From contig JAIOYL010000006.1 in assembly GCA_021741195.1 (NCBI GenBank), positions 1 through 47,729 of the forward strand: 47,729 nucleotides of DNA, read 5' to 3'. Position 1 is the first letter of the stretch. Every line of letters starts with the position of its first letter. Shown here piece after piece: positions 1-47,729 of this stretch. The stretch comes from Sneathiella sp. Lineage in GTDB: Bacteria > Pseudomonadota > Alphaproteobacteria > Sneathiellales > Sneathiellaceae. Made by a program: the position numbers and the translations under genes. The notes beneath the pieces are model-generated. The model was not told the origin of the DNA. It did not search any database and saw only the letters and a list, made by a program, of their open reading frames with translations.

Positions 1-405
1 GAGGAGATGCTTGAACAGCTCTCGAAATCAGGTAATGAAGGATATCCTCCCTATAACATCGAGCAGGTCGGCAAGAATGCGTTGCGCATTTCACTTGCTG
101 TTGCAGGATTCGTCGAGGACGATCTGCAGATATTACTGGAACGAAACCAACTTATCATTCATGGTAAAGGACGGGATGAATCGGGGCGCGTTTTCCTTCA
201 TCGCGGGATTGCAGCTCGTCAATTTCAGCGGAAATTTGTTCTTGCAGAAGGATTGGAAGTAACGGGCGCGGAACTGGAAAACGGTCTTTTACATATTGAT
301 TTGCAATTGCCGACGCCGAAATCAAATAGCCGACAAATTCAAATCAACAGGAAAGGACCAAAAAAGGAAATAAAAACCGTCAACCCGTCAGAACTGATTG
401 ATTGA
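1..405 (+). CDS. Small heat-shock protein, Hsp20/IbpA family (5' end outside window)
   Basis: ATP-independent holdase chaperone of the alpha-crystallin family, which binds unfolding proteins in the cytoplasm. The reading frame is open from base 1, so the gene begins before the window; the ATG at 7 is unlikely to be the true start. What remains (about 134 residues) opens with the YPPYNIE sequence that introduces the alpha-crystallin domain in IbpA-type proteins. It continues through VAGFVEDDLQI and a beta-strand-rich core containing the conserved ENGLLHIDL segment (the A-x-x-x-n-G-v-L strand). A basic, hydrophilic tail follows. The next gene is DUF1150, a pairing common in Alphaproteobacteria. 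Confidence 0.9.
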   Translation, partial: EEMLEQLSKSGNEGYPPYNIEQVGKNALRISLAVAGFVEDDLQILLERNQLIIHGKGRDESGRVFLHRGIAARQFQRKFVLAEGLEVTGAELENGLLHIDLQLPTPKSNSRQIQINRKGPKKEIKTVNPSELID

Positions 406-439
406 TTTACAATTTGGGGTCGCGTTAAGGAGTATTGAA

Positions 440-658
440 ATGCAGTATCAGGAAGCCACCCTTCGTCATTTAAGTCCGGCCGCATTCGGGATGCTGGGCT
501 CCATGGATATGGCCTATATCCGCGCCGTCAAGGAAGGCGGGACCGTTATATATCGCATTTTCGCCGCCAACGGCCAGAAGCTGGGCGAGGAAAAGACAGC
601 TGAGACAGCTCTCGTTGTCGCCCGCCAGAATGATTTCGAGGCGTTTCTCGTCAACTAG
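440..658 (+). CDS. DUF1150 family small protein
   Basis: A 72-residue protein of unknown function, recognised as DUF1150 from its pattern LRHLSPAAFGMLGSMDMAYIR followed by a short beta-rich tail ending in an acidic helix. It is usually encoded directly after small heat-shock genes in Alphaproteobacteria, as here, so a link to the heat-shock response is plausible but unproven. The ATG at 440 was chosen over upstream in-frame starts because TTAAGGAG at 425-432 is a good ribosome binding site. The gene converges on ptsN, with 22 bases between the stops. Confidence 0.8.
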   Translation: MQYQEATLRHLSPAAFGMLGSMDMAYIRAVKEGGTVIYRIFAANGQKLGEEKTAETALVVARQNDFEAFLVN

Positions 659-680
659 TCAGGCGGCGGATCGAAAGATT

Positions 681-1145
681 CTATGCGGCGGACTGGGCGC
701 CTTCCTCGGTCAGGATAGCATAGAGCGCGTCGGCGTCATGGCTGCCGCGCAACTTCTCGCATCGGCCCTTGTCACGCAGGGTGCGGGAGACACGGGCAAG
801 GGCCTTGAGATGATCCGCTCCCGCCGATTCCGGCGCTAATAGCAAAAACAGCAAATCGACAGGCAGGTTGTCCATGGAATCGAAATCGACGCCTGCGCTC
901 AGCTTGGCGAAAATCCCGTAAACATGATCAATGCCGGGAAGCTTGCCGTGCGGAATAGCAATGCCTTTGCCGATCCCCGTCGTTCCAAGCCGTTCGCGTT
1001 CTAGAAGAACATCCAGAATAGCCCGCTCGGGACAGCCAGTAACGGTTGCCGCGCGGCGCGCCAGTTCCTGTAGCGCCTGTTTCTTGCTGGTTGCTTTCAA
1101 GTCTGCGAAGACAGTTCGCGGCTGAATAAGATCACTGATTTCCAT
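681..1145 (-). CDS. ptsN: Nitrogen-regulatory PTS protein EIIA-Ntr
   Basis: EIIA component of the nitrogen phosphotransferase system. It takes phosphate from the PtsP/NPr relay and acts as a regulator (potassium uptake, nitrogen and stress signalling) rather than in sugar transport. The protein is 154 residues, the usual size. The fold is a mannitol/fructose EIIA domain; the phosphorylated histidine is expected at His66 in GIAIPHGK. The ATG at 1145 begins MEISDLI, matching the family start, and is preceded by an AGGT-type site; an in-frame start at 1178 adds an unlikely leader. It is the last gene of the rpoN-hpf-ptsN trio, a classic arrangement. Confidence 0.93.
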   Translation of the reverse strand: MEISDLIQPRTVFADLKATSKKQALQELARRAATVTGCPERAILDVLLERERLGTTGIGKGIAIPHGKLPGIDHVYGIFAKLSAGVDFDSMDNLPVDLLFLLLAPESAGADHLKALARVSRTLRDKGRCEKLRGSHDADALYAILTEEGAQSAA

Positions 1146-1190
1146 AATACCTGTGCTAACTCGTGGTTTTGATGGCAATAGGCAAGCGGG

Positions 1191-1793
1191 TTATGCGGAT
1201 TTTTCGGTTTTCTCGACCTTAGGGTCGATCCAGCCGATATTGCCATCGGGCCGCCGGTAGACAACATTCAGCCCTTTTGTCAAAGAGTTGTGGAACATCA
1301 TGGCAGGCAGGTTCGCCAGATCCATTCTCATCACAGCCTCTCCGACTGAACAATCCGGTATATTGGCGTTGCTTTCCGCAATAATGATAGGTTGCCATTC
1401 GTCCGGCGCATCGATGTCCGGCTGTTCTTCTTCGGGTTCCGGCGCCAGAACATAGCTTTGGGCGGCGAAAGTCATTTTTGCCTGATAGCGCTCCTTGCCA
1501 TGATGACTTTTTAACCGGCGCTTATAGCGGCGAAGCTGCTTTTCAATCCGCTCAGCGGCTGAATCAAAGCTGCTATAGGCATCAACATGATCGGCAGAAG
1601 CGGCGACATCAATGCCTGAACCTATATGGACACTGCATTCCGTATGGAAATTATGATTATTGCGGCTCAGAGTGACCTGTGCATCAATAGCGTTGTCGAA
1701 GTATTTGGAAACGCCGGCCTCAAGGGAAGCTTCAATATGCTCGCGAAGAGCATCGCCGACATCAATCTGCTTACCTTTAACAATCACGTGCAT
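1191..1793 (-). CDS. hpf: Ribosome hibernation promoting factor, long form
   Basis: Binds the 30S subunit in starved cells and pairs 70S ribosomes into inactive 100S dimers. About 200 residues long: the N-terminal S30AE/RaiA domain covers roughly residues 1-100, including the basic KQLRRYKRRLKSHH stretch. An acidic linker follows. The C-terminal dimerisation domain runs from about 140 to 195, with MMFHNSLTKGLNVVYRR and GNIGWIDP typical of long HPF. The start is read as ATG at 1793; a GTG directly upstream at 1796 is possible. It lies between rpoN and ptsN on the same strand, so co-transcription is likely. Confidence 0.93.
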   Translation of the reverse strand: MHVIVKGKQIDVGDALREHIEASLEAGVSKYFDNAIDAQVTLSRNNHNFHTECSVHIGSGIDVAASADHVDAYSSFDSAAERIEKQLRRYKRRLKSHHGKERYQAKMTFAAQSYVLAPEPEEEQPDIDAPDEWQPIIIAESNANIPDCSVGEAVMRMDLANLPAMMFHNSLTKGLNVVYRRPDGNIGWIDPKVEKTEKSA

Positions 1794-1953
1794 CACAAAG
1801 ATCCAATTCTAGAAGTGAAACGAATATCCGCCTAAAAATAGCGTCCTAATCCATTTGAGGGCGGGACCATAGTTTTTGCGCGTCGCAATGTCAACACGCG
1901 GTAAAAGAAACGGGAAAATGGTGTGAGGGTGGAATCATTTTCTGTATCCCCGG

Positions 1954-3507
1954 TTATGAAGCAATTAACTGCTTCTTCAATCTTCGGCGTTCTACGGAAG
2001 AGGGAATCTTCATGGCGTCACGATACTTCGCAACGGTACGCCGTGCAATATCTATCCCCTGCAACTTCATCAATTCGACGATTTTATCGTCCGAAAGAAT
2101 TCTGTTCGGCGCTTCGTCGTCGACAAGCTGCTTCAATTTATGGCGAACAGAGGCCGCAGAATGGGAATCGCCCCCGGATGTCGAATTGATGGCGGAGGTG
2201 AAAAAATACTTGAGCTCAAAGATGCCGCGAGACGTTGCCATATACTTATTTGACGTAACACGGCTTACGGTGCTCTCATGCATCGAAATCGCTTCCGCGA
2301 TTGTCTTCAGGTTAAGCGGGCGCAGAAATTCAATTCCCTGAGTGAAGAACATTTCCTGCTCTTCCACCAAGGCGCTCGCGACCTTTAGGATTGTATGCGC
2401 CCGCTGATCAAGTGATTTCACCAGCCAGTTTGCGGTATTCAGGCATTCGGAAATATATTCCTTTTCCTCTTTCTTCCGGGCTTTGGTATTGATAATGGAA
2501 TAATATCGATTGTTGACCAGGACCTTGGGAAGCGTTTCACTGTTAAGTTCAACCTGCCAGCCGCCGTCCGGACGCCGCCGGACGAAAACGTCTGGCACCA
2601 CGGTCTGCGCAACCTCACCGCCGAACTGAAGGCCGGGTTTGGGATCGAGAGCCTTGATTTCGGCAATCATCTCCCTCAGATCCTCCTGATCGACACAGCA
2701 GGCATCCAGCAGGCCTTTCAGGTTTCCTGCCGCTAGCATTTCCAGATTTTCAAGAAGCGCGGCTATGGCGGGGTCGTAGCGGTTCTTGTCTTTCAACTGT
2801 AAAGCCAGGCAGTCGGCGAGATCGCGGGCGAATACGCCGACAGGCTCCAGATTACGCAGTGCTTCAAAAACTTCCTCGACCATGTCGATCGAGCAGCCAA
2901 GGGTCCCTGCAATCTCTGTCAAGTCGCCAACAAAATACCCGGTATCGCTAACCAGATCTATGAGATAGGCGGCGATGAATTTGCGCGCTGGCGATAGTGG
3001 TAGGAGACTGAGTTGCTGGGACAGGTGATCGCGAAGCGATATATCATCACTTAGCGTATTCTCGAGATTGAGATCAGTGCCGGAAAACGAACTGCTGCCA
3101 CCTGTACTGGCGGCCAGAAATCCCGTGCTGGCGGCATCAGCGAGAGGAACGTCAATCGGGCTGTCCATCGCGGAATCGCTGGTGTAGATATTGTCGTAAT
3201 CAGTGTCGACGGAATTATTTTCGGCATCAGGCGGCGGAAAATCATCTGAAATATTGAGATCGGCAAGAGCGGGGGTATCGTCGCCGTCGCCGCCAAAATC
3301 CCCATCATTGTCAGTCTCAGGCAAATATTCACCATCTGATGCAAGGGTATCTGTGCGTTCGAGAAGGGGATTCTTCTCCAGTTCCTGCTCGACATAGGCC
3401 GCCAGATCGAGGTTGGATAGCTGCAACAGCTTGATCGCCTGCTGCAGCTGCGGTGTCATTACTAGCTGCTGACTTTGTCTTAAATCCAGTCTGGGCGTTA
3501 GCGCCAT
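1954..3507 (-). CDS. rpoN: RNA polymerase sigma-54 factor
   Basis: Alternative sigma factor for -24/-12 promoters that need an AAA+ enhancer-binding activator such as NtrC. At 517 residues it is of normal length. Region I (residues about 1-50) is the glutamine-rich activator-interacting domain with SQQLVMTPQLQQAIKLLQLS. Region II is a long acidic linker (about 55-150). The core-binding and DNA-binding domains follow, and the RpoN box ARRTVAKYRD lies at about residues 488-497. It sits 33 bases after lptB. Its presence matters here because four candidate sigma-54 promoters lie in the same window (see the sites at 15118, 27252, 29159 and 45447). Confidence 0.97.
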   Translation of the reverse strand: MALTPRLDLRQSQQLVMTPQLQQAIKLLQLSNLDLAAYVEQELEKNPLLERTDTLASDGEYLPETDNDGDFGGDGDDTPALADLNISDDFPPPDAENNSVDTDYDNIYTSDSAMDSPIDVPLADAASTGFLAASTGGSSSFSGTDLNLENTLSDDISLRDHLSQQLSLLPLSPARKFIAAYLIDLVSDTGYFVGDLTEIAGTLGCSIDMVEEVFEALRNLEPVGVFARDLADCLALQLKDKNRYDPAIAALLENLEMLAAGNLKGLLDACCVDQEDLREMIAEIKALDPKPGLQFGGEVAQTVVPDVFVRRRPDGGWQVELNSETLPKVLVNNRYYSIINTKARKKEEKEYISECLNTANWLVKSLDQRAHTILKVASALVEEQEMFFTQGIEFLRPLNLKTIAEAISMHESTVSRVTSNKYMATSRGIFELKYFFTSAINSTSGGDSHSAASVRHKLKQLVDDEAPNRILSDDKIVELMKLQGIDIARRTVAKYRDAMKIPSSVERRRLKKQLIAS

Positions 3508-3540
3508 TATAATTCCCGATCCCTGCCAATCTCCAAAACT

Positions 3541-4326
3541 CTAGAGATTGAAGCGATCCCCCAAGTAAACGCGTCTCACTCCCTCATCCGAAACGATCTC
3601 GGAGGGGATGCCTTCCTTTATGACACGGCCTTCGTTAAGAATATATGCACGGTCGATGATATCAAGCGTTTCACGAACATTATGCTCGGTGATCAGGACC
3701 CCGATCCCGCGATCCTTGAGATGGGAAACCAGATCACGAATATCGCCGACAGCGATGGGATCGATGCCGGCCAAGGGTTCATCAAGCATAATATAGTTGG
3801 GCTTGCCAGCAAGTGCGCGGGCAATTTCAACGCGCCGCCGCTCGCCTCCAGAGAGCGCGATGGCCGGGGTCCGGCGGAGATGAGAGATGGAGAATTCAGC
3901 AAGCAGGCTTTCGAGCATATTTTCGCGTTTTTCCCGAACCGGCTCGATCAGTTCCAGAATGGCGCGTATATTCTGTTCAACATTCATCCCTCTAAAAATC
4001 GAGGCTTCCTGCGGCAGGTATCCGATGCCAAGGCGTGCGCGGCGATACATAGGAAGATCGGTGACATCCCGGCCATCAAGGAAAATCGTTCCGTAATCGG
4101 GATTTAGCAGGCCGCACATGATATAAAAGCTGGTGGTCTTGCCGGCACCGTTCGGGCCCAGCAACCCAACCGCCTCGCCCCGATTAACGGTGAGGTCGAC
4201 ACCGCGCAGGATAGGGCGTTTTCTGAACGATTTACCAATGTTCTGGGCTCTCAGGCCGGTATTTTCAGCAACCAGTCGCGGTCCCAAGTCCGCCTCATTT
4301 GTCCCTATTGTCATTGGCGCTCTCAA
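3541..4326 (-). CDS. lptB: LPS export ABC transporter ATP-binding protein
   Basis: Cytoplasmic ATPase that drives the LptB2FG complex, pulling lipopolysaccharide from the inner membrane onto the LptC/LptA bridge. It has 261 residues: Walker A GPNGAGKT at about 57-64, ABC signature LSGGE at about 158, Walker B ending in the catalytic glutamate of MLDEP at about 180-184, and the switch histidine near 215. The C-terminal YLGDRFNL is typical of LptB. An N-terminal extension of about 20 residues before the first strand suggests that an internal start (Met5) may be used. It lies next to lptA, 7 bases apart; lptF and lptG are not in the window. Confidence 0.95.
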
Positions 4327-4333
4327 CTTTACT

Positions 4334-4891
4334 CTACTCGTTGGTCTTTTGCTCAGGAATAAATATTCCCTTTACGCGGCCCTTACTTCCTTCGCTCACG
4401 GGGCCACCCTCGACCCGGCTCTTTCCGGTGACAAGATTCAAGGTCATTTTGTCCCCTCGTAGCACGTTCTTTCCCTGGGTTAATACCACATTTCCCTGAA
4501 GATCAATGTGTTTATTCGTGACGTCGTAAACGCCCCAGTCGCCCTGCGCGGTTTCGCGCGGGCTGGAAAGGAAGACCTTGCCGGTCGCGTCGATCTGGCG
4601 GATATTGGCCGGAGCGCCGCTTGTTGAGGATTTACTGTCGGAATAATGCACAACGAGCTTGTTCGCCCGCATTCTGATTTCCCCCTGTTCCACTTGCACA
4701 TTACCTTCGAAAATGGCGAGTTGCTTGGCTTGCTGAACTTCCAGCGAGTCCGCCGTAATCTCAAGAGGCTGATTTGTGTCGAAGGTGCCGCCGCTTAGTG
4801 CGGACTGAGCGCTTGCCGCAGAACTAATTCCCACACAAACGAACATTGCAGCGACGGCCAATAGGTTTGTTTTTCTGATCAGCCTGCGCAT
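4334..4891 (-). CDS. lptA: LPS transport periplasmic protein LptA
   Basis: Periplasmic bridge protein that carries lipopolysaccharide from LptC to LptD. It is 185 residues with a clear Sec signal peptide (positive start MRRLIRK, then a hydrophobic core, cleavage expected after SAASA near residue 28). An OstA/LptA beta-jellyroll domain follows, recognisable from [34 protein letters not shown] and the repeat-like [18 protein letters not shown]. The gene lies between lptC (27 bases upstream) and lptB (7 bases downstream) on the minus strand. Confidence 0.93.
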
Positions 4892-4918
4892 GCGGAATTC
4901 TGTCCATGGTTCATTAGT

Positions 4919-5596
4919 TTAGGGATTGATCGTAAGTTTGACATTGCCTTCAAAACGTATGTTACCAGTTAATTGGCTGGCGGCAAGGCTATCGGCTTCG
5001 ATGGCTCCAAGCGGGCCGTGGCCTTTGAGGGGATTAGGGCTATGGATCGTTCGTTTTTTTAGATCGACCTTGGCAGACTGGGCCGTCATTTGATTGCCAC
5101 TGTCGCTGGAGATGCTGATCTCGCCGTTCAGATCAAGCAGCCCGGTTTCTGTATCCAGTTCGCCACTTGGCGCAGATATTGAAATCCAGTCACCGGATTT
5201 AAGAGTAATATCCGCCTGTAGGTTCTTAAGGATTACCATAGAGCCGGTCGCTTTTTTTTGTGTGGCTGTATCCGCTGTGACAACATAATGCCGGTCGCTG
5301 AGGTCGCTGGCGACATACTGGGGGTTTTTCATGGTCAGGCCATCATCTGAAAGCGTGACATCCGCATAATCAAGCGTAAACCCTTCTTCCTTTTCAAGAT
5401 TGGGCAGGATGAAAGCAAGGCCAACGAGAAGGATGGCAAGTCCTAAAAGAATAAATTTTATAATCGCGACGAAATGGCTGTAGCGCGCGTTGAACTTCAT
5501 TTCGGCGAAGCTGGGTGTTCCAATAAAATCCCGCGCGCCGGAGAGAGTCTCGCCAGTGATTTTATCGTCCGGAGATAGGGCGTCTGCCGGTTTCAT
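4919..5596 (-). CDS. lptC: LPS export protein LptC
   Basis: Inner-membrane anchored member of the Lpt bridge that receives lipopolysaccharide from LptB2FG and passes it to LptA. It is 226 residues from the ATG at 5596: a hydrophilic N-terminal tail of about 50 residues, one membrane segment (FILLGLAILLVGLAFIL, about 63-79), then an OstA-like beta domain in the periplasm. The ATG lies four bases beyond the kdsD stop, which supports this start; the open frame continues upstream only inside kdsD. Placement between kdsD and lptA is the common order. Confidence 0.9.
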   Translation of the reverse strand: MKPADALSPDDKITGETLSGARDFIGTPSFAEMKFNARYSHFVAIIKFILLGLAILLVGLAFILPNLEKEEGFTLDYADVTLSDDGLTMKNPQYVASDLSDRHYVVTADTATQKKATGSMVILKNLQADITLKSGDWISISAPSGELDTETGLLDLNGEISISSDSGNQMTAQSAKVDLKKRTIHSPNPLKGHGPLGAIEADSLAASQLTGNIRFEGNVKLTINP

Positions 5597-5600
5597 TTCT

Positions 5601-6602
5601 TTACATGACCCCGCTGCGCAGGCAGTCGTGGACGCTGATGATGCCGATAGCAAGGTTCTTTTTCGTGACAAACAGGCAGGTGATCCCGTTAAAGCCTGTG
5701 GAGTTCATTTTCGCCAGCGCTTCGCCCGCTAGCGCCTTGGGTGAAATGGTTTGCGGATTTCGGGTCATGACTTCGCTGACCTGCTTGTCCAACAAATCCG
5801 CGCCCATATGGCGGCGAAGGTCGCCATCGGTGATGATCCCGATCAGGGCCTGGTTATCGTCCAGAATCCCGACACAGCCGAAGCTTTTCGCGGAAATCTC
5901 TATCAGGGCTTCACTCATCCGTGTATTTTGATGCTTGAGCGGCATAGCGTCCCCGGTGTGCATGAGGTCCTCGACCTTGATCAGGGATCCGCCAAGCTTT
6001 CCGCCGGGATGAAAGACGCGGAACTGCTCTGCATCAAATCCCTTGCGCGAAAGCAGCGCCACGGCGAGCGCATCGCCGAGTGCCAGCGCCATTGTTGTTG
6101 ACGTTGTTGGGGCGAGGCCCATCGGGCAGGCCTCCGGTGCCGGTGGCAATACTAGAACGGCATCTGCACGCCGCCCAAGCGTGCTCTCTGCGTTGCCGAC
6201 AATGGCAATAAGGGGAATGTTAAACCGCCGTGTATAGGCGATGATATCGCTCAACTCCTTCGTGCCGCCCGAGTTTGAGAGACATAAAACAACATCGCTT
6301 TTGGTGATCATGCCGAGATCGCCATGGCTCGCTTCGGCGGGATGGACGAATTGCGCGGGCGTGCCGGTTGAGGCAAGAGTGGCGGCGATCTTGTTCCCGA
6401 TATGGCCATTTTTTCCCATACCGCTGACGATAACCCGACCAGTTGCCCTTGAAATAAAATCGAGGGCTTTGACAAATTCCCCGTCAAGGTCCTCGAGGAG
6501 CTGCAATAATGCGTCAGCCTCGATTTTCAGGACATTGCGGGCGGTAACAAGATCGAGGCTTTCATCTGCCCTGGCGGTTACCGCTTGTTTTGAAATTGTC
6601 AT
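5601..6602 (-). CDS. kdsD: Arabinose-5-phosphate isomerase (KdsD/KpsF)
   Basis: Converts ribulose-5-phosphate to arabinose-5-phosphate, the first step to Kdo in the lipopolysaccharide core. It is 333 residues from the ATG at 6602. The N-terminal SIS domain (about 45-180) contains GMGKNGHIGNKIAATLASTG and the CLSNSGGTKEL phosphosugar site. Two CBS domains follow (about 210-333). An in-frame extension to 6860 overlaps rnd and reads as non-coding, so the shorter start was chosen. It is directly upstream of lptC. Confidence 0.93.
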   Translation of the reverse strand: MTISKQAVTARADESLDLVTARNVLKIEADALLQLLEDLDGEFVKALDFISRATGRVIVSGMGKNGHIGNKIAATLASTGTPAQFVHPAEASHGDLGMITKSDVVLCLSNSGGTKELSDIIAYTRRFNIPLIAIVGNAESTLGRRADAVLVLPPAPEACPMGLAPTTSTTMALALGDALAVALLSRKGFDAEQFRVFHPGGKLGGSLIKVEDLMHTGDAMPLKHQNTRMSEALIEISAKSFGCVGILDDNQALIGIITDGDLRRHMGADLLDKQVSEVMTRNPQTISPKALAGEALAKMNSTGFNGITCLFVTKKNLAIGIISVHDCLRSGVM

Positions 6603-6735
6603 TAACTGTTCCGTCGTTTTCTCGCATATCCCGGCATCAAATTTGCCAGACTGACTCCATTGCGCCGAACCTCCTAAATATATAAGAAATTCCGCCTTCT
6701 TAACAAGGTTAATAGCACTTCCCGCCGGCTTGCTG

Positions 6736-7350
6736 TCAACTATGTGCGAAGATATCGGTTTCCGCCCAGCCTTCCAAATCCAATTCTGCCCGAACCGGCA
6801 GAAACTCGAAACAGTGTGCCGCCAATTCGCTGCGTCCTTCGCGGGCCAGCATTTCGTCAAGCTTGCCCCTCAGTTGGTGCAGATAGAGGACGTCGGAAGC
6901 CGCATATTCAAGCTGTGCAGCGGTGAGCTCATCGGCACCCCAGTCAGAAGACTGCTGTTGCTTCGATATATCGATGCCAAGTATTTCCTGACATAGGTTT
7001 TTCAGGCCGTGCCGGTCCGTAAAGGTCCGCACCAGCCGGGATGCGATCTTTGTGCAGTAGATCGGCATGCAGGTGACACCGAGGTAATATTTCAGGACAG
7101 CAATGTCAAAACGGCCGTAATGGAAAATCTTGAGCCGTTCCGGATCACCCAGCTGGGCGACAAGATTGGGAGCGTCATAACTTGAGCCGTCAAATTTCAC
7201 GAGATGAGCGTCACCGTCTCCAGCGGAAAGTTGGATGAGACATAAACGGTCGCGGTGCGGCAGCAGACCCATGGTCTCGCTATCAACGGCAATGACGTTA
7301 CCAAGATCGATATCCGAGGGAAGGTCTCCGTGATGCAGAAAAATAGCCAT
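6736..7350 (-). CDS. rnd: Ribonuclease D-type 3'-5' exonuclease (short form)
   Basis: DEDDy-family 3'-5' exoribonuclease, presumed to trim tRNA and other RNA 3' ends. It is 204 residues, about half the size of E. coli RNase D, because only the catalytic domain is present and no HRDC domain. The catalytic acids are Asp23 and Glu25 (AVDSETMGL), Asp82 (GRFDIAVL), and the Tyr149/Asp153 pair (LEYAASDVLYL). A strong ribosome binding site, GGAGGATGAA, precedes the ATG at 7350. The short form is usual in Alphaproteobacteria. It heads the minus-strand run towards kdsD and the lpt genes. Confidence 0.9.
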   Translation of the reverse strand: MAIFLHHGDLPSDIDLGNVIAVDSETMGLLPHRDRLCLIQLSAGDGDAHLVKFDGSSYDAPNLVAQLGDPERLKIFHYGRFDIAVLKYYLGVTCMPIYCTKIASRLVRTFTDRHGLKNLCQEILGIDISKQQQSSDWGADELTAAQLEYAASDVLYLHQLRGKLDEMLAREGRSELAAHCFEFLPVRAELDLEGWAETDIFAHS

Positions 7351-7416
7351 TTCATCCTCCGATAACGGTCAGGTCGTGAATGATAAGGCGCAACCGTAAA
7401 AATTATGTTGAAGAGT

Positions 7417-7503
7417 TGGTGCCCAGGAGAAGACTCGAACTTCCACTTCCATACAGAAACTAGCACCTGAAGCTAGCGCGTCTACCAATTCCGCCACCTG
7501 GGC
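7417..7503 (-). tRNA. tRNA-Leu (anticodon CAG)
   Basis: An 87-base class II tRNA on the minus strand including an encoded CCA. The acceptor stem GCCCAGG (7497-7503) pairs with CCTGGGC (7421-7427). The D-arm GGCGGAATTGGTAGACGC is typical of tRNA-Leu. The anticodon stem-loop is CTAGC-TTCAGGT-GCTAG, giving anticodon CAG. There is a variable arm of leucine type, and the T-arm contains GTTCGAGTC. Confidence 0.97.
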
Positions 7504-7683
7504 AACTCATCGATGCCTCTGATATAAAGCGCATCACCGGATGTCAACAAACTTCGTCAAAAGATTTCAAGTATTTTTCAGGTTTGCTCTTGGCGTGGGT
7601 TCGTTAAGCGGGTAGATAATTCCTAGATTATTGGCGAAGACGCGCAATTGACCGGATTTGCGCGCGAATAGAAGGACAAGGGA

Positions 7684-8637
7684 ATGTCGGGTCATTTGAT
7701 TACCATTTTCGGAGGTTCCGGCTTTATCGGTCGTCATCTGGTGGGCCGCCTGGCGGCAAAAGGCTATCAGATCCGCCTCGCCGTTCGCGATCCTGAAAGC
7801 GCGACACAGCTGATGACACAGGGAAATGTTGGCCAGATCGTCGGCTTCAAGACAAATGTCCGCGACCAGCGCTCAGTGGAGAAGGCAGTCGCTGGCGCTG
7901 ATATTGTCATAAACCTTGTTGGTATTCTTTATGAAAAGGGCGCCCAGAATTTCGGTCGTATTCATGTTGACGCGGCGGAACGGATCGCCGCCGCCGCGAA
8001 AGCGGCCGGCGCGACACAGCTTATCCATATGTCCGCCCTTGGCGCGAGCCGGGAGCATGAGGCTGGCTACGCCCGCAGCAAGGCGGTTGGTGAGGAATTG
8101 GCGGCGAAGGAGTTTCCGGGCGCAACGATTCTCAGGCCTTCCGTTGTTTTCGGTCGGGATGATGATTTCTTCAACCGTTTCGCGAGCATCCTTTCCCTCG
8201 CGCCTGTTTTTCCACTCTCCGATGGCGGTAAATCGAAAATGCAGCCAATCTGGGTCGAGGATCTGGAGGATGCGATTGTCCGCATAATTGAAACACCGGC
8301 GCAGCAGGGGAAGGTCTGGGAACTGACAGGGCCGGACGCCTATAGTTTCCATGAACTGGTGCAAAAGGTTCTCGACTTTACGGGACGGAAATGCTTGTTG
8401 GTTCCAGTGCCGTCGAGCCTGATGTCGGTTATGGCTATTTTCATGAATTTGGCGCCAGGGCGCCCGCAGCTCACGCCGGATCAGGTGAAGTTGCTCAAAA
8501 CGGACAACGTCGCCAGCGGTCGCTATCCCAATCTCAAGGATCTTGGCATCGTTCCCGCTACCATTGATGCCGTCGTTCCGGAATATCTCACGCGCTATAA
8601 AAGAGGCGGCGGTTTGCAATCAGCCACAGTAAGTTAG
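7684..8637 (+). CDS. Complex I NDUFA9-like NAD(P)-binding protein
   Basis: Extended short-chain dehydrogenase-type protein of 317 residues. In Alphaproteobacteria this family is annotated as homologous to the mitochondrial complex I accessory subunit NDUFA9. The N-terminal Rossmann motif is FGGSGFIGRHLV (about residues 9-20). It is followed by AVRDPES, a VINLVGILYEKG segment that is characteristic of the NDUFA9 group, and YARSKAVGEE with the Tyr/Lys pair. An atypical SDR active site makes a cofactor-binding or assembly role more likely than a known dehydrogenase reaction. The start has an AAGGACAAGGG site just upstream. It stands alone between tRNA-Leu and gltD. Confidence 0.85.
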   Translation: MSGHLITIFGGSGFIGRHLVGRLAAKGYQIRLAVRDPESATQLMTQGNVGQIVGFKTNVRDQRSVEKAVAGADIVINLVGILYEKGAQNFGRIHVDAAERIAAAAKAAGATQLIHMSALGASREHEAGYARSKAVGEELAAKEFPGATILRPSVVFGRDDDFFNRFASILSLAPVFPLSDGGKSKMQPIWVEDLEDAIVRIIETPAQQGKVWELTGPDAYSFHELVQKVLDFTGRKCLLVPVPSSLMSVMAIFMNLAPGRPQLTPDQVKLLKTDNVASGRYPNLKDLGIVPATIDAVVPEYLTRYKRGGGLQSATVS

Positions 8638-8713
8638 TTCCGTTTCGGAACTAATTTCTCGAATATCTTTGAGCGCAATGCCGAATGCGGTGCGGAGTCA
8701 GCTAAAGATTAAT

Positions 8714-8742
8714 AATTTATGTCAGTAATTATGACATAAATT
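8714..8742 (+). repeat. Perfect 11-bp inverted repeat followed by a T run
   Basis: AATTTATGTCA (8714-8724) and its exact complement (8732-8742) flank a 7-base spacer, gtaatta, whose centre is itself palindromic. GATTTTTTTG follows at once, so on the plus strand this may end the NDUFA9-like transcript. The stem is AT-rich for a terminator. Symmetry and position about 195 bases before gltD also fit a regulator binding site. The two readings cannot be separated by eye. Confidence 0.5.
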
Positions 8743-8937
8743 GATTTTTTTGCTGGCTTTTCTGTAATAATTGGGCTATTCAGAATTTCCTGTCAGCGGC
8801 ATTTCCAGTAGCTTTATTGCCGTAATGGACAGACGTTGGGGTGCTGATCCGCTCATGGCGGGATTTCGCGGAAGATTAATTTGTAATTTGTAACAAAAAG
8901 ACGAACCTGCAATGCCGGGTCCGGTTGGGAACGCCTG

Positions 8938-10380
8938 ATGACAGAGAAAATGCTGAAATTTGTCTCGCTGGAAAAGAAAATGCCGACGAAACGGGCGGCC
9001 GATCAGCGACGGACGGATTTTAATGAAATTTACGACGAGTTTGACGGTGACCGCGCCACCGCGCAGGCTAGCCGTTGTTCGCAATGCGGCATTCCCTATT
9101 GTCAGGTCCATTGCCCCGTCCAGAACAATATTCCGGACTGGCTGATGATGACGGCCGCCGGCCGTCTGGAAGAAGCCTATGAGGTCAGCCAAGCGACCAA
9201 TAATTTTCCCGAAATTTGTGGCCGTATCTGTCCGCAGGACCGGCTTTGCGAAGGCTCCTGCGTCATCGAAAAGGGTTTTGAGTCGGTCACTAACGGTGCC
9301 GTTGAAAAATACATTACCGATACTGCCTGGGAAAATGGCTGGGTCAAACCGACTGTCCCGGCTGTCGAACTCAAACAGTCCGTTGGAATTATCGGTGCCG
9401 GTCCAGGCGGACTGGCTGCGGCGGATGAGCTTCGCAAAAAGGGCTATCAGGTCCATGTCTATGACCGCTATGATCGTGTTGGCGGGCTGATGATATACGG
9501 AATTCCGGGCTTCAAGCTGGAAAAGGACGTCGTTGAGAAACGGGCGCAATTGCTGCGCGACAGCGGTGTCACCTTTCATCTGAATTTTGAGGTCGGCCGC
9601 GACGCGACACTCGGCGATCTTCGCGAAAAGCATGATGCGGTTATCATCGCAACCGGCGTCTATAGGTCGCGTGACATTACACTGCCGGGCAGCGATACGG
9701 AGGGCATCGTTCCGGCGCTGGAATTTCTCACAGCCTCCAACCGCAAAGGTCTCGGCGATGACGTTCCTGCGTTTGACGACGGAACCCTGAATGCAAAGGG
9801 AAAAAATGTTGTTGTGATCGGCGGCGGCGATACGGCCATGGACTGTGTTCGTACCGCGATGCGCCAGGGTGCGAAATCCGTTAAATGCCTCTACAGGCGC
9901 GACCGCAAGAACATGCCCGGCTCGCTCCGCGAAGTGACGAACGCCGAAGAAGAGGGTATAGAATTCGTATGGCTTTCCGCGCCGAAAGCTTTCCTCGGCA
10001 GTGAGCGGATACGGGCCGTCAGGGCGGTCCGGATGCACTTGGGTATTGCCGATTCCACTGGGCGGCAGGTCCCGGTCGAGATAGACGGATCAGAGCATGA
10101 TATACCCTGCGATCTTGCGATCAAGGCGCTCGGATTTGATGCCGAGGATATCCCGACGCTCTTCGATGAGCCCGGGCTGGAAGTCTCCCGCTGGGGAACG
10201 ATCTCGGTGAATTTCAAGACGGCGATGACCAGCCTGGAAGGCGTCTACGCGATCGGCGATATCGTTCGCGGCGCGTCGCTCGTGGTCTGGGCCATTCGCG
10301 ATGGCCGGGACGCATCGCAATCGGTTCACAAGTTTCTGACGGAGAAACGTCAATCAGAGCAAGCGGCGCTGGCCTCGTAA
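8938..10380 (+). CDS. gltD: Glutamate synthase (NADPH) small subunit
   Basis: Beta subunit of NADPH-GOGAT. It oxidises NADPH at its FAD and passes electrons to GltB for making glutamate from glutamine and 2-oxoglutarate. It has 480 residues. N-terminal cysteine clusters (CSQCGIPYCQVHCP about residues 46-59 and CGRICPQDRLCEGSC about 97-111) bind [4Fe-4S] clusters. The FAD motif is GAGPGGLAAADELRKKG (about 153-169), and the NADPH motif is VIGGGDTAMDC (about 288-298). It precedes gltB by 17 bases, the reverse of the usual gltB-gltD order. The 300-base gap upstream holds an inverted repeat (8714-8742) and a weak TTGATT/TAATAA promoter-like pair (8741-8770); no -24/-12 match was found there. Confidence 0.95.
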   Translation: MTEKMLKFVSLEKKMPTKRAADQRRTDFNEIYDEFDGDRATAQASRCSQCGIPYCQVHCPVQNNIPDWLMMTAAGRLEEAYEVSQATNNFPEICGRICPQDRLCEGSCVIEKGFESVTNGAVEKYITDTAWENGWVKPTVPAVELKQSVGIIGAGPGGLAAADELRKKGYQVHVYDRYDRVGGLMIYGIPGFKLEKDVVEKRAQLLRDSGVTFHLNFEVGRDATLGDLREKHDAVIIATGVYRSRDITLPGSDTEGIVPALEFLTASNRKGLGDDVPAFDDGTLNAKGKNVVVIGGGDTAMDCVRTAMRQGAKSVKCLYRRDRKNMPGSLREVTNAEEEGIEFVWLSAPKAFLGSERIRAVRAVRMHLGIADSTGRQVPVEIDGSEHDIPCDLAIKALGFDAEDIPTLFDEPGLEVSRWGTISVNFKTAMTSLEGVYAIGDIVRGASLVVWAIRDGRDASQSVHKFLTEKRQSEQAALAS

Positions 10381-10397
10381 CGGATGGGATGAGGGAT

Positions 10398-13300
10398 ATG
10401 AAAAAAGAAATTGAAAAGCAAACTGGTGAAATTTCCTCCGGTGAAGAGTTTGTCGCATCCTGGGGGAAGAATGCCGCGCATCTGCAAGCGAACGGCATGT
10501 ATGATCCGGCAGAGGAAAAGGACAGCTGCGGCGTCGGACTGGTTGCCGCCATTGACGGCAAGCCATCGCGCGCCGTTGTTGCCGCTGGTATTGATGCTCT
10601 GAAAGCCGTCTGGCATCGCGGCGCTGTGGATGCCGATGGCAAGACCGGGGACGGTTGCGGTATCCATGTCCAGATCCCGCAGGATTTCTTCAAGGAACAT
10701 ATCGCCCGTACCGGACATGAACCGATCGCCGGCAAGCTGGCTGTTGGCATGGTGTTTTTGCCCAAGACCAATTACGAGGCGCAGGAGACCTGCAGAACGA
10801 TTGTCGAAAGCGAAATTCTCGCCTTTGGCTATTATATCTACGGCTGGCGCCAGGTTCCCGTGAACGCAAGCATCATTGGTGAAAAGGCCAATGCGACCCG
10901 CCCGGAGATCGAGCAGATCATGATCGCCAATACCCGCGGCGTCGATGACAGTGAGTTCGAGCGGGACCTATATATCATCCGCCGGAGGATTGAGAAGAAG
11001 GTATTGGCCGCCCATATCAGCGGGTTCTATATCTGCACGCTGTCGTGCCGCTCGATCATTTACAAGGGCATGTTTCTGGCCGAGCAGCTGTCGAGTTTTT
11101 ATCCTGATCTTCTGGATGAGCGGTTTGTCTCGACCTTCGCCATCTATCATCAACGCTACTCCACGAATACTTTCCCAACCTGGAACCTGGCGCAGCCGTT
11201 CCGTATGCTTGCCCATAACGGCGAAATCAATACGATCCGTGGCAATATCAATTGGATGAAAAGCCATGAGATCCGCATGGTTTCGGATACTTTTGGCGAC
11301 AAGTCAGATGACGTAAAACCGATCATTCAGGCAGGCGGTTCGGACAGTGCCGCTCTCGATGCGGTATTCGAGGTACTTGTACGGGCTGGCCGCAGCGCGC
11401 CGATGGCAAAGACGCTGCTCATTCCCGAAAGCTGGGGAAACAAGGAGAATATGCCAGCAAAGCATAAAGCGCTTTATGCCTATTGCAATTCGGTCATGGA
11501 GCCCTGGGACGGGCCCGCAGCGATCTGTGCGACGGACGGGCGTTGGGTAATTGCCGGCATGGACCGCAACGGTCTCCGGCCGCTTCGCTATACGATAACG
11601 GGGGACAATCTCCTGATTGTCGGCTCTGAAACCGGTATGGTTCCGGTCAATGAATCCAGGATTGTTCGCAAAGGCCGCGTTGGACCGGGCCAGATGATCG
11701 GTGTCGATCTGAAAAAAGGCCGTTTCTATTTTGATCGCGAGTTGAAGGACAAAATGGCTGGCGCACAGCCATTCGACAAATGGATCGAAAATACGGTCGA
11801 TCTTGGCAGCAAATTTGGCAGATTGGAAGAAATCCGCAGGTTTGACCGAAAGGAACTTCGCCAACGGCAGCTTTGCTCCGGCTGGACTCTGGAGGATCTG
11901 GAGCTGATCCTGCAGCCAATGGTCGAGGATGGCAAGGAGGCCGTCGGTTCGATGGGCGACGATACGCCGCTTGCGGTTCTCTCAAAGCAGTATCGCGGCC
12001 TGCATCATTATTTCCGCCAGCGGTTCAGCCAGGTGACAAATCCGCCGATTGATAGTTTGCGCGAACGCCGGGTGATGACCCTGAAAACCCGCCTCGGAAA
12101 TTTGAATAATATTCTCGATGAGGATAAAAGCCAGGCTGAAATCCTGTCGCTTGAATCCCCGGTGCTGACAAATGGCGAGTTCGAAGCCATGCAGGCCTAT
12201 ATGGGAGACAGTGCAGAGGTTATTGACTGCACCTTTGACGTCGCCGGCGGACCGGAGGCCCTGTCGCATGCGCTCCGTCATGTCCGTGCGGAAGCGGAGA
12301 ACGCGGTGCGCGGCGGCTGTGCCCATCTCATCTTGAGCGATATGAACAGCAACGACGAACGTGCGCCGATCCCGTCCATCCTGGCTGCCGCCGGGGTGCA
12401 TACCCATCTCGTGAATGAGGGCCTGCGGACCTTCACGTCCATCAACATCCGCTCCGGTGAATGCCTGGACGTTCAGTATTTCGCTGTTCTGATCGGCGTT
12501 GGTGCGACGACGGTCAATGCCTACCTGCTGCAGGAAGCTATCATGGATCGTCATGAGCGCGGCCTGTTTCCAGGGCTGGATATCCCAACCAGCCTCGCGC
12601 GGGCAAAGGAGGCGATTGACCAGGGCCTTCTTAAGGTCATGTCGAAAATGGGTATCTCGGTGATCAGTTCATATCGTGGTGGCTATAATTTTGAAGCCGT
12701 CGGTTTGTCGCGGGCGCTGGTGGCAGAGTTCTTCCCGGGCATGCCGTCGCGTATCTCCGGGATCGGGCTTCCCGGCATCCAGCATAAAGTGATTGAACAG
12801 CATACCAAGGCTTACAGGGAGGATATTATCAGCCTGCCGGTCGGCGGTCTCTACCGTTATCGCGCCTCTGGCGAAGTTCATTCCTTTGACGGTGAACTTG
12901 TTCATTTGCTACAGACGGCGGTCGAGAAGGACAGCTACTCACTCTATAAAAAATACAGCGACGGCATGAGCCGGATGGCGCCTGTGAACCTGCGCGACTT
13001 GCTTGATTTCAAATCTCCGCGTCAGCCGATCTCGATTGACGAGGTGGAGAGTATCACCGAAATCCGCAAAAGATTCGTCACTGGTGCGATGAGCCTAGGC
13101 GCACTTAGCCAGGAGGCCCATGAAACCCTCGCTATCGCCATGAACCGTATCGGCGGTAAATCCGACTGCGGCGAAGGCGGAGAAGACGTCAGCCGGTTCA
13201 AGCCGCGCCCCAATGGCGACAACGCCAATTCCGCGATCAAGCAGATTGCCTCGGGGCGTTTTGGCGTGACAGCAGAATATCTGACCAACTGCGAAGAAAT

Positions 13301-14960
13301 CGAGATCAAGATTGCGCAAGGCGCGAAACCTGGCGAGGGCGGTCAGCTTCCGGGCTTTAAAGTGTCGGAAATGATCGCCAAGCTGCGCAACGCAACACCC
13401 GGCGTTACCCTGATTTCGCCGCCACCGCATCACGATATTTACTCGATCGAGGATTTGGCCCAGCTCATTTATGATCTGAAACAGATCAATCCGGAGGCAC
13501 GGGTCTGCGTCAAACTGGTGGCGGAGGCAGGTATTGGGACGGTCGCCGCGGGTGTCGCCAAGGCGAAGGCCGATGTGATCATGATTTCCGGCAATTCCGG
13601 CGGTACGGGCGCCAGCCCGCAGACATCGCTCAAATATGCCGGCGTTCCCTGGGAAATGGGCCTGCCCGAGGTCAATCAGGTGCTGACCCTGAACAAGCTT
13701 CGACATGGTATCCTGCTCCGGGTTGACGGCGGTATGAAAACCGGCCGCGATATCGTGATCAGTGCGCTGATGGGCGGCGAGGAATATGGTCTTGGCACCG
13801 GCGCTCTGGTGGCATTGGGCTGTATCCTTGTGCGCCAGTGCCACTCCAATACTTGCCCGGTCGGGATATGCACGCAGGATGAGGATCTACGCAAGAAATT
13901 TGAAGGCAATGCGGACAAGGTCGTTAATCTGTTCAGTTTCCTGGCCGAGGAAGTGCGCGAAATCCTGGCGAAACTTGGCTATCGCTCGTTGCAGGAGATT
14001 ATCGGGCGCAGCAATCTGCTGACGCAGGTAAGCCGTGGATCTGCACATCTCGATGATCTGGATCTCAACCCGTTGCTGGCGGAAGCCGATGCGGGAAGCA
14101 ATCCGCGCTATTGCATCAATAAAGGTCCGGTTCCGGTCCCGGAGACGCTGGACGCCCAGATGATCATGGACGCGGCCAGCGTTTTCACGAAGGGGGGCGA
14201 GAAGAAGCAGCTTGCCTATAGTATACGTAATACCCATCGGGCGATCGGCACCAAGCTTTCGTCGCGGATCGTGCGGACATTTGGCATGACCGGTCTCGAG
14301 CCGGGCCATATCACGGTCAGACTTCGCGGGTCCGCAGGGCAATCTCTCGGTGCTTTTTCGGTGCAAGGGCTGAAGCTCGAAGTGCTGGGCGATGCCAACG
14401 ATTATTGTGGTAAGGGATTGTCGGGTGGAACCATTGTTGTCCGGCCATTGACCTCCAGTCCGCTGAAATGGAACGAAAATACAATCATTGGCAACACGGT
14501 CCTATACGGAGCGACTTCCGGCTATCTTTATGCTGCAGGTCAGGCCGGGGAGCGGTATGCGGTACGTAATTCCGGCGCCATTTCGGTCGTTGAAGGATGC
14601 GGTACGAACGGCTGCGAATATATGACGGGCGGTATAGTCGCAATCCTCGGCGGAGTTGGGGATAATTTCGCAGCTGGAATGACCGGTGGGATGGCCTTTG
14701 TCTATGATATTGACGATGTTTTACCCGTCAATATCAACAGTGACTCCGTCGTCTATCAAAGAATTGCCTCCGGTTATTGGGAGAATGTCCTAAAACAGAT
14801 GGTGACGGATCATGCTGAGCAGACACAGTCCCCGCTGGCGCAGTCGCTGGTTGCGGACTGGGGTTGGGAACTGGGTAAGTTTTATCAGATTTGCCCAAAG
14901 GAAATGCTCGACAAGCTCGCTCATCCACTTACTGACGAGGTGGTCCAGCAAATGGCCTGA
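10398..14960 (+). CDS. gltB: Glutamate synthase large subunit
   Basis: Alpha subunit of GOGAT, about 1520 residues. The N-terminal class II glutamine amidotransferase domain releases ammonia. Its nucleophile is the Cys in DSCGVGLVA (residue 44), which becomes the N-terminus after removal of a short propeptide. A central domain follows. The FMN-binding synthase domain (GAMSLGALSQEAHE, GEGGEDVSRF, GNSGGTGASP) comes next, with the cluster CHSNTCPVGICTQ binding [3Fe-4S]. The C-terminal beta-helix GXGXG domain is last (GSAGQSLGAF, GTNGCEYMTGG, GMTGGMAFVYD). The ATG at 10398 was chosen because GAGG lies at good distance; an ATG at 10389 would add three residues. Confidence 0.96.
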   Translation: MKKEIEKQTGEISSGEEFVASWGKNAAHLQANGMYDPAEEKDSCGVGLVAAIDGKPSRAVVAAGIDALKAVWHRGAVDADGKTGDGCGIHVQIPQDFFKEHIARTGHEPIAGKLAVGMVFLPKTNYEAQETCRTIVESEILAFGYYIYGWRQVPVNASIIGEKANATRPEIEQIMIANTRGVDDSEFERDLYIIRRRIEKKVLAAHISGFYICTLSCRSIIYKGMFLAEQLSSFYPDLLDERFVSTFAIYHQRYSTNTFPTWNLAQPFRMLAHNGEINTIRGNINWMKSHEIRMVSDTFGDKSDDVKPIIQAGGSDSAALDAVFEVLVRAGRSAPMAKTLLIPESWGNKENMPAKHKALYAYCNSVMEPWDGPAAICATDGRWVIAGMDRNGLRPLRYTITGDNLLIVGSETGMVPVNESRIVRKGRVGPGQMIGVDLKKGRFYFDRELKDKMAGAQPFDKWIENTVDLGSKFGRLEEIRRFDRKELRQRQLCSGWTLEDLELILQPMVEDGKEAVGSMGDDTPLAVLSKQYRGLHHYFRQRFSQVTNPPIDSLRERRVMTLKTRLGNLNNILDEDKSQAEILSLESPVLTNGEFEAMQAYMGDSAEVIDCTFDVAGGPEALSHALRHVRAEAENAVRGGCAHLILSDMNSNDERAPIPSILAAAGVHTHLVNEGLRTFTSINIRSGECLDVQYFAVLIGVGATTVNAYLLQEAIMDRHERGLFPGLDIPTSLARAKEAIDQGLLKVMSKMGISVISSYRGGYNFEAVGLSRALVAEFFPGMPSRISGIGLPGIQHKVIEQHTKAYREDIISLPVGGLYRYRASGEVHSFDGELVHLLQTAVEKDSYSLYKKYSDGMSRMAPVNLRDLLDFKSPRQPISIDEVESITEIRKRFVTGAMSLGALSQEAHETLAIAMNRIGGKSDCGEGGEDVSRFKPRPNGDNANSAIKQIASGRFGVTAEYLTNCEEIEIKIAQGAKPGEGGQLPGFKVSEMIAKLRNATPGVTLISPPPHHDIYSIEDLAQLIYDLKQINPEARVCVKLVAEAGIGTVAAGVAKAKADVIMISGNSGGTGASPQTSLKYAGVPWEMGLPEVNQVLTLNKLRHGILLRVDGGMKTGRDIVISALMGGEEYGLGTGALVALGCILVRQCHSNTCPVGICTQDEDLRKKFEGNADKVVNLFSFLAEEVREILAKLGYRSLQEIIGRSNLLTQVSRGSAHLDDLDLNPLLAEADAGSNPRYCINKGPVPVPETLDAQMIMDAASVFTKGGEKKQLAYSIRNTHRAIGTKLSSRIVRTFGMTGLEPGHITVRLRGSAGQSLGAFSVQGLKLEVLGDANDYCGKGLSGGTIVVRPLTSSPLKWNENTIIGNTVLYGATSGYLYAAGQAGERYAVRNSGAISVVEGCGTNGCEYMTGGIVAILGGVGDNFAAGMTGGMAFVYDIDDVLPVNINSDSVVYQRIASGYWENVLKQMVTDHAEQTQSPLAQSLVADWGWELGKFYQICPKEMLDKLAHPLTDEVVQQMA

Positions 14961-14982
14961 CGGAAAGGCCAATCACAGCATG

Positions 14983-15016
14983 AATAAAGTCTGGAGAGAG
15001 ATCTTCGGGCTTTATT
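14983..15016 (+). terminator. Candidate gltB terminator hairpin
   Basis: AATAAAGTC (14983-14991) can pair with GGCTTTATT (15008-15016), one wobble pair, with TTAT after it. It lies 22 bases past the gltB stop. The stem is weak and the loop is 16 bases, so it is only a candidate. Confidence 0.35.
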
Positions 15017-15019
15017 TTA

Positions 15020-15038
15020 TTGGGCAATTTTTGCCGAA
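15020..15038 (+). promoter_or_regulatory. Candidate nitrogen-activator (NtrC-type) site upstream of the 90-residue gene
   Basis: TTGGGCAATTTTTGCCGAA is a near-perfect 19-bp dyad. The minus strand reads AATTGCCCAA (15020-15029) and the plus strand reads TTGCCGAA (15031-15038). The same TTGCC-Y-AA half-site occurs upstream of the glnK, second amt and urtA promoters. It lies 80-98 bases before the -24 element at 15118, a normal distance for a sigma-54 enhancer. The identity of the binding protein is inferred. Confidence 0.45.
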
Positions 15039-15117
15039 AGGGAGGTCGAAATGACCTTCTTTTCCGCGCCGCCCTTAGCTTTCTACCGCATTTCATAACC
15101 CTGACCCATTTTTAAAC

Positions 15118-15133
15118 TGGCACAAAGCTTGCG
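15118..15133 (+). promoter_or_regulatory. Sigma-54 (-24/-12) promoter for the 90-residue gene
   Basis: TGGCACAAAGCTTGCG matches the consensus TGGCAC-N5-TTGC with the invariant GG and GC at the correct spacing. Transcription would start near 15144, leaving a leader of about 40 bases before the TTG at 15184. It lies outside any gene, between gltB and the small gene. Confidence 0.75.
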
Positions 15134-15183
15134 TTCATTTGAGTCAAGCAGGAGTTACTTATAAAAATTCAGGAGTAAGGAAA

Positions 15184-15456
15184 TTGCGTAATTCAGCGAC
15201 TATTTCGTCTACCGCCTTCGATGAGTCCCGGCAGCCGTACGCTGACCCGATCATTAGCATGGATGATGTGAAATGGGCCGCGCGGCGGTTTATTCTCGTT
15301 TATGGCGATAACGCACCGGAAATGGCGTTTAAACAGGTCAACCGGCTGGACGGTCTTGGTAAAATACGTACGGCGGAAATGGTTGAGCGGGTCGGGCGCG
15401 AATGCGCCCGGCTTCTGAAAAAGAGTGAATACTTGAGAATTTACCCGATTAACTGA
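15184..15456 (+). CDS. Unknown 90-residue protein with a sigma-54 promoter
   Basis: Not recognised as a known family. The start is read as TTG at 15184, because AGGAGTAAGG lies at 15171-15180; another in-frame TTG at 15139 has no ribosome binding site. The protein is soluble with no signal peptide. After a flexible, serine-rich N-terminus it has a compact, helical region of about 60 residues (DDVKWAARRF, APEMAFKQVNRL, AEMVERVGREC) ending in LRIYPIN. The layout recalls small helical DUF proteins of Alphaproteobacteria, but I cannot assign one. The gene has its own -24/-12 promoter and upstream dyad and follows gltB, so a nitrogen-status role is likely. A perfect hairpin closes the unit. Confidence 0.7.
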   Translation: MRNSATISSTAFDESRQPYADPIISMDDVKWAARRFILVYGDNAPEMAFKQVNRLDGLGKIRTAEMVERVGRECARLLKKSEYLRIYPIN

Positions 15457-15471
15457 CGGCATGCCCGAAGC

Positions 15472-15501
15472 ATTGCCGGATTTTTTATCAAATCCGGCAA
15501 T
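15472..15501 (+). terminator. Perfect 12-bp hairpin after the 90-residue gene
   Basis: ATTGCCGGATTT (15472-15483) pairs exactly with AAATCCGGCAAT (15490-15501) around a 6-base loop, 15 bases past the stop codon. There is no clean T run directly after it, so it may act as a transcript-end stabiliser or a weak terminator. Confidence 0.6.
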
Positions 15502-15543
15502 CAGCCTATTCTACATTTTCTCCGCATGAGGTAAGGTCGCCCC

Positions 15544-16212
15544 ATGCGAACACTCTATCATTTCTGGATATCCCCGGCTTGCCGCAAAGTCCGTTTGGCT
15601 CTTGATGAAAAAGGCCTGAAATTCGACCTGCAAATCGAGAAACCATGGGAGCGGCGATCGGGGTTCCTTGCTAAAAATCCATCGGGAGACGTTCCGGTTC
15701 TCATCGATGAAAATGATATCGTTCTGGCGGACAGTCAGGCGATCTGCGAATACCTTGAGGAAACCTATCACGATGTCCCTTTGATGCCAGAGGACCGGAT
15801 CGGGCGGGCGGAAGTGCGTCGGCTGGTCGGCTGGTTTGACCGGAAATTCTATTCGGAGGTTACCGACAATCTGGTCGAGGAAAAGATCATGAAGCGGCTG
15901 ACCAAATCGGGGACGCCCAACACTGCGGCCATTCGCGCCGGGCATCACAATATTCACTACCACCTTGAATATATCACCTATCTCGTCGAGCGGCGCTCGT
16001 GGCTCGCTGGTGATAATTACAGCCTCGCGGATATTGCCGCCGCGGCGCAGCTTTCCAGCGTCGATTATCTTGGCGACGTTCCCTGGGAACAACATCCGGT
16101 CGCGAAAATATGGTATGCCCGGGCAAAATCACGACCGAGCTTTCGCGGCATCCTCGCCGATAACCTGCCCGGAATGCCCGCGCCGTCACATTATGCCGAT
16201 CTCGACTTCTGA
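15544..16212 (+). CDS. fzlA: FtsZ-binding protein FzlA (glutathione transferase-like)
   Basis: GST-fold protein that, in Caulobacter and relatives, binds and curves FtsZ filaments and sets the rate of constriction. It is not known as a detoxifying enzyme there. It has 222 residues with an N-terminal thioredoxin-like half (MRTLYHFWISPACRKVRLAL, then KPWERRSGFLAKNPSGDVPVL and ADSQAICEYLEE) and a helical C-terminal half. The C-terminal tail (RPSFRGILADNLPG, then SHYADLDF) is the hallmark that separates FzlA from ordinary GSTs and is the reason for the call. It overlaps queG by 20 bases, which suggests coupled translation. Confidence 0.82.
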   Translation: MRTLYHFWISPACRKVRLALDEKGLKFDLQIEKPWERRSGFLAKNPSGDVPVLIDENDIVLADSQAICEYLEETYHDVPLMPEDRIGRAEVRRLVGWFDRKFYSEVTDNLVEEKIMKRLTKSGTPNTAAIRAGHHNIHYHLEYITYLVERRSWLAGDNYSLADIAAAAQLSSVDYLGDVPWEQHPVAKIWYARAKSRPSFRGILADNLPGMPAPSHYADLDF

Positions 16213-17368
16213 TCCGCTTGGCAGTGGGATCGACAAGGAAGGCATTCGTGCAGAAGCCGTGGCCGTTGGTTTCGACGCCGCCGGTTTCACTGGCGCGGAC
16301 TTCGGAGAGCTTCCGGGGCAGCGTCTCGATCAATTCGTTGAGCTGGATCGCTTCGGCGATATGGTTTGGATTGTCGAGAAAAAGGACCGCCGCAGCCACC
16401 CGCAGGCGCTCTGGCCGGAGGTGAAATCGGTAATTATGCTCGGGCTTAATTACGGCCCGGAGGCTGATCCGCTCATACATCACAATGCATCTGAAATTGG
16501 CGCTATTTCCGTCTATGCGCAGGGCCGTGACTATCATGATGTCGTCAAGAAAAAACTGAAACGCCTTGCCCGCTGGATGGTGCAAACCTATGGCGGAGAT
16601 GTGAAGGTTTTTGTCGACACGGCGCCTGTCATGGAAAAACCACTCGCCGAAAAGGCCGGGCTTGGTTGGCAGGGCAAACATACCAATCTGCTCAGCCGTG
16701 AATTCGGCTCCTGGCTGTTTTTGGGAAGCATTTTCACGACGCTTCAAATCACGCCGGATCAGGCAGCTAAAGGCGATTGCGGCTCCTGCACCGCCTGCCT
16801 CGATATCTGCCCGACGAAAGCGTTCCCAGCGCCCTATCAGCTCGATGCCCGCCGCTGTATATCGTACCTGACAATTGAGACGCGATCACATATTGACCGG
16901 GAGCTGCGTCCGCTGATCGGCAACCGGATTTACGGTTGCGACGATTGTCTGGCGGTGTGCCCCTGGAATAAATACGCGAAAACGGCTCATGAGATCGCAT
17001 TGCGGCCACGCCCCGAATTGCGGGCGCCAAGGCTCCGCGACCTTGCATCCCTTGATGATGCCGACTTTCGGGAAATGTTTACAGGCTCTCCGGTGAAAAG
17101 GCTGGGTCGCAACCGTTTTCTCCGCAATGTGCTGATCGCACTTGGCAACGGCGGAGAGGCGGCGGATCTGGACGTTGTAGAGTCGCTTTTGCAAGACGGA
17201 TCACCAATTGTCCGGCTGGCGGCCGTTTGGGCATTTGGACGGCTGGCAGACAAAGAGACATATGGCCGTGGCATGCAGGATCTGTTAGGAAGTGAGGAAG
17301 ATCCGGAGGTTTTGACCGAATGGCATATGAACTATGAGCAAGGTATGAAAAATGAGCAGGCTGGATAG
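16193..17368 (+). CDS. queG: Epoxyqueuosine reductase
   Basis: Catalyses the last step of queuosine synthesis, reducing epoxyqueuosine in the wobble position of tRNAs with GUN anticodons; needs cobalamin and two [4Fe-4S] clusters. It is 391 residues from the ATG at 16193. The N-terminal cobalamin-binding half includes MLGLNYGP, the substrate segment VFVDTAPVMEKPLAEKAGLG and GWQGKHTNL. The ferredoxin-like clusters are CGSCTACLDICPTKAF and CDDCLAVCPWN. A HEAT-like repeat domain fills the C-terminus (RNVLIALGNGG, PIVRLAAVWAFGRL). It overlaps fzlA upstream and the methyltransferase gene downstream by 17 bases. Confidence 0.95.
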   Translation: MPISTSDPLGSGIDKEGIRAEAVAVGFDAAGFTGADFGELPGQRLDQFVELDRFGDMVWIVEKKDRRSHPQALWPEVKSVIMLGLNYGPEADPLIHHNASEIGAISVYAQGRDYHDVVKKKLKRLARWMVQTYGGDVKVFVDTAPVMEKPLAEKAGLGWQGKHTNLLSREFGSWLFLGSIFTTLQITPDQAAKGDCGSCTACLDICPTKAFPAPYQLDARRCISYLTIETRSHIDRELRPLIGNRIYGCDDCLAVCPWNKYAKTAHEIALRPRPELRAPRLRDLASLDDADFREMFTGSPVKRLGRNRFLRNVLIALGNGGEAADLDVVESLLQDGSPIVRLAAVWAFGRLADKETYGRGMQDLLGSEEDPEVLTEWHMNYEQGMKNEQAG

Positions 17369-17840
17369 CTTCATACGGCGGATGTCCGCGCAGCGCGACT
17401 GCCTTGATTATGCAGCGGGACTTATCACGGACATGAGGGGCTCGGTCCTTGAGCTTGGGCTTGGTAATGGCCGAACATTTGATCATTTGCGCTCGCTGAT
17501 GCCGGGCCGGGATATTTACGTGTTCGACCGGCATGTAAGAGCGCATCCGGACTGCATTCCCGATGAAGAACATATGATTATTGGCGATTTCCGTGAAACC
17601 GTTCCGGCGGCAAAGGCAAAAATGGCGTCGCCCGCGCTGCTGGTCCATTGCGATATCGGTTCCGGTGACAAGGACCTGAGCGTCTTGCTGGCGCGGGAGT
17701 TAGGCGGTAGCCTGCCCACACTTTTGGCCAAAGGCGCCATTGTCGTCAGCGACCAGCCGTTCAACGTTAAAAGCTGGCGACCCCTGCCACTGCCCAAAGG
17801 CGTCGCGGAAGGCCGCTATCATATATATAAACAGATGTAA
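17352..17840 (+). CDS. Small class I SAM-dependent methyltransferase-like protein
   Basis: A 162-residue Rossmann-type protein with the SAM-binding motif SVLELGLGNGRTFDHL (about residues 31-46), an acidic residue at the end of the next strand (VFDRH), and a later HCDIGSGD. The substrate is unknown. The fold is short and lacks an obvious catalytic motif such as NPPY, so rRNA/tRNA N-methylation is not implied. Its start overlaps the queG end, so it is probably co-transcribed with fzlA and queG. It converges on the SDR gene, 6 bases apart. Confidence 0.7.
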   Translation: MSRLDSFIRRMSAQRDCLDYAAGLITDMRGSVLELGLGNGRTFDHLRSLMPGRDIYVFDRHVRAHPDCIPDEEHMIIGDFRETVPAAKAKMASPALLVHCDIGSGDKDLSVLLARELGGSLPTLLAKGAIVVSDQPFNVKSWRPLPLPKGVAEGRYHIYKQM

Positions 17841-17846
17841 GCGTTT

Positions 17847-18650
17847 CTAACGCGCGGTATAGCCACCGTCGACGATAAATTCCGTCCCGGTGACGAAACC
17901 GGATTCGTCTGACGCAAGGAATAGAACCATCGAGGCGATCTCTTCCGGCCGTCCGAGGCGTCCCAGCGGATGCGATTGTTCCAGACGTCGTTGCTCCGTT
18001 TCCCTCGCGCTCTCTTCGATTTTATCGAACCGGCGCATGACCATCGGGGTTTCGATATAGCCCGGATGGACCGAGTTTACCCGAACGTTAAATCCGAGTT
18101 CCGCGCATTCTAGGGCGGCAGCCTTGGTGAACAAACGCACGCCACCCTTGCTCGCTGCATAGGCGGAAATGTTGGGCATGCCGACAAAACCGAGAACCGA
18201 TGAAATATTGATAATCGAGCCGCCGCCGTTCTCTTTCATCACGCGGACCGCGGCCTGAGTTCCCAGAAAAGTTCCGTCGAGATTGATCGAGATTGTCTGC
18301 CGCCAGAAATCGAGGTTTGTATCGAGAAGTGCTTTCGCTCGTCCGATGCCGGCTGAGTTGAGGAGAATATCGAGTCGGCCCCAGCGGGCAACGATCGCAT
18401 CGGTCACCGCTTTCCATTCCTCCGGGCTGACGACATCAAGGTTCATGTAAAACGCGTCGTACCCTTTCCCGACGAGGCTGGCGGCAAGCTCCGCTCCCTT
18501 TTCAGGTTCAATATCGGTGAGCGCCAGTTTCGCGCCTTCCCGCGCAAAGCGCTCAGCGGTCGCGCGGCCAATTCCGGAAGCCGCGCCTGAAATCAGCGCA
18601 ACTTTACCTTCAATCCGTCCTGGATCCTTGGCGTGATTTTCCCCTGCCAT
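17847..18650 (-). CDS. Short-chain dehydrogenase/reductase
   Basis: Classical NAD(P)-dependent SDR of 267 residues. The cofactor motif is SGAASGIG (about 20-27), and LLNSAGIG is a variant of the usual NNAG. The active-site Ser is in IINISSVLGF, and Tyr and Lys are in YAASKGG. The C-terminus IVDGGYTAR is typical. An aspartate after the second strand (LTDIEP) points to NAD(H). The substrate cannot be read from sequence; relatives act on 3-hydroxy or cyclic alcohols. A strong GGGGAGA site precedes the ATG at 18650. Neighbouring genes give no pathway clue. Confidence 0.85.
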   Translation of the reverse strand: MAGENHAKDPGRIEGKVALISGAASGIGRATAERFAREGAKLALTDIEPEKGAELAASLVGKGYDAFYMNLDVVSPEEWKAVTDAIVARWGRLDILLNSAGIGRAKALLDTNLDFWRQTISINLDGTFLGTQAAVRVMKENGGGSIINISSVLGFVGMPNISAYAASKGGVRLFTKAAALECAELGFNVRVNSVHPGYIETPMVMRRFDKIEESARETEQRRLEQSHPLGRLGRPEEIASMVLFLASDESGFVTGTEFIVDGGYTAR

Positions 18651-18725
18651 ATTTTTCTCCCCATTTTCTTATTATTGTCCGGAGAGTGTGCAGGAAGCGC
18701 GAAAAGGGTGCAAGCCCCATCCGTC

Positions 18726-19922
18726 TTAAGCCGCCGCTCTTTTTAAAATATAGGTTACGACAGGCGTGTGCCCCTTAAGCTCTGTCTCTCCACGTGGTAC
18801 CAAGGTGAAGTCGCCCCCCAGCAAATCGGCGGTATCCTTTGAGAGCCATATTTGGCCCGGCTCTGCTGCCTGCTGCAGGCGGGCTGCAATATTGACGGCG
18901 TCGCCCCAGATATCATAGGAATATTTGGCATGCCCGATCACACCGGCAACAACCGACCCTGTATTTACCCCGACCCGTATGCCAAGGCCGTGATATTGCG
19001 TGGCGCAGATGGCGGTCATATAGGAAACTGTCTCGCAGGCGAAATTGGCGGCGTTCGCGGCATTTTTTTCCGGTTCCCCCTGCAATCCACCGCAGACCAT
19101 ATAGGCATCCCCGATCGTCTTGATCTTTTCAAGTCCATAGCGGGCGGCCATTTCATCAAATGTCGAGAAAATCTGATCTAGTAACGTCACAATTTCTTCC
19201 GGCGTCTTGTTCATGGAATAATTCGTGAAGCCGGAGATATCGGCAAACAGGATCGTGACATTGTCGAGCCGGTCGGCGATCGGACGCTGCTCCTGCTTTA
19301 ACCGCTCGCCGATGGCTTCCGGCAACATGTTACAGATCAGATCTTCAGAGCGCTGGCGTTCCTTTGCCAGCAGATCGTAAGTCCGATCCTTCTGACCGAC
19401 GAAATAGTTGAGCAATACAAAGGCGACAATGGATACACCGCTTAAATTCATGACAAACAAGGCGGTGACCAGCTCGGGTGGTAATTGGTTATCCGGCGCC
19501 ACTGCAGAAGAGCCGATCGTGGCACCGACGGCCACCAGCAGAATAAAGGCAATAAACCATCGGGCGGCGACCTGGCGGTTCGCGAAAACGAACGCGCCCA
19601 TCGGGCTGATCAGGGACCATATGACGACGGCAGAGGAATTGACAAATCCGCCCAGCTCCCACATCAGCAGGAAAGGCAACATAAGTGACAGGAAAAGCTG
19701 GCTCGTGCGGAGAAGCGTGAACCCTTTCTCGTGACGGAAGAGGGCGAGAGAAATAAAGGAAATTACCGCGAAGCTCCAGGGGATGGCGGCCGCCCTGAAC
19801 TCTCCGAAATAGGCATAGAGCCCGCCCCAGAAAACGGCGGCGATTGCCATCATCAGCGCTGACAACACAAGCAGGCGGTGCGACAGTTCCTTGTTTTCAG
19901 ACATTTTCGGAGGCATATTCAT
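18726..19922 (-). CDS. Membrane-anchored class III adenylyl cyclase
   Basis: Makes cAMP from ATP. About 398 residues from the ATG at 19922 (a TTG at 19931 and ATGs at 19916 and 19904 are alternatives). The N-terminal half has about six hydrophobic membrane segments with short loops, a membrane sensor region without a named domain. A short coiled linker leads to the cyclase domain: metal-binding Asp in ILFADISGFT, the GLEKIKTIGDAYMVCGG segment with the second Asp, and GIRVGVNTGSVVAGVIG. The adenine-selecting Lys (EKIKTIGD) and Asp (YDIWGDAVN) favour ATP over GTP. It stands between the SDR and xthA genes. Confidence 0.88.
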   Translation of the reverse strand: MNMPPKMSENKELSHRLLVLSALMMAIAAVFWGGLYAYFGEFRAAAIPWSFAVISFISLALFRHEKGFTLLRTSQLFLSLMLPFLLMWELGGFVNSSAVVIWSLISPMGAFVFANRQVAARWFIAFILLVAVGATIGSSAVAPDNQLPPELVTALFVMNLSGVSIVAFVLLNYFVGQKDRTYDLLAKERQRSEDLICNMLPEAIGERLKQEQRPIADRLDNVTILFADISGFTNYSMNKTPEEIVTLLDQIFSTFDEMAARYGLEKIKTIGDAYMVCGGLQGEPEKNAANAANFACETVSYMTAICATQYHGLGIRVGVNTGSVVAGVIGHAKYSYDIWGDAVNIAARLQQAAEPGQIWLSKDTADLLGGDFTLVPRGETELKGHTPVVTYILKRAAA

Positions 19923-20014
19923 CAATGGCAATTCCAGTTGACTTCGCTGGGGTCTGCGGCCAGTTGATTATCCCCATCTCTGTGCCGTGGACAAGTCAAA
20001 TGAAACAGATAATT

Positions 20015-20827
20015 TCAGGCCAGCCCGGTGAAGTCAAAATCGACGATGACCGGTGCATGGTCAGAGGGCTTTTCCCAACCGCGCGGCTCCAGATGAACAT
20101 TCATGGATTTAAGATGCGGTTTCAATGCGGGCGTCACCCAGACATGATCGAGCCGTCGTCCCTTGTTTGCGGCTTTCCAGTCGCGGGCACGATAGCTCCA
20201 CCATGAAAAGAGCGGTTCCGGTTCGGGCGTGAAATGGCGCATCGCGTCGACCCAGTCATGAGAGGCATAAATCCGTTCCATATGCTCAACTTCAATCGGC
20301 GTATGGCTGACGACTTTCAGGAGTTGCTTGTGGTTCCAGACGTCGGTTTCAAATGGTGCGACATTAAGATCGCCAACGAGGATCAGTTTGTTATCCGCAG
20401 ATTGACGCTCATTAAACCAGGCCGTCATCTCGTTCATGAAATCGAGTTTGTGGGCGAATTTGTCGTTAAGATCGGCATCTGCGATATCGCCGCCGGAGGG
20501 CACATAGAAGTTATTGATCTCAACACCGTTTTCCAAGGTGATCGCGAGATGGCGCTTGTCATCCTTGCCGCACCACTGGCGGCTGTCGGCCGGGGTAAAG
20601 GGAAGTTTTGAGAAAATAGCGACGCCGTTATAACTCTTCTGCCCGGCGATAACATGGTGGTCATACCCCAGCTTGGTAAAAGCTTTGAGCGGGAACTCGT
20701 TGTCCGTCACCTTGGTTTCCTGCAGGCATAGAATGTCGGGATTGGTATCAGTGATGAACTGTTCGACATGATCCAGCCGGGCTCGCACAGAATTGACGTT
20801 CCAGGTTACAAGGCGCAATTTTCTCAT
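20015..20827 (-). CDS. xthA: Exodeoxyribonuclease III
   Basis: Mg-dependent apurinic/apyrimidinic endonuclease and 3'-5' exonuclease of base-excision repair. It is 270 residues, the normal length. Family motifs are all visible: TWNVNSVRARL with the first metal ligand Asn, LCLQETKV with the catalytic Glu near 37, the YNGVAIFSK strand, LVGDLNVAP with the Asp/Asn pair, RLDHVWVTP, and SDHAPVIVDF with the catalytic His. The start MRKLRLVTWN is standard. It lies 24 bases downstream of an unknown acidic protein gene in a row that continues up to lolA and ftsK. Confidence 0.95.
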   Translation of the reverse strand: MRKLRLVTWNVNSVRARLDHVEQFITDTNPDILCLQETKVTDNEFPLKAFTKLGYDHHVIAGQKSYNGVAIFSKLPFTPADSRQWCGKDDKRHLAITLENGVEINNFYVPSGGDIADADLNDKFAHKLDFMNEMTAWFNERQSADNKLILVGDLNVAPFETDVWNHKQLLKVVSHTPIEVEHMERIYASHDWVDAMRHFTPEPEPLFSWWSYRARDWKAANKGRRLDHVWVTPALKPHLKSMNVHLEPRGWEKPSDHAPVIVDFDFTGLA

Positions 20828-20851
20828 TCTCGGGCTCTCATCGGTAATTTG

Positions 20852-21445
20852 TCAGAATATATTAAAGCTGTTGCCGGTTATGGCAATCGGCCAGTGCCCC
20901 TGCTCGAACAGCTTGTATTTGAGGGCAAACGGGTGGGTATCTTCCTCGCCAGCGGCGAGCACGAGTGCCGCCTGATGGCAGCCCTGTAGCGCCGAGCCGA
21001 TTGCGGCGCGCACAAGTTCCTGATCCTCAATCCCGAGTTCATCGGTGACCGCTTCAACGGCGGGGGTGATAATCTCCGAGGCTGTCGCGGAGACATGGGT
21101 GAGGGCGAGATTGAGGTCTTCTTCGCTCATCAGTTCAAGCGCCTGGGTAGTGAGGCCCATGCGAAGCTGCTCTTCCGCTTCCCACCAGTCGCTGTTCCAG
21201 TCCGGATTGGTAGCTGCATAGGCGGCGTCGTCCCAGTTCTCAACCTCGGCAACGAACGCATCGGGAAACCCGAGCCTTTCCATATAGTCCCGCGCCGTCA
21301 GATGGGCGCTTCGGTTCAGCGGATCGCCGACGGCGGTAAACCAGGGGATGGAGGGGATTAATTTGTTGAAACGAACGACGGACACCAGGGTCGGATAATC
21401 TTCAATATCCGGCATCTCGTCTTCAAAATCGTCGTCGTAATCCAT
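20852..21445 (-). CDS. Conserved acidic hypothetical protein
   Basis: Not recognised. About 197 residues from the ATG at 21445, opening with the acidic run MDYDDDFEDEMPDIEDYP; the frame stays open to 21487, so a longer start is possible. It is soluble, rich in acidic and aromatic residues (WDDAAYAATNPDWNSDWWEAEEQ), and mostly helical, with no signal peptide. The second half (EIITPAVEAVTDELGIED, then ALQGCHQAALVLAAGEEDTHPF) looks like a folded helical domain. Its place between lolA and xthA is the only context; no function is proposed. Confidence 0.65.
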   Translation of the reverse strand: MDYDDDFEDEMPDIEDYPTLVSVVRFNKLIPSIPWFTAVGDPLNRSAHLTARDYMERLGFPDAFVAEVENWDDAAYAATNPDWNSDWWEAEEQLRMGLTTQALELMSEEDLNLALTHVSATASEIITPAVEAVTDELGIEDQELVRAAIGSALQGCHQAALVLAAGEEDTHPFALKYKLFEQGHWPIAITGNSFNIF

Positions 21446-21509
21446 GGAAGTCTCTGTCTTTGCGGGAACCGGCAGAATATCTAGCATGGATCAGGTTGTA
21501 AATTCATGC

Positions 21510-22130
21510 TTATTCGTAGTCACTGTCGAAGAAGGTGAAAAGCTTGCCTTCCAGTTTGACATTTTTCTGCATATTGCCAAGACTGATGCTTGTCACATTC
21601 CCTTGCGCGTCGGTGACGAGCCATTGACGCAGCTGTAGTGGATTATCGCTGAAAATCAGGACGATATTTCCTTCATCAGGGTTTTCCGTATCGACAATCA
21701 TGAGGCGGAGGGTGTTGGCCTCATGCTCGACCTTGGTGACCGTGACATCACCGCTCAGCTTGACGTTCTCGCGCAACAGGACGTTGACCGGTGTTGCCGA
21801 GAGAGGAAGGCGTGTTGTTTCCTTGAGCTCCTTATCGTGGAACACCAGCCACAAACCATCCGCGACCACCAGAATTTGCGCAGGCGGTTTGTATTCGAAG
21901 CGCATCCGACCGGGCTTGCGCATGTATACCTCCCCCTCCGCAATCCCGCCGGCTGAGTCAATTTGGAGAAAGTCGGCCTGCATTGAATTTATCGTATCGA
22001 GATAGGCCTCAACGCGGGCGATTTGCGCCCTGTCGTCTGCTCCAAGTGCCGCCGAGGCGGGCAAAGACGGCCCGATGATCATCAGCAGGCTGGCGAATAA
22101 GAGGCAGGTTGATTTCAGCAAAAAACGCAT
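21510..22130 (-). CDS. lolA: Outer-membrane lipoprotein carrier LolA-like
   Basis: Periplasmic carrier that takes lipoproteins from LolCDE to the outer membrane. It has 206 residues: an N-terminal signal peptide (MRFLLKSTCLLFASLLMIIG, cleavage expected near PASA at residue 27), then a LolA half-barrel domain. This is identified by YLDTINSMQADFLQID, the MRKPGRMRFEYKPP strand, GLWLVFHDKEL, and the closing LRQWLVTDAQG. The neighbours ftsK (upstream) and xthA (downstream) match alphaproteobacterial gene order. The LolA superfamily has other members of similar fold, so the exact cargo is inferred. Confidence 0.85.
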   Translation of the reverse strand: MRFLLKSTCLLFASLLMIIGPSLPASAALGADDRAQIARVEAYLDTINSMQADFLQIDSAGGIAEGEVYMRKPGRMRFEYKPPAQILVVADGLWLVFHDKELKETTRLPLSATPVNVLLRENVKLSGDVTVTKVEHEANTLRLMIVDTENPDEGNIVLIFSDNPLQLRQWLVTDAQGNVTSISLGNMQKNVKLEGKLFTFFDSDYE

Positions 22131-22230
22131 GTCTATCTCAATTTCGTATTAATTTTAAACGGCATCCTACGGGATGTTCTTCAGATATGGGGCTACCGCG
22201 TCGAATTGCCAGCGAAAACAGCCAACAGCT

Positions 22231-24615
22231 CTAGCGTTCCCGATCGTCGATATCGCGGGCAAGCACTTCGCGTTTGCCGACATGGTTGGCTGAGCCGATC
22301 ACACCCTCCTTTTCCATCTGGTCGATGATACGCGCTGCGCGGTTATAGCCAATCTGCAGGTGGCGCTGCACGAAACTGGTGGAGGCCTTTCGTTCCCGGC
22401 AAACAAGTTCGACGGCGCGGTCATAAAGTTCATCCCCACTGCTGCCGCCGGACCCACCGCCCATCATGCTGTCAAAATCCCCCTGATCCTCTTCGGTAAC
22501 CTCTTGCTTGTAGTCCGGTTCACCTTGAGCCTTAAGGAAGCTGACCACCTGTTCCACTTCTTCGTCCGAAACGAAGGGGCCATGGACACGCTGGACGCGT
22601 CCGGCACCCGGCATGTAGAGCATGTCGCCCTGTCCCAGAAGCTGCTCAGCCCCTTGTTCGCCGAGGACTGTCCGGCTATCGATTTTGGAGGTGACCTGAA
22701 AACTGATCCGGGTCGGGAAGTTGGCCTTGATGGTGCCGGTAATGACGTCGACGGAAGGCCTTTGCGTTGCCATGATCACATGCAGGCCAGCGGCGCGCGC
22801 CATCTGTGCAAGACGCTGCACCGCAACTTCGATTTCCTTGCCCGCCACCATCATCAAGTCGGCCATTTCGTCGACGATGATGACGATCATCGGCAGTGGC
22901 TCGGTATCAAGCGCCCGTTCTTCAAATACCGGCTCACCTGTAGCCGTGTCGAAACCTGTCTGTACCGTACGCTTCAGGATTTCGCCTTTTTTCTTGGCAT
23001 CGCGGATGCGCTGGTTATAGCCATCGACATTGCGCACGCCGAGTTCTGCCATCTTGCGGTAGCGGTCTTCCATTTCCTTGACTGCCCATTTAAGCGCGAC
23101 AATGGCTTTTCCGGGCTCCGTCACCACAGGCGCGAGCAGATGCGGAATTCCGTCATAGACCGACAATTCCAGCATTTTCGGATCGATCATAATGAAGCGG
23201 CATTCTTCCGGCGACAACCGGTAAAGCAGGGACAGGATCATTGTGTTGACCGCGACGGATTTACCCGATCCGGTCGTGCCCGCGATCAGCAGATGCGGCA
23301 TGCGGGCGAGGTCAGCCACCACCAGATCGCCACTGATGTCCTTGCCGAGCGCGAGTGTGAGCTTGGAGCTGGTACTCTCATAGGCCGCCGCAGAGAGTAG
23401 TTCGCGGAGATACACGGTCTCCCGGCGCTGGTTCGGAAGCTCGATCCCGATGGCATTACGGCCCGGAATGACTGCGATACGTGTTGAGATCGCGCTCATC
23501 GAACGCGCGATATCGTCAGCGAGCCCAATCACGCGCGAGCTTTTCAGGCCGGGCGCCGGTTCCAGTTCATACAGGGTGACGACGGGACCCGGACGAACTC
23601 GGCTGATGTCGCCCTTGATCCCGTAATCGTCCAGCACGGATTCCAGCAGCCGGGCGTTCTTGGACAACGCTTCTTCGCTGACAGGTTTGGATACCAGCTT
23701 CCTGTCAGGAAGCGACAACAGGTCAAGCGGTGGGAGCTGATATTCTCCGGCGGGTCCAAGATTGAGGGCGGGCTGCTTTTCCGCCGCCACGCGTTTTCCA
23801 ATCACGGCGCCTGCTTTACGTTGTTCAATTTGCGGCTCCGCCGCTTTGCGGACCAACGGTACTTTAGCTTTTTTCAGGCGCGATTTCTTTTTTGGCGCGG
23901 GACCGTCATCGTCAAGTCCATCAAGATCGCCATCTTCATCCAAGTCCTTTCCGCTCCGGAACTTGAAATCCCTAAGATAACCCGGAGCCAGGAGCAACGT
24001 TTGCAGGACGGCTCTGAAGGAAAGGCCCATAACCCGCCATTCCTGACCCGATACACCGAATGAAACCAGAAGCAGCAGTGCCGCAATAACCAGAAGAACG
24101 GGGCCGAGAATAGCCGGGTGAATGGCCAGGTTGATCTGCTGCCCGGCGACGATGATTGAATTAAAAATGACCTCGCCAACGATACCGCCATAACCGGAAT
24201 TGAGCGGCCATCCGTCCGCGACCGGCAGCGCCGCGAGCGTTGCCGCGGCAAATGAAATGCCAAAGGGTAGCACCGCAAGGTGAATCCAGCCCCAGCGCAG
24301 TCCCCGGTGCGACATGACGCGCCAGGACCATGCGATCAGGCCAAGGATCAGGGCTACCGAGCCAAATCCTACTGTTTGCAATAAAAGATCCGCAAGATGC
24401 GCGCCCGGCCGTCCCAGCAGATTAGTCGCGGCATTTGCCGTCGCATGATTGAAGTTGGGATCGTCGGGTGAATAAGTGACAAGTGACAGGGTGCAGATTA
24501 GCGCCAGCAGCAGCAGCACCAGCCCTCCCAGTTCAATCAACCGCCTATGAATAAAATCCACGCTGCCGGTTGGCAAAAGGGAAATGGATTTGGAGCCTCT
24601 TGTTTTAAACATCAT
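22231..24615 (-). CDS. ftsK: DNA translocase FtsK
   Basis: Septum-bound dsDNA pump that clears chromosome termini during division and activates XerCD at dif. It has 794 residues. Four hydrophobic membrane segments fill about 25-190. The linker is short (about 220-300), with acidic then basic stretches. The motor follows: Walker A GTTGSGKS at about 446-453 and Walker B IVIIVDEMADLMM near 577-589. The winged-helix gamma domain, which reads KOPS sequences, is at the C-terminus (about 725-790; STSFVQRHLQIGYNRAARIID). The short linker is common in Alphaproteobacteria. It starts 9 bases after the aminotransferase stop on the same strand. Confidence 0.96.
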   Translation of the reverse strand: MMFKTRGSKSISLLPTGSVDFIHRRLIELGGLVLLLLALICTLSLVTYSPDDPNFNHATANAATNLLGRPGAHLADLLLQTVGFGSVALILGLIAWSWRVMSHRGLRWGWIHLAVLPFGISFAAATLAALPVADGWPLNSGYGGIVGEVIFNSIIVAGQQINLAIHPAILGPVLLVIAALLLLVSFGVSGQEWRVMGLSFRAVLQTLLLAPGYLRDFKFRSGKDLDEDGDLDGLDDDGPAPKKKSRLKKAKVPLVRKAAEPQIEQRKAGAVIGKRVAAEKQPALNLGPAGEYQLPPLDLLSLPDRKLVSKPVSEEALSKNARLLESVLDDYGIKGDISRVRPGPVVTLYELEPAPGLKSSRVIGLADDIARSMSAISTRIAVIPGRNAIGIELPNQRRETVYLRELLSAAAYESTSSKLTLALGKDISGDLVVADLARMPHLLIAGTTGSGKSVAVNTMILSLLYRLSPEECRFIMIDPKMLELSVYDGIPHLLAPVVTEPGKAIVALKWAVKEMEDRYRKMAELGVRNVDGYNQRIRDAKKKGEILKRTVQTGFDTATGEPVFEERALDTEPLPMIVIIVDEMADLMMVAGKEIEVAVQRLAQMARAAGLHVIMATQRPSVDVITGTIKANFPTRISFQVTSKIDSRTVLGEQGAEQLLGQGDMLYMPGAGRVQRVHGPFVSDEEVEQVVSFLKAQGEPDYKQEVTEEDQGDFDSMMGGGSGGSSGDELYDRAVELVCRERKASTSFVQRHLQIGYNRAARIIDQMEKEGVIGSANHVGKREVLARDIDDRER

Positions 24616-24624
24616 ACCTTTATT

Positions 24625-25818
24625 CTATAAGCTATTGGCCAGTCTTGTTAAAGCCTCTTTGGTATCGTCCTGGTTGGCAACCAGGGCGACCCGGATATAG
24701 GCATTGCCCGGATTTACGCCATCCGGACCGGTGACGCTGAGATAGCGGCCAGGCAAGACGCGGATTGCTGCACGGGTCCATAAAGTTTTGGCTACCTCAA
24801 CGCCATCACCAACATCGAGCCAGAGAAAAAAGCCGCCCTGAGGTCGGTAAAAGCCGAAGCGGTAGCCCAGGATTTCCTCCGCAATGTCAAATTTCTTACG
24901 GTAAAGGTCCCGGTTCTCGTCAACATGGGCTTCGTCGCTCCACAACGCGGTTGCCGCCGCGCAAACCGGCAAGGGTGACGCGGCTCCGGCAAAATTGCGT
25001 AAGTTCAGGAAGGCCTTGATAACCGCCGTTTCACCAACGCAAAACCCCGAGCGCAGGCCCGCCGCGCTGGAGCGTTTTGAGAGCGAGTGAAAGGCGAGCA
25101 TATGATCGAGGCTGCCGCCCTCTTTCTTGCAAATCTCAAGAATACCTGTCGGTGGCTGGGCATCATAAATCTCCGAATAGCATTCATCCACGACCAGCAT
25201 GAAATCATGCTTTCTGGCAAGCATAAGCGCTTTTTTCAGATAGTCGTTGCTGGCGACTGTTCCTTGCGGGTTCGATGGATTGCAAAGATAAAATGCGGAA
25301 GCCTGGTCAAGCAAGTCAGGATCCATTGCGGCCAGATCGGGGAAAAAGTTAGTCGCTGGCCCAGCCGGTATAAATACGGCCTCCGCGCCCGCCATCACGG
25401 CCGCCGCGTGGTAAACATGATAATAGGGCGTGGGCAGTAGAATTACAGGCTTGGGCTGATTGTGACCGGCGCGCGCCGTAATCACCGCGGCAATCATGTA
25501 AAGTGCCTCCTTGGTGCCGTTGACGGGTGCGATATTCTGATCGGCGCGCACCATCCCGTCCGGTAGCCCATAGCGGCGCGCAAGCCAGGCCACAATAGCG
25601 TTGCGCATCTCATCCGTTCCGTTTACCGGAGGATATTTTCCGTACAAATGTTCACTTGCCCGCAATGCATCAATCATCAGCTGTGGTGGCCGGTGCTGAG
25701 GCTCGCCCACAGTCAAGATAAGCGGCTCCATGCCCGGCGCCGGGGCCAGCGGGTCAAGAAGCGTGCGCAGGGCTTCGAAAGGCGAGCCCCGCAATTGTAG
25801 CAGATCAGAATTTATCAT
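24625..25818 (-). CDS. PLP-dependent aminotransferase, class I/II
   Basis: Fold-type I aminotransferase of about 397 residues from the ATG at 25818. It resembles N-succinyl-diaminopimelate aminotransferase (DapC) of lysine and peptidoglycan synthesis: LTVGEPQHRPP, YPPVNGTDEMRNAIVAWL, PVNGTKEALY, LPTPYYHVY and FYLCNPSNPQGTVAS. The PLP-binding lysine is in HSLSKRSSAAGLRSGF. The substrate arginine lies near NAYIRVALV. Substrate is inferred from family resemblance; other keto acids are possible. The frame is open to 25875, but the upstream residues do not fit the family. Confidence 0.8.
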   Translation of the reverse strand: MINSDLLQLRGSPFEALRTLLDPLAPAPGMEPLILTVGEPQHRPPQLMIDALRASEHLYGKYPPVNGTDEMRNAIVAWLARRYGLPDGMVRADQNIAPVNGTKEALYMIAAVITARAGHNQPKPVILLPTPYYHVYHAAAVMAGAEAVFIPAGPATNFFPDLAAMDPDLLDQASAFYLCNPSNPQGTVASNDYLKKALMLARKHDFMLVVDECYSEIYDAQPPTGILEICKKEGGSLDHMLAFHSLSKRSSAAGLRSGFCVGETAVIKAFLNLRNFAGAASPLPVCAAATALWSDEAHVDENRDLYRKKFDIAEEILGYRFGFYRPQGGFFLWLDVGDGVEVAKTLWTRAAIRVLPGRYLSVTGPDGVNPGNAYIRVALVANQDDTKEALTRLANSL

Positions 25819-25964
25819 CTGGTTCGGATGCCGGTTACAAAGGGTATAAATCGGCCCCGAATCTAGATAAATCACCTAACGGATACAAGCCGCTTGACCT
25901 CAAGGCGAGTGATATTTAGGGATGCCTTGCTTTTATACCACTATTCAAGGGCGCCATGACGCAG

Positions 25965-27194
25965 CTAACGCAGGTCTTCCTCCGGATAGGCGCCGATTTT
26001 ATGGATACTGAGATCAGCACCAAGGAATTCGTCCTCCTGCGACAGACGGATGCCGCTGATCGCCTTGAGCAGACCATAGACGACGAAGCCGGCGAAGAGC
26101 GCGTAAGCACAGCCGAGGAGGCTGACAACCAGCTGGGCGACGAAACTGACACCGCCAAGGCCACCCAGAGCCTCAAGTCCGAAAATCCCGGCGGCAATGC
26201 CGCCCCAAAGACCGCAAAGTCCATGCAGCGGCCAGACACCGAGCACATCATCCACTTTCAGCCGGTTCTGGCAGAAAGTGAAGGCGACGACGAACAGCCC
26301 GCCAGCAATGCCGCCTGTCGCCAACGCGCCAAGAGGATGCATGATATCCGAGCCTGCGCAAACAGCGACGAGACCTGCTAGCGCGCCATTATGGACGAAA
26401 CCGGGATCGTTGCGCCCCGCAATCAGGGCAGCGATGATGCCGCCAACCATTGCCATTAAGGAGTTCACGGCGACAAGGCCGGAAATGCCGCCGATGGACT
26501 GGGCGCTCATGACATTAAAGCCGAACCATCCGATACAAAGGATCCAGGACCCAAGGGCGAGAAACGGGATATTGGAGGGAGGAATGCCAATCACGCGGCC
26601 TTCTGTTGTATAGCGACCGCGCCGGGCGCCAAGCAAAATAACGGCGCCGAGGGCAATCCAGCCACCGACGGCATGAACGACGATTGATCCTGCGAAATCG
26701 TGGAACCCGGCCCCAAACATGTTTTCGATGGCCTCCTGAAGGCCGAAATTCCCGTTCCAGATAATGCCTTCGAAAAAAGGATAGATCAGGGCAGTCAATA
26801 TCGCCGTTGCGGCAAGTTGTGGCCAGAATTTGGCGCGCTCTGCAATGCCGCCCGAAATAATGGCAGGGATCGCGGCAGCGAAGGTAAGCAGAAAGAAGAA
26901 TTTTACGAGGTCATAGCCATTACCGGCAAACGCGTAACCCTCCGCTTCCGCCTCGCCGGAGAGGACCGCGGCATTGACAAGAAAATCGACGCCATAGGCA
27001 ACCGAATAGCCAATAATGAAATAACTGACCGTAGAAACGCTGAAATCGACCAGGATCTTGACCAAGGCGTTGACCTGGTTTTTTCGGCGGACGGTGCCGA
27101 CCTCAAGAAAAGCGAAACCGGCATGCATGGCGAAAACAAGAATAGCGCCTAGTAGCACAAACAGGACGTCCGTGCCCGTAATTCCCTCAGACAT
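25965..27194 (-). CDS. Ammonium transporter (second Amt)
   Basis: Inner-membrane Amt/MEP/Rh channel for ammonium, 409 residues with 11 expected membrane segments. Family signatures are DFAGSIVVHAVGGWIALGA (first pore histidine) and WPLHGLCGLWGG (second pore histidine). It has no cleavable signal peptide, unlike AmtB next door, and it ends in a short acidic tail (EEDLR). It is not in the glnK-amtB unit: a 226-base gap separates them, and that gap holds its own sigma-54 promoter match (27252-27267) and inverted repeat. GGGAG lies 9 bases before the ATG. Confidence 0.93.
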   Translation of the reverse strand: MSEGITGTDVLFVLLGAILVFAMHAGFAFLEVGTVRRKNQVNALVKILVDFSVSTVSYFIIGYSVAYGVDFLVNAAVLSGEAEAEGYAFAGNGYDLVKFFFLLTFAAAIPAIISGGIAERAKFWPQLAATAILTALIYPFFEGIIWNGNFGLQEAIENMFGAGFHDFAGSIVVHAVGGWIALGAVILLGARRGRYTTEGRVIGIPPSNIPFLALGSWILCIGWFGFNVMSAQSIGGISGLVAVNSLMAMVGGIIAALIAGRNDPGFVHNGALAGLVAVCAGSDIMHPLGALATGGIAGGLFVVAFTFCQNRLKVDDVLGVWPLHGLCGLWGGIAAGIFGLEALGGLGGVSFVAQLVVSLLGCAYALFAGFVVYGLLKAISGIRLSQEDEFLGADLSIHKIGAYPEEDLR

Positions 27195-27251
27195 TCAACT
27201 AAACTCCCTCATAAAAAATACCGCGTTGGGGCGCGGATTGTATTTCACTGT

Positions 27252-27267
27252 ATCAAGGAGCGTGCCA
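27252..27267 (-). promoter_or_regulatory. Sigma-54-like promoter for the second amt gene
   Basis: The minus strand reads TGGCACGCTCCTTGAT. The -24 TGGCAC is perfect and spacing is correct; the -12 element is TTGA rather than TTGC, the same deviation as in the glnK promoter. The predicted start is near 27242, about 48 bases before the ATG at 27194. Confidence 0.65.
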
Positions 27268-27326
27268 AGAGAGATATGCTTATTTTTTCAGCGTTCTGGA
27301 TAACTGGAAACCGCAGTTAAACAGAT

Positions 27327-27372
27327 AATTGCCCAAATTCTAATCATTTTCATGATCAAAATTTGGGCAATT
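27327..27372. promoter_or_regulatory. Perfect 13-bp inverted repeat, candidate activator site for the second amt gene
   Basis: AATTGCCCAAATT (27327-27339) and AATTTGGGCAATT (27360-27372) are exact inverses with a 20-base spacer. Each arm carries the TTGCC-Y-AAA element seen upstream of glnK, urtA and the 90-residue gene. The pair begins 60 bases upstream of the -24 box at 27267. Confidence 0.55.
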
Positions 27373-27377
27373 GCCTT

Positions 27378-27409
27378 AGTACTGCGCAGTGGTTATTCTG
27401 TGCAGTACT
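27378..27409. terminator. 12-bp hairpin after amtB
   Basis: AGTACTGCGCAG and CTGTGCAGTACT flank an 8-base loop, 12 bases past the amtB stop. On the amtB (minus) transcript one pair is lost and no T run follows. On the plus strand pairing is complete with a wobble and GGGCTTTTTG follows. It probably protects or ends the amtB transcript, but its best terminator orientation faces towards amtB. Confidence 0.45.
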
Positions 27410-27420
27410 GGGCTTTTTGA

Positions 27421-28746
27421 CTAGAAGGACTGTGAACCTTGCCCGAACTCTGGATAGGCTTCCAGACCGAGTTCTGCCTTGTCCAGACCCATCAACTCAT
27501 CTTCCTCAGATGCCCGGATACCGACGGTGTATTTCAGGATCAACCAGAAAATGGTGCTGAGGACGACGACGAAGACGCCGATCGCGACAACGCCAGTAAG
27601 CTGTGTCAGGAAGGTTGCTTCCGGGTCGGAGATGGCGACCGCCAGTGTTCCCCAGATACCGGCGCAAAGATGTGCCGGAATTGCGCCGACGACATCATCG
27701 ATCTTCAGTTTGTCAAGAAGTGGAACGGCGAAGACGACGATTGCGCCACCAACACAGCCAATAAGAATTGCCATGCCAACGGTTGGATCGGCGGGCTCCG
27801 CGGTGATCGAGACGAGACCGGCGATGGCGCCGTTGAGAGCCATGGTCAGATCGACCTTCTTATACATGATCTGGGTCAGGATCATCGCCGTGATAACGCC
27901 GCCCGCTGCCGCCATGTTTGTATTGGCATAGACATTGGACATTTCAATGGCGCTTGCCGCGGAGCCAAGGGCAAGAACGGAACCACCGTTAAAGCCGAAC
28001 CAGCCGAGCCAGAGAATGAACGTGCCGAGAGTTGCCAACGGCAGGTTTGCGCCGGGGATTGGGTTCACACGGCCTTCGGCATTGAATTTGCCTTTGCGCG
28101 CTCCGAGGATAATAGCGCCGGTAAGAGCAGACCAGCCGCCGACAGAATGTACAAGAGTGGAACCGGCATAGTCGGAGAAACCCATTTCTGAGAGCCAGCC
28201 GCCACCCCAGACCCAGGACCCCTGAATCGGGTAGATGATAGCGGTCAGGAGAACGACGAAACCGAGGAATGGCCAAAGCTTGATCCGTTCGGCAAGCGCA
28301 CCGGAAACGATCGATGCAGCGGTCGCGACGAAGACCATCTGGAAGAACCAGTCGGAAGATGCAGAATAACCGCCGTCAGAAAATGTACCGGCAAGAGCAT
28401 CGGTATCTACTGGTCCCCAGAACGGGCTGAGTGTGCCGATATATCCTGTCACATCCAGGTACATCAGGTTATAGCCGACCAGATAAAATGTCAGGCCGGA
28501 AATGGCATAAAGGGAAATATTCTTGAGGCAGATGGTTGCCGTATTCTTAGAGCGGACGAGACCGCTTTCCAGCATCGCAAATCCAGCACCCATCCACATC
28601 ACGAGGGCGCCATTTACCAAAAACGAAAAGGTATTCAGGATATAGGCTGTTTCGCCGTCGACGGCGGCGTAGGCCGGCACGGCGCCAACGAGGCCGAATA
28701 CGGCTAGTGCCGCGGTGGCTATTTTTAGGTTTTTCAAGTTACGCAT
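27421..28746 (-). CDS. amtB: Ammonium transporter AmtB
   Basis: Inner-membrane ammonium channel, 441 residues from the ATG at 28746, which has a strong AGGAGAT site. It begins with a cleavable signal peptide (MRNLKNLKIATAALAVFGLV, cleavage expected after PAYA near residue 27), as in E. coli AmtB. Eleven membrane segments follow. DYAGSTLVHSVGGW holds the first pore histidine and IPAHLCAGIWGTLAV the second. It follows glnK by 10 bases, the classic pair in which GlnK plugs AmtB when nitrogen is plentiful. Expression would come from the sigma-54 promoter ahead of glnK. Confidence 0.95.
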   Translation of the reverse strand: MRNLKNLKIATAALAVFGLVGAVPAYAAVDGETAYILNTFSFLVNGALVMWMGAGFAMLESGLVRSKNTATICLKNISLYAISGLTFYLVGYNLMYLDVTGYIGTLSPFWGPVDTDALAGTFSDGGYSASSDWFFQMVFVATAASIVSGALAERIKLWPFLGFVVLLTAIIYPIQGSWVWGGGWLSEMGFSDYAGSTLVHSVGGWSALTGAIILGARKGKFNAEGRVNPIPGANLPLATLGTFILWLGWFGFNGGSVLALGSAASAIEMSNVYANTNMAAAGGVITAMILTQIMYKKVDLTMALNGAIAGLVSITAEPADPTVGMAILIGCVGGAIVVFAVPLLDKLKIDDVVGAIPAHLCAGIWGTLAVAISDPEATFLTQLTGVVAIGVFVVVLSTIFWLILKYTVGIRASEEDELMGLDKAELGLEAYPEFGQGSQSF

Positions 28747-28756
28747 TGATAATCTC

Positions 28757-29188
<432 letters not shown>

Positions 29189-29256
29189 TTATTTTTACTA
29201 TATATTCAATAAGTTAGAAGAGGAACGTCAGGATTGCGATTCAATTTCGGGCATAT

Positions 29257-29304
29257 AATTGCCTAAAAAATATGCAAAAATGAGAATTTGATTATTTTTT
29301 AGGC
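29257..29304. promoter_or_regulatory. Inverted pair of GCCTAAAAAATA, candidate activator site for glnK
   Basis: GCCTAAAAAATA (29261-29272) and its exact inverse TATTTTTTAGGC (29293-29304) flank a 20-base spacer. The first arm is part of AATTGCCTAAAAAATA (29257-29272), which recurs exactly upstream of urtA. TTGC-N11-GCAA at 29259-29277 has the 19-bp geometry of NtrC sites. The pair starts about 83 bases upstream of the -24 box and overlaps the amidase stop codon, so it might also help to end the amidase transcript. Confidence 0.5.
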
Positions 29305-30666
29305 GTTCAATGGCTTGAGTGCCCGTTCGACTGCTGCGCTAAGGCGGAGCAGCTTCCCTTCCGTATAAGCGGGAGACATCAGCATCATGCCGATGGGCAA
29401 TCCGTCCAGCAGGCCGGCAGGCAGGGTTGTGGAACAAAGCCTGAGTAAATTGGCAAGCCTTGTCAGGCTAATTGACATCATCGTGGCGCGCAAGTATGCC
29501 TCGAGATTCTCCAGCAGCGGCGCTATCGCCGGAGGATGTTCCGGTTGGGTCGTGCCGACCACCAAATCAAAATCAGCGGTTTGCCTAAGATACTCTCCTT
29601 CTAGGCGCTCCATTCCTCTGTAAAGAGCTGCAAGATCAACAGCGGTGAATTTTTCCGCGGCCAGAATGCGTTGTTCGATAGGTGCGTACATGCAGCCGGG
29701 GTTGGATTTCATCTGGTCCCCATACATCATGCAGGCTTCAATGGCAGCAGGGCTGCCGTGCTTGGCCGACAGCGCAACCACGTCATCAAAGGCAGGGACA
29801 GGACCATCAGTCACTTCCGCGCCAGCCTTCACGAGCAATGCCAGTCCCTCATGGATTTTTCCCGTAATCGCCGGATCGGCGAGCGCATCGAACTGGGACG
29901 TCGCGCGTAAAATCCGCACCCCCTTGAGTGATGCTCCCGACAGATCGGCAGCGGGCTTGCCCGACAATATGGCGCAAAGCGCGTTGGCGTCGGCGACATT
30001 CCGCGTCAGCGGGCCAACGGTATCTTGCGAATAGGAAAGGGGCACTGCGCCTTCGAGCGAGATCAGGCCATGTGTCGTCTTGAGTCCGGTAATGCCGCAC
30101 CATGCAGCAGGAATACGCACGGAACCGGCGGTGTCCGAACCGATGGCGGCAGGCGCCAGTCCAAGCGCAACGGACAAGGCCGCCCCGGCGGAGGAGCCGC
30201 CCGGTACCCGGTCTGTTTTTTTATCATAGGGATTTGGACCTGTGCCGGTCCAGGGATTGACACCAATTCCCGAAAAAGCGATATCCGGCATATTCGTCTT
30301 GCCAAGGCAGACGAGCCCAGCCCTGGTCGCACGCTGTAGGCATTCCGCATCCTTCACAGGAATGCGTCCCTGATACAGTTTCGTGCCGGCCTCAGTGGCT
30401 GTCCCCGCCGTATCGAACAGGTCTTTCCAGGAGATGGGCACACCATCCAGCGGTCCACGGCGTATTCCTTGTTTTGCGCGGATAGAGGCGGCTTTCGCCT
30501 CCGCCAATGCCCGTTCCTCGGTCAAGCGGACATAAATGCGCTTCTCGGGATCGAACTTCCGGATGCGCTCAAGAAAATATTGCGCAAGATCAATTGGATC
30601 AATCGCGCGTTCGCCTATAAGATGCCCAAGGTCAAGGGCCGTCATGCCGTGCCAGGATTTTGTCAT
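29299..30666 (-). CDS. Amidase (amidase-signature family)
   Basis: Hydrolyses an amide or a related C-N bond; the substrate is unknown. It has 455 residues with the Ser-cisSer-Lys triad in view: Lys in GVPISWKDLFDTAG (about residue 81), the glycine/serine-rich PGGSSAGAALSVALG, and the nucleophile in GSDTAGSVRIPAAWCG. The family includes GatA, but the sequence lacks gatB/gatC neighbours and the C-terminal half differs, so a stand-alone amidase is favoured. It is divergent from the UbiH/COQ6-type gene, with a 58-base gap between the starts. Confidence 0.85.
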   Translation of the reverse strand: MTKSWHGMTALDLGHLIGERAIDPIDLAQYFLERIRKFDPEKRIYVRLTEERALAEAKAASIRAKQGIRRGPLDGVPISWKDLFDTAGTATEAGTKLYQGRIPVKDAECLQRATRAGLVCLGKTNMPDIAFSGIGVNPWTGTGPNPYDKKTDRVPGGSSAGAALSVALGLAPAAIGSDTAGSVRIPAAWCGITGLKTTHGLISLEGAVPLSYSQDTVGPLTRNVADANALCAILSGKPAADLSGASLKGVRILRATSQFDALADPAITGKIHEGLALLVKAGAEVTDGPVPAFDDVVALSAKHGSPAAIEACMMYGDQMKSNPGCMYAPIEQRILAAEKFTAVDLAALYRGMERLEGEYLRQTADFDLVVGTTQPEHPPAIAPLLENLEAYLRATMMSISLTRLANLLRLCSTTLPAGLLDGLPIGMMLMSPAYTEGKLLRLSAAVERALKPLNA

Positions 30667-30724
30667 GGCGCCAGATTATGCCTATATCGAAGATGTAGCA
30701 AGACAAGCGGGAAATTTTAATTTC

Positions 30725-31954
30725 ATGGCAGACGATAGGTTAAAGAACAGGATCAACGCGGACATTCTGGTTGTCGGTGGCGGGCTAAATGGTCTGCCTT
30801 TTGCCATTGCGGTTGCCGCGGCGGGACTTGAGGTTGTGGTGGTGGAGCGTGAGGCGCCGACAGACCTGTTTGACGCCGGATTTGACGGCCGCGTCTCCGC
30901 CATTGCCCATGCATCGCGCAATTTGTTCCGAAGTACCGGCATCTGGGATTATATCGAGGCGAAAGAACCAATGCTCGATATCCGCATTACGGACGGGCCG
31001 TCAAAATGTTTCCTGCATTATGACCATCGCCAGCTTGGCGACGAACCCTTTGGCCATATGGTGGAAAACCGGCATTTACGGCAGGCGCTATACAGGCGGG
31101 CCGCAGAAATCCCAACGCTGAAAATACTTGCCCCGGCAGAATATATCTCCATTGACCGAGAAAGCGAGGGCGCGGGGGCGGAACTAAAATCCGGTGACGT
31201 TATTTCGGCGCGTCTTATTGTTGGCGCTGATGGGCGTGCGTCACCGCTTCGCCGCCTTGCCGGGATAAAAGCCATTGGCTGGTCCTATGACCAAATGGGA
31301 ATTGTCTGCACGGTCGCCCATGAAATTCCGCATCATGGTGTTGCACAGGAACGGTTTTTGAAACCGGGCCCTTTTGCCATTCTGCCAATGACGGGGAATC
31401 GTTCCTCGCTCGTCTGGACCGAGCAGACGGAACGGGCGAAATTGATCATGGCGCTGCCGGACGAAGAGTTTCACCGGGAAATGACGAAGCGTTTCGGCGA
31501 TTACCTTGGCAAACTGGAAGTAGTCGGTCCGCGCTGGAGTTATCCGCTGACTTTGCATCAGGCAGAGCGTTACGCGGATCGGCGACTCGCTCTGATCGGC
31601 GATGCGGCGCATGGCATGCACCCGATTGCCGGACAGGGCTTGAATCTCGGTCTGCGCGATGTTGCGGCCCTTGCCGAGGTTGTCATCGATGCGGCGCGGC
31701 TGGGCCAGGACATCGGTGGGGCGACGGCGCTTGAGGATTATCAGCGCTGGCGGCGGTTCGACAGCATCGTGCTGCTGGCGATCACGGATGGCCTCAACCG
31801 TGTCTTTACAAACGACATCCCGCCCGTGCGTCTGGCGCGCGACATTGGTCTCGCAGCCGTAAACAAGATGCCGACACTTAAAGGATTTTTCATGGAGCAT
31901 GCTCGCGGGACGGTTGGCAAGATGCCGCGGCTGTTACGTGGCGAAACCCTCTAG
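30725..31954 (+). CDS. UbiH/COQ6-family FAD hydroxylase
   Basis: Flavin monooxygenase of the type that hydroxylates the ubiquinone ring. It is 409 residues from the ATG at 30725; an in-frame ATG at 30665 would overlap the amidase start. The dinucleotide-binding motif is ILVVGGGLNGLPFAIAVAAAG (about 14-34). The second FAD motif is IVGADGRASPLR and the third is LIGDAAHGMHPIAGQGLNLG. Which ring position is modified cannot be told from sequence. A Gly-rich first motif reading GGGLNG is normal for the family. It is followed by DUF971 on the other strand. Confidence 0.88.
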   Translation: MADDRLKNRINADILVVGGGLNGLPFAIAVAAAGLEVVVVEREAPTDLFDAGFDGRVSAIAHASRNLFRSTGIWDYIEAKEPMLDIRITDGPSKCFLHYDHRQLGDEPFGHMVENRHLRQALYRRAAEIPTLKILAPAEYISIDRESEGAGAELKSGDVISARLIVGADGRASPLRRLAGIKAIGWSYDQMGIVCTVAHEIPHHGVAQERFLKPGPFAILPMTGNRSSLVWTEQTERAKLIMALPDEEFHREMTKRFGDYLGKLEVVGPRWSYPLTLHQAERYADRRLALIGDAAHGMHPIAGQGLNLGLRDVAALAEVVIDAARLGQDIGGATALEDYQRWRRFDSIVLLAITDGLNRVFTNDIPPVRLARDIGLAAVNKMPTLKGFFMEHARGTVGKMPRLLRGETL

Positions 31955-31960
31955 GGGGAC

Positions 31961-32344
31961 TTACGGATCGCGGCTGAGACCGCGCTTTGCCAGATTATCG
32001 AGATAATTTTCCCAGACAGTGTCCTGATTGAGGCCGAGTTCATACAGATACGCCCAGGAAAATAGCCCTGTGTCATGAAGATCGTCGAAGCTGATCCTCA
32101 CAGCATAATTTCCGACGGGTTCCAGTGCCATAATTCCGACGTGCCTGCGTCCCGCTACCGTCTGCTTCTGGCTGGCCCCGTGCCCCTGTACTTCCGCCGA
32201 CGGGCTTTCCACACGCAAAAGCTCCGCCGGGAACTGAAAAGACTGTCCGTCAGCGAAGGAAACCAGAAGCCGTTTCTCGGCTTTTTTCAGCCGGACTTCT
32301 ACAGGCTTTGGCCGACCGGCCTGATCGTAAATTTCACCAGTCAT
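31961..32344 (-). CDS. DUF971 (gamma-butyrobetaine hydroxylase N-terminal-like) protein
   Basis: A 127-residue stand-alone version of the small domain found at the N-terminus of gamma-butyrobetaine hydroxylases. Recognised from LLVSFADGQSFQFPAELLRVESPSAEVQGHG and the end YAVRISFDDLHDTGLFSWAYL. In other bacteria this domain travels with Fe-S carrier proteins of the ApbC/Mrp type, and an iron-sulphur role has been proposed. The usual zinc-binding cysteines of the hydroxylase version are absent here. Its start codon shares base 32344 with the stop of the Trm112-like gene, so the two are translationally coupled. Confidence 0.85.
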   Translation of the reverse strand: MTGEIYDQAGRPKPVEVRLKKAEKRLLVSFADGQSFQFPAELLRVESPSAEVQGHGASQKQTVAGRRHVGIMALEPVGNYAVRISFDDLHDTGLFSWAYLYELGLNQDTVWENYLDNLAKRGLSRDP

Positions 32345-32544
32345 TATCCAGTTGTTTCGTCGAGTTCGCGGGCCTCGTCGAGAAGCATGATAGGAATGCC
32401 ATTGCGGATCGGGTAGGCGAGGCCGGCCGCCTTGCTGACCAGCTCATTGTTTTCGCGATCAAATATCAGCGGCCCCTTTGTCAGCGGGCAGACTAGAATC
32501 TCCAGCAGTTTGGGATCGACGGCGAGTGTTTTGTTATCTGGCAT
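32344..32544 (-). CDS. Trm112/YcaR family small protein
   Basis: A 66-residue protein of the UPF0434/Trm112 fold ([17 protein letters not shown], then [14 protein letters not shown]). Relatives in other domains activate methyltransferases. The zinc-binding CxxC and second Cys of the family are reduced to a single Cys, with Thr and Ser in the other positions, so metal binding is unlikely; this reduction is common in alphaproteobacterial members. It is coupled to DUF971 and follows the LON-domain gene by 25 bases. Confidence 0.85.
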
Positions 32545-32569
32545 GGCATTATCTCTTCGCGATTTCCCG

Positions 32570-33229
32570 TTATTGCACCGTCCGGTGCGTCTGGACTTGT
32601 TGTAGCATCATTTGCAGCAAACAAATCAGCAAATTTGATCGGGAGGCAATATCCTTTGCCTCGAGCAGCGCCTGCTTCTCAACTGGGGAGAACGGGCAGA
32701 TCATGGACAGAGAATTGACAAGACTGTCATCCTCAAGATGGCTGAGCGCCTGCCAGTCGTTGACCCCCTCCTCAAATTCCAGGAAGTGATGCAACACATC
32801 ATGCAGGGCATGGCGGTCTATTTCCCGGCACCTCATCGGTTCGAGATCATGAAGGAAATTGCCGTAATCCGCCTTCACCTGCCGGTACTGAGTGGCGACA
32901 CTCAGCTCTTCCAGTATTTCAAAACGGCACACGCCCTCAAGGGTTATTCTCAGCATCCCGTTCGGCAGCTCACCAAATTCGCATATTTTCCCGGCGCAGC
33001 CGATCCGGTATATCTCCGGCTCCATCAAATTGGTTTCAGGATCCTTCGGCTGCACCATTCCGATCAGCCGGTGGCTTTCCATGGCGTCATGCACCATGGC
33101 GAGATAGCGCGGCTCGAATATATTGAGCGGGAGCTGGCCGGTCGCCAGCAATAATGCGCCTGTGAGTGGAAAAATCGGCAAAACAGGAGGGAGTTCTTCC
33201 AGCCCCGTCATGGCACTTGTATCCGTCAT
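32570..33229 (-). CDS. LON peptidase substrate-binding domain protein
   Basis: A 219-residue protein made only of the N-terminal (substrate-recognition) domain of Lon protease, without ATPase or protease parts. The diagnostic stretch is [29 protein letters not shown], followed by [30 protein letters not shown] and a helical tail. The cellular partner is unknown; it may bind unfolded proteins. Its ATG overlaps the ybbN stop by 4 bases, so the pair is probably co-translated, which agrees with a protein-quality role. Confidence 0.88.
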
Positions 33230-34131
33230 GCGAATAAAATCGAGGAAAGCTGGCGCCGGAAGCTTTTCGTCAGGGGGTTGGTTGGGCCCATCACCTCAAA
33301 CAGTTTCAGAAGTTCCTGACGCCCCGCTGCTTCCTTCCAGTCACGATCGCGGCGGATAATTTCAAGAAGCTCCGTGCCGCCCGCTTCAAAACTGCCGCGT
33401 CCGACCAGTGCCTGCGCCAAGTCCAGACGGGCATCGAGATCGTCGGGATTTTCGTCGACCTTGGCCTGCAGGGGAGCTATTTCGCCGACATTGGCGGCAT
33501 TCTCCGCAATGGAAATTGCCGCCATGGCCGAAGAAACCGCGGTCGATTTTTTCACACCGTCCGGCACCGTTTCCATCAGCGTTTTTGCTGCTTCAAGTTC
33601 ACCAAGTTTAAGATAGACGCGCGCGAGCTGGGCCTTTGCGTCCATATGATCCGGCTCGAGATCGAGAATTTTGGCGAAGGCTGCCAAAGCAACCTCCGTA
33701 TCATCCCGTTCCAGCGCCTCGGATCCCGTGGTATAGGCCTGCTCGATAGGTGAGGGCCCGATGGGTCCGGCATGCTTTTCAACAAAATCCTTGATTTTGC
33801 TTTCCGGCACTGCGCCCATAAATCCGTCAACCGGCTGTCCGTTCTTGAACGCGAAGACGGCGGGAATGGATTGCACGCGGAGGCTTTGCGCGATTTGTGG
33901 ATGCTGGTCGATATCGATCTTGACAAGCTCAACCGCTCCCTTGGCATCCTTGACTACCTTCTCGATCAACGGGGTGAGCTGTTTGCAGGGCCCGCACCAG
34001 GGCGCCCATAAATCGACAAGAACAAGCTTTTCGCGGCTCGCGTCGACAACGTCCGCCATGAAGCTTTCTGTCGTACCGTCTTTCACCCAGTTTTTGCCTG
34101 TGCCGGGGGTGTCGCTAATCAATGTTTCCAT
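33226..34131 (-). CDS. ybbN: Thioredoxin-TPR co-chaperone YbbN/CnoX
   Basis: Chaperone-redoxin of 301 residues. The thioredoxin domain covers about 20-125 with an intact active site WAPWCGPCKQLTP and cis-proline in VQSIPAVFAFKNG. Tetratricopeptide-like helices follow (about 145-300; EVALAAFAKILDLEPDHMDAKA, LDARLDLAQALVGRGSFEAG). The family protects proteins from oxidative aggregation and hands them to GroEL. E. coli CnoX has lost the CxxC, but this protein keeps it, so it may also reduce disulphides. It leads directly into the LON-domain gene. Confidence 0.9.
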   Translation of the reverse strand: METLISDTPGTGKNWVKDGTTESFMADVVDASREKLVLVDLWAPWCGPCKQLTPLIEKVVKDAKGAVELVKIDIDQHPQIAQSLRVQSIPAVFAFKNGQPVDGFMGAVPESKIKDFVEKHAGPIGPSPIEQAYTTGSEALERDDTEVALAAFAKILDLEPDHMDAKAQLARVYLKLGELEAAKTLMETVPDGVKKSTAVSSAMAAISIAENAANVGEIAPLQAKVDENPDDLDARLDLAQALVGRGSFEAGGTELLEIIRRDRDWKEAAGRQELLKLFEVMGPTNPLTKSFRRQLSSILFA

Positions 34132-34291
34132 GGGTTCAATACACCAAATATCTAGTCGTTGTCATAGACGGCAGACCTGCCAGCCCGGATCAAATATGCG
34201 CCCATGGGCATAGCATCTAAATCCCGGTTTGTTAAGGGCTCTGTTGTTGATTTAGGCCCCGTACCGTAACAATCAAGATGGGCCCTAATTC

Positions 34292-34792
34292 TTAAGCCCG
34301 CTCCGGCAATTCCAGCAGGCGTGGCTCATGCCCGCAAGCGCAAATGAATTTCAAAAGATCGGCGGAAGTTATCTGCGTCGTCATGCTGTTTTTTAAGGGA
34401 TGATAGTTGAGTAAGTCATGGTCCATCATCCGCTTTTCAAGAATGACACGAACGGCCTGCTTTTTATCATTGATCAGGGAAAAGGGTGTGACTGATCCTG
34501 GCTCGACGCCCAGAATTTCGAACAGAAGTTCCGGCTTGCCGAAGCTGAGGTTCTTCGCGCCCACCAGAGGCCGGAAGGCTTTGAGGTCAACGGCCGTCTC
34601 CTGCAGGCAGACCACCAGATAGAGATCGCCGGTCTTGTCTTTCAGGAACAGGTTCTTGCAATGACCGCCCGGGATATGGTCGGTTTGCGCCTGCGCTTCC
34701 TCGACCGTAAAGACCTGGGCATGATGATGGGTTTCATGGGCGATTCCCAGCACATCGAGCCTTTCAAACAATTCCTCAGGGGTTGCGGGCAT
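34292..34792 (-). CDS. Prolyl-tRNA deacylase-like (ProX/YbaK superfamily) protein
   Basis: A 166-residue stand-alone editing domain, which in related proteins removes alanine wrongly attached to tRNA-Pro. Family features: AHETHHHAQVFTVEEAQAQ, GGHCKNLFLKDKTGDLYLVV with the catalytic lysine position (KNLFL), LSFGKPELLFEILGVEPGSVTPF, and the closing ICACGHEPRLLEL. The length and order fit the prolyl-tRNA synthetase-associated domain group (ProXp-ala). It stands alone, 160 bases downstream of the divergent end of the ybbN unit. Confidence 0.88.
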   Translation of the reverse strand: MPATPEELFERLDVLGIAHETHHHAQVFTVEEAQAQTDHIPGGHCKNLFLKDKTGDLYLVVCLQETAVDLKAFRPLVGAKNLSFGKPELLFEILGVEPGSVTPFSLINDKKQAVRVILEKRMMDHDLLNYHPLKNSMTTQITSADLLKFICACGHEPRLLELPERA

Positions 34793-34951
34793 TTTCGGTC
34801 CTTTCTCCTGTCTGACGGTGGGGAAATTAGCGGCTTCGCCCGCGCGGCGAAATAAAGAAATGGCCGAAGCCGCATTTTTTTAAGAAAACGCGCTTGCATT
34901 CAGGGCCCATTTACGTATTATCCCGCCTCGCAGCAAATGTTGCACGCTCGA

Positions 34952-35026
34952 GCGGGCGTAGCTCAGGGGTAGAGCATAACCTTGCCAAGGTTAGGGTCGT
35001 GAGTTCGAATCTCATCGCCCGCTCCA
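34952..35026 (+). tRNA. tRNA-Gly (anticodon GCC)
   Basis: A 75-base tRNA with encoded CCA. The acceptor stem GCGGGCG pairs with CGCCCGC. The D-arm AGCTCAGGGGTAGAGC and T-arm GTGAGTTCGAATCTCAT are standard. The anticodon stem-loop is TAACC-TTGCCAA-GGTTA. An intrinsic terminator follows at 35040. Confidence 0.97.
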
Positions 35027-35039
35027 ATTTTCAAGAAAC

Positions 35040-35065
35040 GCCCTGCAGGTTTGCGGGGCTTTTTT
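35040..35065 (+). terminator. Intrinsic terminator of tRNA-Gly
   Basis: GCCCTGC (35040-35046) pairs with GCGGGGC (35053-35059), one wobble pair, around the loop AGGTTT, with six T directly after. It lies 13 bases past the tRNA. Confidence 0.85.
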
Positions 35066-35071
35066 GTGCCG

Positions 35072-35497
35072 TCATCCCTTTCCCTCCAAAAGCCGGAACA
35101 CGCCGCTTGCATTAAAAATAATTTTTTCGCCGACCCAGGCTTCGGCCTCAACGAAGGCGAAGTCGTCGCTCACGCCTGTCTGGCGCGCGGTTCCTTCGAT
35201 CCAGTCGCCGATGTCAGCAGCGGCGCAGATGTTGCAATTGAGGCTGATGGTCACTGCTGTGATCTGGTTGGCTCGGTGCACGGCCGTCGCCATCAGGCCG
35301 TCGGCGAAGGTCGTCATCATCCCGCCATGCAGACGCCCGCGTGAATTGCAATGGCGCGCCGTAACGATGAGGCCGTGCCAGAACTGATCTCCCTCTACTT
35401 TGTGAAAAATCGGGCCATTATGGGTTGAAAAGGGCCCGCGCGTCCAGCTTTCGACAAATCCTGGGGCTGGAGAGTTATGTTTTTGTTTGTTTGTCAT
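35072..35497 (-). CDS. PaaI-type hotdog thioesterase
   Basis: Hotdog-fold acyl-CoA thioesterase of 141 residues. The 4HBT/PaaI core reads HCNSRGRLHGGMMTTFADGLMATAVHR, with HGGMMTTFAD as the signature; then ITAVTISLNCNICAAADIGDWIEGTA. It is divergent from the enoyl-CoA hydratase gene. The 118-base space between them holds a strong promoter and an 11-bp inverted repeat, so the two transcripts may share a regulator. The acyl substrate is unknown; the neighbours suggest a CoA-linked degradation route. Confidence 0.87.
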   Translation of the reverse strand: MTNKQKHNSPAPGFVESWTRGPFSTHNGPIFHKVEGDQFWHGLIVTARHCNSRGRLHGGMMTTFADGLMATAVHRANQITAVTISLNCNICAAADIGDWIEGTARQTGVSDDFAFVEAEAWVGEKIIFNASGVFRLLEGKG

Positions 35498-35529
35498 TTT
35501 CCGGACCCCTTTTTACAACAAAAAGCGGA

Positions 35530-35558
35530 TTGACTTTCGTTATTAGACTTTTTATAAA
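35530..35558 (+). promoter_or_regulatory. Near-consensus sigma-70 promoter for the acyl-CoA operon
   Basis: TTGACT (35530-35535), 17 bases, then TATAAA (35553-35558). It drives the enoyl-CoA hydratase gene, whose ATG is at 35616. The first arm of an 11-bp inverted repeat lies between the -35 and -10 boxes. Confidence 0.7.
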
Positions 35559-35573
35559 TCTTATAACGAAAGT
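35533..35573. promoter_or_regulatory. 11-bp inverted repeat, candidate operator
   Basis: ACTTTCGTTAT (35533-35543) and ATAACGAAAGT (35563-35573) are exact inverses with a 19-base spacer. One arm overlaps the -35/-10 spacer and the other covers the expected start point, so a bound protein would block the promoter. The spacer holds AGACTTTTTATA, close to the AGACTTTTATA in front of the HxlR gene. Confidence 0.55.
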
Positions 35574-35615
35574 TAAATCGCCGAACAAGAATAACCTGCA
35601 CAGGGAGAATAAAGA

Positions 35616-36410
35616 ATGAGCGACTATAAGAAACTGATTTTTGATCGTGACGATACCGTCACGACCATTACCCTCAATCGCCCTGAAGTGCATAATGCTC
35701 TCGACAGGGAACTGTCGGCAGAGCTGAAAGAGGCCATTCTTGCCGTGCGCGCCGACCGGGAATGCCGGGTGATGATCCTGCGCGGGGCGGGCAATACCTT
35801 TTGCGCCGGCGATGATATCAAGGAATTCAATGAATGGCGGGGGGATGAATCCTACTGGCAGGTCCGGCTGTATCAGGAAACGGTGCAGCTGATCGAGGAC
35901 CTGACGCCGGTCACGATCGCCGCCGTCGATGGCGTCTGCACGGGCGGTGGGCTTGAATTGACCCTCGTCTGTGACTTTGTGGTGGCGACGGACCGTTCGC
36001 GCTGGGGCATGCCCGAGATAGACTGGGATATTACGCCGGGCTGGGGCGGCCTGTCGCGTATTCCAAAATTTGCCGGACGCCGCAAGGCGAAGGAATGGAA
36101 CCTGATCGGCATGCTGTTCTCCGCCGACAAGGCCGAGCGCTACGATCTTGTCAATCGTGTTGTGGCTCCGAAAGATCTCGAGAGCGAAGTTGCGAAACTG
36201 ACTGAAATCATGCTGCAAAAGCATCCGATGACTGTTCGCCGGACAAAATTTGCCTTGAACAAGAGTGCCGATTTGCCGGTTCAGGGGGCGCTCGCGTTTG
36301 AGGTTCCGATCATGCCCTATGCGCGCGGCTCTTCCGGTCTCAAGGATTTCAAGAACGGGGATAGCCGGAAAAGGCGGCGGGAACTGTCCAAGGATTTCTG
36401 GTCCGACTGA
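35616..36410 (+). CDS. Enoyl-CoA hydratase/isomerase family protein
   Basis: Crotonase-fold enzyme of 264 residues. CoA-binding and oxyanion-hole segments are LRGAGNTFCAGDDIKEF (about 53-69) and DGVCTGGGLELTLVCDFVVAT. The first catalytic Glu position of true hydratases is not clearly kept (the segment reads PEIDWDITPGWGG), so isomerase, hydratase or hydrolase activity is open. GGGAG lies 10 bases before the ATG at 35616. It is followed by an acyl-CoA synthetase gene on the same strand, 40 bases away. Confidence 0.85.
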   Translation: MSDYKKLIFDRDDTVTTITLNRPEVHNALDRELSAELKEAILAVRADRECRVMILRGAGNTFCAGDDIKEFNEWRGDESYWQVRLYQETVQLIEDLTPVTIAAVDGVCTGGGLELTLVCDFVVATDRSRWGMPEIDWDITPGWGGLSRIPKFAGRRKAKEWNLIGMLFSADKAERYDLVNRVVAPKDLESEVAKLTEIMLQKHPMTVRRTKFALNKSADLPVQGALAFEVPIMPYARGSSGLKDFKNGDSRKRRRELSKDFWSD

Positions 36411-36450
36411 AAAATTTAATCATGGGGTCGCGCCCTGGCGCGGCTTCGCA

Positions 36451-38115
36451 ATGGGTGTCAAAAGCAAGATGTTCCATTTATCGCAAGTCCTAGACTGTGT
36501 TACCGCCGCGATCCCGGAGCGGGAGGCGATTGTCTGCCGCGGCAAAAGATGGACCTTTGGCGATTTCCAGGATCGGTCGAACCGGCTTGCGAATGCCTTG
36601 CTTGCACTTGGGGTCGGCTGTCATACGGAACGCCGCGACCTGCGGAATTGGCAATCGGGTCAGGATCTGCTTGCGGTCTATCTTTACAACGGCAACGAAT
36701 ATCTCGAGACCATGTTTGGCGCCTTCAAGGCGCGGCTCGTGCCGTTTAATGTGAATTACCGCTACGTTGAGGAGGAGCTTGCCTATCTCCTCAATGATGC
36801 GAAGGCAAAGGTAATTGTCTATCAACGGAGCTTTGGCGAAAAGCTTGCAGCCATTCGTGACCAGCTCCCACATCTTGAAATATTTATAGAAATCGATGAT
36901 GGCGGTCCGTCCTTCATAGAAGAGGCAATCGATTACGAGACTCTTCTTGAAGCGGCCGCCTCCAGCCCTGTGGCGTTCCCCCACAGCCCGGACGATCTTT
37001 ATATCCTTTATACCGGAGGCACCACCGGTAAGCCAAAGGGCGTGCTCTGGCGGCAAGGGGATATCTGGATCTCGGTCCTGGGCGGGCGGCGGCTTTCGGA
37101 CAAAGGCATTATTGATAGCCTTGACGAAGTCGCCGCGACCGTCCGTGAGGGAACGATGCCTGTCATGCCCGCGCCACCCTTCATGCATGCGGCCGGGCAG
37201 TGGAATGCCATCATGGGGTTATTGTCCGGGAACACGGTGGTTATCCAGAACCGCGTTGAACAGCTGGATCCCGTCGATATTCTCGAGACAATCGAGCGGG
37301 AAAAGGTGGTGATGATCTCCATCGTCGGAGATGCCTTCGCGCTTCCGTTGATCGAGGAGATAAAAACCGGCCGTCACGATCTCGGCTCGCTGCGTTTCTT
37401 TCTGAACAGCGGTGCTCATTTATCGATCAGGAGCAAGAATGAACTTGTCCGACTGCTGCCGAAGATCCGGATTCTCGATTTCCTGGGCTCCTCTGAGGGC
37501 GGCAATCAGGGCCAACATGTGGATGATATTGAGGGGAATCCACCCGGAACCTTCCGCATGTCACCGGGCAGCGCCGTCCTTGATGAAACACTTACCTATC
37601 TACTCAAGCCTGGCCATGAAGGGTTGGGTTGGTGGGCGCGGCGACGCCATGTTCCCATTGGTTATCTCAACGATGAGGAGGCGACGAAGAAAACCTTCGT
37701 TGAACTGGAAGGCGAGCCCTTTGCCATCGCGGGCGACCGGGCGCAGCTACTTTCCGGCGACATCGTCCGGCTTTTCGGCAGGGATTCCCTTGTGATTAAC
37801 AGCGGCGGCGAGAAAGTTTTTGTCGAGGAAGTCGAAGAGGCCCTGAAAAAGCATCCGGCGGTCAAGGACGCCCTGGTCGTTGGCCGCGAGAGCGCCCGCT
37901 GGGGACTGGAAGTGACCGCCGTTGTCGCGCTGCAGGCGGGAATTGAGGCGAAGCCGCAAGAAATCCTTGAAGAATGTGCCCGCCATGTCGCCCGCTATAA
38001 ATTACCCAAGGCGATATTTTTTTCACGGGAAGTCGCGCGGCATGCCAATGGCAAGCCCGACTATACATGGGCGACGGCATTTGTTGCGGAGCAGAAATCT
38101 CAAGCCGAGGCCTGA
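36451..38115 (+). CDS. Acyl-CoA synthetase (AMP-forming)
   Basis: Activates a carboxylic acid to its CoA thioester with ATP. About 554 residues from the ATG at 36451; no clear ribosome binding site is seen, and an ATG at 36469 is an alternative. The ANL-family motifs are present: phosphate loop YTGGTTGKPKGVLW (about residue 187), FLNSGAHLS, DFLGSSEGGNQG, and the hinge GDIVRLFGRDSLVINSGGEKVF. The catalytic C-terminal lysine is expected in HANGKPDY. It is placed next to the enoyl-CoA hydratase gene. Its end overlaps the convergent HxlR gene by 16 bases. Confidence 0.9.
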   Translation: MGVKSKMFHLSQVLDCVTAAIPEREAIVCRGKRWTFGDFQDRSNRLANALLALGVGCHTERRDLRNWQSGQDLLAVYLYNGNEYLETMFGAFKARLVPFNVNYRYVEEELAYLLNDAKAKVIVYQRSFGEKLAAIRDQLPHLEIFIEIDDGGPSFIEEAIDYETLLEAAASSPVAFPHSPDDLYILYTGGTTGKPKGVLWRQGDIWISVLGGRRLSDKGIIDSLDEVAATVREGTMPVMPAPPFMHAAGQWNAIMGLLSGNTVVIQNRVEQLDPVDILETIEREKVVMISIVGDAFALPLIEEIKTGRHDLGSLRFFLNSGAHLSIRSKNELVRLLPKIRILDFLGSSEGGNQGQHVDDIEGNPPGTFRMSPGSAVLDETLTYLLKPGHEGLGWWARRRHVPIGYLNDEEATKKTFVELEGEPFAIAGDRAQLLSGDIVRLFGRDSLVINSGGEKVFVEEVEEALKKHPAVKDALVVGRESARWGLEVTAVVALQAGIEAKPQEILEECARHVARYKLPKAIFFSREVARHANGKPDYTWATAFVAEQKSQAEA

Positions 38116-39065
38116 TACGCAATATCGTCCAGGGTTACAGCCATCTCACAGGATCGACAACGCAGCTCCACAGAGAATTGGTGACCGCAGCTCTTATGCG
38201 TCAGGAGCAAAGGCGGTCCCTTTGAACCGGCGAGCCATTTATCTCCCCAGGCAATAATCGCGAGCGGAACCGCATAAAGTGCCAAGCCCTTCTCGGTTAA
38301 TCTGTATTCAGAGCGGTGAGGGTAATCCGGCACGGGAGCGGTGCGTAAAACTTCCGCCGAAACCAGCCGCTTCAGTCGAGCCGTCAGGATGTTGCTAGCG
38401 ATTGACAGGCGATGCTGAAACGCATCAAAACGTCGGATGCCGTAAAAGCATTCACGAATAATCAGAAAACTCCAGGGATCGCCGATCGTCGCCATGGCAC
38501 GGGCAATGGAACAGGGCCTTTGACGCTCAAGCAAAGCCTGCTCCACATAGCGCATTTTCGCAAATTTCTCACGGCCCTTGCTGCGGCGCTTGATCCGGCT
38601 TTCGAAACTGACGTCCCTTGGATCCACCGGTTGATGACAATGCGAGCAGACAATGGCATTTTTCAGCTTGTGGCCGCATTCCTTATGGATCAGCCGCTCC
38701 GGCGTCGAGCCATCGGATGCCCAGTCCTCTCCCCAGTTAAGCGCCGCGACCAGGGCAGGCAAAAGACCACGACCCTGGTTCGTGAGGAAATATCCTTTTC
38801 GTAAGCCCTCAGGATTGAGAGAGCGTTGTTCCAGCACGCCATGGCGCACGAGGCGCCTGAGTACGCGCTTCAGCGACTCACGGGCAATGCCGAGATTTGA
38901 CTGAAAACCGTCGAACTGAACGACGCCATCAAACAGCGCTTCTCTGAGTACCAGAAATGTCCAGGCGCCGCCCAAAACCTCGAAGGAACGTTCAACGGAG
39001 CAACTGCTTTCAGGCAACATTTCGTTCTGCAACATTTCGCCTGTATAACATTGTTGAGCTTTCAA
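38100..39065 (-). CDS. Tandem-domain HxlR-type transcriptional regulator
   Basis: DNA-binding regulator of 321 residues, about three times the usual HxlR size, because it holds two HxlR winged-helix domains in one chain. The first (about 20-120) reads CSVERSFEVLGGAWTFLVLREALFDG, split across its helices. The second (about 180-290) reads CSIARAMATIGDPWSFLIIRECFYG. Each is followed by a small cysteine motif (CGH then CSHC; CGH then CRSC) that could bind metal. It would bind DNA as a built-in dimer. It is divergent from the quinone-oxidoreductase-like gene, and direct repeats of GAGACTTTT lie in between. Confidence 0.88.
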   Translation of the reverse strand: MKAQQCYTGEMLQNEMLPESSCSVERSFEVLGGAWTFLVLREALFDGVVQFDGFQSNLGIARESLKRVLRRLVRHGVLEQRSLNPEGLRKGYFLTNQGRGLLPALVAALNWGEDWASDGSTPERLIHKECGHKLKNAIVCSHCHQPVDPRDVSFESRIKRRSKGREKFAKMRYVEQALLERQRPCSIARAMATIGDPWSFLIIRECFYGIRRFDAFQHRLSIASNILTARLKRLVSAEVLRTAPVPDYPHRSEYRLTEKGLALYAVPLAIIAWGDKWLAGSKGPPLLLTHKSCGHQFSVELRCRSCEMAVTLDDIAYQASA

Positions 39066-39068
39066 AAC

Positions 39069-39099
39069 GAGACTTTTATACTTGTGATATGAGACTTTT
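39069..39099 (+). promoter_or_regulatory. 22-bp-spaced direct repeat GAGACTTTT, candidate HxlR operator
   Basis: GAGACTTTT at 39069-39077 and 39091-39099, two helical turns apart, directly upstream of the HxlR start at 39065 and in the leader of the divergent gene. A partial inverse, AGTCTT, follows at 39106-39111. Same-face direct repeats suit a regulator with two tandem DNA-binding domains. Confidence 0.5.
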
Positions 39100-39143
39100 G
39101 TGGATAGTCTTGATACTTAGAGCGACAAGACGGAATAATAAGA

Positions 39144-40118
39144 ATGAAAGCGATTGTTGTCAGCGACACGAAGGGTCTGGAAAGCCTGCAACTGACGGAT
39201 TTCCCCCTGCCCGATGTACGTCCTCGCGGCGTTATTGTTGAGATCAGAATCGCCGCGCTCAATTTCCCGGATGTCTTGCAGCCGAGCGGTCTTTATCAGG
39301 ATCAGCCCGAACTTCCCTTTGTCCTGGGATTGGAATTTTCCGGCATCGTAAGGGAGGCCGGCGAGGAATGCCGTCTTTTAAAAACCGGGGACCGGGTTGT
39401 TGGCATGGGTCAGGGCGCGTTGGGACAATTCAGCTCCGCCCGCGAACAGATGTGCTTCAAGTTGCCGGACTGCATGCCACATGATCTTGGCGCGGCGATT
39501 CCGCTCGCCGGGGGGACCGCAATGTACGGCCTCAAATACTGTGGACAGCTTGTTGCAGGAGAAACCCTCGTCGTTCTCGGCGCAGCTGGTGGTACAGGAA
39601 ATTATGCGGTGCAGATTGGGAAGGCGCTCGGCGCCAGGGTCGTCGCCGTCTGCTCCAGCCCGGAAAAGATGCGATCGGCTATGGCGGCGGGTGCAGATGT
39701 TGTAATTAACTATCGCGTCGAAGACCTGAAAGAGCGTCTAAGGGAACTCACTGACGATAAAGGCGTTGACGTGGTGTATGATCCTGTCGGCGGCGATCTT
39801 TTTGACATCTGCGCACGGCGAATGGCGATAGGCGGAAGGATACTGATAGTCGGCTTTGCGTCGGGCCGCATTCCGGATCTCGGCGTTAATATGCCTCTCA
39901 TCAAGTCATACGCGGTGCTGGGCGTAAACTGGTCGCTGACGGCCTGGCACCGGCCGGAAATTTCGAGCCGGGTAATGGCGGATCTTTTTGATCTGTGCGA
40001 GCGGGGCCTGGTGCGCCCGGTCATCGACAAGGTCTATCCGTTGGAAGAGGCGAAAGCCGCACTGGCCCGCCTTGAAAACCAGCAGGCCATAGGTAAAACT
40101 CTGATTCAGGTTGGCTGA
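39144..40118 (+). CDS. NADPH:quinone reductase-like (zinc-independent MDR) oxidoreductase
   Basis: Medium-chain dehydrogenase/reductase of 324 residues in the quinone oxidoreductase branch. The N-terminal GroES-like domain is followed by a nucleotide-binding domain with VLGAAGGTGNYAVQIGKALGA (the AAGG-x-G variant of the family) and VINYRVEDLKERLRE. VVYDPVGGDLFD and GRILIVGFASGRIPDLG are typical. No zinc-binding cysteine set is seen. It is divergent from the HxlR regulator and near the acyl-CoA genes, so it may be an enoyl-CoA or quinone reductase controlled by that regulator. Its end overlaps the next, convergent gene by 13 bases. Confidence 0.88.
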   Translation: MKAIVVSDTKGLESLQLTDFPLPDVRPRGVIVEIRIAALNFPDVLQPSGLYQDQPELPFVLGLEFSGIVREAGEECRLLKTGDRVVGMGQGALGQFSSAREQMCFKLPDCMPHDLGAAIPLAGGTAMYGLKYCGQLVAGETLVVLGAAGGTGNYAVQIGKALGARVVAVCSSPEKMRSAMAAGADVVINYRVEDLKERLRELTDDKGVDVVYDPVGGDLFDICARRMAIGGRILIVGFASGRIPDLGVNMPLIKSYAVLGVNWSLTAWHRPEISSRVMADLFDLCERGLVRPVIDKVYPLEEAKAALARLENQQAIGKTLIQVG

Positions 40119-40570
40119 TCAACGTTGCCGCGGTTCGACTTTCGATTTGAAATCCAGATGTCCAGCGACCAATGATCACGATGGCGGAGCAGCCAGAGGG
40201 CGGCAAACCCTCCAAGCGCCGCCACGGCAATGGCGTTATTGCGATTGACCGGGAAATTATCCTCGATAACAAAGGGCGCAATCAGGGTCGGAAAAATGAC
40301 GATTACCGTAACAAGATGCATGAGGAACAGGAGCCCATAGGTAAAGATGCGCCAAAACCCGAGCGCGGCCAGCACACAAATGACGATCTGTGCGCCGCCC
40401 ATGAAATAGGGCATTGTCTCGCCAATGTCGATTCCGTGAAAATATCCCCAGATACGAACATATTGTCCCGGTTCAATAATCTTGTTGGTGGCCCAGACGA
40501 ATATAAACCAAGCAAGCCCAACGCGCAGCAGCAAGAGCGCAAGCGCCTCCTGTTTGTAGTGATCAGTCAT
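40106..40570 (-). CDS. DoxX-like small membrane protein
   Basis: A 154-residue inner-membrane protein with about four hydrophobic segments (LALLLLRVGLAWFIFVWATN, YFMGGAQIVICVLAALGFW, FLMHLVTVIVIFPTLIAPF, NAIAVAALGGFAALWLL). The layout and the early arginine in LLRVGLAW resemble DoxX/DoxD-type proteins, whose role in most bacteria is unknown. The ATG at 40570 has a GAAGGG site; an upstream in-frame start is less likely. It overlaps the end of the convergent MDR gene. Confidence 0.65.
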   Translation of the reverse strand: MTDHYKQEALALLLLRVGLAWFIFVWATNKIIEPGQYVRIWGYFHGIDIGETMPYFMGGAQIVICVLAALGFWRIFTYGLLFLMHLVTVIVIFPTLIAPFVIEDNFPVNRNNAIAVAALGGFAALWLLRHRDHWSLDIWISNRKSNRGNVDQPT

Positions 40571-40789
40571 TGCGGCCCTTCTTTCATAATTTAGAGAAAC
40601 CCTTTTCGGCGTAATAGCAGAGGGCGGGCGCAATTCACGTACACAAGTTCTCACCGTTATGTGAACAAAATAGGTAATTAAATAAAACGATGGTCACACT
40701 GTGAGTATTGAGGCAAATCAATGCGGGCCAGGTTGCATCCATATTTAACCTGCTTATCTATGATATAGCTAAATCGAAAAGGAGCAGAA

Positions 40790-41023
40790 ATGACGCACGT
40801 CCCACATGAGCTCGCTGAAGAATTTCCAGAAGCAAAAGAGCAGATTCATACACTCACTCAATCTGACGTGCATTTCGCAAAGCTTGCGGATGAATATCAT
40901 TCCCTGAATCGGGAAATTCACCGGATTGAAACCAATGTCGCCCCGGCGGACGAAGGATATGAAAAACAACTCCGGCGGCAGCGCCTGGCAATAAAAGACC
41001 AGATCAACACCTATCTTGCCTAA
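40790..41023 (+). CDS. YdcH/DUF465 family protein
   Basis: A 77-residue, all-helical, highly charged protein of the DUF465 family; the pattern LTQSDVHFAKLADEYHSLNREIHRIE followed by LRRQRLAIKDQINTYL is diagnostic. Predicted as a helical hairpin or short coiled coil in the cytoplasm; function unknown. AAAGGAG lies 7 bases before the ATG. It converges on the formate/nitrite channel gene. Confidence 0.9.
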   Translation: MTHVPHELAEEFPEAKEQIHTLTQSDVHFAKLADEYHSLNREIHRIETNVAPADEGYEKQLRRQRLAIKDQINTYLA

Positions 41024-41037
41024 GCCGCAGTCCGTTT

Positions 41038-41838
41038 CTAAGATTTCCGCAAATATATAATCCAGTAGACGAGCGCGACGAGCCCGCCGCCGCCGACAAT
41101 ATTGCCGGCGGTTACAACCAGTAAATTTAGGAAGAGTGCAGAAAATGTGACAATTTCCGATCCCGCGAGATATCCAATCGGAATTAGGTACATATTGGCG
41201 ACGGAATGCTCAAATCCGAGGGCGACAAAAGCGGAGATCGGGAAAATAATCGCGAGGATTTTCCCAGTCACGGTGCGGGCTGAGAAACAAAGCCAAACAG
41301 CAAGGCACACCAGCGTATTGCACAGGATGCCGCGGAAGAAGGCTTCATGAAGAGGTAGCGCGATCTTAGCATCTGCAATGCTGACGGCGGTTTTTGCGAC
41401 AGCGCCACCGTCAAGCAACAGGATACCTGAAAGGGTAATGATTGCGGCAGTTCCAAGGGCGCCGATAAAATTACCGATATAGACAATGCCCCAGTTCCGA
41501 AGTAGCTGACGGTGCGTTACTTTGCGGCTCGCCCAGGCCATGGCGATAAGATTATTGCCGGTAAAGAGCTCTGCGCCGCCCACGATAACCAGGATGAGGC
41601 CCGTTGAAAATGCAAGGCCACCCAGAAGACGAGCCACGCCAAACCCCAAACCGCTGTCCGTGATTACCAAGGTGTAGAATGCAGCGCCCATGGCAATAAA
41701 CGCACCGGCCAGGATAGCCAGCATCAAGGTCGGAATAAATTCCTGCGTCGTCTTGGCTACCCCCATCGTTTCAACCCTCAGTGCAATCTCCCTGGGGCTG
41801 TAGGCGTCAAAAGCATGTTCGAGCGGATCGTTGGGCAT
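41038..41838 (-). CDS. Formate/nitrite transporter family channel
   Basis: FocA/NirC-type pentameric channel for small anions, 266 residues with six membrane segments. The signature GGAELFTGNNLIAMAWASRKVT (first signature, between segments 2 and 3) and the EHSVANMYLIPIG segment with the central-pore histidine are both visible. Formate, nitrite or hydrosulphide cannot be told apart from sequence. No formate lyase or nitrite reductase gene is nearby. The cluster of nitrogen genes makes nitrite plausible, not shown. Confidence 0.9.
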   Translation of the reverse strand: MPNDPLEHAFDAYSPREIALRVETMGVAKTTQEFIPTLMLAILAGAFIAMGAAFYTLVITDSGLGFGVARLLGGLAFSTGLILVIVGGAELFTGNNLIAMAWASRKVTHRQLLRNWGIVYIGNFIGALGTAAIITLSGILLLDGGAVAKTAVSIADAKIALPLHEAFFRGILCNTLVCLAVWLCFSARTVTGKILAIIFPISAFVALGFEHSVANMYLIPIGYLAGSEIVTFSALFLNLLVVTAGNIVGGGGLVALVYWIIYLRKS

Positions 41839-41970
41839 ATGTATGACAGTCTTATAAGATTATTCTTTATACCGTACGGGAAAGCGCCTTCTATGCAAAG
41901 GCTTCGCCGTAATCAACGGATGCTGCAGGATATTGCTTTTGCCGGAATAATTTCAGGGTAAACTGAAACG

Positions 41971-42390
41971 ATGATCAGGATAACCGCAAATATCGTTCTC
42001 GATGACGACGAGATCCGGGAAAGCTTCATCCGGGCATCCGGACCCGGCGGGCAAAATGTTAACAAAGTGGAGACAGCTGTCCAGATCCGGTTCGACGCAA
42101 AGAACAGTCCGAATCTTTCTGTTCCCGTATATGAAAGGCTTGCCGAACTCGCCGGACAGAAAATGACAAAGGACGGAGTTCTGGTCCTGACCGCCAGTGA
42201 GTTTCGTAGTCAGGATCGAAATCGCAAGACAGCTATCGACCGGCTCACGGCCTTGATTCGGAAAGCAGCCGTGGCCCCCAAATACCGCCGTCCGACGAAG
42301 CCAACATATTCCTCGAAGCTGAAACGGCTCGAAAAAAAGCAGCAGCGGGGCGGCATCAAAAAAAATCGGAGGAGAGTTGAACCGGACTGA
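41971..42390 (+). CDS. arfB: Ribosome-rescue peptidyl-tRNA hydrolase ArfB
   Basis: Frees peptides from ribosomes stalled at the end of broken mRNA, entering the empty A site. It is 139 residues, the usual size. The catalytic GGQ is in SGPGGQNVNKVETAV (GGQ at about 26-28), then SEFRSQDRNRKTAIDRL. A basic tail follows (PTKPTYSSKLKRLEKKQQRGGIKKNRRRVEPD, positions about 107-139), which in the family lies in the mRNA channel. The start ATG at 41971 fits the family beginning. It stands alone, convergent with nothing near. Confidence 0.93.
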   Translation: MIRITANIVLDDDEIRESFIRASGPGGQNVNKVETAVQIRFDAKNSPNLSVPVYERLAELAGQKMTKDGVLVLTASEFRSQDRNRKTAIDRLTALIRKAAVAPKYRRPTKPTYSSKLKRLEKKQQRGGIKKNRRRVEPD

Positions 42391-42665
42391 ACGGTTAGCT
42401 TAGCCTTTCCCCGCGAATTCCGCCCGGGGTTGGTTATTTGGCGGCGTCCGGCTATTCCTATATTTGCATGCTTCTCACTGTGGCCCATTGACTTATTGAA
42501 AATACAGTCTAAATAGTGGCCTACGTGTTACATTCGTTTTGACTTGCCTAATTAGCCGGTACGCCGACTAGCTTAGTTATTCCCTGACAATGTGATCGTT
42601 AAACGGACTGCAGTCGCGCATGGTGTGCGGCGCGGAGTTCACGTTGCTATAAGAGGAATAAAACT

Positions 42666-42875
42666 ATGGCTACTGGTACTGTAAAATGGTTCAACCCGAC
42701 AAAGGGTTTTGGATTTATCGAGCCTGATGATGGCTCAAATGACGCTTTCGTTCACATTTCGGCCGTTGAACGCGCCGGACTGAATACCCTGAATGAAGGC
42801 CAGAAGGTTTCTTTCGAACTCGAAGCCGGCAAAAACGGCAAATCTTCTGCGGAAAATCTTTCCGTAATCAAATAA
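42666..42875 (+). CDS. Cold-shock protein, CspA family
   Basis: A 69-residue single-stranded nucleic acid-binding OB-fold protein. RNP1 KGFGFIEP and RNP2 DAFVHISAV are intact, with the start [17 protein letters not shown] standard. AGAGGAAT lies 7 bases before the ATG. The 275 bases upstream hold no gene; a long structured leader is typical for csp genes and may be here (a TTGACT box at 42539 has no convincing -10 partner). A GC-rich hairpin follows at 42888. Confidence 0.95.
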
Positions 42876-42887
42876 TTGCGAAAAAGC

Positions 42888-42916
42888 GCCGCCTCCGGCA
42901 ATTTGTTGGGGGCGGC
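42888..42916 (+). terminator. GC-rich hairpin after the csp gene
   Basis: GCCGCCTCC (42888-42896) pairs with GGGGGCGGC (42908-42916), one wobble pair, 12 bases past the csp stop. No T run follows, so it may stabilise the transcript or act with Rho. Confidence 0.5.
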
Positions 42917-43093
42917 ACCACGATGCAAGCAATAAGCAACATCGCTATCTATAGAGACGTTAAGAAGCTGAGCGATATTTTTGTGGCCTGTCTCTTGTCT
43001 CGGACTTTGCAAAAAAGCTCAAAAGCTTTCGGCACTGCCATGCGGTAGAAAATTATCGCTTCTTATGCTCAAGCCGCTGCAAAGGAATCCAGA

Positions 43094-43261
43094 ATGAAAA
43101 AATCCCTGAAATCAACGGCGAGCGAACAGTTCACTCTGAGCCAGAAGAAGGCAAGAACCTTTATCAAGGAAAAGGACAAGGCGGAGCAGGAGCGAGCGGA
43201 TAAAACTGCTCGACTTAAAGCTCTTCGCTTGGCAAAGGCAACCTCAGACCGTAAAAAATAA
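43094..43261 (+). CDS. Small Lys/Ala-rich protein (55 residues)
   Basis: A short, highly charged and helical protein, beginning MKKSLKSTASEQFTLSQKKA and ending LKALRLAKATSDRKK. No hydrophobic core, signal or motif is evident. AAGGAA lies 8 bases before the ATG at 43094, and the codon use looks coding. Similar small proteins with a closing LRALRLAKEA-like sequence are found across Alphaproteobacteria without assigned function; nucleic acid binding is possible from its charge. The 218 bases between the csp gene and this one hold a 41-codon frame at 42923 without a ribosome site, which I do not count. Confidence 0.7.
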   Translation: MKKSLKSTASEQFTLSQKKARTFIKEKDKAEQERADKTARLKALRLAKATSDRKK

Positions 43262-43663
43262 CTCGGTCACGTGAACTTCATTCGGGCAATCTGACGGCTT
43301 GCAAGCTATTTCCCACCGTTGCCGAACCATATCCTCACCAAATATGAGCTGGACTGCTCCGACATCGTAAACGATGATAGCCGTGCAAGTGGTAAAAAAC
43401 ATATAGGATCGAAGACGCTTTCAAGGAACTCTCTATCCGGGAACAATTCAGCGACAAGGGACGCGAGCGTTGATGTTTGGAAACTGGAAAATTGCCTTCC
43501 TGTTGCTTATCGGGTGGCCTGAGCGTGTCTCAATCCGCACCCTGCCGTCTGAGAAAGGTGGAAGCACCCTCGCCATCTATAGCCGTTCAGTCTACGGCCA
43601 ATCAGATTTTGGCACCAATAAAAGCCGAATTGGAACCTCGCTTTCTACACTTGAAAACGCATT
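43262..43663. other. Gene-poor stretch, no supported gene
   Basis: About 400 bases between the 55-residue gene and the convergent membrane protein. Short frames exist (for example 43470-43667 and 43477-43761), but none has a ribosome binding site, a family match or a start with support. It may contain decayed coding sequence. Confidence 0.5.
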
Positions 43664-44407
43664 CTAGGTCATTGTTTTTCGGGGTTTGTCGGCGGCCTTG
43701 CCCGCATACATGTATAAGCCATCCCACGTCCGCTCAGCGTATGACAAAAGGGCATATATGAAGACTATCACGCCAAACATCTCCAAACACTCTTCAAGGT
43801 TTGCAATAAGGTAGTAAGTTAAATCTCCATACTTTTCCCACTCTATCGGCTGGTACCACGATACGCCGATATAGAGACCACCGACCGCTTCCATACCCAA
43901 TGCGCCGCTGACAAAAAGTACGCCAGATAGCGCAAACAAAAGCCGTGTCCTCGGCGGTAATGATAAAATAAATCTAAAATAGACGACCGCTAAAACCAGG
44001 ACAAAAGTGCCATATGGAATAAGCCATACAAAATTGTCAAAATCGGACGGCGCGTGGAACCGCCAGAAAATCTTGATTATGAGTTCATGAATAGAAATAT
44101 TTTCGTCAACAGAAAGGTAAAGGAAAATAAGTGCAAGGCCTAGCCAATATTTAGAGTCTTTGCTCCTTTCTATCCGTCGAATGAGCCCCAACGCGAGAAG
44201 TATAGTGGCGGCAAAAAGCAAATCAAATGAGGAAAAATAGGATGGAATATTCGCTTCAGTATCGACATCAAAAAGATAATATAACGTAGGGTGCCAACGA
44301 TGGTATCCATATGCCAGAATTGACACAAATAAACTGGTGGCAACAAGCAATATTGCGACAGCCGATAGAAATAAAAATATCTTTTTTGAATCCAATATAA
44401 CGCCCAT
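43664..44407 (-). CDS. Unknown multi-pass membrane protein
   Basis: Not assigned to a named family. It has 247 residues with about six or seven hydrophobic segments, a first at residues 10-33 (FLFLSAVAILLVATSLFVSI). A conserved-looking LSVDENISIHELIIKIFWRF lies in the third/fourth loop; a similar D-E-x-x-x-x-H-E pattern occurs in a widespread family of uncharacterised membrane proteins. Charged, polar residues (Asp-Glu, His-Glu) in this position suggest a functional site. The gene is more AT-rich than its neighbours and lies in a gene-poor patch, which points to recent acquisition. The ATG at 44407 is the only good start. Confidence 0.7.
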   Translation of the reverse strand: MGVILDSKKIFLFLSAVAILLVATSLFVSILAYGYHRWHPTLYYLFDVDTEANIPSYFSSFDLLFAATILLALGLIRRIERSKDSKYWLGLALIFLYLSVDENISIHELIIKIFWRFHAPSDFDNFVWLIPYGTFVLVLAVVYFRFILSLPPRTRLLFALSGVLFVSGALGMEAVGGLYIGVSWYQPIEWEKYGDLTYYLIANLEECLEMFGVIVFIYALLSYAERTWDGLYMYAGKAADKPRKTMT

Positions 44408-44783
44408 TTACTATCCTTGATTGTTGTAAAAAACTGGCCATGTTAATTGCAAATGCAGAATTTCAGGTGCGGGGTAAAATTTTTTACAACCCCCCATACT
44501 GATAAATTCCAAATTACCCTCGTACCCAAAATTCCAATTTTCCTGATCTTGAATATTATGACATACCATCACTTTCCTAGTAGAATGTTATCCGTTTGGC
44601 AATAGGAAATGAGACCTCGATTTACTGACTGGCAGTGCCCGTTTTCTGCCAATATGGCCGCCTTCACGCTTAAAATTAACAGCCTTATCCGTTTGTGAGC
44701 ACTACTGTTTGTTGAGTCCAAAGGCTTGTGCCGTAGTCCTTTTCAAAACTACCCTCCCCCCCTTGAAGGGGCAGCCTCGATCT
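44408..44783. other. AT-rich intergenic stretch without a gene
   Basis: 376 bases upstream of the membrane protein gene. No frame of use, no tRNA. It contains a C-tract with a 13-base palindrome, CCCCTTGAAGGGG (about 44760-44772), and is otherwise featureless. Confidence 0.5.
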
Positions 44784-45247
44784 TTAATCCGCCTTGCCAA
44801 GATGTTCCAGCGTTAGGCCGTTCGCAGTCCGCTTCTTAAATCCCGTCAAGTTGGTGTTTTCAGATTTAGGTGTTCCGTCCTTTTCAACCGCATAAATACC
44901 GTTGTCGGCGATCTCTATGACATTGAGATAGCTGTGCATCTTGTCATTCTCCTTCAGTTGTTCGCCAAAATAAGCCGTGATGAAATGCTGGGTGATATTG
45001 TTCATGCGGAGCGTATCCCAATCCGCATCCGCATAATGCTCGAACGGGATAAAATCAAGATTGGTGACAGGCTTCCAGTATCCTATCGTTGCCGACTGGA
45101 GCGCCCCAGCTATATTCCGGTGCTGGCTTCGGCTACACCGCCGCCTGCCGTAATTACCGAACCATATGCCCCCATGGAATAGCCTATCAGCCCGATATTG
45201 GAGGTATATTCACATGTTATCGGGGGAATCGCTATAGATTTTTGCAT
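44784..45247 (-). pseudogene. Remnant of an alpha/beta hydrolase
   Basis: Two pieces of one protein in different frames on the minus strand. The first frame (ATG at 45247 to TAG at 45110) contains the nucleophile-elbow sequence GLIGYSMGAYGSVITAGGG. About 45116 the reading moves to another frame, which carries on without stop as PVTNLDFIPFEHYADADWD and then MNNITQHFITAYFGEQLKEN to the end at 44784. The C-terminal part resembles the end of dienelactone hydrolase-like enzymes. The roughly 100 residues that normally lie between the elbow and this end are missing, as is the N-terminus. So a deletion plus frameshift has destroyed the gene. An open 73-residue frame (44784-45005) remains but is not a complete gene. 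Confidence 0.7.
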
Positions 45248-45310
45248 AAGAAGCTTATTAACTGCATATAAATTAGGCGGATATTTATTAATTCAGTAGG
45301 GATTCATAAA

Positions 45311-45345
45311 AATTGCCTAAAAAATAGCCATTTTTCTAAAATGGC
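45311..45345. promoter_or_regulatory. Candidate activator sites upstream of urtA
   Basis: AATTGCCTAAAAAATA (45311-45326) is identical to the element upstream of glnK. It abuts a 19-bp palindrome, GCCATTTTTCTAAAATGGC (45327-45345; 8-bp arms, 3-base centre). Together they lie about 100-136 bases upstream of the -24 box at 45447, a typical enhancer distance. Binding by an NtrC-type protein is inferred. Confidence 0.5.
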
Positions 45346-45446
45346 GATCCTTTGGACAGAGCGTATTTTTCAAAAAAATTTTGTGAGCCACAAATAATTA
45401 TTTGTTTTCATAGGTTTATAAATTCAGGCAAGCGGATGGATAGTTC

Positions 45447-45462
45447 TGGCATGACCCTTGCT
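45447..45462 (+). promoter_or_regulatory. Sigma-54 (-24/-12) promoter for the urt operon
   Basis: TGGCATGACCCTTGCT matches the consensus TGGCAY-N5-TTGCW, with the invariant GG and GC at correct spacing. The predicted start is near 45473, leaving a leader of about 39 bases before the ATG at 45512. Confidence 0.8.
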
Positions 45463-45511
45463 TTTAATGCTGCATTGCAACAACAACAATGGGCTATGGA
45501 GGCACAACGCA

Positions 45512-46798
45512 ATGTTAGGACTACGCAAAGTAGCAGGAATTTTTACGGGCGCGGCCATGTTGGCGACAAGCGCTTTTGGTCTGGGTTCCGCCCAGGCCGC
45601 GGATGATGTGATCAAGGTTGGGGTCCTGCATTCCCTTTCCGGAACGATGGCGATTTCGGAAACCACTTTGAAGGATGCCGTCCTGATGATGGTGGATGAC
45701 CTCAACAAAAATGGCGGTCTTTTGGGCAAAAAAGTAGAGGCAGTGGTTGTCGACCCGGCGTCCAATTGGCCGCTTTTTGCAGAAAAGGCGCGTGAACTGA
45801 TAGAAGTCGACAAGGTTGATGTTGTTTTTGGCTGCTGGACATCCGTGTCCCGCAAGTCTGTTCTGCCGGTATTCGAGGAATTGGACAGCTTGCTGTTCTA
45901 TCCGGTCCAGTTTGAGGGTGAAGAAAGTTCGCGCAACGTTTTCTACACGGGCGCGGCTCCGAACCAGCAGGCCATCCCGGCCGTTGAATATCTGATGAGC
46001 GAAGAAGGCGGTAACGTCAAGCGTTGGGTGCTGGCGGGTACCGACTATGTCTATCCACGCACAACCAACAAAATTCTTGAAGCCTTCCTTAAGTCAAAAG
46101 GCGTCAAGGAGGAAGACATCATGATCAACTACACGCCGTTCGGTCATTCCGACTGGCAGACAATTGTTTCTGATATCAAGAAATTCGGCTCAGAAGGCAA
46201 GAAGACGGCCGTTGTCTCCACGATCAACGGTGACGCCAACGTGCCTTTCTATAAAGAGCTCGGCAACCAAGGCATCCAGGCTTCGGACATTCCCGTTGTC
46301 GCCTTTTCCGTTGGCGAGGAAGAACTCGCCGGTCTCGATACAACGCCACTGGTCGGTCACCTCGCCGCCTGGAATTATTTCATGAGTGTTGATACACCGG
46401 AGAATGCCGCTTTCATCAAGAAATGGCATGCGTTTATTAAAGACGACAAACGTGTCACAAACGATCCGATGGAAGCCACCTATATCGGCTTCAAAATGTG
46501 GGCACAGGCGGTTGAACAGGCTGGAACCACTGATGTTGATGCGGTGCGTCAGGCAATGTACGGCCAGAAGGTTAAAAACCTGACCGGCGGCGTCGCTGTC
46601 ATGAACACGAACCATTACTTGTCGAAGCCGGTGTTCATTGGTGAAATCCAGGATAACGGCCAGCTTGAAACAGTATGGCGTACGGAAGATATCGTAGTTG
46701 GCGATTCCTGGAGCGATTACATTCCTGAAAGCGCCAAACTCACCGCTAACTGGACCTATCCTTACGTTTGCGGCGGCTGTGAAAAGCCAATGTACTAG
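45512..46798 (+). CDS. urtA: Urea ABC transporter substrate-binding protein
   Basis: Periplasmic urea receptor of the UrtABCDE transporter, 428 residues from the ATG at 45512, which has GGAGG at 45498-45502. A signal peptide covers about 1-29 (MLGLRKVAGIFTGAAMLATS, cleavage expected after SAQA). The mature protein starts ADDVIKVGVLHSLSGTMAISE, the typical opening of UrtA, a type I LIV-binding-like fold. FGCWTSVSRKSVLPVFEE and LLFYPVQFEGEESSRNVFYTGAAPNQQ are UrtA-specific segments. It is separated from urtB by a hairpin, as is usual for a highly expressed binding protein, and is driven by a sigma-54 promoter. Confidence 0.95.
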   Translation: MLGLRKVAGIFTGAAMLATSAFGLGSAQAADDVIKVGVLHSLSGTMAISETTLKDAVLMMVDDLNKNGGLLGKKVEAVVVDPASNWPLFAEKARELIEVDKVDVVFGCWTSVSRKSVLPVFEELDSLLFYPVQFEGEESSRNVFYTGAAPNQQAIPAVEYLMSEEGGNVKRWVLAGTDYVYPRTTNKILEAFLKSKGVKEEDIMINYTPFGHSDWQTIVSDIKKFGSEGKKTAVVSTINGDANVPFYKELGNQGIQASDIPVVAFSVGEEELAGLDTTPLVGHLAAWNYFMSVDTPENAAFIKKWHAFIKDDKRVTNDPMEATYIGFKMWAQAVEQAGTTDVDAVRQAMYGQKVKNLTGGVAVMNTNHYLSKPVFIGEIQDNGQLETVWRTEDIVVGDSWSDYIPESAKLTANWTYPYVCGGCEKPMY

Positions 46799-46808
46799 TG
46801 TCTAAAAC

Positions 46809-46831
46809 GGGGCCGGGCACAAACCGGCCCC
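46809..46831 (+). terminator. GC-rich hairpin between urtA and urtB
   Basis: GGGGCCGG (46809-46816) pairs exactly with CCGGCCCC (46824-46831) around a 7-base loop, 11 bases past the urtA stop. No T run follows. Such structures often shield the binding-protein message so that it is made in excess over the permease. Confidence 0.6.
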
Positions 46832-46870
46832 ACCTTCCTTCATCCATTAAAGAGAATCCGGTTTACCCCC

Positions 46871-47729
46871 ATGCGGATATCCTTAAAAGCATTTTTGGCA
46901 GCCCTACTCCTGATGCTGACTTTCCAGCCGCTCGCATATGCGGATTTGGCGGAAGCGGCCAAGGGCCTGCTTGCCAAAAGTTATAACGACAAGACTGCCG
47001 CAGTAAAAAAGCTGGCGGCAACGGGAGATCCCCGCGCGGCTGCCCTGCTTGAGGCCTTGCTGTCCGGCGATCTCTATAATCAGGGAGGCACGGAAATTCT
47101 GGTTGTCGCAAAAAATGCGGCGGGTGGATACCAGATTACCGATATCCTGACAGATCAGGACCTTGGCGTTGTCGCGAAGGGAACACTCTCAAAGATCCGG
47201 ATCAATAATAATATGCGCGGCCTTATCAAGGGCCTCCTTGGCAGCCTGACCTTATTGAATGCCGATCCCGCGCTGCGCTTGAAAGCAGCGAACGCCATCT
47301 TTAGAAGCCGGCCGGAGGATATGGCCAAACCTGTCGCGGATGCGCTGGCCGCTGAAACGGACCCGACCGTGCAAACGGCATTGGAGCGTGCCCTTGCGGC
47401 GGTAAACCTTACCCATGGCGATACGCCGGAAATTCGCGCGGAAGCGCTGTTGGTTTTGCAGGAATTGCACGATCCCGAAGTCAAGGGATTGCTTAGCAAA
47501 GAGGCATATAAGCTGGCATCAATGGATAATCAGTCTGCTGAAAATATTCAACTTGCGCAGGGTATACAGGCGGCGCTTGCCCGCATTGACGAGAAGCTGG
47601 CATTTCTCGGTATTGTTGAAAATATTTTTCAGGGGCTGTCTCTGGGGTCGGTTTTGTTGCTGGCCGCGATCGGTCTCGCCATCACCTTTGGCGTGATGGG
47701 CATTATCAATATGGCCCATGGGGAAATGG
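46871..47729 (+). CDS. urtB: Urea ABC transporter permease (3' end outside window)
   Basis: Inner-membrane permease of the urea transporter; 286 codons are seen and the frame is open at the window end. A signal-type segment is at the start (MRISLKAFLAALLLMLTFQP). A helical soluble N-terminal domain of about 220 residues follows, with HEAT-like repeats; this is characteristic of UrtB and absent from LivH. The first permease segments then begin (GLSLGSVLLLAAIGLAITFG and GIINMAHGEM, the LIV-I permease signature). The ATG at 46871 has no strong ribosome site. It follows urtA by 72 bases. Confidence 0.92.
   Translation, partial: MRISLKAFLAALLLMLTFQPLAYADLAEAAKGLLAKSYNDKTAAVKKLAATGDPRAAALLEALLSGDLYNQGGTEILVVAKNAAGGYQITDILTDQDLGVVAKGTLSKIRINNNMRGLIKGLLGSLTLLNADPALRLKAANAIFRSRPEDMAKPVADALAAETDPTVQTALERALAAVNLTHGDTPEIRAEALLVLQELHDPEVKGLLSKEAYKLASMDNQSAENIQLAQGIQAALARIDEKLAFLGIVENIFQGLSLGSVLLLAAIGLAITFGVMGIINMAHGEM

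Follow-up and report, generated by a model that had tools for sequence, protein, structure and literature searches.

The stretch of Sneathiella sp. DNA analysed here, 47,729 nucleotides long and referred to below as the window, carries genes for sigma-54, glutamate synthase, a PII protein, and ammonium and urea-type transport, together with a small gene behind gltB. Its rpoN is the sole TIGR02395 match in the genome.

1954..3507, minus strand: rpoN, sigma-54 (Pfam AID, CBD and DBD; TIGR02395 at 439.5 bits against a cut-off of 277.35)
10389..14960, plus strand: gltB, glutamate synthase large subunit (Pfam GATase_2, Glu_synthase and GXGXG), the upstream neighbour of the small gene
15184..15456, plus strand: small gene of 90 aa with a TTG start, predicted to encode a helical hairpin
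25965..27194, minus strand: amt2, ammonium transporter (Pfam PF00909)
27421..28746, minus strand: amt1, ammonium transporter downstream of glnK (Pfam PF00909; TIGR03644 at 607.5 bits against a cut-off of 514)
28757..29095, minus strand: glnK, PII protein (Pfam P-II; same-genus identity up to 96%)
45512..46798, plus strand: urtA, urea-type ABC transporter binding protein (Pfam Peripla_BP_5, 558.6 bits)
46871..47728, plus strand: urtB-like next urt gene, of which only the start is present before it runs off the window (assigned by position and a weak Pfam BPD_transp_2 match below the cut-off)

Sigma-54 promoters and the ten-letter word upstream

The initial annotation had placed four -24/-12 matches in this window, and all four are present at those positions in intergenic DNA:

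15118..15133, plus strand: sigma-54 promoter TGGCACAAAGCTTGCG of the small gene, with at most two mismatches in 23/23 same-genus loci with upstream DNA
27252..27267, minus strand: sigma-54 promoter TGGCACGCTCCTTGAT of amt2, with at most two mismatches in 14/14 same-genus amt2 loci
29159..29174, minus strand: sigma-54 promoter TGGCACGGGTCTTGAT of glnK-amt1, a sequence match
45447..45462, plus strand: sigma-54 promoter TGGCATGACCCTTGCT of urtA, kept in same-genus loci

Each differs from TGGCAC-N5-TTGCW by one mismatch. Counted from its first base, the site lies 66 bases ahead of the start codon for the small gene, 73 for amt2, 79 for glnK and 65 for urtA. Transcription starts about 26 bases after the first base of a -24/-12 site, which gives leaders of roughly 39-53 bases, in line with the 40-55 bases first proposed. 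glnK, amt2 and urtA thus each carry the type of promoter expected of an NtrC regulon.

The word AATTGCCYAA, described as lying upstream of each promoter, does so at all four: the window holds exactly five copies, always at these promoters. Inspection by eye also bore out the 16 identical letters around the element at glnK and urtA and the 13-letter inverted pair at amt2. Genome-wide, the word is not enriched (14 copies versus 15 for the reversed control), with 5 of the 14 falling inside the window, which is 1.4% of the genome. Six of the nine copies outside the window overlap an ORF of at least 90 aa, and none of the nine is within 220 bases of the 77 listed sigma-54-like sites. The symmetric form, allowing up to three mismatches, likewise shows no excess (40 places versus 44 for the control). 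Seven of these 40, all outside the window, were examined by gene context: two correspond to an uptake operon and dusB, one precedes uvrC and one a POR-type oxidoreductase gene, neither with a listed sigma-54 site beside it, and three lie inside ORFs. Because control counts were equal or higher, both the 10-mer and the symmetric consensus were rejected as genome-wide words. AATTGCCYAA is only half of the motif, whose true frame is the TTGC-N11-GCAA geometry correctly recognized at glnK in the initial annotation.

A palindrome common to the nitrogen promoters

The promoters of glnK, amt2, urtA and, outside the window, glnB have in common the palindrome TTGCCYAA-N3-TTRGGCAA. Within the window, the following predicted boxes were found, listed without strand:

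27276..27294: weaker box-like word beside the amt2 -24 element, uncertain (score 15.5)
27329..27347: predicted NtrC box TTGCCCAAATTCTAATCAT of amt2, centre -71 (score 19.7)
27352..27370: predicted NtrC box ATGATCAAAATTTGGGCAA of amt2, centre -94 (score 22.7)
29259..29277: predicted NtrC box TTGCCTAAAAAATATGCAA of glnK, centre -94 (score 21.8)
29288..29306: predicted NtrC box TTGATTATTTTTTAGGCGT of glnK, centre -123, not picked up by the 10-mer (score 18.7)
45262..45280: predicted second NtrC box CTGCATATAAATTAGGCGG of urtA, centre -176 (score 15.7)
45313..45331: predicted NtrC box TTGCCTAAAAAATAGCCAT of urtA, centre -125 (score 20.3)

We examined the recurrence of this palindrome across species, using dinucleotide shuffles as controls for held-out tests. 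The sets comprised 13 glnK promoters (one at a contig edge left out), 14 same-genus amt2 orthologues (two out-of-genus loci tested apart, other Amt paralogues left out), 19 same-genus urtA orthologues from 23 oriented loci (the four out-of-genus loci tested apart, weak paralogues L092-L098 left out) and the 7 same-genus glnB loci returned by the search, which do not represent all genomes. Among these promoters, which for a given gene share ancestry within a genus and cannot count as independent samples, 52 of 53 carry at least two boxes at score 9 (glnK 13/13, glnB 7/7, amt2 13/14, urtA 19/19), against 0.05-0.3 promoters per set in shuffles; the palindrome recurs in relatives at the nitrogen promoters. 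At score 14, the count is 49/53, with 0 expected from shuffles and 0/23 for the small gene. A matrix built from amt2 and urtA placed 12/13 glnK and 7/7 glnB promoters above all 40 shuffles, and one built from glnK and glnB placed 13/14 amt2 and 19/19 urtA promoters above shuffles. Unseeded training on glnK, urtA or glnB alone recovered the same palindrome; on amt2 alone it failed, converging on another word. Outside the genus, the form scores above all 100 shuffles at 10 of 15 promoters. Box spacing varies by gene (18 or 29, 19, 22-23, 27 and 50-51 bases), the 50-51-base spacing at urtA recurring 13 times across the 19 same-genus promoters, so no single helical phase applies.

A matrix scan near sigma-54 promoters, as the initial annotation had suggested, used a matrix built from other species, our own genome excluded. 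There are 77 sigma-54-like sites, 76 of which had an upstream stretch long enough to score. At a score of at least 14, we found matches upstream of 6/76 sites and downstream of 0/77; no downstream control attains the scores of these top six, which are amt2, glnK, urtA, glnB, an uptake-type operon (BMP/RutB-like/YjgF/ABC) and a TorF porin. At lower cut-offs, upstream and downstream counts are nearly equal (10 and 10 at score 8; 8 versus 6 at score 10), placing the signal in strong matches only. By a wide margin, this palindrome is best read as an NtrC box: the proposed form of the site is supported as TGCC-N9-GGCA at glnK, amt2 and urtA, and extends to glnB, dusB and the two further sigma-54 promoters, making the BMP/RutB-like uptake operon and the TorF porin predicted new NtrC targets.

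A flagellar-type palindrome at the small gene

The small gene is present in 24/24 same-genus genomes and 0/36 others. At E 0.001, its product has no match in Pfam or NCBIfam; a Pfam search with the 24 family members at E up to 1 returned six families, each in one member, the best being DUF6961 (E 0.016). The protein model has a pLDDT of 81.2, and a fold search against the PDB gave 29 matches at E up to 10, of which none reached 0.001. Encoded behind gltB, this hairpin protein is so far seen only in Sneathiella and close relatives.

Of the 24 small-gene promoters, 23 were used (one at a contig edge left out), and none has an NtrC box above all shuffles with either held-out matrix; the promoter in the window scores 4.0. 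The small gene thus lacks the box that marks the nitrogen regulon. Its 10-mer sits instead in a different, 15-bp palindrome:

15022..15036: predicted FlbD-type flagellar box GGGCAATTTTTGCCG, centred 89 bases upstream of the sigma-54 site (score 18.8, matrix trained on other species)

Ab initio motif discovery at the promoters of 14 flagellar flgI genes returned this palindrome, which is present at 22/23 small-gene promoters and 0/53 nitrogen promoters. Reciprocally, the small-gene matrix marks 14/14 flgI sigma-54 sites, with mixed results elsewhere (flgK 4/13 and fliK 7/13 beat all 40 shuffles; in this genome, the promoters of flgK and fliK score 8.5). The genome encodes FlbD in its flagellar cluster (775.5 bits versus a cut-off of 750), and the FliX gene adjoins flgI. 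The expected parts of an FlbD regulon are therefore present, with the combination of sigma-54 promoter and enhancer palindrome clear for flgI. A GGDEF gene and one further gene of the genome also bear a flagellar-type box.

Since its palindrome is common to flagellar promoters, FlbD is the most likely activator of the small gene, and the gene is most likely a member of the FlbD flagellar regulon. Another enhancer-binding protein that also acts at flagellar promoters could bind the palindrome instead: the GGDEF gene and the further gene carry the box too. We consider this unlikely, as FlbD is the activator of the flagellar cluster here and fliX lies beside flgI. The initial annotation had grouped all four promoters into one nitrogen regulon with the same upstream element. 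The exact 10-mer, which within the window is confined to these four promoters and present at each, speaks for this grouping; the absence of an NtrC box from all 23 small-gene promoters and the different palindrome kept there and at flagellar promoters make it very improbable, and we reject a single common element.

Regulators, proposed control and known systems

NtrC is encoded in the genome with its GAFTGA motif (708.1 bits versus a cut-off of 558.6), as is rpoN, and the box is common to glnB and the ntrBC operon; all of these are expected of an NtrC regulon. At dusB, the gene before ntrBC, two boxes lie at -38 and -11 in 12/12 same-genus loci with a full upstream region. This survey covered 16 regions and our own; two were cut by contig ends and in one dusB was not seen. 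A genome from another family (G033) also has both boxes, and in G025 they are shifted and the second is weaker.

The neighbouring response regulator NtrX might bind the boxes in place of NtrC, given that its gene belongs to the same cluster and the protein has an HTH of the Fis type. NtrX lacks a GAFTGA loop, however, and would therefore not be expected to activate sigma-54 polymerase, and published alphaproteobacterial sites of the same shape are assigned to NtrC in the excerpts available (PMC5424462, PMC10746234); NtrX as activator is disfavoured and has little probability. Chance AT-rich words near promoters, in keeping with the background frequency of the 10-mer, are scarcely credible and are disfavoured for glnK, amt2, urtA, glnB and dusB, as held-out tests beat dinucleotide shuffles and the window holds five boxes at score 17 against none in each of 20 shuffles.

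From the motifs and their recurrence across genes and species, we infer which protein binds which motif. Very probably, glnK-amt1, amt2, urtA and glnB are activated by NtrC, dusB is repressed by NtrC, and the small gene is activated by FlbD. Under nitrogen limitation, phosphorylated NtrC would bind clustered 17-19-bp palindromes roughly 70-180 bases upstream of the sigma-54 promoters that serve the four activated units, its GAFTGA loop activating sigma-54 polymerase. The two boxes at dusB, which cover a putative sigma-70 promoter and the start codon, would let NtrC repress its own operon. The sigma-54 promoter of the small gene at 15184 would be fired by FlbD through the 15-bp palindrome. More speculatively, the FlbD/sigma-54-controlled hairpin protein may tie flagellar assembly to nitrogen assimilation or serve a motility step, and NtrC may control itself through boxes on the dusB -10 element and start codon.

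Together, these findings describe an ordinary, cleanly readable nitrogen regulon and one mis-assigned gene. They provide a cross-validated matrix for predicted NtrC sites in Sneathiella, distinguish two sigma-54 regulons by their enhancers, correct a plausible but wrong grouping and predict a flagellar link for the small gene.

The Sneathiella form shares its length, TGC...GCA ends and A-nnn-T core with the enterobacterial NtrC box TGCACCAnnnTGGTGCA (excerpt of PMC8743547), and differs in that the inner ACC/GGT becomes CYA/TRG. Across the 53 nitrogen promoters, mean best mismatches are 5.28 to the enterobacterial box (shuffled 5.86) and 2.21 to the Sneathiella form (shuffled 4.96). The proposed difference from the textbook site thus stands; its novelty does not, as excerpts of two papers already describe the departure in alphaproteobacteria (PMC5424462, PMC10746234). 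In Paracoccus denitrificans, the RegPrecise box (T/C)GC(C/A)NNNNTTNNT(G/A)GCA is reported at glnBA, amtB and nasTS, and mutating the nasT copy abolished induction (excerpt of PMC5424462). That box likewise spans 17 bp with outer TGCC...GGCA, and has T at inner position 13 where ours has A/G. Rhizobia share the frame TGC-N11-GCA, and in Sinorhizobium meliloti NtrC was shown to bind PdusB (excerpt of PMC10746234). Negative autoregulation at dusB-ntrBC is a further likeness, with binding in Sneathiella predicted from sequence; the two boxes on the dusB promoter and start codon are our reading of the Sneathiella genomes, set against S. meliloti. GAFTGA is missing from the NtrC of Caulobacter, which works at sigma-70 promoters (excerpt of PMC10274813), so alphaproteobacterial NtrC is not uniform. 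Finally, the control of sigma-54 flagellar genes by FlbD and ftr in Caulobacter (excerpts of PMC3930126, PMC3096577) has the same parts as here, namely FlbD, FliX and enhancer sites at flagellar promoters of the sigma-54 type; Sneathiella differs in including the small gene beside gltB.

Nitrogen promoters share a 19-bp palindrome

The four -24/-12 sigma-54 sites reported in the initial annotation (at 15118 ahead of a 90-aa ORF, the small gene; at 27252 and 29159, minus strand, ahead of the second ammonium transporter gene amt2 and glnK; and at 45447 ahead of urtA) are present in the sequence, as are five copies of the associated element AATTGCCYAA. Pfam matches place gltB ahead of the small gene, identify two genes as ammonium transporters, and assign glnK to the PII proteins and urtA to binding proteins of urea type. 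As a word, AATTGCCYAA shows no genome-wide excess in this 3.38-Mb draft of 220 contigs (14 copies vs 15 for the reversed pattern), and neither does a symmetric 19-mer allowing up to three mismatches (40 places vs 44 for the control).

We compared promoters across genes using up to 230 bases upstream of conserved sigma-54 sites within the genus (13 species for glnK, 7 for glnB, 14 for amt2, 19 for urtA and 23 for the small gene), judging palindromic 19-bp matrices against 40 dinucleotide shuffles. A matrix from amt2 and urtA beat all shuffles in 12/13 glnK and 7/7 glnB promoters; the reciprocal matrix from glnK and glnB did so in 13/14 amt2 and 19/19 urtA promoters. Training of both was seeded from our own consensus. 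Unseeded training on glnK, urtA or glnB alone returned the same palindrome, which was not recovered from amt2 alone. The consensus of this box is TTGCCYAAAWTTTRGGCAA, i.e. TGCC-N9-GGCA or TTGC-N11-GCAA. Outside the genus, the box scored above all 100 shuffles in 10/15 orthologue-like promoters, and its form is therefore not private to the genus.

At a score of 17 the window contains five hits, and 20 shuffles of it none. The boxes occur in clusters.

Box pairs in the window
27329-27347 and 27352-27370: box pair of the minus-strand amt2 promoter
29259-29277 and 29288-29306: box pair of the minus-strand glnK promoter
45313-45331 and 45262-45280: box pair of the urtA promoter

At least two boxes are found at score 9 in 13/13 glnK, 7/7 glnB, 13/14 amt2 and 19/19 urtA promoters, and at score 14 in 13, 7, 11 and 18 of these, respectively; shuffles yield at most 0.3 such promoters per set at score 9 and none at 14. 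Box spacing is conserved within a gene and varies between genes (29 or 18 for glnK, 19 for glnB, 22-23 for amt2, mostly 50-51 for urtA).

With a matrix trained without this genome, we scanned the 77 genome sites matching TGGCAC-N5-TTGCW with at most one mismatch. The enrichment beside sigma-54 promoters anticipated in the initial annotation holds at scores of at least 14 (6/76 upstream vs 0/77 downstream) and vanishes at score 8 (10 vs 10). The six sites precede amt2, glnK, urtA, glnB, a BMP-type operon and a TorF-family porin gene. The BMP-type operon (L204, contig C83 15029-19500; box at -171) encodes a BMP-type binding protein, a RutB-like isochorismatase (match below cut-off), a YjgF protein and an ABC ATPase, and is predicted to take up a nucleobase- or amide-like nitrogen source. 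The porin gene (L281 1155-1942, contig C41), with a perfect sigma-54 match and a box at -72, is predicted to encode a nitrogen-regulated outer-membrane channel. A further palindromic box, ATGCCTATTTTTTAGGCAT, lies 222 bases upstream of a long uvrC ORF (L206, contig C197 1818-1836).

The small-gene promoter and a probable link to FlbD

Membership of the small gene in this nitrogen regulon, as originally proposed, is not borne out: 0/23 of its promoters exceeded all shuffles with either matrix, 0/23 had two or more NtrC-type boxes, and the promoter here scores 4.0 with the matrix trained without this genome. Its sigma-54 site is conserved, with a different upstream element, a 15-bp palindrome of roughly (C/G)GG(A/C/T)A(A/G)AATTT(T/G)CC(G/C) that starts 75-155 bases ahead of it. 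When the sigma-54 sites of this genome are scored with a matrix of this palindrome from other species, the top four precede an uncharacterized gene, the small gene, a GGDEF gene and flgI, which is divergent from fliX. Across the genus, 14/14 flgI sites score above all 40 shuffles, and only 4/13 flgK and 7/13 fliK sites do; the flgK and fliK promoters of this genome are weak (8.5). An ab initio motif from the 14 flgI promoters marks 22/23 small-gene and 0/53 nitrogen promoters. FlbD (775.5 bits, cut-off 750) and FliX are both encoded. On these sequence grounds, the small gene is most likely a member of the FlbD regulon.

The small protein is present in 24/24 same-genus and 0/36 other genomes searched, and searches of Pfam and NCBIfam at E 0.001 assign it to no family. 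It is modelled as a helical hairpin, for which no significant fold match was found. The GGDEF gene (L276, contig C40 11442-12256) has a perfect sigma-54 match and an FlbD-type box, which suggests that c-di-GMP synthesis may fall within the flagellar regulon. A strong FlbD-type palindrome, CGGAAAATCTTTCCG (score 18.0), also occurs at 42850-42864, where long ORFs are sparse, with no sigma-54 match of at most one mismatch nearby.

Boxes at dusB and possible autoregulation

Two boxes 27 bases apart lie at -38 and -11 from the dusB ATG (L205, L216-L229), at identical places in 12/12 same-genus loci holding the region and in a genome of another family (G033). Read by eye, the first overlaps the end of a sigma-70-like promoter, TTGCAG-17-TATAGT, and the second covers the start codon; this placement suggests that they may mediate repression. 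Such an arrangement would resemble NtrC repression at PdusB of Sinorhizobium meliloti (PMC10746234). In same-genus relatives dusB lies ~2.1 kb ahead of ntrC in one stretch. Here it is on contig C101, and by gene order should precede ntrC of contig C220 and the putative ntrB, a 349-aa ORF, ahead of that gene.

Candidate activator and published NtrC sites

Because Caulobacter NtrC lacks GAFTGA (PMC10274813), we checked this motif: it is present in NtrC (708.1 bits, cut-off 558.6) and absent from NtrX. Together with the one rpoN found (1954-3507, within the window), this makes NtrC the likely activator at the nitrogen promoters. Within 681-4891, rpoN sits between two gene pairs, EIIA (ptsN-like) with S30AE (hpf-like) and an ABC ATPase (lptB-like) with an lptA-like gene.

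The NtrC site is published as TGCACCAnnnTGGTGCA in E. coli (PMC8743547), TGC-N11-GCA in S. meliloti (PMC10746234) and (T/C)GC(C/A)NNNNTTNNT(G/A)GCA in P. denitrificans, where mutation abolished induction (PMC5424462). Against the E. coli site, the 53 nitrogen promoters average 5.28 best mismatches (5.86 when shuffled), vs 2.21 against the form found here (4.96 when shuffled). At the level of sequence, there is good support for reading the boxes as putative sites of a known NtrC type; one of the four promoters is reassigned to a different regulon.
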